A stretch of 64,000 nucleotides of DNA, taken from the NCBI RefSeq assembly GCF_032854445.1, contig NC_088304.1:7761704-7825703 (forward strand). The letters are read 5' to 3'. Positions 1 through 64,000 of the stretch are shown one piece after another. Below the pieces are notes generated by a model. The model searched no databases. It saw nothing but the letters and a program-made list of their open reading frames with translations, and was not told the DNA's origin. This DNA is from Liolophura sinensis (lineage: Eukaryota; Mollusca; Polyplacophora; Chitonida; Chitonidae). A program made the translations under genes and the position numbers. Numbering within the stretch: position 1 is the first letter of the stretch; each line of letters begins with the position of its first letter.

Positions 1-3000
1 AGGGTTGGGCAGGGTGACTGGCTCTAGCCCCGGGGGTGGGGGAAGTTTCTTCTGAGAGGGGCCGTACACATCCTGCGCCATGAATGGTGGGAGGGGTGGG
101 GGAGCCAGGGGTGGGGTCGTGTTCTCGGGCTGACTGCTGGTCAGGGAAACAGATAGACATCATTAGAGATTCATAAATACATGACCAGTTTAAAAAAGAA
201 AACCATATTATTTGTTGACAAACTTGAAATTTGAAGGTGCAAACCTTGCCCAAAGCCACATGTATGTGTACAAAATACTGTGCAAAGCACTAAATAACAG
301 GACACAAAAGCATTCCAAGAATTCCACCCATTTTTAAAATTCCCCCACTTGACTTTAAAAAAAAAAAAAAAAAACCCTTTTGATGGCCACAATGAGACCA
401 TTGCTGTAGAAAGGCAGTCAACACAGCCCTTCCAGTTTAACATCATAATTCAAACATTGTAGTGCTTGTTCACAAAAAGTACTCGTTAAAACCAGAAGGA
501 CAACACCAGTCTATAAATCAGGAGAATAAAATCCTCTTCTATGGGCTAACAGTACTTTTTAACAGTTCAATTTAACTTTGCCATATTTTATCTCGTAGGA
601 AAACAACGAACCATTTACTTCCATCCTCTAATGGACTTACACTTTCTTACAACAAGGTCCGTGTTTCATTTCAGCCAACTTTAAATCTGTCTCAGCGACG
701 AATAGTAACTCACAGGAGAAAGCAAGCTTCAGAGAGGCCATATGTTAATGTCATGTGTAGTCTTGTTTGCTTAAAAAAAAAAATGTTCATAAAACAAGCT
801 TCAAAAGGTCTACTGGTCTTACTCAGAATTCTGCTGCACATCGTTCCTCATGCTCTTTGTAACAGACTTAATAAGATCTCCGTAGGGGGTTTCGTGGACA
901 CGCACAACTGGCTTTGGCACAGGTTTGCTGGGTGCTGTCTGGAAATGTAAGCTTATCATCTAACAGGGTTCGTACAAGTATATGAACATGAAATTCAAGA
1001 AGTTTTCCAGGAGTTTTGTGTCATTTTCAAGGCTAGTTTAAACATACCATGGTGCAAATTATAGACTACAATTATAGATGCTTTAATTTGCATGCATGTA
1101 TACTGAACAGTACGCTTGCTTTTGCAAGAAATATCTGCCCTTCACGTCTGTAATGGGATACATTCTTTGACCCAGCCTTGGCTCAGTCAAAAATGAACGC
1201 TATATATCATTATGCAGCGCTTCCTCTGGGTCAGTATTTTTTTTAGCCAGTCACTTTAGCCACTGATCAGATTTTGAAGTGAATGCTATTTTTCTTTAGC
1301 CATACTTCCTTAGGTCTCCTTCTGTAATTCATTTTTTCTGCCTTGGTGTAGCTACTAGAATCAGTTTGGTCTTTTCCAGCTATATCTGGAGTACATCAAA
1401 AGTTACATTTAGCAAAAATCACCCTCAAAATAATGGACGAATGCTTGGCAGCATGTTTTGTTTTTAGGGGAAAAAAATCAATCCTTTTTTAAACCTATCC
1501 GTAGGATCCTAGTAAACTGCAATTTCCTCGGTCAGAAAAATTTGTTACGAAATTAATTTGTACATTCAATTTATCTAAATGCAACATTCTGATCATTACA
1601 CTGGAGTAACACAGTCTGACAGTAGAAAACCAGACCGCATACACATTTATCCAACGGCACATACTCTGAAACATTTAATTTACTTTGAATCCAAAAGAAA
1701 TAGTTTATTAAGTGGTCAAGTTTAAATTTTTCATGGGAGGTAACTTTCTACTATCTAAAAAGTAGATAATTTTTAAGAAACATTGCAAAAATCTGCTAAA
1801 AACCCCAGAAACCTCTCATGGTAGATTTTCTATAACCTTTGTATTTTTTCTTAAGTAAATAAATTTGTCGCCAAAAACATTCACATTTTTTCAGGTGGGG
1901 GTGGGGGGACAGACAAACAGACGGACGGAGTAACAGAAGAGGTGTTAACTTACAGTCCCCTAAACAAAGATGATACTGTAGTTCTTACCATGGTTATGGA
2001 AGACATCAAGCTAGGATGAAGGTAGCCATGGTGTTCTTCATCATTATCATCGTATGAGCCTGGATAGGACAAACAGAACTTCATGTAACACTAATGTGTT
2101 AACTGAATGTGTACACTGTTGTGTGAATCATATAAAATCTGGAAATCCGGAGGAGGAGAGCACTTTCTGGTTGGCAAGAGCGCCGGGGAAAGCAATGTGA
2201 CACAGAGCTGAATGAATATGTCAAAAATGCATCAACTGGGTGTAACATATCTTGTACATTAGTTTGACATTAATACATGAAGATTAGTTTAACATAATGT
2301 TTACTGTTTTCTAAGCTTTCTATGATAAAATGGAAGGTTGCTTGGTAAGGAATTTTTCTTTTTTTCTAGACAATAAAAAAGATAAATTTTAAAAAATTTA
2401 ACATAGAGAGAATACCGAACACCCAATAAACACTTTAAGGCCCTATTTGGATGGTCAGCCGAGTTAGGTCAATTTAACATAACATGCTGGAATCTAATGA
2501 AGAAATGGTATTGAGGTTTGCGTATACTACTTACTGTCTTGCTTCTCCGGAGGGTTGGGTTTCGGGGCCTGGACAGGGTTATACTTTCCTGTCTTGATCA
2601 TTTTCACCATGTGTTTGAAGTACAAGTTAATGGGATGGTCATGCTCCATGAACTCAAACTGAGGGTTGTCTTTCTGCTTGGCTTTGATCATGATTTCCAT
2701 CTGGGCTCCATGTTCTGCGATGAACTTTGCTGTCTTCTCTATGATCACATTCTCCTTGTCACTACGAGGCTGCAAATGGCATATTAGTCGCTTGCATCAA
2801 GTAACTTGACAATTAACATAAAATATACCCAAAATCCTCAACAAACTCGACCGCAAACATAGAGCCAGATTTTCCATATTAAACAAATATCAGCTGATCT
2901 GAAAAAAGTTATTATAGTTCTGTAAAGTTCATATGTGCCCATATCATAATTCTTCTAGAATTTCGGACACTCTAAAAATATCCCCACCCCGAGGCCCAGG

Positions 3001-6000
3001 TATTCTGAGAAAGCCGCCTAAGAGGGTGGTTGATTGGTGTTTACACAAACCAAAATAAAACTAACTAGAACTGCATGCAGAAATACAACTTCCAAGCATA
3101 TGTCTGTATACACAGCTTTTAGCTTCCACTTTCTAAAACTCTCCACTTTCTCCACCACAGACCATTCAAATCTATTAGTTCTATTCTGTTCTAAAAGGAC
3201 CCTAGGTTTGTCTAATACAAGCCAAAAAATAGACGTATTCCGTAATAGCCAATAAACTCTCCGAAACAAGAGAATTGTATGTACCTTCTGGAAACATCTC
3301 CTATTTTCAACAAAAACAAAACTATTTCAGCAATACCCAGAATCACAATGTCACACAAATGCACCATAGTGTCCATACTTAAATCCAAAATGAATTTGGT
3401 AAGAATGATAAGGAGTAGACTGGATTTGAAGCCCAAGTTGCTAGTCTGGTGCCTAATAATTTCATGTTTATTTAAAATCATTTGCTATCTTGTTTTTTCA
3501 AAATTCATTCACGTCATCACATGACCAACAACAAATGGTGAGCTTCCACATTTCTTGACCGATTTGCACAAAATTATCAATCCTGACACCCCCAGTAGTC
3601 ATGTACATGCATATCAATTTTCAATGCAATCGGATCAGCGGTTCTGGAGAAGTTTTTTTTCAGATTTCCATACTCCTCTAATATGGCCGAAAAGTGGGTC
3701 ACAGGTGGGTAAAGTTTTATACTTCAGCAGGTAGCCCAAGCAATTAGGCAACAAACATATGTAGAAAGCTAACATGAATACAAGTCGATCAAATAACATG
3801 CAAGTTTCCTACGTTGACCTTGACCCCACTCAAAACATATCAGCCTGAGGTGGCATGGGTCTAATTTTAGATGTGACACATTGGCAAGATTGTGCACTCT
3901 TTAAAAAAAAGGGCAAACTAGGGCTTTTAGTGGGGCAAGTTGATTCGATAATGTGATAGAGACACACCAGATTTACCTCCAATTTCAAGAGAACTCTGTA
4001 TTTTCAGGTAGAGCTAACAGTCAAAGTGATTCCCTTGGTAGTTCTTTTTGGCTACTTGTTATTGCGGCTTTGGTCAGTCAATCGTGAATCCAGCTTGTCT
4101 GAGGTATTGACAGACTTGTTAGGTATGAGCAGAAGGGCGATGGTTTACTCTAATTCTCTCTATTTATAAATTCATTCTGATATGAGTGAAGAAAATCTTC
4201 AATAAGGCAATGAACACTAATCAATTACACCTAAATAAATACTGCAGTCAGTTTGGTACTCACTATTTCCATGTTGTCAGGAATGGCTAGTTCTGCAGGA
4301 GGAACAAAAGTGTCTTCCACTTCTTGATCTGTAAACAAACAAAACATACATTTATGTACACAAACGGTATAACTGCTCAACATATGCAGGTTTCCAGATC
4401 CGACATTATGATAACAGGCTGATGTCTCTTTACAACATGACACTGTCGCCTTACACAATGGTAGGGTTAGTCTGCCAACTTTAACACTGGCTGGTATATA
4501 AAATATATAAAACTAATTAAAAAGGATAAAATGATCTACTGAATTATGTTCTTGATTGATTGGGTTTAGTGAAAATGATCATATTTTGTTTGTACCTTTA
4601 ACTAAAGTCGAATGCTGCCATGTTGAAGCAACGTCAGAATGAATTAAATCAAAATCTGAGGAATGGTTTTTGTATGTTGTGCACAATGGATTTGTATGAA
4701 CCTTACTTCCTACCTAATAACTGGACATTTGCTAGGAGGTTTGCCAGGTACTACTGCATAACTTTCAAAAGCACATAAAGGGCTTAAAATGAAACTCTTA
4801 ATGCCAAATCTTTACGTTTTTCAAATAAATGATTACCCTATTTCTTAAACTTTTTCAACAACCTCTGTACTCAATATTTTGCAACAATCTGAGAGAACTA
4901 TAGAAAGTAAAGGACTAACTTGTACTGATTTATGAAGCTTGCATCTTTAATGACCTAAACAAATCATTTTGAGTGTCATTTTCATAATAATGAGTGAGTG
5001 AGTGCTTGGGGTTTAACGTCATACTTAACAATTTTCAGTCATATGACGACGAACGAATCCTTAGAGTGCATATAATGTGCCTCCTTGTTGCAGGACGGAT
5101 TTCCACCGCTCTTTTGTCTAGTGCTGCTTCACCGAGACGCCTTACTGAAGGCAAGTAAACTGCCCCGCCCAAGCCATTCTACTGATACGGGTCAACCAGT
5201 TCATGTAGCTGCACAATCCCCTACATGCTGAACGCCCAGCCAGGAAGCTGCAACTTCCTCTTTTAGTCATAGGTGTGACTCGACCCAGGACTGACCCAGG
5301 ATCTACTGCTCCTGAAGCGGATGCTCTACTAACTGTGCTAGCAGCCCGGTTGTCCCAAAAATACGAAGCCTGAAGACAAGAGTTCCTACCATAGCCTGGG
5401 GGCATTCCATGGGCACCAGTCCCATCATAGTCGTAGTTAAATCCCATGGCTTTGTAGCTGTCACCTCCCAGAGACTCATAGTAGCGCTTCCACTCCTCCT
5501 CTGTTCAACAACAGACAAACAAAGACCATACTTCAGTCCTGTGTCCAGAGTTATGCCCCTTAACTTACCCACTCATTCCAGCCGATGATATATTTCACTG
5601 GACTATTGTTTACAATGTAATCTCACACTGACTGCACTTCATTGCTAAAATGAGCATTTTATTCATGTCTGAGACAAAAAAATCTAATAAGACTGTAACA
5701 AAGTTCCTATGAAATAATTCAGCTGTTCCAATACTCTCATACATGTTCACCTGTATCTTACGGAAAACTGTCAATCATGTCATAGTCAAACATAAATTAC
5801 AAAGATAGCATTACATTCCTCATGCAAAATATATATGTCAACGGAAAAATTCTCTCACAAGATCTTGAGTGTGTATAATACAACTTTAATGAATGTCAAA
5901 ATTTTAATAATATGACATAATAAAACTATTTGGTGAGTACATCAGTAGTAATTACAATATGTTGTACTGTCACGCTCTACGAAAAGAAAACTACCATAGT

Positions 6001-8252
6001 GAATACTCAACAACCACCTAACATCACCCCAGTGGGTGGCAGGCAGTTGCCATGGTACCAGGCATTCTCAGACTTACAAACATAATTTTTGCATATTTCT
6101 CAAGTGTTGCCTCACATCTCAATAGCCCAATTATACAGCCACAAGCCTTTGCCTGCAAATATGAACACACTTGCATGTTAAAGTAAGCCTACACACATTT
6201 ACTGCCCTTGGAGGAGCTCTCTTGTGTCCAGGGTGAACTCTTCCAACAGGTGTAGCCAGAAACGTCCGGAGCAGTAATCTTTTGGTATAAATAAGGAAAT
6301 AAGCTTAAAAGAGTCAACGCATACATCTACTGTGTAAAATAAATACATGTATATTCACTGTTGATAAGATGAAACATCTGGTAACAGCAACTGGATATGT
6401 AACATTTCTCAGCTGTCATAAAGAAAAACAAAGAATAGTGACAACATCAAATATATGTATCATCAACAGGTTCATAACACTTAAGAACAAGGTGAATTGC
6501 CCTAAACAAAGAAAATACAGGACAAAACAGTGTAATTATAGTTACAAGTAAGAAATGTTGTCAAAGCCAAAACCTGATGAAAATCATTCAGTACCATAGA
6601 AAAAGCACAAAATAACAGCATATTTTGGCATATTTCCCAACACAATCTGCCCAGGTTTCAGCATGGACAGATTATGATGCTTACTTCACTTACTGCAACA
6701 TTTTTGTTCCTGCGTTCCATGAAATATATCATACCTACCTTCCAGATAACCAAGTTTCTTATGATCATACTTTTGTGTCAAGCTCAACTCCCCACTGTTC
6801 TGTTTGTGGCAGTGGACTGTTAATGCGAGTGGCTCCTGACCGAATTTGCCAGTTAAGTCGTCCTTCAGTTCTGTTTTACATTAAGTCATCTTCCAATGCT
6901 TGGCTCATACTTCCAGGCTGATCATCTTCTAACTATTTTTTCCAATCCAGTGGTTTTAAGGCCTGCTGAAAAGAGTTCTGCATAAAAGGCATCTTAGAGG
7001 CACAGCATAACCTGCGGTACACCTTTAGATCATGCGTACCTTCATACACGGCTTGCTCTGCCAAATCCACGTGAAGCTCCAAGTAGCGTTCCTCGTCACA
7101 TGCTGCCTCAAGCGCACGCTCTGATTCCATCTGCATCCACGGTTCATGGGTAACATTGCTGGCGTCGTATTTGTTTAAATCATAAAGATGACCACGCCCA
7201 TCATACCTGAAAAGGACAAACCAAAATGTTTACTGAGTGATTCAAATCTGTTCTCCCTAACTTACTGTACTCTGTATATTAAGAAAATGTTATTTCAAAA
7301 AGTTCCACATGAATGATGAGTTAATTTATAACGTCTAAAATTATGATCTGTCTTGTTAATTTTATTGGTGTATAAAGCCGCTCTTAACAATTTTTCATCT
7401 GATAAAATTATTCTAAATTTTATGAGTGACAGAAATTGGGGTGCCTGGAGTGAATCACTGACCTCTGGCAAGTTTCCACGGTTACTGGCAAACTAAATGT
7501 TTTAGTTTTTAGTCTCTAGGACTAACTGTTTAGTTCTTAAAAATCATTTAATTTACATAATTTGTGACAGCTAATTATAAAGACATTCGGATTCCATTAT
7601 CTTTTTGAACTGTAAACTGGTGACTTTAGCCTTACTTTTGTACTAAAGATGTCCTACAGATAAGGTCGGTGGAGGGGGCTGCTTGTAATTTGAAACTGAC
7701 AAATCATTTTGGCCCTTCTGCTTTTACTTTCTTACATTTGCAAATCACTGACGCTATCGTCAATTACTAAACGCGTTACAAATATTAACATAACCAAGGT
7801 TGTGGACATGACAGACAGTCAAGAACAAAAGCATCAACAAATATGACAAGACGGCCATGCCCAGTGTGGGGCCCCTCGTCGAAAGGACAATGGCGGTGAG
7901 CCAACATGGTGGCCATTTCAACAGTTTGTACCCGAAATCAATGTATTTTTACGTCATCCACCGCTGATGTTACTCCTTTGTGCCCGGACCTTCGTCTACC
8001 AACTGCGACCATCTGCCCTCTATGGTATTCGGTGCTAGAAAATGAAGCCATGTCAAAGAAAACGCGTCCAAAAAATCGAAAACGAATGAAATCGAGCATG
8101 AAACAACGGGTCCAAGTGGGCACCGACCTGTCAATCATCAGTTTGTCATCGCCCATCCATGGGATCAAGTGACGCTTCTCCTCGATATACATCGCCTTCT
8201 CATCATCGCGAAATATTTTACAGCCATAACCGAAAACAAATAACTCATCCAT
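1..8252 (-). CDS. SFSWAP: SFSWAP (suppressor-of-white-apricot splicing factor), 5' eight coding exons, partial
   Basis: Nuclear SR-like splicing regulator; in animals it controls alternative splicing, and in Drosophila its own introns. Coding exons on the minus strand: 8252-8128, 7206-7040, 5500-5390, 4328-4264, 2769-2535, 2059-1989, 938-823 and 136-1. All junctions are GT-AG and every phase agrees (2,1,1,0,1,0,2). Exon 1 encodes [20 protein letters not shown] and then HLIPWMGD. The D-R-Y motif spans the exon 1/2 junction and DEERYLEL lies in exon 2, so the DRY_EERY domain is complete. Exon 5 carries the first SURP module ([20 protein letters not shown] through a KTGKY end). Exon 6 has the acidic stretch followed by GYLHPSL, as in vertebrate SFSWAP. 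Exon 8 is proline-rich. The second SURP and the RS domain lie beyond the left edge. The start is the ATG at 8252. Family assignment is from remembered homologues; the exon model is read directly. Confidence 0.95.
4990..5350 (-). mobile_element. tRNA-headed SINE (family 2, TCATATGACGACG body) in SFSWAP intron 3
   Basis: Read on the minus strand, the head has an A-box-like TAGCACAGTTAGTAGAGC (near 5325-5342) and a B-box-like GGGTCGAGTC (5277-5286). A long body follows, ending with the motif TCATATGACGACG (near 5038-5052 on the plus strand). A GAGTGAGTGAGTG run at 4991-5003 marks the distal end. The body motif recurs at 57510-57715 and, diverged, at 29940-29955. The element ends about 40 nt from the exon 3 donor. 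Confidence 0.7.
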
Positions 8253-8617
8253 GACTTCTTAGAAGGTTTCCATCATCAACAACACGCCTTCAATTCAGCA
8301 GCCCGCCATCTTGAATAATGTCGGTATGACGTACATGTATCCGAAAATGGAAGAGTCCATCGCCGTAGAATGATAAGGTTTGAAAAGCATCCATTACAAT
8401 CTGTAAGTTTACACTGTTTGGGTACATTCGATAGTGAACTTCAGATTTTGTTTTAGTATTGTAAATTTTTGTATTTATTTAACCTACAAAAGGATATCAA
8501 TGTAAATACGTGGATACATATATCTTATTTGATATATACACACCCTTGGAAGTAATCGACTCGCTTGAAGCGTCATACGCGGTTCCCTCAACATGTGACA
8601 GGGAATCCTCAGCTAAG
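8253..8617. promoter_or_regulatory. Bidirectional promoter region between SFSWAP and TMEM199
   Basis: The start codons of two conserved genes face away from each other across 365 bp, so their 5' UTRs and core promoters must share this interval. A YY1-type site (CGCCATCTTGA, 8304-8314) lies about 50 bp upstream of the SFSWAP ATG. I see no convincing TATA box. An upstream in-frame ATG at 8510 precedes the TMEM199 start, but the residues it would add do not resemble the family. Transcription start positions cannot be fixed from sequence. Confidence 0.6.
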
Positions 8618-11600
8618 ATGGCACGCGAGTCAGAAGTGAAGTTGACAGACACAATTCGCAAAGCCCTCCAAGATGCTGTCGACGATAGTAGAATTTCAAA
8701 TATGGACAAAATGACATTTAAAAATATACTGAACGAAGAGGGCTGTGGGCAGAAAACAATTCCCTTCAAAACAGTGCGAAACCTTTCCAAGGCATTGACT
8801 ACCGCAGGTAGGCTAAATAACACACAGCATAATGTAAGGTCAAATGTCTTGTTGGGCTGCTCAACGGGCTTGAATGAATTTCAAGGATTAAAAAAAATTG
8901 TACATGTCTTAGAGATCATTCATTACTCACAAGAAGAACATTTATAGTAGGTAAGCTAAATTCCTTGGAGTCATCTCCTTATGTAATGAAATAAGGGATC
9001 TATAAAGCCGTACGTTTAAATTTGTAGATGTCAGTATAGAAAAATATGAAAACTGGGGGTATTTGTCCCCTAAAATGTCCTTATTTCATCACCAGAATAT
9101 TGTCATAGTTAATTACTCTTCTATTTGGTTGGTCTTTGAGCTTTTTATTGGATATTTTGGGGTTTGCTTTGACAGCAGTTAGGTACGTGCATGAAGGCCT
9201 ATAATTTACAAAGGCGGGGGGAAAACAAGAAGTCTTGTGGGGTAGGAGAGGGTGTACCAATGATTTATGCCGTGTTCAAATGATTGATCGATTGAATGGC
9301 AATAAACACCATGCTTAGGAATTTCTCCATTCATACGCCATTGGAAGAAACCTGAGGACTGCTAGAATACACAAATAGTGTTTAAATATTTTCAAATACA
9401 TGTTCGTTTGTTTGTTTTTTTTTTTTTTGTTTTTTTGTGTTTTTTTTATTCAGGAAAGAAAGTATACATACATGAGTTATTAAAAGGAAGTGATGTCCAT
9501 CTTCCATCAGTTGATATTCCTAAAAGGGTAAGTCCTCCACAAAATATAATAAATATAACTGAATGTGATATAGATCCATAAGAGTATTACACGTATATAA
9601 GTCACTTGAGCAATTCAGATGGCCGCCATTTTCTGTAATAGAAATGTTGCGAGATCTTGCTTTACGCTGATTTTCCCTCCACATCCTGTGGTTTAACCCA
9701 GTGGCAGCATCAGTGCTACATAAAATGTCTGTTTCTCTGAAATTCTACATTGGAAAGTCTGTCGCCATACAGAGTAACTTATAGCCAAAACAAAGGAAAA
9801 ACTGAAAAGGCCAAGTACAAAGCGTTACTTTGAAAAGTTGTCGTTTTATTGGCTGTGAAAAGCAGCTTCAACCTCAAACTGCACTGACCACTAACCACAA
9901 CCGTGTGCTAATTTGACCAGGGTTACTGTGTTGTGGCGAGTGTAGTGGCACGCATCCCAAAATGTGAATGTCATTCTCTCACCTGTGCTATTATTCATGT
10001 GAATGTCATTCTCTCATCTGTGCTATTATTTATGTGAATGTCATTCTCTCACCTGTGCTATTATTCATGTGAATGTCATTCTCTCACCTGTGCTATTATT
10101 TATGTGAATGTCATTCTCTCACCTGTGCTATTATTTATGTGAATGTCATTCTCTCATCTGTGCTATTATTTATGTGAATGTCATTCTCTCACCTGTGCTA
10201 TTATTTATGTGAATGTCATTCTCTCACCTGTGCTATTATTTATGTAAATGTCATTCTCTCACCTGTGCTATTATTTATGTGAATGTCATTCTCTCACCTG
10301 TGCTATTATTCATGTGAATGTCATTCTCTCACCTGTGCTATTATTCATGTGAATGTCATTCTCTCAACTATGCTATTATTCATGTGAATGTCATTCTCTC
10401 ACCTGTGCTATTATTGACGTGAATGTCATTCTCTCACCTGTGCTATTATTTATGTGAATGTCATTCTCTCACCTGTGCTATTATTTATGTGAATGTCATT
10501 CTCTCACCTGTGCTATTATTCATGTGAATGTCATTCTCTCACCTGTGCTATTATTTATGTGAATGTCATTCTCTCACCTGTGCTATTATTTATGTGAATG
10601 TCATTCTCTCACCTGTGCTATTATTCATGTGAATGTCATTCTCTCACCTGTGCTATTATTTATGTGAATGTCATTCTCTCACCTGTGCTATTATTCATGT
10701 GAATGTCATTCTCTCACCTGTGCTATTATTCATGTGAATGTCATTCTCTCACCTGTGCTATTATTCTATTGAAGTAGATTCTATCATAAAAAAAGTATTG
10801 CTTTTAGGTAAGAAATTTTCCGTATAAAAGTTGTCAGTATGTGTCTAGCCTTCAAATATGGTAGTTTCAGTGTCTTGTAGTACTTTGAACTTTAGGAATG
10901 GGCAGAAATCGCTCATTCGCCTCCATGTTATTTATCACCTCCTGCTCCTTGCCAGGAAGCCCGGGTGCTCGGAACTAGGAATAATGGAGCAAATGAATAT
11001 CAGCCATGTGTGTACTATGAAAAACAAGTTCTTTGTGTTTAACAAGTCTTATATTTAGTCTAGGTATCCATCAAAAGTGTCACTGTTTGTGGGACTTTAG
11101 TGAGACTATGCTTGTGTATAGCTCTTCGCTGAAGAGCACTTGGCACTTGTGGGAAAATTAGTAACTTGCCAAAGGTTAGTGGTTTACTCCTGGTGCTCTG
11201 GTTTCTGCAACTCATTGGGCATGGCATTGAAAGACAATCAATCAATCAATCACTTAGTCAGTTTTGATGGGGCTTACAAGCTGGACATTTCAATCGTTGA
11301 TCTCTGGCACTGGAGTCCATGATTCTACCACAAAACTGAAAGGAAATTCCTTCTGAACAGGGCGGTAAATAGCACCTATATACAACCAATTAATCATGAT
11401 CTTGTAGTAAATAATTAGTAAATGATCTTGTTTTTCAGAGCCCAGAATTAGAGGCTAGGTTAGAGAGGCTGAGGACAGAAGCCGCAAACAGAGAGTATGA
11501 ACAAATGGTGGGGAGCATTGTGCCCAAGGTGAGGCCAGGTTAGAGAAGCTGTGGGCAGAAGCCAAAAACAGAGAGTATGAACAAATGGTGGGGAGCATTG

Positions 11601-14600
11601 TGCCCAAGGTGAGGCCAGGTTAGAGAAGCTGTGGGCAGAAGCCACAAACAGAGAGTATGAACAAATGGTGGGGAGCATTGTCCCCAAGGTGAGGCCAGGT
11701 TAGAGAAGCTGAGGACAGAAGCCACAAACAGAGAGTATGAACAAATGGTGGGGAGCATTGTCCCCAAGGTGAGGCCAGGTTAGAGAAGCTGTGGGCAGAA
11801 GCCACAAACAGAGAGTATGAACAAATGGTGGGGAGCATTGTGCCCAAGGTGAGGCCAGGTTAGAGAAGTTGTGGGCAGAAGCCAAAAACAGAGAGTATGA
11901 ACAAATGGTGGGGAGCATTGTCCCCAAGGTGAGGCCAGGTTAGAGAAGTTGAGGGCAGAAGCCACAAACAGAGAGTTTGAACAAATGGTGGGGAGCATTG
12001 TGCCCAAGGTGAGGCCAGGTTAGAGAAGCTGTGGGCAGAAGCCACAAACAGAGAGTATGAACAAATGGTGGGGAGCATTGTGCCCAAGGTGAGGCCAGGT
12101 TAGAGAAGTTGAGGGCAGAAGCCACAAACAGAGAGTATGAACAAATGGTGGGGAGCATTGTCCCCAAGGTGAGGCCAGGTTAGAGAAGTTGAGGGCAGAA
12201 GCCACAAACAGAGAGTTTGAACAAATGGTGGGGAGCATTGTCCCCAAGGTGAGGCCAGGTTAGAGAAGTTGAGGGCAGAAGCCACAAACAGAGAGTATGA
12301 ACAAATGGTGGGGAGCATTGTGCCCAAGGTGAGGCCAGGTTAGAGAAGCTGTGGGCAGAAGCCACAAACAGAGAGTATGAACAAATGGTGGGGAGCATTG
12401 TGCCCAAGGTGAGGCCAGGTTAGAGAAGTTGTGGGCAGAAGCCAAAAACAGAGAGTATGAACAAATGGTGGGGAGCATTGTCCCCAAGGTGAGGCCAGGT
12501 TAGAGAAGCTGTGGGCAGAAGCCGCAGAGAGTATGATCAAATTATAAGAGCTCCTGTAGAAGTTTCACTGCGAAGTTGTCTGTGTATTCAGAACGGATTG
12601 TCAAATCAGTTTTACATGCCTGCTTCTGATTTTTGTTTGTCTACATCACTTCCATACAGTGAACTTATGTTGCATGTCTTATTTGTGAATTCTTAAAAGT
12701 ATCGTTTAAACAAAAATGGGATACAAAATCACTGGTAGCAAGCTCTAAGCAAAATCACTTTCACATTGAGAATTTTGGCTGTGCTAAGAAGTATCATGTG
12801 GTATAAGGAGTCATATTGATTTGGAAATCATTGAATCGCTTGGTTTTTTTTAGGAATTGGTTGAAAAAGATACTTTCAGATTCATTTACTTTACTTATTC
12901 CTGTGTTTTATTTTGATATTTATTTTCACCACGTACGCACGAATATTTCATTTAATGGCACTTTGAGAGTGGTGTTAAACAACAACTAGACAAATTAATA
13001 ATTAAATGGCAGGTGTAATTAAGTAAAGAGGAAACTGGAAGGAAAGTAGAGGAAACTATGGTACCTTGTCAGGTGCATGACAAACAACCTGACTTAAATC
13101 TCTCTGTTCATTCACCTGTGAGCTACAACCGGAAGCCATTAAATCACTTGGCCAGTTATAGCCCCTCCATTGTGTTTTTATACATGTACAAATCGGGATT
13201 CATCAGAAGGAATACACTCATTTACAGATGAGGACACAGTGTTTTACAATAGATGACGTATGAGCTCAAACTGTGTTGTTTTTAAAGCAAAAACCGTCAG
13301 TCTGATTATATGACTTGTGAAAAAAGTTTGGCAAATTTTGTTGATATTAATTTACCGATCAACTGTCTTATCATCCTCTAGAGGACAGACTTCCTCCCAA
13401 GCCATACGTGGGAAGGTCTGCCAGCAACCTGTGGATGGTTGTGGGTTTCCCATGGGCTGTGCTCAGTTTGCTCCCACCATAATGCTGTCCGCTGTCATAT
13501 AAGTGAAATATTCTTGAGTATGGTGTAAAACACCAGTCAAATAAATAAATCACCTCTTACCTGCAGGAATTTTTCAGATGCTCAGCTCCTCAATTCTCTC
13601 CATTGTCCGCCTTACCTTAATAACTTTTTGTGGAATGTCTTGCAGATGCCCAGTAAATCCGCTCAAGAGCAATAAAACAGTTCTAACTTGAAACTCTTTT
13701 ATTACACTTTATATCATAGGCGTTTGTGTGATTATTTCCTTTTGTTTGTTACAGTCAAGCCCCTTGGATTTCTCAATTGGGGAAGATGGTGAGTGGTCAG
13801 TTAGGCCAGTTCCACATTCTGTGTAATGCATGTGATCAACTTTTTAACTCATCTTTGGGGCAAAGATAGATCTGGCAACAAGATAAACTTAGCTCTGCCC
13901 CCCTACCCCACCCCGCTCTTCCCAGTCTAACAAGCCAAAAACAAATAAAATGGAGATCATCATGTTTGTTCCTGTCTGTTACATGTATATACTCTTATAT
14001 TTTTATTATATTGGCCTAGCATCATCATCAAGTCTAGTGCAAATAAAAGACACCAACCTAAAGACTTGCTTTCCGCACCCACTGCACCACCACCATACAT
14101 CCCCACTCAAATAGAACAGATATATTTCAGCCATGAAAGCTTCCACGGTACAAGCTCTACTGCTCCACTATGAAGCAGGACATGCACAACTACATGTAGC
14201 TGCTCCACATGGCGGCACGCCCGAGAAGCATTTACTATGGAAGCGTTTATGTCTATAATATATCTATACTAATTTGCGTAGGGACGTATGGTGGCAGTAC
14301 GGTGGGTTCAGAAAGCAGCTCTTTAGGTTGGTGTCTTTTATTTCCACTAGACTTGTTCAATAACAAAGAGAATCGGCCTGGAACTTTGTTGAGTACGAAA
14401 TTAATACTGTTAGCATTGAGACTCCATCGACGTCAGGCCAACGACATTAAGAAAAGGAGTTGGAATCTTTCAGGGCTATCTCTTTTTATGTCTCTTTTCC
14501 TTGTAGTCAAGGCCATAAACAGACAGATGACAGCTGTGTTTAACTTCGTCATCACTGTTGTGGCAGCGTTTATGTTTGGTTACAAAGGCTCCGAGTTGTT

Positions 14601-15823
14601 GTTGGGTGTCTCCAATGTTGCTCAGGTTAGTATGTCCACAAGTCTGAATCCCTGTCTGCTTTATAGGTAAACTGTTGGCTGGTATCTCCAGGTTGATGGA
14701 GAAGGCGATCAGATGCTAACCACACATATTATTGGCTTTGTTTAAAGTCACTTAAAAAGAACACTAAACTGCACTGGAATCAGTCTTCCTTTTTCATTTG
14801 GACATAGATTTTTTGGGAAGTTAAGCCATTGTTGTGACGTCTCACCATTGTTGTAGCTGTGGATTATTTTTCACGAATCCACATGTGGAAGTCTGGATTT
14901 GTTGTGTAACACTTCAGCTGTGTCTCTTAAGGAATCAGTTCTGCCTGTGGGCTTGTAGCTTTTATAGACTATATTCAACCAATTGTCTCACAAACAACTT
15001 GTCAGTGATTTGAACCCAAATACTGCTGCTTGACACACGGTCATCTGTCTGACTGAGTTATTAGGGCAGGCTATACAGGTTTGGTGTTTTAAGGGACTAC
15101 GATGTTAACCATAACAGAACACAAACATCAGCGAGTAATCTATGAGCCTGCTTGCGTACAAGCTCACCTATATAGTGTAAGTCCATATCACCCGTCCCAA
15201 AGGACACCCAGAAGCAATTTGTTGAGTAGTTCATAAAAGATGCTTTTTGCAGGTTGATTGAAAGTGTGTTGTATTTCCAAAAAGGAAATGTCCGTCAGGA
15301 GTTTATACACTTGACCCTTTGTCTCTAAATGCAGTTGCAAACTTACAACTAATGCGTACAATGTCGCACCAGAATATTCTACTCGGTTTGCTATCTTCAC
15401 TTTGCACAAGAAATGAGCAATGAAATAGTTCATCCTTTGTCATTACTTCAAAGTTAGACTTTAAGTGAGGAGGTTTGTCAGGTACTTAGCAAGGTTTGAT
15501 GGTTTCCTCCAGCTTACGCCTAATATCTGCCATTGATATGCCTGACTGGCCTTACACAGAATGAAAACTTACTCAGTAGTCCGTATAAAACACCAATAAA
15601 ATGAATAAATAAATCTATACTTAATATTTGTTTTGTTTATATATTTTATGCGTTTCCTACAATGTAAACGAATATATTAAATTAAAAGGTATCTATATCT
15701 GTATAGAAAGTAACTACAGTGTATTTCTGTTTCTTTTTCTTTCAGAAACTGACATATGGACTGGTTTTAGGGATGGCAGTGTTTTTTGCAGATCTGTACT
15801 TTTTAGTTAAACACACAAAATGA
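8618..15823 (+). CDS. TMEM199: TMEM199 / VMA12 homologue, V-ATPase assembly factor, complete (194 aa)
   Basis: ER membrane protein that helps assemble the V-ATPase V0 sector. Exons: 8618-8807, 9454-9527, 11439-11528, 13755-13788, 14507-14625 and 15746-15823 (stop TGA 15821-15823). Phases 1,0,0,1,0 agree and all introns are GT-AG. Exon 2 encodes KKVYIHELLKGSDVHLPSVD, matching the conserved LYLHELLEGSE region of human TMEM199. Exon 3 encodes PELEARLERLRTEAANREYE. Exon 5 holds membrane segment 1 (AVFNFVITVVAAFMFGY) and exon 6 segment 2 (LTYGLVLGMAVFFADLYFLV), with a short KHTK tail. Length is close to the human protein (about 208 aa). I chose the ATG at 8618 because it has a good context (AAGATGG) and gives a family-like length. 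Introns 2 and 3 contain large tandem arrays. Confidence 0.95.
9962..10763. repeat. 35-bp tandem array, about 23 copies, TMEM199 intron 2
   Basis: Near-perfect 35-bp units built around GTGAATGTCATTCTCTCACC followed by TGTGCTATTATT, with only scattered substitutions and no visible indels. Unlike the intron 3 array it does not touch an exon: it starts 434 bp after exon 2. On the reverse strand each unit carries CACAG/GTGAGA, a strong 5' splice-site match, but no gene is evident on that strand. Confidence 0.97.
11529..12532 (+). repeat. 80-bp minisatellite of exon 3 plus its 5' splice site, TMEM199 intron 3
   Basis: The donor GTGAGG of exon 3 at 11529 recurs at exact 80-bp steps (11609, 11689 and so on to 12489), giving 13 donors. 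Each unit is GTGAGGCCAGG plus a 69-nt copy of the exon end (from TTAGAGAAG to CCCAAG). A final partial copy ends near 12532. Copies differ at a few recurring positions (CTGTGGGC/TTGAGGGC, TGCCC/TCCCC). None has a stop or indel inside the 23 exon-derived codons. No copy has a pyrimidine-tract acceptor, so they should not be spliced in as exons. Reading past the first donor meets TAG after four codons (V-R-P-G-stop). Confidence 0.97.
13375..13550 (+). mobile_element. MetaSINE-like element, 5'-truncated
   Basis: Body motifs are GGTCTGCCAGCAACCTG, CCCACCATAATGCTG and AAGTGAAATATTCTTGAGTA, with an AAACACCAGTCAAATAAATA tail. The same body is shared by more than a dozen copies in the window, the most complete at 52490-52746. 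It lies in TMEM199 intron 3. The name MetaSINE is from memory and needs a Repbase comparison. Confidence 0.8.
14030..14355. mobile_element. Foldback element, arms of about 75-100 bp, TMEM199 intron 4
   Basis: The left arm begins at 14030 with AAGTCTAGTGCAAATAAAAG and continues with ACACCAACCTAAAGA. The right arm, ending near 14355, is its imperfect reverse complement (TTTAGGTTGGTGTCTTTTAT, then CCACTAGACTT). Homology weakens towards the centre. Probably a non-autonomous DNA transposon; no clear target-site duplication. Confidence 0.75.
15465..15615 (+). mobile_element. Diverged MetaSINE-like fragment
   Basis: Contains GTTTGTCAGGTACTTAGCAAGG, a tract like the family's TTTCCTCC region, and a tail AAAACACCAATAAAATGAATAAATAAAT. 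It lies in TMEM199 intron 5, about 130 bp before exon 6. A similar block, without a clear tail, lies at 16080-16260. Confidence 0.5.
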
Positions 15824-18800
15824 CCAAAGTGGAATTGTCCATCAACTGTAAATTAGTTATTGCTACAATATGATACAGTTTCCCTGGATAATAGTCTGTC
15901 AGATTCAGACAAGTGTTAGTAGCTCTTTGCTGGAGAAATGAGCTGTTAAGACCAGTGTGCAGTGCAAGTAGGTCAATTGCAAATCAAAGTTGGCAATATT
16001 ATATTTGAGTATTTCTTTTTCTAATGAAGGTAAGTTAATTTGTATCAGATTAACTATTCATTCACAAATCAAACCCTTGACCAAGGAGGTCATCTGTTTG
16101 AATTCAGTTCTCGCTTTTTTGCCTGCGGCTTAGAGTCACAAAGTTTGTCAGGTATTTCGCGAAGGTGGGTGATTTACCCGTGGACAGTCCTATTTCCTCC
16201 ATCGATAAGCCTTAATCATATCCTGTATCAAACTGAAAAACAAGAAGGGTTTCACTGAAGGAAAGAACTAATGTCTACTGCTTGACAAATGAGGTTTATG
16301 TTAAATGTTAAAATCTCTTCAAAATACATAAATTAACTAATAAAAATGTAAACAGTTTTCTTCTCTTTTTTTTAACCATTAAAGTATAAATGTAGAATTT
16401 TAAAATTAAAAAGATGCTTCATGCTGCCTAATTTCATCATTTGTGTAATTTTGTCTCATTTGTTTTTTATTTTCATGCTGAGTCATGACCTGAATCTCAC
16501 TTCATGCACTTATGATTCTATGTTTTGCAAATTCACAAGAGTTCCAAAAAATTCAAAATTCCACTTGAAAAAACTATGCTTTACTATGCAGAAACTGGAG
16601 GGCATGACTTTGATATTCAACATAAACTCAACAATTGTCATTTCCTTAATTCTTCCAATTTGGGAACAGATATTAGTAGTGCTGAAAGCAGAATAAATAT
16701 TATATTTTTTCCCAGCTTTTTGGGAATGTAAAGATATGAGTGTGTTGTTCATTAGATGGTCTAACTAGAAAGAGAGGCTAAATATTCCTGCTACAGCTAC
16801 ATGTATATTAGTTAAAGAGAGGAGACCAGGTGACCCAAAAACTAGAAGAAATACGGTAGTCCGAGTAACTCTAAATCTTCAGCTTATTCAACGACTAAAT
16901 CACTTTTTTCAGTGGAATTTATGCATACAATTATTATGAAAATGACCCTAAGCATGATTTGTTTTTGACAATAAGGATGCAAGCTTCATAAAAACTGTGC
17001 AAATTATTTCTCTGCACCCCATAGTTCTTTCAGAATGTTTCAAAATATTGGTCACAGAGGCGAGTGAAAAAGTTGAAGAATAAGTTTATGTTTGTGATGT
17101 TTTATTCAATTGAAGTGTGTGCCATGGAATGTATTCAGCTAGTTATGAAGGCATGATTAAAGTGATTATTTGTTTATAGTACGTGTATTTATTGATCAGG
17201 TTTTCTCATACAGCACATCTCTTTCATGTTTGATTTCCATTAGTGCACAACACGCACAAAACTTACATGTATTGAATGAACACTTTAATATTTGTGCAAA
17301 TTGTGTTTATATGCTCTGTATTCAACGCAGTAATAAACTGTATATTTTCACTTTCACATTTTTCTGTGCTTTATATTTTATTTCTTTATCTAAATTGTTG
17401 AAAAATCAACAATGTGAAACCTCCAACTTTTCACTTCTCAGTGCCTTGTAGTTTTTAGACAATTTTGGGCCAAGAGAAGGCCAAATCAATAGAGTAGATA
17501 GTTTCAACATCCAGAGATGTCCTGTGAAGTTGATTATAGCAAAGGCGTACAAATCTGTGCATTTTAAGATGGCAAGTATATTCAGTAATCAGAATTATCC
17601 ACAAAGATGATGATTTTTATCACCTGATTTACCTTCTGAATATTTCCAGGAAAATGACTTTTTGTAATGGATAATTTTCACTGTATATATCCATCAGTCA
17701 TAAAGTGTTCTGATTTGCTCCAGCCTGCTGTAAAGGGGTAACACTCTCGAAACTCTCGTATTCTGCTTGTTGCATCTGCTACTGTATATTATTTTGTTTT
17801 GATCTATTCTATGAGACGTTGGCTTTGACGCGAAATAAGATTAAGGGGAGACAATTTAGTCGAAGTCAGGGGGGATAAGTCTGCAGTCTTGTGACGTAAT
17901 TTTAATAAATGTCTGCCGACTCTGACACGGTGAGAGCTTTGATGGCTTCAGTCGTCGGGTTCTTGCGATGAATAAGTCAGGAATATTTTGTCAGCTTTTG
18001 ATAACTTGTGCATGTTTTGCAAGTACACCCAGTGAGGGAAACTGGCCGATATCCAAGGTGTTGCAGTTGTTGGTACAGAAAAAGACATCTATGGAGGGCA
18101 CGGGATCCCGGGGTTGGCGGACATTCGCAATATACTGGGTAGCCCTGAAAGACTCCACCTGTTTTTCTTATACTGGACTAGAAAAAGAAAAGGAGTTGGA
18201 GTCTTTTGGGCTGTTATCTGGGGTGACTTATAGGTCAACCGGCAACTTAAACTATCCAGTCCTGTATATTATGTAGACCACTACATGAATACAGAGAACC
18301 TTGCTCAAACTGAAATCAAGAGGTGGTACTGTTACATATACCTCAGGCACTCAGGTTTTAAAACTCACATTTAAATGTGAAAAATCCTTTGAAAACCAAT
18401 CAAATTGTTGAATAAATGAAACAAAGTAAGAATCATAGGCCTACCAATGAACGACCCTATACATACATGAACACACAGGAGCAAAATACTTGTATATCAG
18501 TCTCTGGAAAGCCAGAGTTCAATCCTGATTCAGGTCACAGCTAGGCCTCTAATGCCTCTCTCGTTTGCTCAAATATTCAGTGATAATTGGTGATTATCAA
18601 ATATTTACATGAGGGTAAGACACTGCAGGTCCTGGGCCACCCTGTTTTAAAATTCAGCGTCATATTCCACTGAGGCAGCACTTTCCTTAGGTACAGTACT
18701 GTAGCAGGCCTACTGATCATGGTATACTGATTGATGAAGAAATACAGAGTAAAGGCTTAAAAGCGAAACTGGGTGAAATGTCACAGATACCATTCAGAAA

Positions 18801-19465
18801 AGGCCTGTTGTCAATAAATCCATGTCTGTAATGGAATAAGTTACCCACCTCCCACTGAAATCTACCATGAACTAAATACTTAATATTATCTTGTTTTGGA
18901 TTTTGGCTGAATTGCCCTGCCCCCCACCCCACTAATTTTCGCTAGTTTAGTCATGTCAGTACTGGTAACTCACTGTGCATCAGCTTACCAATATCAGAAA
19001 TATAACACAGTATCTCTAATTACCACGTGCCAAATACAGCTTTTTGATTTGAGAATTTTTTTAGGACACGAAATTGGAATAAAACCTTTTCATGGATTAA
19101 GAAACCTGAAATTAATGCCCTTTACACCAAATTATAGTGCCACAATTACTTATAAATCCTTGTAGAGACAATAACCTTGACTACAGGAATTTTTACAAAC
19201 TTTTGAGTTAAATTTATCAGGTAATATTCTTTATAATTTGGGCTATTTAAACATATGCTGTAATTTGGGAACCTCTAAAAGGTATCAAAATACCCTTGTA
19301 CTGGGCACTGAATACCTTATCATTTTGATGACTACAAGGAGCTAGGCACCATTGGGATAAATTGATATCACTTTATAATTATTAATTTCAGTGAATCTTA
19401 CTGTCTTAGATATGAAGATATAAGGAGGGTTATAGTTTTCATGTGAGGATTTTACAAGACACAGC
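15824..19465. other. TMEM199-FN3K intergenic region and probable 3' UTR
   Basis: No conserved coding exon found. It starts with the TMEM199 3' UTR; an AATAAA at 16339-16344 is one possible poly(A) signal, but others follow. It holds a MITE at 16643-16856. A CRE-like TGACGTAA (17892-17899) is followed by a small ATG-donor segment at 17909-17929 that could be a 5' exon. The open frame at 17968-18276 has no recognisable similarity. Confidence 0.5.
16643..16856. mobile_element. MITE, copy 1 (TA-flanked on the right, about 214 bp)
   Basis: Shares TTAGTAGTGCTGAAAGCA, ATTCCTGCTACAG and ACATGTATATT with the copy at 21593-21807. Its ends are imperfect inverted repeats: left CCTTAATTCTTCCAATTTGG, right the complement of CCGTATTTCTTCTAGTTTTT. 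TA follows on the right; the left duplication is unclear. Confidence 0.75.
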
Positions 19466-22400
19466 ATGGAGGAGGTGATTAAGGAGGCTCTGGGGACACA
19501 GACTCTAACTCGGCTGGGGGTGGGAGGGTCAGGCTGTATCAACAAAGGAGAGGGCTATCAGACTGACCAGGGGAAAGTCTTCATCAAAGAAAACTCAGCA
19601 AAAGGCGTAAGTTGCTATTACATTTATATGCAAACATGCATTTTGTTTCCACCAGATGCATACTTATATGTCATCTTCACCTATTTATGAACAGTTAAGA
19701 TTTTCATGAGAAACTTTTAAAGTCAAGTTTACCTTTTTTTATTTATCTAACACCACAAGTTGGCTGCATCTATTTGAAAATGAGATGGTATTTCAAGACA
19801 AAGGTCTGATAGATTCATCAAATTTATGAATTGCTAATTTTGTTTTAAAGTGTGCAGCTTTTAGTTCCCTTCCCCTATGATACTGACAAGTGCTGTATGA
19901 GGACGTATTCTTGAAATCAGGGTTCAACATCAGTCACTCATTTTCAAATGGTCTGTCAGAAGCACTTACTCTGTAGGTCTGTACGCTTAAAAGACCGTAC
20001 ATACATGGAAATGGGAAATTTAAGTCCTGTGTATTGACATTTTCAGGGACCTTAGGTTGCTCGGTCGCTCGTCTTCTGTTTGTCCTCCACATAACTATTT
20101 TGTTCTCCTCATCACTATTTTGTCCTCATCACTCTTTCGTCCTTCTCATCACTATTTTGTCCTCATCACTATTTCGTCCTCCTCATCACTTTTTTGTCCT
20201 TGTCACTATTTCGTCCTCCTCGTCACTATTTTGTCCTCTTCGTCACTATTTTGTCCATTCAGTGGTAATTATTTTCCAGGCAAGACAGATGTTTGATGGA
20301 GAATTTGAAAGTTTGAAAGCTCTCCACTCCACACAGACCGTAAAAGTGCCTCAGCCTGTAAAGGTACATGAGATATAAAGATAACCTAGTTTGTGAGTTC
20401 AGCCGTGTAGTCAAGAAGACTTACTTATTTATTTATTTCATTGGTATTTTACGCCATGCTTAAGAATATACAGCTTATACGACATTGCCCAGCAGCCAGC
20501 ATTGTGGTGGGAGGAAACCCATGATCATCCGCAGGTTGCTGACAGACCTGTCCATGTACAAGAAGACTTATACGTGGCTAGCTATCATGATAAGGCAAGC
20601 TGTATTAGTTAGTATTTTTTTATGTCTGCACCAGTTCTTTTTGAAGCGGGCCATGGTAGGGGTCATTGGTTTTAGCCTTTTGTATCATTGGAACACAGAA
20701 GTTGCCGGTTCAAATCTGGTTAGGACAGAATTTGTAGATTCCACTGCTTTCACAACTTTTGAAGCCTTGGTGGCGTTAAGCAGTGCTCCTATGGCTATTT
20801 GCGCTGTCTAATGTTTGTTGAACATCACTTGTCTTCCACCAAGATGGTGTGCATATCTGTAGTTCATGGGTAACTTGCCAGAAGTCGATGGTTTTCTTCA
20901 CCCATAAAACTGATTTCCATCGTAAAAGTGTAAAATTCTTGAGCATGGCATTAAATAACAATCAGATAAATTAATCATATTCTATTGTTGGTATTTTATG
21001 GATTGGTTAAAATAAAGGTTGAAGACATTGGACGAAGTGATAGGCAACCATAACTCATACAGCTGCATACATGGGGAGATCCTTCAGCAACCTTCAGAAG
21101 ATAGTAGGCTTCACATGTGCTTTTCTTGGTTTCCTCCTACCTCAAGTAATATATGTAAAATATTCTTCAGTACAATGTTAAATGCCAATTAAATAAACAA
21201 ATAAATATATGCCTCTGCTGTTTATGCCTAGGTGATTGACAAGCCAGGGGGCGGGGCATTGTTGGTGGCAGAATTCATGGATATGGGTCATGGCCTGTCA
21301 AAATTTTCAGCTCTGCTCGGGAAGCAGCTGGCCAGGTAATTATACTGTCCCTTGTTAGAAGCATAATCATCACTGATTAGCTGCTAGTTGCTGAATGAGG
21401 TACATATAATTCCAGACTTTGCTGTGTTTCAATTAAGGTAGTGTGGAACTTCAGAGGTTTTAACCCAGGATCCCCTATCTGCCCTGTCAACCAGTCAGTA
21501 GTGATTCTGGAAATCTGTAAACTTTCCTCACAGTTGCACATCTAATCTTTTGAAATGGAATTTGAACAGCACAATGCTTAGGATTAGGGGTACCCTAATT
21601 CGTCTAGTTTTTAGGACAGATATTAGTAGTGCTGAAAGCAAAGAATTACATTTCTCCCCTAGTTTTATGGAAAAATAAAGATATGAATTATTGTTCATTA
21701 AATGGACTAACTGTGCAACAAAAAGAAACTACATATTCCTGCTACAGTTACATGTATATTGGCTAAAAAGAGCAGACCAGGTGTCCCAAGAATTAGAAGA
21801 ATTGGGGTATTTATTTTATTTATTTATTAGATAGGTGTTTTATGCCGTACTCAAGAATAATTCACTTATACAAAGGCAGCCAGCGTTATGGTGGGAGGAA
21901 ATCCGGCAGAACCAGGGGGAAAACCCACAAACATCCGCAGGTTGGGATATTTATTTATTGGTTCCCTGCCTCTACGCCATCCATGTGTCTGTCTTGAAAC
22001 AGTTTTCCAGACTTTCTATCAAATCAGTTTATTATTCTGAATTGAAACTTTGTACATGGACAGGGCTCCAACAAGACAAATTATGGATCAAATTTGAGTT
22101 TCAGATCATGACTTTTCACCAAATTTTTTGCTGTTCTTGTTCTCACACTGTAAACATACATATAGCTGTTTATTCTGACAATTCAAACTACATGTAGCGT
22201 CAGAATGCTCATTTACGTGAGGCTCAACCAAGCTCAGGAATTTGTGGACGGGTTATTATTTAATTAGCTGTAATCAGTCCTGTCTGACATCAACCTGCAG
22301 ATAGCCATGAGTTTTCTCCAGTTTCCTCCCACAATAATGCTGGCCGCCCTCATATAAGTGAAATACTCTTGACCAATCAAATAAATAAATAAATAATTAA

Positions 22401-25400
22401 TCAATCCTGTTATTTTTGTAATGTGTAGAGATGTAAATTAGATGGTTGATGTCAGATTTACTCTCTGTGTACATGTCACCTATTGTATAATAATCCCTGA
22501 TGTCAGTATTAATGAACTTAAATGTGAACATTAACACTGAAAATAATCAAGACATTATTACCCATTGTAGATACTCATAGAATTATCACCGAATTAGTTT
22601 TTGATATTTAACTTTAAGCAATTACAAAATAAATTCCAAGTGTTGAAATTGCCGTTATTCCCTGGATTCTGTTTTCAGACTTCATCTCCACAATTCAGAG
22701 GTGGGTGAATTGCAGAAGAAACAGGAGAGCTCTGTTCATGTTAGCCACCAGGTGGAGCACATTGACAAATTCGGCTTCCATGTTCCTACCTGCTGTGGTT
22801 ACATTCCACAAGAAAACACATGGAATGAGGATTGGATTGTAAGTTTGGGTTATTTTCTGTGCTTTCTGAAAATGGACCTTTATAAATAAACACCTGTGAA
22901 ACTGTATTTGCTATAACGCTTTTTGTGTCAGTACACTGCTGATTCTTTATCTTGTGTGCAATTTGAAACATTGAAATGTAAATTTGTGTGCATGCAAAAA
23001 ATGGACCTTTTAAAGATAAACACCTGTGAAACTGTATTTGCTATTGTGCTCCTTGTGTCAGTACACAGCTGATTCTTTATCTTGTGTGCAATTTGAAACG
23101 TTCCCTGCCTGCTGTAATTTGAGCCTTTGGTGTGTAATCTGTTGTACATTCCTGTCTTTGCTAAGATGTGTAATGTGCAAACTGGTAACATTTTCATCGC
23201 GCATTGTATGAGAACAATGAACTGTTCAGCTTGGACCAGAGTTGCCATTATGTGGGAAAAAGTAGGCCTAACTCATTGCAACAGTGGTGCAGTGCTTAAT
23301 GTTTGGACGTGGTCAGTGTAAACTAGATTCATATATGAGGCTATATCCTCATCTTCATTGGCTCAGCTGCTATATTTGTTTAATATATGACTGAGAATGT
23401 GATATTAAATTACCTGTATTTTTTTATCTTGTAGAAGTTCTATGCCCAGAAGATAGAATATCAAGTGAAAAAGGTGGAAGAAGATGTAAGAGACAGATCA
23501 GTCTGCATCATTGAACTTATATAGTTTTGAGAAAATACAGTACTTTCACTTGACGCTCAGCATAAGAGGTTGTCCAGTATTGCATGATCTGGTGTCAGTA
23601 TAATCTGATTGTGTGGGTGTCATGCCTGGTGTCAGTATATTGTGTGGGTGTCATGCCTGGTGTCAGTATACTGTACTGTGACTGTGTGGGTGTCATCTCT
23701 GGTGTCAGTTTAATGTGATCATTTGGGTGTCATACCTGGTGTCAGTATGTTGCGTGGGTGTCATGCCTGGTGTCAGTATAATGTATTGTGACTGTGTGGG
23801 TGTCATGTATGGTGTCAGTATAATGTGATTATTTGGGTGTCATGCCAGGTGTCAGTGTACTGTAATAGTGTCAGTGTCATGCCTGGTGTCAGTATACTGT
23901 ACTGTGATTGTGGGGGTGTCATGTCTGGTGTCTTAGACTTAGTGCTCCATTGAAGTAGCACTATAACTTCTTAACATTGGGGCCTTCAAACCAGAAGAAT
24001 GCACCACAAAAGTTGAAGCAAACGATATGCTTTATTGTACAATTGCTGAGACCAGCGAAAAATACTGGCTTAAATGAGACAAACTCATGCTTGCCAACAC
24101 TATATGAAGATTCCAGTATATGCATGTGATACAGAGTGAATACTGGTACTAGCATCAGATAACTTCAAAAGCTATGTTGCAATCATTCCCTAGGATTGTT
24201 AAAAGGTGTTTTTTGAATGTGAAGGGTGTTTCTTGATATAATTTGACGAGCTACAATAAACTGTGTATCTGTCCATGTTTACTTGTGAACGATTCTCTCT
24301 ACTCTTCACAGCATGGTGACAGAGAAGTGCGTGAACTCTGGTCCTTAGCGTTGATCAAAGTGCCTTCACTGTTCAAAAATGTAGAAGTAAAACCTGCTCT
24401 TCTCCACGGAGACCTCTGGGGAGGTAATGCTGCAGAGACTACCACAGAGCCAGGTATGTTCAGGTAAACCTTGCCCACTGAGTAAGGTATGTTCAGGTAA
24501 ACCTTGCCCACTGAGTAAGGTATGTTCAGGTAAACCTTGCCCACTGAGTCAGGTATGTTCAGGTAAACCTTGCCCACTGAGTAAGGTATGTTCAGGTAAA
24601 CCTTGCCCACTGAGTCAGGTATGTTCAGGTAAACCTTGCCCACTGAGTAAGGTATGGTTAGGTAAACCTTGCCCACTGAGTCAGGTATGTTCAGGTAAAC
24701 TTTGCCCACTGAGTCAGGTATGTTCAGGTAAGCCTTACCCACTGAGCCAGGTATGTTCAGGTAAACGTTGCCCATTGAACCAGGTATGTTCATGTAAACC
24801 TTACCCACTGAGTCAGGTATGTTCAGGTAAACCTTACCCACAGAACCAGGTATGTTCAGGTAAACCTAACTTACAGAGCCTGGTGTGTTCAGGTAAACCT
24901 TGCTCACTGAATCAGGTATGTTCAGGTAAACCTTACCCACAGAGCCAGGTATGTTCATGTAAACCTTGCCCATGGAGCCAGGTATGTTCATGTAAACCTT
25001 ACCCACTGAGTCAGGTATCTTTAGGTAAACCTTACCTATGGATCCAGACATGTTCATGTAAACCTTACCCATGGAGCCAAGTATGTTCACGGAAACCTTA
25101 CCCACTGAGCCAGGTGTGTTCATGTAAATCATGACTGCTGAGCCAGGTATGTCCATGTAAACCTTACCCACTGAGTCAGGTATGTTCAGGTAAGCCTTAC
25201 CCACTGAGCCAGGTATGTTCAGGTAAACGTCACCCATTGAACCAGGTATGTTCATGTAAACCTTACCCACTGAGTCAGGTATGTTCAGGTAAACCTTACC
25301 CACAGAACCAGGTATGTTCAGGTAAACCTAACTTACAGAGCCTGGTGTGTTCAGGTAAACCTTGCTCACTGAATCAGGTATGTTCAGGTAAACCTTACCC

Positions 25401-28400
25401 ACAGAGCCAGGTATGTTCATGTAAACCTTGCCCATGGAGCCAGGTATGTTCATGTAAACCTTATCCACTGAGTCAGGTATCTTTAGGTAAACCTTACCTA
25501 TGGATCCAGACATGTTCATGTAAACCTTACCCATGGAGCCAAGTATGTTCACGGAAACCTTACCCACTGAGCCAGGTGTGTTCATGTAAATCATGACTGC
25601 TGAGCCAGGTATGTTCACGTAAACCTTACTCACTGAGTCAGGTATGTTCATGTAAACCTTGCCCACTGAGTAAGGTATGTTCAGGTAAACCTTGCCCACT
25701 GAGTAAGGTATGTTCAGGTAAACCTTGCCCACTGAGTAAGGTATGTTCAGGTAAACCTTGCCCACTGAGTAAGGTATGTTCAGGTAAACCTTGCCCACTG
25801 AGTCAGGTATGTTCAGGTAAACCTTGCCCACTGAGTAAGGTATGGTTAGGTAAACCTTGCCCACTGAGTCAGGTATGTTCAGGTAAACTTTGCCCACTGA
25901 GTCAGGTATGTTCAGGTAAGCCTTACCCACTGAGCCAGGTATGTTCAGGTAAACGTTACCCATTGAACCAGGTATGTTCATGTAAACCTTACCCACTGAG
26001 TCAGGTATGTTCAGGTAAACCTTACCCACAGAACCAGGTATGTTCAGGTAAACCTAACTTACAGAGCCTGGTGTGTTCAGGTAAACCTTGCTCACTGAAT
26101 CAGGTATGTTCAGGTAAACCTTACCCACAGAGCCAGGTATGTTCATGTAAACCTTGCCCATGGAGCCAGGTATGTTCATGTAAACCTTATCCACTGAGTC
26201 AGGTATCTTTAGGTAAACCTTACCTATGGATCCAGACATGTTCATGTAAACCTTACCCATGGAGCCAAGTATGTTCACGGAAACCTTACCCACTGAGCCA
26301 GGTGTGTTCATGTAAATCATGACTGCTGAGCCAGGTATGTTCACGTAAACCTTACTCACTGAGTCAGGTATGTTCATGTAAACCTTACCCACTGAGTCAG
26401 GTATGTTCATGGAAACTTTACCCATGGAGCCAGGTATGTTCATGTAAACCATGACCGCTGAGTCAGGTATGTTCAGGTAAAAATACCCACAGAGCCATGT
26501 ATGTTCAGGTAAACCTTGCCCATTGAGTCAGGTATGTTCAGGTAAACCTTACCCACTGAGTCAGGTATGTTCATGTAAACCATGACTGCTGAGCCAGGTA
26601 TGTTCATGTAAACCTTACCCACTGAGTCAGGTATGTTCAGGTAAACCTTACCCATTGAGTCAGGTATGTTCATGGAAACCTTACCCACTGAGCCAGGTAT
26701 GTTCATGTAAACCATGACCGCTGAGTCAGGTATGTTCAGGTAAAAATACCCACAGAGCCATGTATGTTCAGGTAATCCTTGCCCACTTAGCCAGGTTTGT
26801 TCAGGTAAGCCTTTACTGCTTAGCCAGGTATGTTCAGGTAAACCGTGTTGTGTGAGAGATTGCTGGTTCATATCCAGTTATTGCTGATTCGCTGATTTAA
26901 TCCTGAAAGTTTTGTAGTATATGTTCCTAGGTAAATATCTACATGAACAGTTAGATTTGTTACCATGAGTAACACGCTAGTACTCCACTTCCTCCGAAAA
27001 CTGCGTTGTACAAATGGGACGCTGAAGTTAACCTTTCCACTGAGATTTAATCTGGTAGTCATGTGATCTTTGTGAGTGAGGACATAGCAAATTTGTCAGG
27101 TAAACCGTACTACAGTAGTTTCCTCTGACAATACACTGAATCACCATCACACATATGCACATATGACATCTCCTGAGTACAAAGCTAAACACTAAACAAA
27201 TAATTAAATATTTCATTGGTTAAGTTGTAACAAATCCTCACAGTGACTTTTCTCTGCAGTAATCTTTGACCCTGCGAGCTTTTACGGCCACTCTGAGTAT
27301 GATCTGGCCATCGCTCGGATGTTCGGTGGATTCAGCGAGAGCTTCTATTCAGGCTACTTCAACATCCTGCCAATGGCTCCTGGCTACAGGAAAAGATTGA
27401 GCCTCTACAAGTTCTTCCATTATATTAACCACTGGTAAGATATTGACCTGATTAGCCAACTTTGGCAAAAGCAAGGGATGTTAATTTGAGGCTGTCAGTC
27501 TGTCTGTCCTGCTTTGGCTTCTGTGTAATAACTGTGTCAAATGTTGTCCGATTTTGATAAGAGTATGTGTGCAGGTTTATTTTTTGTAACGTGAGATCAA
27601 ATTCCAAAGTGTTAAATATTAAGTTTGGGATAGAAGTCTGCTGGTTACAATTTGATGATCAGTTCTGGGGGTTAATAAGTTGATTTTCACAAATTGAGCT
27701 GACTCTGTAGGAGTTTATTTATTTATTTGATTGCTATTTTAATTGTTTATTTATTTGATTGGTGTTTTACCCAGTAGTTAAGAATATTTCACTTACACGA
27801 CCAAAAGCAGCTTTATGGTAGAAGGAAACTAGGCAGAACCTGGTAGAAATCCACGACCTTCCACAGGTTGCTGTCACAGACCTTTCCACATCAACCTGAG
27901 AGGAAGGAAGCATGTAAGAGTTAATGTGGCAAAGTTCAACAGTGATTGGCCAATGACTTCAGTGTCCTCCACCAATGAAACTGACAGCTGCTGTACGAGT
28001 GAAATATTCTTGAGTGTAATGTTGAACATAATCAATCAGTCCGTATGGTTGTGCTTTCAGGTGAGCAATTCGGAGCACACCAAACTGGGTTTCATTTGAG
28101 AACAGCAGTTTTCCATTCAGTGTAATTTATACAAATTTTGGTTCGTAACTGTGTCACTTATCCCTGGGTTGAGTTATATTGAAGGGGGTTTGAAGATTGT
28201 TTTGAAGGTACATACATGTATGTAGGGTTATTATTCTATTCCAAAGTTCTAAAGTGCTTCATCGTTTCCAAGATAGGCTAAGTGGAAGTATTGAAATGAT
28301 CTGAAGGAAATTCTATGGAACAGACTCTGTGGAACACACTCTATGGGAAAGAGCCAACACCATCGTTCAGGAAGATTGACAATGAAGAAAAATATTTAAT

Positions 28401-29331
28401 CTGAAGAATTCTTCGTCAGTTTTCTGAAAATTTGCCTTATGAGACTTCTTTCAGAGGCATTTAGGAATTGGGATGGTATAGATTGACAGAGGCATTACTT
28501 ATGGATAACAATTATCAAACCATATGGTTTGATAACGATGTAAGAACCTACATCGAAACGTCACCAACACAATAAATCCAGGAATTGTTATCCATAAGTA
28601 ATGCCTCTGTCAACCTTATGAGACTTGATAGTTAGTATCTCTTGTTTGAATCAAGTAGATACACTTTGAATCAGGGAGTAACACTTTAATCAAGTAGATA
28701 CACTTTGAATCAGGGAGTAACACTTTAATCAGGGAGAGATATACTTTGAATCAGGGAGATACACTTTGAATCAGGGAGTAACACTTTAATCAGGGAGATA
28801 CACTTTGAATCAGGGAGATACACTTTAATTCAGGGAGTAACACTTTAATCAGGGAGATACACTTTGAATCAGCAAGATACAAAGGCAATTATGATGGCAT
28901 GATGTCAAGAGCATTTGGAATTACAGCATTTGTGGCTATTTCGGAAGGTATTTAAGACTTATATCTTGACCTTTAACCTTACTTTTATTTATTTGATAGG
29001 TGTTAGATGCCGTTCTCAAGAATATTTCATTTATTCGACAGCGGATAGCATTATGGTGGGAGGAAAGAGAGACCCTAATTTTAAGATGCAGAAGTTTTGA
29101 CACTTTTGCAGCTCAAGGTTTCAAATATTTTATTTGAGTGACAATGCACTGTTTTGAACAAATCTCTGGGTCAAAACAATTTTTTCGGAAAACCTAATGT
29201 GCTAGGTTCTCCTTGGTTCCTGGCTGTAGCCCTATATGTGTTGTTATTGTTGTATCTATCTTTCCAGGAACCACTTTGGCGATGGCTACAGGTCTTCAGC
29301 CATTCAGACACTGCAGTCAGTGTTACACTGA
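19466..29331 (+). CDS. FN3K: Fructosamine-3-kinase family (FN3K/FN3KRP), complete (306 aa)
   Basis: Cytosolic deglycation enzyme that phosphorylates C3 of ketosamines on glycated proteins. Exons: 19466-19606, 20280-20363, 21232-21335, 22679-22838, 23435-23485, 24312-24453, 27260-27434 and 29268-29331 (stop TGA 29329-29331). Junctions are GT-AG and phases 0,0,2,0,0,1,2 agree. The N-terminal P-loop-like [11 protein letters not shown] has Cys24, matching the P-loop cysteine of human FN3K reported as a redox switch. FIKEN carries the predicted ATP-binding Lys. YIDKFGFH-type sequence appears as [18 protein letters not shown]. The catalytic loop is [10 protein letters not shown], and the metal-binding [14 protein letters not shown] follows. 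The end, [13 protein letters not shown], matches the human one. Length is near 309 aa. Vertebrates have two paralogues; I cannot say which this is closer to. Confidence 0.97.
20084..20265 (+). repeat. CT-rich tandem repeat just upstream of FN3K exon 2
   Basis: About nine degenerate 18-20-bp units of the type TATTTTGTCCTCCTCATCAC. The array ends 15 nt before the exon 2 acceptor at 20279/20280, so it supplies or extends the pyrimidine-rich region. Confidence 0.85.
20425..20570 (-). mobile_element. MetaSINE-like fragment, FN3K intron 2
   Basis: Runs from a TTATTTATTTATTT tail through GGTATTTTACGCCATGCTTA and CAGCATTGTGGTGGGAGG to ATCCGCAGGTTGCTGACAGA. The tRNA head is missing. Confidence 0.75.
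20640..20975 (+). mobile_element. Diverged, near full-length tRNA-headed SINE, FN3K intron 2
   Basis: The head has A-box-like TAGGGGTCATTGGTTTTAG and B-box-like CCGGTTCAAATCTG (20704-20717). The body has GGTAACTTGCCAGAAGTCGATGG-type sequence, and the end is AAATTCTTGAGCATGGCATT and a short AATCAGATAAATTAAT tail. It looks like an old member of the MetaSINE-like family. Confidence 0.55.
21000..21212 (+). mobile_element. Diverged MetaSINE-like fragment, FN3K intron 2
   Basis: Retains GGTTTCCTCCTACC, AAAATATTCTTCAGTACAAT and a CCAATTAAATAAACAAATAAAT tail. It ends about 20 bp before the exon 3 acceptor region. Confidence 0.5.
21593..21807. mobile_element. MITE, copy 2 (215 bp, TA target-site duplication)
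   Basis: Flanked by TA at 21591-21592 and 21808-21809. Terminal inverted repeats: left CCCTAATTCGTCTAGTTTTT, right the complement of CCCCAATTCTTCTAATTCTT. TA duplication and short length fit a Tc1/mariner-mobilised MITE. The interior matches copy 1 at 16643-16856. Confidence 0.8.
21810..21945 (-). mobile_element. MetaSINE-like fragment, FN3K intron 3
   Basis: TTTATTTATTTATT tail, TTTTATGCCGTACTCAAGAA, CAGCGTTATGGTGGGAGG, CATCCGCAGGTTG. It sits directly against the right end of the MITE. Confidence 0.75.
22255..22402 (+). mobile_element. MetaSINE-like fragment, FN3K intron 3
   Basis: CATCAACCTGCAGATAGCCA, GTTTCCTCCCACAATAATGC, ATATAAGTGAAATACTCTTG and a CAATCAAATAAATAAATAAA tail. Confidence 0.75.
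22868..23100 (+). repeat. Two-copy tandem duplication, unit about 130 bp, FN3K intron 4
   Basis: Two copies of a block running from AATGGACCTTT through AAACACCTGTGAAACTGTAT to TTCTTTATCTTGTGTGCAAT. They differ by small indels. The duplication starts 30 nt after the exon 4 donor and does not include it. Confidence 0.85.
23586..23935 (+). repeat. Degenerate tandem repeat, FN3K intron 5
   Basis: Irregular units based on GGTGTCAGTATAATGTGATT and GTGTGGGTGTCATGCCT, with variable spacing and several deletions. It begins about 100 nt after the exon 5 donor and has no visible similarity to it. Confidence 0.85.
24454..26850 (+). repeat. 33-bp minisatellite of the exon 6 donor, FN3K intron 6 (about 70 copies)
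   Basis: The exon 6 donor GTATGTTCAGG at 24454 is the first of about 70 units of 33 bp (GTATGTTCAGGTAAACCTTG plus CCCACTGAGTCAG). Several units contain CCACAGAGCCAG/GTATGTTCA, which is identical to the real exon-intron junction. Each unit offers two donor-like sites, CAG/GTATGT and CAG/GTAAAC. A block of about 360 bp recurs at 24775-25134, 25237-25596 and 25963-26322 (offsets 462 and 726 bp, both multiples of 33), so the array also grew by higher-order duplication. Reading through the real donor gives G-M-F-R-stop. The long open frames inside are by-products of the 33-bp period. Confidence 0.97.
27715..27900 (-). mobile_element. MetaSINE-like fragment, FN3K intron 7
   Basis: Double TTTATTTATTTGATTG tail (27717-27763), GGTGTTTTACCCAGTAGTTA, AGAATATTTCACTTACACGA, CAGCTTTATGGTAGAAGG, CACAGGTTGCTGTCACAGAC. 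Confidence 0.7.
27930..28045 (+). mobile_element. MetaSINE-like 3' fragment in opposite orientation, FN3K intron 7
   Basis: TCCTCCACCAATGAAACTGA, GAGTGAAATATTCTTGAGTG and a short ATAATCAATCAG end. With the neighbouring minus-strand copy it forms a head-to-head SINE pair. Confidence 0.55.
28483..28613. mobile_element. Perfect-arm hairpin element (31-bp arms), FN3K intron 7
   Basis: TTGACAGAGGCATTACTTAT and 11 further bases (28483-28513) are exactly inverted at 28583-28613. The interior has a 22-bp palindrome centred on ACCATATGGT and a smaller inverted pair around CGATGTA/TACATCG. Perfect arms in noncoding DNA suggest recent insertion of a foldback element. Confidence 0.85.
28652..28875 (+). 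repeat. Tandem repeat of about 20 bp, FN3K intron 7
   Basis: Units AATCAGGGAGATACACTTTG and AATCAGGGAGTAACACTTTA alternate irregularly, with an AATCAAGTAG variant at the left end. Confidence 0.9.
28980..29090 (-). mobile_element. MetaSINE-like 3' fragment, FN3K intron 7
   Basis: TTTTATTTATTTGATAGGTG, CGTTCTCAAGAATATTTCAT and TAGCATTATGGTGGGAGG. Confidence 0.7.
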
Positions 29332-29909
29332 CGAGCTCCACAGTACATCTGGATATACCACACCTGAGAATGGTTACCTTTTTACAAGTTTCTGCTTACA
29401 CAGGAGTGTTGATGTGAATCGAAGCCACTATGCAGAAGTGCTTCTGATGGATTTAAGCTCTTGATCAGACATGCCATTATCCGGTGCTGGTGCTGGTGCT
29501 GGTGCTTAGGACTGCTCGATCTAGCTTCCATTGACAAAATGTGGTACCATTTATCTGATTGGTCCGTAAAATTTTTGATCGCAGCTGTTGTGAATTTGTG
29601 CAAATTTTAATGCAGCATTACTCCCACTGCTGTGGTGTCTGGTGAGGTCTGCTGTTGCTAATTAGAGCACACTTCTAGTGAGGTAGCACAATGAAACCGA
29701 AAGCATGCTTCCTGCCACAAGCCATCAGTGTTGCAGTACAGGTGTTTGGTGTCTTGAGCATACTGTTTTACTGAGACAGCATATTAAAGATGAAGGCCTA
29801 CCCCTGCTGCAAGCCATCATTGTGGAAGTATACGGGGTGTCTAGTCTGGCAGCACAACAGCATGCCCCTGCTACAAGCCATCAGTGTTGTAAGACAAGCA
29901 TGTATGCTT

Positions 29910-30195
29910 GCTGGAGTTTTTATGACATACTTAACAATAGTCATATGATGATAAGTCATTCTGTGTGTATGCCACCAAAGTGCTGCTGGAACTGAAGTAT
30001 CATGCCAAAGACACCCCACCCAGTAGATATTATACTGACACTGCGTCAACCAGTCCCTTTTCCTTGTTCTAACCGTCCTAGGTGCCAAGTGAGGCAGCAA
30101 CTAGTGCTTAAAGTCTCTGGTGTGACCCAGGTTTGATCCCGGGTCTTCTGACTGAAAAGCAGACGCTCTAACCATTAGGCTATTGACGCAGGTTG
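29910..30195 (-). mobile_element. tRNA-headed SINE (family 2)
   Basis: On the minus strand: A-box-like TAGCCTAATGGTTAGAGC (30165-30182), B-box GGGATCAAACCTG (30128-30140), then a body through GGCACCTAGGACGGTTAGAA and GGTGTCTTTGGCATGATAC to a TCATATGA motif near 29940. Body parts recur at 48995-49090 and 57510-57715. Confidence 0.75.
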
Positions 30196-31384
30196 TGTAG
30201 GGCAGAGTGTCTTGGGCATACTGTTTCAGTGAGGCAACACCACAGAGACTGACCAAATGTCTGCTGCAAGCCATAAATGTTCTAGGATATGCACAGTTAG
30301 AAGCTACATATGTTAGGATTGCTTCAGGATTATCTCAGCAAACAAAGACAACTTGGGTATGTAGTAGCTTGATGGGGTTTTATTTTCATGGAAAACACCA
30401 CAGCTGTTGTCAATTTATACATTTATATTGTAACAATATATATATATATATACAAGAATGGGGTCTACCAAGATCCAGACTAATGAATAGATAATGAAAC
30501 ACACAATAATATAAATACTAGACAGTTAAGAGTCATTTTACCGTTGGAGGGCAATCTTCTGCCCCATGTAACCCAGGGTCACTTGCACGACACCCCACAG
30601 TATGTTCTTCTCAGTGTTGTTAATACTACATTAAGTTACACTTTTTATGGAAGAAAATGTGTATAAAGTTGTAGTAAAACCAATTGTAAGTCAGTATGTG
30701 TAAAGCAGAGGAAATACTATGGGTTCAGGGAAAAGGAAGGGTATAAACAAAATCACTACCCATCGAAGTTTGACTGTAATTCATCTTCACACGTTATTGG
30801 TGCGTTAAGAATGTACACTTTGGTATTTTACGAGCTGCCTTGATGAAAGTATAAAATGCTGATTTTTATCAAATACAAGAATGAAACTGCAAGCTTTGAA
30901 ACACAGAGTTGCTTTATATCTCTTGATGTCCTACATATCTTGGTTCCTGACTCGATGCCATCCCCCTGGGGCTAGTTTTCATGAAGCTCACTTAGCTAGG
31001 TAACAGGGCAAGTTATAGAAAATGACCTATGGCCCTATTTTCAGGGGCCCCTTTTCTAAGAGGGTGTAGCTTATGTCAGGCATAACTGTCATAACAAAAC
31101 ATACTGTACAGGTTAGATTTGACATGGCAATATACCCCATAAAACAGGCCCTGGATTGGACAGTGTTCGTATCGACATTCTGTTTTTTGAGGTTTCCACA
31201 ACTGCAATATTTGCACACACACCCATGCTCTTCATGGCAGTTACACTGTCTTTGTCGTTGTCTTTTGGTGATGATGAAATACTGTAGGTAAAGCTGCAGA
31301 GTGAAATCATGGGAATAACAGACTTCAACTCTGGGAATACTGGATTTTTGTCAATACCTACTATTACCGAGTGGAGTTACTGCA

Positions 31385-31650
31385 TTGGGAGAAAAGTTTG
31401 GGTCAACTGACTCAAAAGTCTGAGTAATTTAATGGAGCTGATTTGACTCAAAAAAACCTCATATCGCCTGATCAACTGAGTCAAGTGACTCATCTTGTTA
31501 TATTTTGACCCATTTGGTTAGTCGGAAAACTCGCAAGAGTCGTTGATGACTCAGCTAACTTGGTCATACGACTCTGTGTTCTGAGTCGAATTAGTTCCAT
31601 TGAATTACTCAAGACTTTTGAGTCCGCTAACCCAAACTTTTCTCTCGGTG
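31385..31650. mobile_element. TIR/foldback MITE-like element (266 bp)
   Basis: The left end GGGAGAAAAGTTTGGGT, followed by GACTCAAAAGTCTGAGTAAT, is inverted at the right end (ATTACTCAAGACTTTTGAGT, then ACCCAAACTTTTCTCTCGG). The arms extend at least 55 bp and weak complementarity continues inward. TGCA lies at both edges (31381-31384 and 31651-31654) and may be the target-site duplication. Confidence 0.8.
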
Positions 31651-33235
31651 TGCAATATTGCATCGATATCGTAGAGAAATCTGAATCAGCAGTCTAGTAT
31701 CCGAAGTTACATTATGCACGTGCACACAATTTGGTTAAGCTGAAAATTTGAGACCACTGTTTGCTGTCAGTCAAGCTGAATTATATTTAAAAACTAACCC
31801 TAGATGACCATCCTTGTAATTTGGTCAGTTATTGACATGTAAAACAGGGCTAAATGTAGATTCCTTACAGTAATCATTACAAAGACAGATTTCAAAATGT
31901 GTACAAGTGTTCACAAATAAAATAAGCCATGAACAATAATACAGAGAAAGAAAAGAAAAAAAAAAAACTTTCCTACAACTGCTTACGGATTTTCAGCTAT
32001 TTCTTATTGCTGCCCACAGATTGTGTAAGTACGTGTAGAACTACACACATTGGACTCTTCCAGAACATGCTAACTTCACACATACAGTACAGTATCTACA
32101 CTTGCATTGAAAACTTCACACAGGAGAAAGATTTTTCACCCAGATTTTAAATATTTGGATGATCAATTGTATGACCTAATTTAAAAAAAAAACAAAAAAA
32201 ATGTGCCTCAATTATTACGTTATCCATACCAGAATCTGAGTTCACAAAGAAAATTGAATACATGCTTCATTTTAAAGTAAAAGCCTGAAGTTTAAATGAC
32301 CAAAAGTCTGGCATGCACACAGTATTTTCTCAGAAACGGGTGTCAATTATAACACAAGAATTACATTCGTCCACTCTTCGATCTCGCTGGACAGGTCTGC
32401 TTGAACTTCTTCCCATATGCTACATTGGCTAACAATAAATCGCCATTTACAGACACAATCATACCATTGCAGTGAAGACAGAAGTAGAAAGCCTTCATAC
32501 AGACACTAATTGGTAACCCAATTAACTTAAACTGCATTACAAAAAACAACATATTTTAAGTTATTCTAATTTTGTTAGAGCATGTCCCGCCCAATATAAC
32601 TGATCTTTCTCCATCAAAACCATTCATAAACCAACTCCCGAAATGAAGTGATTTGATCAACAGGGAGATAACCCACTGGCCTGCTGTTCACTCAATGACA
32701 TATATGTACTTAATATATTGGCAGAAGCTCTGGGTTGTAGAAGTCATTACCATTTACAGCCACTTATGGATAACAGTCAAGAATACATAATCATGTGAGA
32801 TAACATGTAATAACCGCTAAAAAAATGTGACAACAACACAGACCATAGATAAATGGTATAAACACCCTTGGTAGCACATTTCATGATGCTCGTACACACG
32901 CTGGCTGTGATCAGTGAAGCACTTCAATATGAGCATTAAGGCAGTAGGAACAATATAGAAACACATGATAACCTTAGAATGTGCTTTCATCACATTATTG
33001 GGTTATGACACCGGATGCAAATTGTAAATTTGAATACAAAAATGAAATCTCTTGTGCGGATATACATGAACATAACATAATACTTTGGAATTGTAGCATT
33101 CTCAGCATGTGGTGGCTATGCACGTTGTTTGCTCTTTGATAAGACTTCTGGTTTAGAACATACTCAATTTCAACGTCACTGAGGTAGTACAAGATTCATT
33201 TTCACGCATGTTCATTTAATTCACCGCATAAAAAC

Positions 33236-33282
33236 CACCCCACCCCCACCCCCTCCCAACCCCAACAACGCCCTCCCCCAAT
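33236..33282 (-). other. G-quadruplex-capable tract in the WSB 3' UTR
   Basis: The plus strand is a run of C blocks (CCACCCCACCCCCACCCCCT and on), so the WSB-sense strand has at least five G3-G5 runs with short loops. It lies about 270 nt beyond the WSB stop codon. Confidence 0.7.
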
Positions 33283-33546
33283 TGTTAGCCAGTCTGGCCA
33301 GCAGTGGGAAATATAGGGTACCCACTCTTTCACCCAAGAGGAAAGAGACGATGGTTTAAAACATGAAAAATAAGCACTTTATAATCTGTTGACATGTTCA
33401 CTCTGCTCAGCTGACAAAACCTCAAGGATGCTTTCAGGAGAAGGCATTCCGCCTTTCCCCGACCAAATAGTGTTAATTTTCTCTCTCTCTCAGTCTGCAC
33501 AAAGTCCCCCCACCCCCAGTACGTACCCAATAAAATAGGAGTGCTG

Positions 33547-36500
33547 TCAGATCTTGTATTTCAGGTACTCTTTAACACGTAGCGGTAAGAACAGCATGTC
33601 TATCTTGGTGGAGGGAACACGTCTTCGTATTGTCATGCGGGTACAGTGCTGGAGGGTGGGAACCTCTTGAGGGGCAGCGAAAAATTCCACCGATCCATTC
33701 GTATCTCTGCAATAACAAGATGTAAAACCACTAATCTTGATGCCAGATATAAACCAGTATTCAACAACAGTCTTCCAACATATGCACAATACCTGAATCT
33801 TTTCACAAATTTCCTGAATCTGACAAAATTTCTTTGCTGCCTTTTCTCCTGTTTCGCACTTTCTCGTTTACTCATAAAGGAGTGCATGTTCTGTGCAATC
33901 AACAACTTTTTCTACAGTTCAATCAATCATTGCTGAAGAAATTTTGAGGGGTGTCGGCGAGTAACTAAAAAAACATCCCCACGCGATGCCCAGATTTTCA
34001 TTCAGAGATCTGCATGTTAGACCGCACCAAACAGTCCAACAAGCAGTCTGCCACTCACTGCATCAAGGCCTTAAAAACGATAGGGGCAAGAGAATCATGA
34101 AAATTAACGCTGTCCAAGGCTGAGACTCTGTACGTGATATTCAACAACTTACCCAACAGCTACAACTGTGCCATCTGGTGAGTAGGAGCAGCAAACTGCG
34201 TTGTTCACGCTCCCAACAAGAATAGGGTCAGCAAAGTCTTCCAGATCCCAGAATCTCACATATCTGTAAGGAAAACAAAATGTCCAACTCTCAACAACTC
34301 TCGCCAGAAATATGGCAATCCAATTTCTAAAACTGTTGTAAAACTACATCTAATAAACACACAAATATGATGGAAAAAAAAATACTGCAATAATATCCAA
34401 CATCACAAATTTTAATTCACTCAATATTCAGCAGCTTTCGTTAATGTATAAAGTGAACGTAATATGTTAAAATCCTATGCTTCACACAAAAGTCACATGA
34501 CACTTCTCGTGCAGTGCTAATATACAATATAGTGTTAATACAATATTAATGTAAGTTTACTCAACAGTTACGTATGTACAACTTTAGTAAATGTTTCATC
34601 AATACAACATATTTGTACTTACACTTGTATATTAACTTATCATACACTAAGAAATACCTATGAAATACCACTTCACAGACAACAGAAGTTTCACATTCTT
34701 TAAAAGACAAAAAAAAAAAAAAATCCAGTAAAAATGTCAATTCAGTTCTGCCTTGAATATATTCGCAAAATACACATATGTAAACATGTAAATCTATATC
34801 TTACAGAAGTATTAATCCAAATAATATCTTGACGGGTTGCGTCTTAGAACTGTCAATTTAATCTGGTGAAGGATGGTACAGTTTTATATGAATGTCCACA
34901 GAAATAACTCAGAACAGAATCCCTTACAAGTTTTTTTGTGTTGCTCCAAAACGCTACAAACACTTCAGAAATCAGTCAGCTGGGTGGCTGCCTAAACCAG
35001 ATAGAGGTTCGTTTCTAAAGCTGGGTTGACCTCTCGGGTCCAAGCTGTATTGACCTCTCAGGTCCAAGCTGGGCTGACCACAGTTCTTTTATAGTTCACA
35101 AGCACTACCTTAGCAGTTTGTCCACAAAACATCCTCACAAGAGCAGAAATGCAGACAACGTAGCTTAGGCCCAAATTACTTTATTCAGTAAAGGTTCCCC
35201 ATTAAACATAAGAGTGCATTTGGTTTTGAGAATTCCTAACCATTACCTGCTCAGTATACCCCACTCCTCCTGAGGAGCAATCCCTGGTCAAAGAGCTTGG
35301 TCTCATTTTGACAATAGGAGAGGCAGACAAAACTGACATTCTTACTGGTTTCTTCACAAGTTTGGAGTAATGTTAAAAACCATGGAGAAGCGAGAGTTCA
35401 CATGAGTCTTCTCCTCTCCGCTCCGCTTTCTCTCTGCTGTTCACGAGGCCACTATTATAATTGCTGGAAATTCTGATTTTTTCCTCCTAGTGAAGAAAAA
35501 CATGATCCAGAATGACACGAACCCCTATGACCCCACCCTCTTCCCGCCAAGGCCTTTTGGCCACATCCTTCTCCCCAGTTTACAGCAGAAAGCTCCAACT
35601 GCAAATAATCACACAATCACCCATCAACTTTCACACAGGTGTTCTATGTTAAATGTAGATGAGGATTCATATTAAAACAGAACACTTTATTTTTCTTCAA
35701 TCACCAGTTTTTTTATTTATTTATCGTAAGCGTTGTTAATAAATCTCATTCTTAAGAATCAAGGATGGTTATTTTTGTTGGTTGAGGAAACCTCAGTGCC
35801 CAGGGTAACCCACCCTATTTACTGACAAACACTTCTTTTGCCTTGAATGACATACAGACTTGTACCTCACAGTGAGGACCCTTTGAGCACAGAGTGAGGA
35901 AAAATTTACAAAAGTTCTGCTGAAGGCTGGGATTGAACCCGCACCTGGTGTGCCTCGTGGTTTGAGTCGTGACTCTTTCCACTTAACCACATCCTAGCCA
36001 CCAATTTTTGTATGACAAGCTTGTACAACTAGCTGAAATGGTGCAGGAAACCTCGGCAATCTCTTTCAGTTCCTAGCAAACCTTTTCAAAAACAATTTGC
36101 CATGAGCAAAGACATGCAAAAAACATGCATACTGATGATATATTTGGCTTGTTTTAAACCATACAATTTCAAGGACATACATAACCATAATATGAAAATG
36201 TGAGAAATGGTGATAAAACATGGCTCTGCAGTGCCAAACCTTGCAGAATTGCCTATTTGCCACATTGCAATGATGCTTTAGGGCTGTTGACTCAGTACTG
36301 TTATGGCTGTATAGTACCACACAATACTGAGCAGCAGCCACAAGTTTTACAACAATCTGGGGACTAAAGTGCTATGTCTCTTCAAAAATGGCAGGGTGAG
36401 GTAGTGTAGAAAACTAGCCTTATCCTCCTTTCATCCTTCCCTTACTTTCACACAGAGAAACGAGGCATTGACAAGGTGGTAAGCAGAGCGGTAAGAACAG

Positions 36501-39500
36501 TGGTAAGGGTACATACCCATCCTCAGCTACTGTGGAGAGGTGGAGCCCATCACAGGAGACTGACAACCCGCGCACATAGTGATCATTAGCACCTCCTGCG
36601 AAGATAGGGCTGGGCGGAGGATATAGGTGGCTGTAACACAGACAAGTCAAACATCATTGTAATGTGTGCTCAGTTTTGATAATCTTCTACTGAGTGTCTA
36701 AGATCCCTCTTACAAGATAACTTAATAAAGCCTTAAGATCTCTGGTATAAGCTCAGTTACTGAAGCTGTAAGAGGATATCGCCACTGTATGTATCCCAGA
36801 TTATAAGGTAACTTACTGAAGCTGTGAAAAGATATCCCCAGTATAAGGATCCCAGAATATAAGGAACTTTAATGCTGAATCTTTAAGATTTCTGGTATAA
36901 GGTAACTTACCAAAACTCTAAAAGCTCCAGTATAAGGTAACTTAACAAAGCTCTAAGAGCTCTCGTGTAAGGTAACTTGCTCAAGCCCTAAGAGCTCTCA
37001 CATAATGTAACTTACTGAAGCTCTAAGAGCTCCCACATAATGTAACTTACTGAAGCTCTAAGAGCTCCCACATAATGTAACTTACTGAAGCTGTAAGAGC
37101 TCCGGTATAAGGTAACTTACTGAAGCTGTAAGAGCTCCGGTATAAGGTAACTTACTGAAGCTGTAAGAGCTCCGGTATAAGGTAACTTACTGAAGCTCTA
37201 AGAGCTCCCACATAACGTAACTTACTGAAGCTCTAAGAGCTCCCACATAATGTAACTTATTGAAGCTCTAAGAGCTCCCACATAATGTAACTTACTGAAG
37301 CTGTAAGAGCTCCCACATAATGTAACTTACTGAAACTGTAAGAGCTCCCACATAATGTAACTTACTGAAGCTGTAAGAGCTCCCACATAATGTAACTTAC
37401 TGAAACTGTAAGAGCTCCCACATAATGTAACTTACTGAAGCTCTAAGAGCTCCGGTATAAGGTAACTTACTGAAGCTCTAAGAGTTCCGGTATAAGGTAA
37501 CTTACTGAAGCTCTAAGAGCTCCGGTATAAGGTAACTTACTGAAGCTCTAAGAGCTCCAGTATAAGGTAACTTACTGAAGCTGTAAGAGGATATCTCCAA
37601 TGTAAGGATCCCAGATTATCACTCGTGTGTCGAATGATGCCGTCGCCAGCAGAGCACCGTCTGGTGAGAATTTACAGGCTGACACATCATGAAGATGGCC
37701 GACTAACTTCCGCACTATTGTCTTCAGTTTCATGTCCCAGATTATCACCTGAAAAATAGCATATAGAGAATGAACAACTCATCGTACAAAAAAAAACAAA
37801 AAAAAACTCGGGAGTAAAATAACCTTGTAAATGATAATTTTCCTGTACAAAAAAACAAACAAACCATGTTACGCAAAATTACTACAAGCATAACAACACA
37901 ACTGTTCAAGCAACTTATACAAATAAATACTAAAACTGAAGGCATTACATCACCAATGGAATCTAAGAGCAACATTTTATCTGCACCACATAAAGTTTCG
38001 CTTACAGACTTGAAGTTTCCAACGCCAGCCAACATTGTAGCGTCTGGCGACCAAGCGCAGCCGTTCACCCACTTGGCGTCTCCACGCAGCGTCTTCATCA
38101 TGTTCCCATCATCATTGAGATCCCAGAGTTTGAGTGTCCCGTCCCGCGATGCAGAGACCAGGAGGAGGCTATGGTCAGGAGCAAAATGCAGGTTACGAAC
38201 AATGTCCTTATGGTCCAATAACTCCATTAACAGTTGACCTGAAAATACAACAGTAACAGCCCCATTAATAACTGACCTGTAAAGACAACAACAGCTGACG
38301 TGAGCCAGCCCAGTGAAGCCAGGCAGTGTCTTTGTACGTCAGCTATATATATATATATATATAGGTCTATCAGCCAGTCCACAATAAATCATGTGCAGTG
38401 TAATTGAACAGAGATCAACATAAATTTACAAACCATGGAAGACCTGTCATTCAGGCTACAACCATATCAGTTTGAAGCAGGAATCTATGAACGTCTATTA
38501 GAGAAGTTTTGATATTGACAGCATTCCGATAATTCGGTCATTTTGCAAAAAAAGTTGGCTGGCTTTGTTTTCGTTGCCCATTCTTTTCAAAATGTCACCA
38601 CACAAAACCTTCTCACTCTTGTAGGAGGAACCAAAATCAGTACAACAAGCCATCCCTCAACGTAGGGAAATATCTGTGAATTAACATGTTGTTTGCTTTA
38701 AGAAAATCTCAGCAAAACTAATGGCGCCCACTGATTAGTTAAATACACTCGGGCTCGCCAGGCTCGAGGCACTTCAGGGGTGTTCGCTGCTCTCCAAGTA
38801 AGGTCATGACATAATTTCAAAAAAAAAAAAAAAAATCCAGCCATTGATGGAATATATGCATAAACAGATGGATAATTAACAGGTATAAAAAAATACATCA
38901 AAACTGAAAATCTAACAAAAAAAATTTAGGGGCAAACTTATGTAGAAACTTAATCTGTTTTCCCATCAGTTACATGCAGATCATCAAGAAGTTGGGCCCT
39001 GCACATACTTGCAAAAGCTTAATCCAAGTTTCAACTAAAATGCAAAACATTCCTGAACTAGACCTACCACCAGGAAAACATGAAAATCATGTTTCATCGA
39101 TTTCAGTGTTACTATCACTGTAAGAAAATGTTTTCCAATGTTGTTTAAGGTTCCTTCAGTTATTTATTTGACTGGTGTTCTGCACTGTACTCAAGCATAT
39201 TTCACTTATATACAATGGGGACAGCATTACCATGGGTGGAAAATCAGGAACCCCTTCATTTAAATTCTTTATTCCATTTGATTGGTGTTTTACGCCACAC
39301 TCAAGAATATTTAACTTTTATTTATTTATTTCATGTGTGTATTACGCTGTACACAAGAATATTTCACTAATACACTGAGGGCCAGCATACAGAGGGGGGA
39401 AAGCGGGTCGGAAGGTTTTAAGCATTTTAACATAAACAATGTGTTTTCAAAGACAACTGGATTTACAAATGAAATATTGTCTTTTATTTTTTAAAGCAAT

Positions 39501-42500
39501 ATAAACTGACGTGTAGGGTAACAAGACACTTGCCAGGTGTGCGTGCTTTGCAGCAGGATGTACAAATAGGTCATTTACTTACCACCAGGCATCATATCAA
39601 AGTTGTTTACGTGTTCAGTAGATTTATTCTTAGGGCTCATTTTGTGCCCTGAGCTTACATTTACTTTTCAAATCAATCTCCTCACAAAGGATGAAGGAGA
39701 CATATGGTATTTTTGACCAGAAGTGTGGGTACATGAAATTCACATTTCCCTGTCACAACATACTGGAACGTTCCAGCTAGAGGTTAATCAATTCACCCGT
39801 TTTCCCTTGACCTATATGTGCACCAACTATGACAAACATCACAAAAAAACACATCTATGAAGTTTAACTTTATCTTAGCACGTAAGTGTAGCGGGTAGCA
39901 TAGAAGGGAACTCCTACATGTAATGAATATTTTGAAGTTCCACTGGTAAGTTTAAGCGGTAAAAAAAAAAAAAAAAGTTTACCTATAACTACATTCACAC
40001 AGTACAAATTTGTAGATTTTAAAACATATGAAGATTTAAAAAACATATGAAGATTTCAAGCCTGTTACATTTGTTTTACAACTGAACCCTTCTGGAGATG
40101 TCAATGGTCACATTGATTCATTTCCTCAGGTGAACATGTAAAACAATAACTTCATCAGATATTTACACAACATTCAAACAAGTTTAATTACTTGTTTGTT
40201 TTTTTATTATTATTCTTTTTTTATTTTTTTTATGAATGTTAATTTTGTGTTTTTTAACAAATGTACTTAACTGAGGTAATAATGTCTATATTAAGTTATC
40301 ATTTGTTTATCAGCTACATGCAGACGATACATCTGTCAGAGATCTGCCCGTGTCAGAGGTCAACTTACCCTGGGAACACCACGGTGTGACAGACACAGAT
40401 CAATACAAAGCCTGAACTCCTGCTCAGGTCAACGCTGTGGAGAGTTTACAGGGGTGTCTGCGTACAGTGGTCAGGTTTGTGTAGTGGCTGAGTTCATGTC
40501 AGCCATTAGGTGGCGCAGTAATGAACAAAGCCGTTGGACTGATAACTGTACACAGGTGTGAAAGACCACAGCTCTTCAAATTTGTCGATTTTTTAAGATT
40601 TGACACAAGAAAAAGGATTTCTTTTCCTTGTCATAATATCACATTTCAATGAAAATAATGGGCTAAAATTCCTACTGTAATTTCAATTTAATTATTTGTC
40701 TCATTGGTGGCTTGTCCAACATTCAATAAGCTAGCTTAATGAAACACTTTGGTTGCAGACCATTTTACTTTGGTTGCAGACCACACAATCCTGAAAAAAA
40801 CTAACCAATTCACTTTTGTTGCATACCCCACAATTCTGAACCCAGCTAACCAATTCACTTTGGTTGCATACCACACAATCCTGAACCTAACTAACTATTT
40901 CACTTTGGCTGCAGCTAAAGCCAGCTAACCAATTCACTTTGCTTGCTCACCACAAAATTCTGAACTTAACTAACCAATTCATCCTGGTTGCAGAATCCTG
41001 AACCTTGCTGATCACAAATTCCTGAACCTAGCTACAATGCACACCACATTCGTTGACATTGGCCGCTAATTGTCACACAGTCCCCAAAAAGAGTGAAAGA
41101 TGCTGAATCTACCAATTTCCTATTCACGGCTGGGTTTGAACCTGCATCACTAGGTTGCAATGGAATGGCAAGCACTTTTAACCACTTGACCACTGCCTGC
41201 TCCCCATGATGACCTTTCTTAGTTTAATAAAGCTGTCAACGTTCAACCACCAAACTGTCAATTTCTGGCTAACACACAGATCTCAACCAGACGCAGAGGA
41301 TATTTTTTGGAGTGTTTACAACAGAACACATGTTGTGAAGTGTCCCACTTTCGGCATCACCAGGGTCTACATGTATCGAATCAGGTTTTTATGACACACA
41401 TGTAAGTATTCCCTCTACAATGTGATACAAACCATCTACCTATATAGAGCACAGCACAGCCTCATTCATACCACCCTATGCCAAGGTTACATCATGATGC
41501 ACGTAAAAAAACACCACCTTGGAAATGTGTCTGTTCGGACATTAACAAGGTGCTTTAGACAGGATGGGATTTCAAGAAGAAAACAGAAGAAGATATCCAA
41601 AGTTATGTCCCCAATTTTCGCATAGTTACTGAGTAACTTTAACAAACAATTATCAATTTAAAAAAGAAAATTAATTAAAAAACATGATTGATTTTACCGA
41701 AAAAAAAACATGATTAATTTTTTCAAGAAAAATAAAAATGATTAATTTTAAAGAAAAAGAAAGAAACAAAAATGAAAGTCCTATAAAAACACCAAAATTT
41801 ACAAATGAATCAATTCTTAATTGGAAAATTAACACAATCAAAGTTTAATGCCTTCAGATTTTTGCCCAACTGATCCCCTTGAATGGCACAAGACCCTCTA
41901 CAGAATAATGGTAGGTGTGCCATACAGATTGTTTTCTGTAGTACAACACTACACACATAAATAAATATTCCAAGTCACCCACAGTGTGGCCGGTAGAAAT
42001 GCATTTTCAAAAGCACATAAAGGTATTAAACTTAAAGTTAAGAAAACATTTAATCAAAATCCACAACAAAAAAAAAACTACCTGACACAATAAGGTCCAT
42101 GAATTGCAAGAAATCAAGCAAAATGTACATTCCATGACAAAAGCTGAACATAACATGAAACACAGTATATGTAAGTAAATATATTTGTAACTAACTCAAT
42201 GTAGCAAGAAACGCTTGCATGTACATCCATGGTGTAATAGCTTGCCCTGAGAAAGTTTTCTGCTGGGAAAAGTATGCAGTACTCTGGAAAACGTATTATA
42301 CTTCCTAAGAGCCAATGTTCTGTTGGTTTGATCAATATGCAATTTATGTAAGGATAGACCTGAAAAGGCCAAAGGACTCCTGTCAGAGTGATTAATCAAC
42401 TCTGCAAAACTTTATAAAATACCTTCTGAGATATCACATAAATGTGACAGACAGGCAAATGGAAAGACAAACAGAAAGGCAGGCAGACAAACGGAAAGGC

Positions 42501-45500
42501 AGGCAGTCAAACAAAGAGGCAGACTGAGGAAACGGAAAGGCAGACAGAGGAAGAGACAAATGGAAAGGCAAGCAGTCCAACAAAAAGGCAGACAGAGGAA
42601 ACGGAGAGGCAGACAGAGGAAACGGAGAGGCAGACAGAGGAAACGGAAAGACAGGCAGACTGCCAGGGAGATGATATCACTTCTTTGCTCTATAGCGACA
42701 GGAAAAAAAGGTAACGATAACAACAACAGGGTACCTGTGCGACAGTCCCATAGCTTGATGTGGCCTTTCTGTAACCCTACAGCTAAGATAATCTCATCAG
42801 AGAAGGAGAATCGCCGCCACAGCGAGGACTGGCCTTTCCTTGACGGGTAGGAGTGACCAGTGCCAATGTCCAGCGACCACACATAATCCCCACAGTCGAG
42901 GACCCGAGCCGGCTGGTCACATCGTCTGCCCTCTGTATCGTAAGGGTCATCTCTCACACTACAACAACAACACAACAGTATTCCAGTCAAAATACTACAC
43001 TGCTGAGAACAAGAAGCCTCTGGATGGGGGTTAAAAACATTGATGTTACATCACATGCAGACTGATTTGTATTTTATAGCACCATACTGGAAGACAAATG
43101 GAAAATGCCTGATTAAAACCACAGACCTTTGGCAAGTTATTGACGAAGCTTTCCCCACGTGATGTTACAGATATATGAAAAGCACATTGGTGCAAGACAA
43201 GCGGTTTCCCATAAATAAGCATCAGGCAAAAGCATAGTTAAATATGTCATTTAATTTTCATAAAAAACCTGCAGGGCGTCTTTCGGAAGTGTTGCTAAAT
43301 CCGAGACAAGGTACAATATTTTCTGGAAAAGCTCAACCATACATATATTGATTTTCAAGCAAATTATAAACACATGAGAAGCCCTGACTGGATTTCCTTA
43401 CTTCTCGTCCTTCAACTTTACCACAGACAAAGGTCGCTAGGGGAAAATCAGCTTTCAAAGGTCACACAGAAACACAAAAGGTCACATCATTTAGTTCCAT
43501 TACAGATGAAGAGCAAAATCAAGCTCAAGTTGACAGTACTAACCCATGAATAAGGGAAGCATGAGTGAACACTGATTTGAAGATATAATTTGAATTCATT
43601 TCATTCTAATTATTAAAGTTTACAACATGATAAAAAAAACTGTACAAACTGTTTTTAGACACAGTTTTCACTACTGTACCTAACTGATAACAACTTTGTA
43701 ATAGAAAATCTACATCTATCTTCACCTGAGATAAAAAATAAAAGAACAAAAATATTCCAATCATCAATCCAGCACTTGAATACTGCGGTATTTAAAGGAT
43801 TACCCCTAGGCCATTCCAAACAAAAATGTAAACGTCATGTTTGTTTCACTATATCATTCAACCCAAGAAATGAAGGTGTCAAATCATTTAAATTTCCTGT
43901 TAAATGACACGCTCTGTTTCTTCTCACCATTCATGGACTCTTAGACATGATGTCATCACACAGTTCATTTAAAAGTATCTCACAATGATAATTAACTACC
44001 TTGACAGCCAGGCTCATAATAAACATGTAAAATTTACACAACATAATGTTTGATGCATTAAAACATCCTGCATATTGTTGAAAAAGCGTCAAAACTCAAT
44101 GATATACATGCACACATTCAGGCAGGCCATACAGATGCAAAAAATGTTGCTGCAGTCATTTGATTTTATTCATTTTAATGGTGTTTTACGCCGTACTCAA
44201 GAATATTTCACAATATTTCACATACCACTGTGACCAGCATTATGGTGGGTGAAAACCGGGCAGAGCCTGGGGAAAACTCACGACCATCCGCAAGTTACTG
44301 GCAGACCTTCCCACTTACGGCCGGAGAGAAAGCCATTATGAGCTGAACTTAAACTCACTCCATTGGTGAGGATTCCTGTGTCATTACATTGCACTAGCAC
44401 ACTAACCAACTTAGCCTCGGCGGCCCTCCCTGCAGTCATTTGACAATGCATCTTCACTTTATCAAGTCAAACACATCGCATGTACTGCCTTCATCCAACA
44501 GGTTGAAATAACCTATTCACCTAACTGGATATATAACGCATATTAATCAATACAGTATCCATTCAAATGGTGGTTTTCTTAATGATGGACAGCAAAGAGT
44601 AGGATTAATATATTAATTATATTAACACTAATATTACATGTAGCTGGTATAGTCAATGAATCCAATAGAAAGCTTCCAAATCATACAAGTTATCATAAAG
44701 CCACAAGAGCTAGAGTATAAACCAGTTGTAATCAGACTCACAGGCACTGCTTGGACTGGTTCCATGGGACGAGGTGCACCTTACGATTACCGCTGGACCA
44801 GGCAAAGTAGAGACCGTCAGGTGACCAGGCACATGACCAGGTCTCGCTGCCGGTCTTTACCAGCCCAAAGTGGGGGCCATGGTTAGTAGACTGTAGTACC
44901 CCCACAGACTTGGCATGATCTGTACACAGAGAAAGAGAAACGTCATCATGGTAATTGTACGCTGAAAATCTATACAACTAACATCTAATTTTTTGCCTTC
45001 TGGTATTTATTTCACTTACACATATACGATTGCTACCAGCATTATGGTGGGAGGAAACCTAGCAGAGCCCTAGGGAAACTCGCGAATATTCAAAGATTGT
45101 GGGCAGACCTCATGTATGACCACAGAGGAAGCCAGCATAAGCTGGCCTTGAACTCACACAATCTGATTTGTAAGAGGCTCCTGGATCATTGAGCTGCACT
45201 AACATGCTAGACACCAGGCCAAGGAAGTCCCCTTCTAGTCTAATTTGCTTACCTACTGATGTTAAAGCCTAATAGATGATTTATTTACTTCCTTGATGTT
45301 TTTATTACATGCTCAAGATTATTTTAGTTCCACAATACTTCATCCATTACACAACTCCATATAAAAGTAAAATACATTCATTTGTGACATCCTTAAAGGC
45401 GTATCCATGAGGACAATTTGTGACCTGCATGGGGGCTGAGTGTCGCTACATATCCATGGAAATTCATTTATTTGATGAGCGTTCAATGTTGGGATGAAGA

Positions 45501-46720
45501 TTTTTTTCACACATGAATGTATGCAAGTTAACTGGTGAGGTAAATAGGACAGAATCCTGTGGAAAATACTGCCTTCTCTGGATATAAAGGTATAAAGATA
45601 TAAAGAATATAAAGACCAAGAGCTGGAATTGTACACACAACCTCACACACCAAGGGCTTGGGAACTTAAAGCAAAATCCACTGCACTGAACGCATCCCCA
45701 TTATTGTCCATCTGATCAAAAGGTGAAAATACGAGTGGCTCATCAATGGAGCCAGCCAAGCACGACAGCTTAGACTGAAGGAGGTGTAAACTCCTCTGTT
45801 CTGATGCAGCTCCATCATTACAACTTGGTGTATTCGCATGTAGGTCAGGCCTTGACCTAAATATTCCAACAGGCTCCTGTGTGTAGCAAGGTCGCTGGTA
45901 GAGGTAATTACCAATTACTATGTTACATGCATGATACTAACTGAGGCAGGAGGCTGGGGGTAGGGAGGGGGGCTCAAATGTTATGTCTAGGTCACAGATG
46001 TGACCTGTCTTTTATTAACCATAAACATTCCAATACTCATCCCCAAAAAGGTTATCTACAAACTATTACATACAGTATTTATCATGAAAATTTAACTGAC
46101 AAAAGGCATTTTTAGACTACCATATTGTAAAGGTCATGAAATATCACTACTGATGTGGGAATGTTTGTTGTTAACATGCCAAATGTGGGTGGTTACACCG
46201 GGCACACTCTGGTTTCATCCATCCATAAAACTTACTGCCAAAACCATTTAGGCCTAAGTGCAAAATGCTTGAATGTTTATATCAATCAAATGAATTAATT
46301 AATATTATTTTGAACACTGATATTATCCTACATCTCCATTCCCCCTCAAAAAGCAAAAAACATAAGACAAAGAGAAATCTTAACATCGGGAAAACTGGGC
46401 GAATTCTTGATGAACAAAATTTTGGGGTAAATCTCCGACTACAAAACCAAGACTGCAAAAGACAAAATAAACTGTTCATTATGATCCCGAAAAGCTGAAC
46501 ACGTTACAAGCTATCAACTAAGGCATCACATATCCACAGTCGTCAATGAACATCAACACAAAGATGTGTAAACGCTCAGCTTCAAGTCGAAGAGATTTCA
46601 TTTAGAAAACCTACAACAACGACCAGTCTCGAAATTTACTGAATTTGTATGCGTGGCGAATCACTTACCAATGTCATCAGATTGGGCGGCTCGGAAGCTT
46701 GAATTACTTCTTTGGCGCAT
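33547..46720 (-). CDS. WSB1: WSB1-like: WD-repeat and SOCS-box protein, complete (414 aa)
   Basis: Substrate receptor of an elongin B/C-cullin ubiquitin ligase. Minus-strand exons: 46720-46669, 44919-44742, 42958-42735, 38238-38006, 37748-37576, 36630-36517, 34263-34153 and 33706-33547 (stop TGA). All are GT-AG; phases 1,2,1,0,2,2,2 agree. Exon 2 has ETWSCAWSPDGLYFAWS, exon 3 LDCGDYVWSL, exon 4 LVSASRDGTLKLWDLNDDGN, exon 5 SPDGALLATASFDTRVIIWD, exon 6 PPPSPIFAGGAND and exon 7 YVRFWDLEDF. Exon 8 ends in a SOCS box: BC-box LQHCTRMTIRR and Cul-box-like LPLRVKEYL. The insert DDGNMM and the PPP-PIFAGGAND loop match WSB1 rather than WSB2. The ATG at 46720 is the first in frame after an upstream stop. 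Exons 1-2 are the least certain part because the N-terminus is not conserved. Confidence 0.95.
35705..35999 (-). mobile_element. tRNA-headed SINE (family 3), WSB intron 6
   Basis: Minus strand: head GGCTAGGATGTGGTTAAGTG, B-box GGGTTCAATCCC (35929-35940), a body with GGGTTACCCTGGGCACTGAG, and an A-rich ATAAATAAATAAAA tail at the left end. The body differs from the other SINEs here. Confidence 0.75.
36765..37575 (-). repeat. 35-bp minisatellite of the exon 5 donor, WSB intron 5
   Basis: In transcript sense, exon 5 ends CTCTTACAGCTTCA/GTAAGTTACC at 37576/37575. The plus-strand block CTTACTGAAG recurs at exact 35-bp steps from 37571 down to 37011 (17 copies, a few with one change). More diverged copies lie at 36976, 36941 and 36906. 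Each unit is a short exon-end copy (AGAGCTTCA) plus GTAAGTTACC. At the far end (36765-36862) two longer copies reproduce about 40 nt of the exon end, from AATCTGGGAT to CAGCTTCA, which shows that the unit came from exon 5. The frame beyond the real donor reads Q-stop. Confidence 0.96.
39155..39415 (-). mobile_element. Two or three nested MetaSINE-like 3' fragments, WSB intron 3
   Basis: Three successive starts of the same tail: TTATTTATTTGACTGGTGTT (39160), TTTGATTGGTGTTTTACGCC (39278) and TTTATTTATTTCATGTGTGT (39320), each followed by a CTCAAG/ACAAGAATATTT motif. Insertion of one copy into another explains this. Confidence 0.7.
40740..41035. repeat. Degenerate tandem repeat, unit about 55-60 bp, WSB intron 3
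   Basis: Repeats of CACTTTGGTTGCAGACCACA, CAATCCTGAACC and AGCTAACCAATTCA; at least five units, with deletions. Confidence 0.8.
41050..41205 (-). mobile_element. tRNA-headed SINE fragment, WSB intron 3
   Basis: Minus strand: CAGTGGTCAAGTGGTTAAAA as A-box region and GGTTCAAACCC as B-box (41132-41142), then a short body. It fits a tRNA-derived SINE head or tRNA pseudogene. Confidence 0.55.
42440..42665 (-). repeat. Degenerate repeat, unit about 20 bp, near the WSB exon 3 donor
   Basis: Plus-strand units of the form AGGCAGACAGAGGAAACGGA; in transcript sense the tract is pyrimidine-rich. It starts about 70 nt after the exon 3 donor (42734) and shows no donor copies. The frame of exon 3 stays open across it, which creates an artificial C-terminal extension. 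Confidence 0.85.
44160..44430 (-). mobile_element. MetaSINE-like element, near full length, WSB intron 2
   Basis: TTTTACGCCGTACTCAAGAA, CAGCATTATGGTGGG, CGACCATCCGCAAGTTACTG, CAGACCTTCCCACTTACGGC, then B-box and A-box remnants ending in CTCGGCGGCCCTCC. ATATTTCACA is locally duplicated at 44202-44222. Confidence 0.8.
45000..45235 (-). mobile_element. MetaSINE-like element, WSB intron 1
   Basis: CAGCATTATGGTGGGAGGAA, GGCAGACCTCATGTATGACC, GAAGCCAGCATAAGCTGG, CTTGAACTCACA and a tRNA-like end (CACTAACATGCTAGACACC). The 3' tail is largely lost. Confidence 0.75.
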
Positions 46721-47150
46721 GAGTCTGAGAGCAAACAAGTCCACAAGTCGTCAAATCCTACTTGGGGTCTGAATAAGGCAAAGTGTTTCTTATTTTTTAG
46801 AAATTGTATATGAGCAATTCGGATGACCATTTACGACCAGAAAACGCGGCTAATACGGCTATCACGTTTTCAACACGCGTGCCAAGTAAAGCTAATACTC
46901 CGCCGATAGTCTACAACCTACAAACGGATACACACGGTCCGATAACTCGTGCGAAGTTACTGTGCCAGAATACAACAACACGTATGATAAAATTCCGTCA
47001 CAGACACCGTAAAACCACAGAGACGTGTTTGGAATCTCTCAAGCTTGACGGACGAACGGTACACGGCGTAATGGCGGCGATGCAATCTCGCATTTGATTG
47101 GTCGACAGCTGTAGGTGTGTCCGGCCTGTTGAAGTTAACCTCATGACGTA
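46721..47150 (-). promoter_or_regulatory. WSB 5' UTR and promoter region
   Basis: Upstream of the WSB ATG and richer in CpG than its surroundings (for example ACACGCGTGCC, GACGGACGAACGG). A YY1-like ATGGCGGCGATG lies at 47071-47082. No TATA box is obvious. A plus-strand open frame here (46804-47097) has no recognisable similarity. Confidence 0.45.
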
Positions 47151-49215
47151 TATGTGGACGGTATGCAAATAGCAAACATGCTGTTTTCTCCAAAAAATGA
47201 TCGAATGTTGAATAAATATATATGCAGTTAAATTTAAAAGTTAGGGAAAAAGCCACAATATTTCGAAGACTGCACAGATTATAGTAAATTAAACAAATTT
47301 CTGAAAAACGTAAGTTTTTTTGTTTTGTTTTTTGATTGGTTGTAAATGTATATAAATACACCGATTAGAATATGTATTACAACAACCAAATAAACCCAGT
47401 ATATACAACATACGTGTGTTCTGACAAGACGAAAGTCACGTACAGGATTTTATAACTGCATGTGTAAAGGTACGGCCTAACGTATCATGAGTATGCAGTG
47501 TAAACAAGGGCCTCTAAACGGATTTCATCATATGCACGAAACATGTGTACATAAATGATATATGTATACAAGGTATGGGTGGGAGGGGGAGCGGGAGGGG
47601 CGAGTGCGTGTGTTGGGGAGGGGAGGGGTAATGCAAGTCTTACTTTACAAGTGTCAGAAACTCAGCAGTAGTGGTGGGGGTCGCGGTGTCGCTGTCTTGT
47701 TCACAGCCGTTTTTCTCTTGTAATTCTCGATATGTACCATAATACACGTTGTAAGTCTCACATTATCTATATCTGTGCAATGGATATGGATCGAATGGCG
47801 TTCGGTTGGCTCGGCTAGCTGGACACAACTTGTACACGTAGGCCTAAGTTACTTGTACGCAGCTATACCTGAGCTAGTGTTCAGTGACTGGAACATCTGC
47901 CAAGTTAACGTACACATGAATCAGTATTAATAATTCAATCTTTCCACAAAGCATCATTTGTTGTAGAATTATCCTGCATGATAGTAGGTCTACCATAGAA
48001 CTGTATTTCCTATTTTGGGATGGGGGTAGAGGGGAGCGAAGGGACGTGGCGGGGGTAGAGGATTGTGGTAAAGGTTGATGTATTCCAGCTCAGTTTGATG
48101 TTGTATGATTTACGTATGTAAAATATACATAACTCTTTGTGACAACCTTTGCCAAATTCTTTCCATTCCAGCATAGCTTTATAGGGAATAGGCGGCATAC
48201 ATGTATGTGTACGGATATGTCACAAGACCGAAAAAATAAATAAATAAAAAGATTTTTTAAAAACTAATTGCTAGTGCTCATTTTCTCGTCTGCGGTTACA
48301 TGCGACATGTTGTTTATCGCGTAACTTATCTCTACGCACGTTTCGTGTACATGTACTCATAATGACCTGTCTGACGAAATCAATTATAAATTAGGCCAAT
48401 GGGTCAGACATTACGTATATAGGCCAAGCTTACGTCGTTTGTCAGTAGGCCTATAACTTTTGTCATCAGATATGTAACTTTCTTCCCGATATTCTTATCT
48501 CATTTGTGTTGATAGTGTACGGGGTGTCTGTCTACGCACGGAGTAAACTACCAACCTTAGTCATGCACATGACAAACCTCCTGACTTAAAGCCGTAGCCG
48601 AATCAGCTAGCGTTTGCAGCAAGTCTGCTTGAAAGACACAACAACGTGCATATTGCCTCTTGAGCTCAAAACTATTGATCGGATAGTCAAACAGTATATA
48701 CATGAATTGTAGAATAAAAACAGAGCTATTTTACAAAATGCTATGTTTTACCGTATTTTCAGCATTTTCAATGTTTAATTATCCAAATGTGTTTTCAAAC
48801 TAAAACACTGTCAAAAAGCTTTTAATTTCCATAATATGGATTTTTCTGAGTGATAGGCCTAAGTTAAAGTTTAAATTCTCCAACGTTCCGAAAGATTTGG
48901 AAATTTTGATATTCTTGTACTAGCGTTTACTACAAGACCACAAGAGATGTCAAAAGGCTGTGGAACCGTTTTTTCTATAGCTTACGTACTTAACATGTTA
49001 TACAATATACTGACACCGGGCCAACCAGCCATGTTTCCTTGCTCTAGCCTCTCAGTGCTAAGCTCCAAGTGAGGCAGTAACAAGTACCATTTGGGAGTGG
49101 TTTTAAACTACAGTTTTTTGAAGGACCCAACGGTCAGTCTGAAAGTTAAGCACCCGCAGCTTGCAATGATGTCAGCAAAGATGATATGTGCCACAACATG
49201 TGCATGTAAGCGTAT
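47151..49215. other. Noncoding interval with a G-rich block
   Basis: No exon recognised on either strand. A G-rich tract at 47573-47632 has six or more GGG runs and could form a quadruplex. A family 2 SINE fragment lies at 48995-49090 (CCAACCAGCCATGTTTCCTT, AGCTCCAAGTGAGGCAGTAA). Confidence 0.5.
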
Positions 49216-49221
49216 TGACAA

Positions 49222-50042
49222 GCAGTTTTACTTTTTAATCCAAGTTTTTTTGATATGTTAAAATCATTTAAGATATCTTGAATTCATTTAATGATATCAT
49301 AAAATGGATTTATGTCTTGAATTCAATGGATGATATCATTAATTTAGTTAATGATATCATGTGTTCAAGATGACGAATCCTGACCCTCATTGCGTAGACC
49401 GCATGTGCGATCTGACCAAAAATGGCGGACATACACGAGCGTCCTAAGTCGTCTGGGGTATTGGGCGCTTGTTCATCAACCGTAGTAATAATTAAGTCGC
49501 TGCCGGAACTTTTCTGATGATCTTTATGCCTTGTGACTTGAGTGTTAATTTTTACAGATTTTCAGCACTTCCCAGTGTATTATATATTATTAGCATATAC
49601 TTCACAACTGTCAGAACAACGTTGCCAGACAACATACAAGTTACCGTTATGAAAATATAGTATATTTTTTAAAGTCCTGGGACGCTTATGTCCCTCCGTC
49701 CACCACATTTAATGATATCCTGAAATGAACTCGTGATATCGTGAATTAAAATTGTGTGATGTTGACACGAATTCGTGATATCTGGAAATGATTTATAGAT
49801 ATCAAGAAACAGATTACATTTATTGATATCTTAGAATATTTCATGATATCTTAAAAACGCGACAATACATCAGTAAGTGATTTCAAGATATCAGAAATTA
49901 TTTAATGATATCAGGAATGAATTTATGATATCTTAAATTATTTTAAGATATCTTGAGTTTTTTGCTGATATCATTAAATGAATTCAAGATGTCTTAAATT
50001 ATTTTAACATATCAAAAATTTGAATTAAAAAGTAAAACAGCT
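49222..50042. mobile_element. Long-TIR element with dense GATATC subterminal motifs (about 820 bp)
   Basis: Left arm GCAGTTTTACTTTTTAAT, TTTTTGATATGTTAAAAT, TTGAATTCATTTAATGATAT. The right arm (about 49965-50040) is the imperfect reverse complement, over about 75 bp. GATATC or close variants recur throughout both subterminal regions but are absent from the middle (about 49385-49700). There is no open frame for a transposase, so it looks like a non-autonomous DNA transposon. Confidence 0.8.
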
Positions 50043-52480
<2,438 letters not shown>

Positions 52481-52489
52481 TTGATCTTG

Positions 52490-52746
52490 ATTCTTGATTG
52501 GTGTTTTACGCCGTACTCAAGAATATTTCACTTATATGACGGCGGCCAGCATTATGGTGGGTGGAAACCGGGCAGAGCCCGGGGGAAACCCACGACCATC
52601 CGCAGGTTGCTGGCAGACCTTCTCACGTACGGCAGGAGAGGAAGCCAGCATGAGCTGGACTTGAACTCACAGCGACCGCATTGGTGAGAGACTCCTGGGT
52701 CATTACGCTGCGCTAGCGCTTTAACCGACTGAGCCACGGAGGCCCC
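52490..52746 (-). mobile_element. Full-length MetaSINE-like element, best copy in the window
   Basis: Minus strand: head GGGGCCTCCGTGGCTCAGTC with A-box TGGCTCAGTCGG (52726-52737) and B-box GTTCAAGTCC (52657-52666). Then GGTCTGCCAGCAACCTGCGG, CCACCATAATGCTGGCCGCC, AAGTGAAATATTCTTGAGTA and CGGCGTAAAACACCAATC. The repeated TTCTTGAT-type end replaces the usual TTTATT tail. Pol III promoter boxes appear intact. Confidence 0.88.
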
Positions 52747-52977
52747 TTGTGAACACTGACGTCACATAAGATTTTTGCAAACTTGATAAATGCAATCTGC
52801 TAAACTACCACATTAAAATGCACAAACATACTTGTATAGAGTCATATATACATTAACAGAATAGGCCCTAAAGCAAATTATTTCTTAATGGATATATAAT
52901 TCATGGATAAAAACACTACTATATACAAATGTAGGGCAGGCATCATTCATTGTTCTGATAATGTCTCTGAGTCCTTG

Positions 52978-52981
52978 ATAT

Positions 52982-53012
<31 letters not shown>

Positions 53013-53235
53013 TTTGATTGATGTTTTACGCCGTACTCAAGAATATTTCACTTATACGACGGCGGCCAGCATTATGGTGGGTGGAAACCGGGCAGAGCCC
53101 GGGGAAAACCCACGACCATCCGCAGGTTGCTGGCAGACCTTCCCACGTACTTTCGGAGAGGAAGCCAGCACGGACTTAACTTGAACTCACAGCGCCCGCA
53201 TTGGTGAGAGGCTCCTGGGTCATTACGGAATCCTT
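52978..53235 (-). mobile_element. MetaSINE-like element, head truncated, long TTTA tail
   Basis: The tail is an uninterrupted TTTA run at 52981-53014. The body is nearly identical to the copy 240 bp to the left; it ends at CTCCTGGGTCATTACG without the A-box. Little divergence suggests recent insertion. Confidence 0.88.
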
Positions 53236-55530
53236 GTAATCGCAAGAAGGTTAGGTTTTTTGGAAAATTCTGCAACGAACGCGAACTTGAACACGGACTT
53301 GAACACAAACAGATTTCAGATAGGTAACATAACTTCTAGTTCAGTAGCAGTTTCATCATGACGAAGAATTCACTGTACTATCCAAAGATGCTTCTGATTA
53401 ACTTGTAACCAGTACTTGTAGATTTTTTAGGGATACACCAACTACTTCCAGAGAAGTTTCACCCAAAACGCTGTTTGGTAAATCTCAAGATATATGCTCC
53501 TTAGAGATGAAATGGTGCGCATACTCTCTACCAGCAGTAAGGCAGACAAAGATGTTTCAAGGATTATCATGCAGATGCGGTTGTTCTCTAATGGACGAAA
53601 ACAAACCAGACTCGTATCCAGTTCGCCTAGCTTAGTGTAGATCACAGCAGACTTAGAAAAGCAATCCAAAAACTTGACCAAAGAATCATTACCCTTCACG
53701 TGCATTAGAAGCCCTAGACTGTACACAAACAGGAGTCTTTCCCGAGAAATAGCGGTGTTAATCTATAATTATTCAATGATTCCTCCAGAAGTAGTGCAAA
53801 GGAGGAACAGAAACAGACTGTTGTAGTAAATGAAAACGTATTCTTCTTATAAGGAATGGTCTAGTTCTAAATCAAAAAGGGCTACGCTTGACAGTTTTAA
53901 GATCAAGGTCAAAACGTCCACAAATAATCATGTTTCAGAATGAGTTGGATGATTCACTTTACTTTGTTTTTCGGATGAGAAGAGAAATCTTCTCCTTTAT
54001 CCAGATAGTTTGACCATGCAACGAATCAATGACAACCAATACCCAGGGTTCCGTAATTAAAGCCACCAGGGCCTCTACCTTAGAATGTTCCAGAATACCC
54101 TCATTTCGGGGCCTGTTTGTTTACAACAAGTGTTCAAGAATTTTCTTATTCTAAAAAATTCCACCAGTCTATATACATGTAAGACCTATGAAAGCAGGTC
54201 AAAGGAAGAGAAAGGAGAATTATTGAGAGTTTTGGATGCTTTCGCTGTGTATTACCTTAGTAGGCCTTTTGTGCTGAATTTTGGTGTCTTTATAGCCTCT
54301 GGCTTTGTTATATACCATCTCCACCGAGCACTTGTTCAGTCTGAACTTGTATATTTAATTTGTGCCCTTGTGTACACAGTGCTTATTAGTACACGGACCC
54401 TGTCTGTGGAATTTTGTGTATATTTCGTCATACACTGTTATACTGTGGATTTTCCCTCGTGAATATTGCCTCTGTGCAATTTTTAAGCATTGTGGAGTAT
54501 ATGTGTCCGTTTGGACTTGACACCATTGTACATGAAAGTACTTTAGCATTTGTACAGATATTCCTATCCTTTCTTGTTAAACTTCAGTACTTTAGTATTT
54601 GTAAAAGTCTTGTTATCTGTTCTTGTTAAACCTAATAAATTGTTGTAAAATAAAATCTGCTGGTTTTGGTTACTTTTTTTGTGCGGCTAAACTGTCGTGT
54701 ATTTCGAACAAACCAATTCGTTATAATACAGACAGTTTAGGTCGTAACAAAGTTTACTTTGGCGTTTGGGGTGCCATTTGAAATTTACCATTTGGATATT
54801 TACACCTGACGTTAAGAGTTAACTGTTAACACAACAACGATAGAATGTCCATATATGTTACAAAACAAACTTTATTTCTTCTGTGTCTTTTGTGGCTGCA
54901 ACGAAAACTGCTGATGCAGTTCTTCTCGTCCTTGTAGCTCACCCCTCTCCAAACCCAAAGAGGGCTTAAATGTCATCTTACCTCAGCAAAACTGCCCTTA
55001 TGTTTTAGAAGATTAGCTTGAATTAGTTAAGGAAGTATTCCTAAAGGTAAATATTCTGTTCCTAAGTTGATTGGCGGTTCAAATAGCGCTGTTATTGTAT
55101 GACTGTTGGCAATATATAAGTTGAACAATAAGTATGTTTACTAAAGGGAGCATAACACATACAAAGCTACCCATCTGCGAGGGCTTTCATATCAAAAAAT
55201 GAATTAAAGACATGTACAAACTTTAAAATAGCAAGGAGATTTGGCCATCCTGGGTGATACCAGTATGTGAAACTTTGCCTTATCCCATGGAATATATCTC
55301 ATTCGCTCTTGGATTGCTTGTTAATTGAAGTAATAACCATGGATGTAGGCATCGAAACAGACATTCGTGTATGAATCGTCAGCTATAATGGAAGTTCCAG
55401 GTCAACAGTCGCAAGATCAGTTTCTAAAAGTAGGAAGTTCCTTAAGTATGAAATTAAGACGGATTAAGCAATAGTTCTCAATGGTCTGGGGTGGAGTGGG
55501 GGGTGGGGGCTCCGTGCATGACCGATGTGT
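53236..55530. other. Noncoding interval with possible retroelement remnant
   Basis: No conserved exon recognised. At 54085-54660 there is a 125-codon open frame followed by clustered AATAAA-type signals (54634-54652). This resembles the terminal part or LTR of a retroelement, but I see no protein motif or paired repeat to prove it. Confidence 0.3.
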
Positions 55531-55765
55531 TTAGCGTGCCATCACGGCACAATGACTCAGGAGCCTCGCACCACTGCAGTCGCTGTTAATTCAAGTCCAG
55601 CTCATGCTCTGGCCGCACATAAAAAGGTCTGTCAGCAACATATGGATGGTTGTGTGTTTTTCCCCAAGGGTTCTGCCCGTTTTCCTCCCACCATAATGCT
55701 GGCCACTGTCGTATAAGTGAAATATTCTTGAGTGAGTTGAAGACACCAACCGGATCAAACAAATG
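55530..55765 (+). mobile_element. MetaSINE-like element, diverged
   Basis: Head remnant AATGACTCAGGAGCCTC and B-box AATTCAAGTCCAGCTCATGC, body GGTCTGTCAGCAACATATGG and CCTCCCACCATAATGCTGGC, then AAGTGAAATATTCTTGAGTG and no long tail. Confidence 0.8.
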
Positions 55766-57505
55766 ATCCTGGAAAGACCCAAGGCATGATTTATTTGTGT
55801 TTAACGTAGCGGTCAAGAATCTGACACTTGCATGTATTAGACGGAGGAGTAAACTACTGCCCTTTGCCAGCTTCCTGCCAACCTCCTGACCTAAAAGGCA
55901 ACTTTAAATGGCAACTATATAAATGGCAACAACTATATATGGCAACTATATTGGGAGATCGACACTCAATCCAACCCGAATTTCATTTTTGCTGACCTTG
56001 GCCGCTTTTCAGTGTCATTGGAGGCGTTATTTTTTTTGATTGCCTTTAAAATATTATATCTGTTCAGCAAATTTCGTACTCTATACACACGTATTCACCA
56101 ACTAAGTCATGCAGAAGAGCTACGTTGTTTTTCATTGACCTTGACTTATGATTTCCAGGTCGCTGGGTCTATGAGTCATTACCTTATAAACGCTCTTTTC
56201 AACACTTGTATTCATGTAATAAGAAGATCCACACTGGCTTTTTTATATTTTTGTTTATTTATAAGTTATATTTTTGTAGCAGACATGTAAATGCCAAACT
56301 TCGACCACATGTGTTTTATTGACCATATCCTATTTGATCAAGGTCGTTTGCCTTCGTATTACATTATAAACGCACTTTCTTGCAATTGCGTGCTAATGGC
56401 ACAATGATTGTTATCAATACGACGGCGCTTAGTTTTCCGGATGCATGGATGGAAGAAAAAATCCTTTAACGAAACTATGAGACAGTGCAAGCGGCATCGA
56501 GCGCGGTCGACTGTCCTAGTGACAAAGAAGCGGGGTGAACTTTTCTGTCCAAATCATGGGATGGAATATGCACCTCGTCTACCAACTAGAGTATCAACGA
56601 TTGAAACACAGTACTAATAGTCGTTTTCTAAGTAAACGACTCTTGACTTTAAGGAGATGAAAACATGAAAATGACGTAGCATCATATGAAAGCGTGAAAG
56701 AAGTATTTGTAAAGTTCTAAACGAGGATTTTGGGCATGTTTTATGAATTTATATGAATGTAAACTCGTACATATCCAAGTATATGCATTAAGCAAGAATT
56801 ATTACATTATTTAATAAAATATAATCTTTTGATGATCAAAATTCTGGTTTTTCACATTTATTAGGAGCACAGATAAAGGAGAAATAAAGCAGAAATAAAA
56901 TAAATAGGAATAATTAATGTACAAATACACATGGACGAAGGCACACGCCAGTAAGCATGGGTGTGGTAACTGAAGGCATATGTCGGTAAGCATGAGTGTG
57001 GTAGCCGATACACATATAAACGGTCCACTCTGTATATAGGATCTATATACTGACTGACGTTTAAGATTACTTTTAGTTTTACATTTAGCCTAGTTTCACA
57101 TCAGTATTTTTTAGTAACAAATAACTAAACACGAATCGACGCTGTTTTTGGGACAGCATTGAAAGCTGCGAATTACACTTATTTGTGGAGCAGCTCATGG
57201 CATATTTAGCACAGCTGGGTTAAATGTTTGGATCGTTCCAGTTTGAACTGGCTCAGCCCGTAACCCTTGTCCAATCAGTCGCAATGCACACATTCTTGAA
57301 TCCAGATCTTGCTGGCTTGGTTCCTGTTTGTGGCGCCAGGAGAAATGACATGTGGATCTGCCTTCCACTATCTCAGGGATATACAGTGCCCAGTGTCTAA
57401 ACAGACGTTCCCACACCAGCCGTCAATTGCTATAATAAACATCACCACTCAATTATAGCACAAGCAAAACAACTTTCAACACAAAGAAATGAAGAAAAGT
57501 GTGTG
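55766..57505. other. Noncoding interval
   Basis: Nothing recognised beyond short AT-rich tracts. The two overlapping open stretches near 57195-57420 on opposite strands have no family resemblance. Confidence 0.4.
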
Positions 57506-57509
57506 TGTT

Positions 57510-57715
57510 GGTGTATTGAGTTTTACGTCGTATTTAACAAGTTTTCTGTCATATGACGACGAGAAGTCATTAGGTATGTATATACAGAGGCCTGTGTCTT
57601 CTTGTCCACAACCCCAAAGCACTGTCGACACTGGAGTACCATGCCGAAGATGCCCGATATGACACCCACCCAATCGCGTCATTCTGACTCTGCGCCCACC
57701 CGTCCTGTGTACAGT
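57510..57715 (-). mobile_element. SINE fragment, family 2 body without tRNA head
   Basis: Plus strand: GAGTTTTACGTCGTATTTAA, TCTGTCATATGACGACGAGA, TACCATGCCGAAGATGCC and ATGACACCCACCCAATCGCG. It shares these with the copies at 4990-5350 and 29910-30195. Confidence 0.65.
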
Positions 57716-59195
57716 AAATTACAGAAAATATGACCTCTTTTTTGTTTCAGCAGCTGGGTGTGTTATGGTAGGAGTTTGTGAACTGATGTACTCGGTATAG
57801 CATTAGACAGTGTCGTCGCTGTTCTGGTTTTACTCTTTATGCTGTAAGTCTTTTATTGTATGATTGTATTCGTGCATAGACTAGTGACCTTGACTAAATT
57901 GCAATTAACATCACTGCATTTTTTTCTCTTTGCCTAATTCTGCTTTAGCCAGGGCGTATAGAGAGGGCGTATAATGTGCCACTACTCGTGCATGAACAGT
58001 CAGCAGAATATAAGCATAACTCAGATAAACTGACAAGTGACCGGAATTCACCGGTTGAGTTTGACCATTGGTCAGCTATCACATTGTGGCTGCTCTGGGT
58101 TTAATCTCTCTAGCTGTAGTGTTTTATGTTGCTGTTATCTACTTGGAACTCATCCATTCACGGTCTTTGCATATATACGAACGTCGGGCTTTCAGAGTTT
58201 CAGTATGGTAAGTTTATGCAGAACAAGTTACCCGTGGGAGCGTTTGCCCTTTACCTATAAATTGTGGGTCTTGTTATTGCGGCAGTTTTGCAGTTTTGTT
58301 GTTTCTCAAAAGTTGCCAATAATCAGTGCTATTTGACTCAACCATGATTCTGTTAAAGACAACGCCACGTGTATCTGTGGAGCGTACATCATATCTCGCC
58401 TTGTAGCATTTGTTAGACCTTGTGTGTTGTGAGGATTTCAATCAACGTCAGAAGTTATTAATGCAAAAACTTCTCTGTCAAAATTATTCCAACAAACATC
58501 TTCACTTCAAGGGAAAGTGAAAGTTGACACTGGGTATAATTCATCTAGTAGCTCTGCTTCATAATTGTGTCTAACTCCGCTTAACCCGGGGCTATAGGGG
58601 CTGTGTATTCATCCTGTTGAATTAGATGGCCACGCTGGATGTATGAACTGTTCCAGCGCAACTGAGATACATATTTTATCATTGACAACTTGGTACAGTA
58701 TTTTGCTTGGCATACTGTTACTACAGAATGTACCTTAGCGCGTCTTATCTTACCTCATAGTCCATAGCTCTAGCAATGTTTTGCTGGATATTTTTTTTGT
58801 TTGCCTGTTCATATTTTTCCAGTATTAGATTTGATTTTGACTTTTTGCAGAATTCGGACATGTTGTGTATTGTCACCATTGTGGTCAATTACAGACCAAA
58901 ATTGAGCTTTAGAAGCAGCCCTGAATAAACCAAGGTCAAACTGCTTATGCTTCATCTGATATTTAAAGCCAGAGCACCAGTGACAGGCTGTATACCATAC
59001 TTAAAACAGCATCGTGGGCTGATAGTCCTGTAGTTACACCGATATGATTCTAATTAACGACTCAAACGGGTAGTGGACTCGCTAGAATGTTTGCTTTCTT
59101 GTCAAAGCGACAGAGCTGCAATTCATACATTTAGCGCCCCTTGGTGTGACTGCTTTAACCCAATGTTTGATTCACAGTGTATAACTTGACATCAT
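57716..59195. other. Noncoding interval
   Basis: No exon recognised. Weak internal similarity between the regions near 57820-57850 and 58085-58120 suggests an old duplication. Confidence 0.35.
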
Positions 59196-59199
59196 AGTT

Positions 59200-59400
59200 G
59201 ATTTGTTTATTTATTTATGTGATTGGTTTTTCACGCGGTACTCCAAAATATTTCAGTTGTACGACGCCAGCACTAAGGTGGGAGAAAACCGGGCAGAATT
59301 CACCACCACCCGCAGGCTGCTGGCAGACCTTCCCACGTACGGCATGAGAGGAAGCCAACATCAGCTGGACTTGAACTCACAGCGACAGCGTACAGTTGAT
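59200..59400 (-). mobile_element. MetaSINE-like element, head missing
   Basis: TTTATTTATTTATGTGATTG tail, TTCACGCGGTACTCCAAAAT, AAACCGGGCAGAATTC, CAGGCTGCTGGCAGACCTTC, GAGAGGAAGCCAACATCAGC. An internal deletion removes part of the GCCCGGGG segment. Confidence 0.8.
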
Positions 59401-62400
59401 TTGAAATCAGACGGTAGATCAGATAAAGTATGGCGCAAATATCTGCTTTACTGCTGCTTAAATCGACCCTCATCCTGCCATGCACACTCTAACACGCAAG
59501 CACTTAGGTCAATGACTGCTGATTCGTAACACCTCACACTTTATAGAGCTGTCTCACTGGAATGCCGGGTGTAAGGCACAAGACAGGACACCGTATACCC
59601 AGTCACACCATACTGACACCAGAGAGTATTTAGTAAAATATTTGAAAAATCATAGAATTTTCCCACGTGTAAACTGCGTACATGTACGGCATATTGTTGG
59701 AACACACGTGGTCTTCAACAAAATTTAATTACATATAGACAGAAATGAAAAACTCTGTTACCGACGCTAAGCCTTGTTTTGGTCAACGCAAATTTAGTGA
59801 ATACAAGATTTTTCAAAATACGATATCATTTAAAGCCCTGAAATTCAAAATAAACGTCTAAGGCACGTTTAAACTTAAGTTAAGCTGTTAAGTCAAAAAT
59901 TGCCTTTGTACACGAAAATCAATGATAAATGCGAATAATTTGCCTTCAGAACTAAGGAGTTATCATACAAAACACTGGTGACATTGCCATCATTTTATTT
60001 CAGCGACTTATATCTTTATAATTACACAAGTTGTTTATAATTTGACACATTTCTCAAGTTACAAATCAGTGACATAAACCAAGGCATTTCTTTAAAAAAC
60101 AAAACCAAAGAACCATTAAAATAACACTGCTTTTTTGGAAATCAGATGTATGAAAACTGAACTTAGAAAAAAATACACACTACCAAGAAATGAAATTTAA
60201 ATAAATATATATACAAATACGGTGGAATAAAGTTCAATAGATTTCTACTGAGAAGTTATCCCTTACGGCCCAACAACTAGATGTTGATGCTCCTTGCGCA
60301 AGCCCTGTGTATACCGACAGTATATTGATTTAGGACAGAGATCGCTTACTTTAGGTGAAAAAAAAAACAAAACAAAAAACAAGACAAAACATGTCATCAG
60401 TTTCCACGGCACAGTAAACTGCACACGGAAAAACCTTAACATACTTTTTAATTTTCATGAAACAGAATTAAATGCATTCAAATATGAGAATCTTTATAGA
60501 ATATGGGATGTTGTCGCTGTATGGATTCATGATTACGCCGGGCAGCAAAGACAGAGCAGGCTTCCTTGTTAGTACCACAAATAATGCCTGAAAATACCTT
60601 TTATGTGCAGTAAAGTATTAATTAGATCAGTGTTTTATGCCGTACTCAAGAATACTTCACTTATACGGGGGCTACGACCGCTGGCGTTATGGTGCGGGGA
60701 AACCAGGCAAGCACTAAAGTAGTGCATTTTAAACTCCAGAATAACTTCAACAACAGCTAAATGCACTGGTGGAGAGTGTCCGTGTGAAATATTTTTGTTG
60801 TTCGCTGATGCACACATTGTACATACAGCCCATCTGAAAGGTTCAAGCATTTCAATACATTACATTCTGTTTCCCAAAATTCATGAAGGTTATTTATGAG
60901 CTACTCAATGTAGTTATCACTGATGCATCCAGAGATACTCAGTGTTTTTGTGTGTGTGTGTTGTTTTCCCTTTCAATTAAACAAACCACTGCCCTGTGTT
61001 GTCATGACAATCTGTTGGTCAGTGACTGATTCGTATTAGGAGGAAGTATCCCACAGGATCACAATCTTACCACATCCAGACATTACTTACACATTCTTAC
61101 TGACAAGGCCTACGTGTTCAGCCCATAAGGATTACATATGTCACAGTACATTATACAATTTCATCTAGAAATAATTATAAACAAATACTTTCATGAAGTG
61201 GACTGAGAATATAGTCGTAACCACTTGAATGCCGTTTCAACATTCTATACATCAGCATTGTTTCACTTGATTTCACTGCACACACACCCGTTGTTGTACA
61301 TCTTATACATAAATACTGCTAACAACGTCATACAAGCTAATCACAGTCAGAGGGACTTCGCTACTCTTTTTTTATGTACAAAACCATCTCTTTCAGCTTG
61401 TTCTAATATTTCAAACTGAAGTTGGTACAAGGGGATGGTACCAGATCATGGTCAACTGATTACCAGAGCAAATGGGCAGAGCTTTATTGCTGTCTTTATT
61501 ACCTGTTTTAGCTACTCAGTGCAACAGCATTTATTCTAAATGATGACGATGACATGAAAAAAAAGAATTCACTCTACAATGTGCATTGAGACCTGTTCAA
61601 GCTAACTAAATGGAGTAATTATTACTTTTTTTTGTCATATTGATTGAGTTGACCTCTTACCGTTCCTTCAAAGCAACTGATATTCAGCAAGATGCTTCCA
61701 GCTTTCTGAGTACAAACCCCTCCAGAGGGACAGTAAACCTAACTACCAGTATCAACTGTTGAAAAAAAAAAAAAAGAAAAAAAAAAGACAGATAGAAAGA
61801 AAGAAAGAAAGAAAAAAAAAAAACAGAAAATAAAATCGGCAAGAAACAAATTTACAGTAATCTGCTTTGGCATCTCCTATGAAAGCATAGCAGCCTTTGC
61901 AAGTGCATATACATGTATACCAAAATGCTGTTACACCATTTCAGGCTACTTAAATCAAACAGCTGGTTTAAAAGTACAGGGTCAATGTCACTAAAGTTAG
62001 ATCTTCTACACTGTCAGACCTGACAGCATTTGTCAAAAAGGCAGCACAACAGGTGTAAATCCAATCAATATATTTTTGAAAAATTTCCAAAAATCAACTA
62101 AAAACATGAAAATTGATAATTCCCTGGTTCTTAACTGGCTTGATAATCTCTACCAATAAGAACATGTTAAGCAGTAAGATGTATAAAGACTTCTGAATTA
62201 AAAATGCTCATGTCCTTTCCTTGAAAGATCAAACAGTAGAATTAACCAATGAGACATGTTCAATTCACAAAGACACGCCCTCAACAATATACAGAAACGA
62301 GAATTTGACTGGACCAACACCAGATGGACTTGAAGAAGGTGTTTCAAGCTGATACGATGAGTGGCTAACCAGGTACTAGATTTAACTTTTGTGAAATTGA

Positions 62401-64000
62401 GCTGCACACAACATGGATACATCAAAAAATAAACATTAGGCCTAAAAATTAACTGGAGCTTCTGAATAAAGAGAACTCTTCCAACCAACAAAAACAAACC
62501 AAACAAACCAAACAACGCCCCCCCCCAAAAAAAAAAAAACAACAACAGGCTATGAAACAATCACGCTAGTCCTGAGGTTTGCAAGACATCTACAAGACAG
62601 TAAGGAATGTTTACATCTGTAATATAGTTTAAAAGCATTGCCATTTTTTTTTTGGTCTTTTCTCCATGATTATTCTACTTTTGTACATCCACAGGATTCA
62701 AGCAAAGAGAAAGCAATAAACAATGTTTTAATACAAAACAATTATGCAACTTTAACAAATTGCTATAAAGCATACGCTAGTTATGGCGTGTCTATTGGAG
62801 AAAAGTGCAAGTATTGTACAGGTTGTGCAACAAACTGAGATTTTCCACATGACATGCTAAGCCAACATACACACAAATAAAAACACCACAAAATTCAAAT
62901 AAATATTTACCATACACATACTTTCACGTGTGCTCTAAATGTTAACTAATGTTTAAATTTGATAAACTTTATATACCTCTTAATAATGATTATTATGGTT
63001 ATTTTTTCATCAGTTGAATGCTATGATTTGTGAATTCCTGTTTGTACCTGTGTATCCTGTCCGATATTGAAAGTTCTCAGGTATGGTTATTATACAGGGT
63101 TTGCCTGCACAATGTGAGGACAGGCTAAGTTGACTGTAACTACCATGGCAACACATGTTAAAAGCATATGCTGCGATGGTAGTTACAGACAACTTAGGCT
63201 GCAGTCGCTTTGTGCAAGAGGCTCCAAGGCTATTGTAGGCTAAGCTGATCGTAACTACATTTACCAAGCCAACCAATGTTAAAGACACAAATGAAAATTT
63301 TGTCCCCAAAAGCATTTACTTTTTTATGTTACTTTTGGAACTCAAACTTACATTTGCAGTAGAACACAATGCCGCCTTCCAATCAAAAAGGAAAACATTT
63401 GCCTCAGATCAATAGAAATTTTGGAGTCAGAAACAATGAGCAACTTAGTCAAGAAGGAAGTATTACCTCATTTACAGGTTGTTGCCATGGTCTATATTAG
63501 CTTTGAGGAACAAAGATTTAATTTTCTGCATTTGAAAACTCAGATGACAAGGCAAATTTAGGAATACCATCCAAGAATGAACACAGGCAATTTGCAGCAT
63601 TTGCTTAACACTGGTAGTTAGATCACATCAAATGTCTTTTAAAAATGAATTTTGAAATCATTTTTTGCTTTCTGTTTCAGGCATTCCTGTTGTGGAGACA
63701 CAGTTAATGTCGTGTACTGGCTCGCCCCCAGTCCTCTGGATTCTGGTAAGAGAGATCAAAAGCCTCTTTCTACAACTCAGTGCCCAATCCAGTGAAACAA
63801 AATCTCTTTTACAACTGCCCTGGCTTTTGTAGAAAAGTTGCCTCATCTTATCCAGGTTACAGCTAAATGCAACTTATGCTAATGCAATATTTTTACACTA
63901 ATAATCATAGACTTCTGGCATGATTTGACTTCTTTCATAAGAAATAAAGTAAATATAAACAATAAACAATTCTGTTACTTTATATACAACTTTGTGTAAA
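59401..64000. other. Noncoding right end of the window
   Basis: No coding exon recognised. It contains a MetaSINE-like fragment at 60625-60720 (TGTTTTATGCCGTACTCAAG, CACTTATACG), A-rich/GAAA runs at 61760-61825 and 62515-62545, and a hairpin at 63121-63201. It could include a long 3' UTR of a neighbouring gene, but nothing proves this. Confidence 0.4.
63121..63201 (+). ncRNA. pre-miRNA-like hairpin (candidate)
   Basis: The 5' arm CAGGCTAAGTTGACTGTAAC plus TACCAT pairs with the 3' arm ATGGTAGTTACAGACAACTT plus AGGCTG. That is about 26 paired positions with two mismatches, around a 29-nt loop. Size and pairing fit a microRNA precursor, but the arms match no microRNA I know. A third, direct copy of the arm (GGCTAAGCTGATCGTAACTA, 63238-63257) favours a small inverted repeat element instead. 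Confidence 0.3.

Follow-up and report, generated by a model that had tools for sequence, protein, structure and literature searches.

Three of the four genes in a 64,000-nt stretch of chiton DNA (the window) carry a minisatellite array made from the end of one of their own exons together with the 5′ splice site that follows it, which raises the question of why tandem arrays should sit at exon edges. The original prediction had offered a mutational process focused on donors, selection for backup U1 sites, or intermediates of intron gain. The arrays are probably mirages like those of amphioxus, that is, boundary segments that were tandemly duplicated and then expanded, with the extra copies tolerated and array growth nearly neutral.

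Anatomy of the exon-edge arrays

Gene models for the window were built by hand. Those of TMEM199 (6 exons), FN3K (8 exons), and WSB (8 exons) hold one open frame all the way from the start codon to the stop codon, as does SFSWAP across the 8 exons placed within the window, and Pfam matches agree with the models (Vma12, 2.8e-24; Fructosamin_kin, 5.4e-74; WD40; DRY_EERY and Surp). As listed in Table 1, TRF confirmed that the three predicted arrays are real; the donors at 11529 (TMEM199), 24454 (FN3K), and 37575 (WSB) fall inside them, and in each case the unit combines exon-end sequence with the exon's own donor. The arrays had been said to begin exactly at the donor, but they start 78 nt (TMEM199), 12 nt (FN3K), and 14 nt (WSB) inside the exon and then run across the boundary. 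The exonic part accounts for 78 of 80 nt of the unit in TMEM199, 12 of 33 nt in FN3K, and about 14 to 19 of 35 nt in WSB, the upper WSB figure having been read by eye.

Table 1. Exons and boundary-spanning arrays of the three genes (positions in the window)
Feature	Position	Strand	Description	Basis
TMEM199 exon 3	11439..11528	+	last 78 nt serve as unit 0	gene model, TRF, unit listing
TMEM199 exon 3/intron 3 array spanning the donor	11451..12523	+	80 bp x 13.4, 96% match	TRF
FN3K exon 6	24312..24453	+	last 12 nt are part of the array	gene model, TRF
FN3K exon 6/intron 6 array spanning the donor	24442..26844	+	33 bp x 72.9, 84% match	TRF
WSB exon 5	37576..37748	-	3′ end of the exon is the seed of the array	gene model, alignment
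WSB exon 5/intron 5 array spanning the donor	36897..37589	-	35 bp x 19.8, 93% match	TRF
WSB longer units, far end of the array	36746..36869	-	period 56	TRF, alignment

Aligned over 60 positions to 44 nt of exon 5 and the first 16 nt of the intron, one copy of the longer WSB unit matches at 53. The FN3K array contains multi-unit blocks that are 99.7 to 100% identical over 330 bp and spaced 14, 22, and 36 units apart; in a single assembly, such blocks are only suggestive of copy-number instability between haplotypes. The units of the three genes are no more similar to one another than shuffled units and each array was seeded by its own exon end, in keeping with three independent events of one kind, as predicted. 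An exact 33-nt pattern from the TMEM199 unit gave 6 matches in the genome, all within its own array.

Arrays cover 3 of the 26 donors and none of the 26 acceptors of the window. When each of the 26 donors and 26 acceptors was probed with 40 nt, clear copies were obtained at the three known donors only; the acceptor probes of WSB introns 3 and 6 scored 16 and 15, slightly above the remaining acceptors. The fourth large array (9962-10773) does not lie at any annotated donor, and the window, scanned for tRNA genes and Rfam families, gave no match. To estimate chance, each array was reduced to a single unit and its position within the genic part was drawn at random: the probability that 3 or more of the 4 large arrays cover a donor was 1.3e-4, and that for 3 or more of all 14 arrays was 0.004; with a slightly different array list, 3 donors were observed in arrays versus 0.47 expected (P 0.012). 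All of these probabilities are post hoc, as the choice of the window itself rested on this feature.

Exon edges elsewhere in the chiton genome

Myosin exons picked without knowledge of arrays, covering 38 of 81 myosin matches, served as a blind sample. Arrays contained 3 of 34 donors (0.49 expected, P 0.014) and 2 of 35 acceptors (0.51 expected, P 0.09), or 5 of 69 boundaries compared to 1.0 expected by random placement (P 0.0037). All five arrays have exon sequence within their units (read by eye), which measure 31, 31, 32, 66, and 95 bp. The two acceptor arrays are L076, which adjoins a run of N (either an assembly gap or a withheld stretch), and L079. At kinase loci, none of 8 donors and none of 3 acceptors lay in arrays. 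Arrays make up 11.3% of the window, 13.1% of the myosin loci, and 1.8% of the kinase loci. What survives of the proposed donor-focused process is a weaker statement: in this small blind sample, arrays cover exon edges of either kind above random expectation.

Two donor words were compared with reversed control words. Tallied as triplet arrays, the donor words were not significantly more frequent than the controls (16 versus 15, p 0.40; 14 versus 6, p 0.16). Counted by matches, they were amplified 1.46-fold and 1.94-fold above the controls per occurrence. For the acceptor word TTTTCAGG, 320 triplets were counted versus 142 for its control, these being raw triplets rather than values per occurrence. 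An apparent scarcity of the donor word as a single copy in the window (1 versus 6) was discarded in view of the whole-genome counts (26,576 versus 29,085). A donor-focused mutational process is thus not supported, since acceptors are hit too and donor-word arrays are not significantly commoner than controls.

A broader proposal is that tandem duplication arises more often at exon-intron boundaries of either kind than elsewhere, which would make them mutational hot spots, for instance through transcription-linked breaks, R-loops, or AG/GT slippage. The boundary excess in the blind sample, the amplification of donor words by matches, and the raw triplets of the acceptor word all point in this direction. 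The amplification of donor words, however, mostly disappears when arrays are counted, the blind sample is small, the kinase loci yielded nothing, and AGGT is not required, as it is absent from the junctions of WSB (CA|GTAAGT), L067 (TTG|GTAAGT), and the L079 acceptor (CAG|CCA). We consider such hot spots unlikely. A more far-reaching version, also rather unlikely, is that in certain animal lineages boundaries of both kinds are true hot spots of minisatellite birth, a state that cephalochordates and chitons would have reached independently. Several percent of splice sites would then carry arrays of copies and would steadily feed new splice sites and introns.

Arrays of AGGTAAGT triplets were counted by eye among the matches listed for contig C1, where 20 distinct ones were found. 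In seven of them (L007, L018, L031, L080, L081, L082, and L084, with L018 and L082 the least secure), the array starts where an evident coding exon ends; six do not start in this way, and the other seven are assignable to neither class. The exon of L031 matches RNA polymerase III RPC1 (7a6h_A, E 3e-9), and that of L084 matches glycosyl hydrolase 31 in Pfam (PF01055, 3e-13) and in the PDB search; the other six of the seven exon translations gave no Pfam match. L081 is provisionally labelled ARFGEF-like, L018 polycystin-like, and L082 a deoxyribose-phosphate aldolase. These labels express general resemblance only, because the PDB search with the three exons gave no match, and NCBIfam returned no match for L081 and for L082 only a weak deoC match far below the cut-off (E 0.0023).

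Donor copies, acceptors, and the assembly

As predicted, the reading frame beyond the real donor meets a stop within five codons, at codon 5 in TMEM199, codon 5 in FN3K, and codon 2 in WSB, and splicing at any later donor would, in each of the three, retain a stop in frame. This speaks against the suggestion that the arrays are maintained by selection because they supply backup sites for U1 binding or platforms on which U1 prevents premature polyadenylation, as does the occurrence of acceptor arrays. Most copies do retain the donor: CAAG|GTGAG is present in 13 of 13 full TMEM199 copies (the exon copy counted), AG|GT in 52 of 61 FN3K copies, and CA|GTAAGT in 15 of 19 WSB copies. GT itself is kept in 58 of 61 FN3K and 16 of 19 WSB copies and so is lost in three copies of each. 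The main donor columns of FN3K belong to the better-conserved portion of the unit (0.962 versus 0.863 elsewhere in one comparison, 0.955 versus 0.858 in a second), with 2 of 33 windows along the unit as high, whereas 12 of 33 are as conserved as its second site. Selection on donor copies was not adopted as an explanation, since the donor columns of WSB (18 of 35 windows as high) and TMEM199 (38 of 80) are not specially conserved. Backup U1 sites are very unlikely to account for the arrays.

Still more improbable is the idea that these arrays represent intermediate stages of intron gain through tandemly duplicated AGGT segments, a model put forward from amphioxus mirages (excerpts of PMC3087553) and reviewed, from Rogers and Hellsten, in the portion of PMC4974935 consulted. 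The affected introns measure 2,226 nt (TMEM199 intron 3), 2,806 nt (FN3K intron 6), and 945 nt (WSB intron 5), and 40-nt acceptor probes found no clear acceptor copies within them. Because their acceptors are separate and lie outside the arrays, these introns do not qualify as new ones in the Rogers sense. Assemblies are known to be error-prone in long arrays, and L076 borders a run of N, but an assembly artefact is hardly credible, given that the copies are distinguished by patterned variants and by higher-order blocks, that the longer WSB units are no obvious mis-assembly product, and that the HiFi reads (mean 8.3 kb, according to the part of PMC11068029 consulted) exceed the arrays of 1.1, 2.4, and 0.7 kb.

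Probable origin and relation to known systems

On the mirage account, each array would go back to a tandem duplication of a short segment across an exon-intron boundary, and slippage together with unequal exchange would then have expanded it. The exon-proximal copy would remain the functional splice site, paired across the exon (exon definition), and at donors its earlier transcription may help its use. The remaining copies would be harmless in the intron, so that the array could grow nearly neutrally. Exon end plus donor within the units, the longer exon-bearing WSB units, the FN3K blocks, the wealth of minisatellites in the window and myosin regions, the involvement of acceptors, the seven contig C1 arrays that start at exon ends, and the precedent of amphioxus are all consistent with this account. 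Against it stand the conserved FN3K donor columns, and in classical in vitro work with duplicated donors the intron-proximal one was often favoured. The boundary excess of the blind sample is also beyond what plain neutrality explains. The most likely explanation is that local tandem duplications are frequent and that exon edges tolerate them because the splice site nearest the exon would be the one used; it requires neither a donor-specific mutational process nor a function of the extra sites. The arrays suggest that the splicing machinery copes with dozens of near-identical decoys next to the real site.

Several known systems resemble these arrays in part. Introner elements are similar intron sequences dispersed over many genes, unlike the three unrelated chiton units with the TMEM199 unit confined to its array. 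The human variable internal tandem repeats in segmental duplications are also gene-structure-altering minisatellites, some at an exon-intron boundary; roughly half of them are located in coding sequence, and many alter how far exons or introns extend (excerpted text of PMC2812944), whereas the coding frames of the chiton window genes are intact. Intron gain by the Rogers model (ATP2A1/2 and the RdRp cases of fission yeast and potato, as given in part of PMC4974935) likewise involves tandem duplication of a segment with a splice signal, but in the chiton the donor or acceptor of an existing intron is multiplied, and no new intron with both ends derived from repeats was found. The arrays nevertheless offer a countable system for the proposed path from tandem duplication to intron gain.

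The closest likeness is to the mirages of amphioxus (Adh3, the globins BflGb6 and BflGb9, PGBD5, and troponin C). According to the sections of PMC3087553 and PMC3902484 consulted, these repeats span both kinds of boundary, have units of 10 to 160 bp, often contain AG/GT, and leave regular splicing undisturbed by RT-PCR; intron gain has already been proposed for them (PMC3087553, same sections). The chiton arrays are likewise tandem minisatellite duplications of exon-intron boundaries with exon sequence and splice signal in the unit, their unit sizes (33 to 80 bp in the window, 31 to 95 bp in the blind sample) fall within the amphioxus range, and donors and acceptors are both affected, the acceptor arrays coming from the blind sample. 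No boundary-spanning arrays of this kind outside amphioxus were found in the open literature searched. Provided that splicing is accurate, every array amounts to a natural experiment in which one pre-mRNA offers 3 to 73 near-identical donors or acceptors, and which would test how the exon-proximal site is selected. The chiton differs in phylum and in copy number, with up to 73 copies compared to 6 and 3 in two BflGb6 haplotypes, and a curiosity of amphioxus genes is here extended to a mollusc, in which our results suggest that such arrays are common.

Tandem arrays across exon ends in the window

Gene models for SFSWAP, TMEM199, FN3K and WSB were built by hand, and in all of them the reading frames are intact and in agreement with Pfam. 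The original prediction placed large arrays in TMEM199 intron 3, FN3K intron 6 and WSB intron 5, and Tandem Repeats Finder detects all three. They do not start exactly at the donor, as had been claimed, but begin inside the exon and then cross the donor. The exon share of the unit is 78 nt of 80 bp in TMEM199, 12 of 33 in FN3K and about 14-19 of 35 in WSB. Reading on past the real donor leads to a stop at codon 5 in TMEM199, codon 5 in FN3K and codon 2 in WSB, which agrees with the predicted stop within five codons. Among the gene models of the window, 3 of 26 donors and 0 of 26 acceptors lie within arrays. According to passages of the genome paper PMC11068029, the HiFi reads of the assembly have a mean length of 8.3 kb, which exceeds the length of each of the three arrays.

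Genes and large tandem arrays of the window
Feature	Position	Strand	Exons	Location	Unit and copies	Basis
SFSWAP		-	8 placed within window			hand model, Pfam
TMEM199		+	6			hand model, Pfam
FN3K		+	8			hand model, Pfam
WSB		-	8			hand model, Pfam
TMEM199 array	11451-12523			intron 3	80 bp x 13.4	Tandem Repeats Finder
FN3K array	24442-26844			intron 6	33 bp x 72.9	Tandem Repeats Finder
WSB array	36897-37589			intron 5	35 bp x 19.8	Tandem Repeats Finder
Fourth large array	9962-10773			TMEM199 intron 2	35 bp x 23.2	Tandem Repeats Finder

The fourth large array carries a donor-like word (CACAG/GTGAGAG) that is antisense to the gene and coincides with no annotated donor. A pyrimidine-rich array (20079-20256) ends 23 bp upstream of the FN3K exon 2 acceptor. 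An interspersed repeat at 52490-52760 and 53000-53240, with fragments elsewhere, resembles a tRNA-derived SINE by eye; ARAGORN found no tRNA genes in the window.

Origin of the three arrays

The units of TMEM199, FN3K and WSB are unrelated to one another, and the three array-forming events were therefore independent, as had been proposed. The history of the WSB array seems to be preserved in the array itself: longer units lie at its far end (36746-36869), and one of them aligns at 53 of 60 positions to the final 44 nt of exon 5 followed by 16 nt of intron. The 35-bp unit seems to be a truncated version of these longer units that multiplied in the interval separating them from the exon. The FN3K array contains 330-bp blocks of 99.7-100% identity lying 14 and 22 units apart, and their near identity points to recent duplication of whole blocks. 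In TMEM199, inspection by eye showed that the exon copy is unlike most intronic copies and that its variants recur in copies 3 and 13. The copy patterns fit a tandem duplication with subsequent slippage and unequal exchange.

Exon boundaries and splice-site words elsewhere in the genome

For a sample independent of arrays, 38 of 81 myosin-head exon matches were chosen where they were closely spaced (13 loci, 67 kb), and junctions with poor splice scores were removed (4 of 38 donors and 3 of 38 acceptors). Arrays contained 3 of the 34 remaining donors and 2 of the 35 acceptors, and by eye the units of these five boundary arrays include exon sequence that reads as myosin. With the 25 arrays of these loci collapsed to units, the expected overlap was 0.49 for donors and 0.51 for acceptors, so that 5 junctions were observed vs 1.0 expected (P 0.0037). 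At kinase loci, chiefly single-exon matches, none of 8 donors and none of 3 acceptors lay in an array. Donors and acceptors did not differ in the combined myosin and kinase loci (3/42 vs 2/38, Fisher p 1.0) or with the window added (6/68 vs 2/64, p 0.28). At locus L067, the myosin query region 118-152 was matched at C1:26642195 and again about 1.1 kb away at C1:26643291; these two matches could be mutually exclusive exons.

The whole genome (609,464,459 bases in 632 contigs, the window being C10:7761704-7825703) was searched for triplets of donor words (for AGGTAAGT, three copies spaced by 28-58 bp), with each word read backwards as control. Relative to single occurrences, which take in copies within arrays, AGGTAAGT gave 626 triplets per 26,576 against 468 per 29,085 for its control (ratio 1.46), and AGGTGAGT gave 1,277 per 24,391 against 507 per 18,803 (ratio 1.94). 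Since matches concentrate in few large arrays, arrays were counted instead, by eye and only on stretches of contig C1 common to both listings. No significant excess over the control was found for AGGTAAGT (16 vs 15 arrays in 72.1 Mb, p 0.40) or AGGTGAGT (14 vs 6 in 10.45 Mb, p 0.16); the array at 10.449 Mb contains both words of the latter comparison. The acceptor word TTTTCAGG formed 320 triplets vs 142 for its control, counted as triplets alone. At most, these data indicate a mild excess of splice-site words in triplets, which need not be restricted to donors.

By eye, the AGGTAAGT matches listed for C1 up to 93.4 Mb form 20 arrays, of which 19, all but the one at C1:51318446, were inspected towards the 5′ edge. 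Seven start where an evident coding exon ends (L007, L018, L031, L080, L081, L082 and L084), among them RNA polymerase III RPC1 (L031) and glycosyl hydrolase 31 (L084); in L082 unit and exon end share only a short likeness, and the L018 array, by its Tandem Repeats Finder bounds, adjoins a presumed GC donor without spanning it. In six others no exon is evident at the edge (L009, L013, L022, L083, L086 and L088, the last possibly with a 29-nt exon), and for the remaining six the edge lay beyond the sequence examined or there was too little flank (L008, L015, L016, L085, L087 and L089). Because these arrays were selected by a donor word, such exons are not by themselves proof of a donor bias. 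At about 1380-1400 of L018, the exon copy apparently has the GC donor (CAG/GCGAGT), and many intronic copies have GT donors.

Proposed mechanism and relation to known arrays

The observation itself was right and its anatomy is striking. Of the explanations offered for it, selection for backup U1 sites is unsupported, and so is a mutational process focused on donors, given that donors and acceptors behave alike and array-level motif counts give no clear excess. Most probably, a short stretch over an exon edge is duplicated in tandem. With a duplicated donor, the exon-proximal copy would still be paired across the exon with the upstream acceptor and would be transcribed first, and the copies beyond it would land in the intron, free to multiply. 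We infer use of the exon-proximal site from the reading frame and the amphioxus precedent. With a duplicated acceptor, the last copy, adjacent to the exon, would take the equivalent role. L076 (2645-4005) shows the acceptor version of the donor arrays: a 32-bp unit with the 3′ splice site TTTGTAG/GTTTGAGCG is repeated about 43 times immediately upstream of a myosin exon and beside a run of N. Exon edges are perhaps struck more often than other DNA, judging from the small blind sample, but not clearly so by the array-level motif counts.

Among the matches listed from a mostly open-access literature, no mollusc case of such arrays appeared by title or abstract start; the main text of PMC11068029 does not contain "tandem", and that of the chiton genome paper PMC12005716 contains neither "tandem repeat" nor "simple repeat". 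A C. elegans minisatellite is described in passages of PMC4039745 as over-represented close to alternative splicing regions, which makes a splicing role for such repeats possible. Minisatellites spanning an exon-intron boundary are known from amphioxus as mirages, a term that, among the open papers matched, only two use in this sense, judged by passages and titles. Passages of PMC3087553 describe repeats across both kinds of boundary, with units of 10-160 bp, many of them carrying AG/GT, and with regular splicing undisturbed in RT-PCR; a passage of PMC3902484 describes mirages of PGBD5 and troponin C in lancelet. This kind of array is thus already known, and what is new is to find it in a chiton, where it affects both ends of exons and, in a small sample, several percent of junctions.
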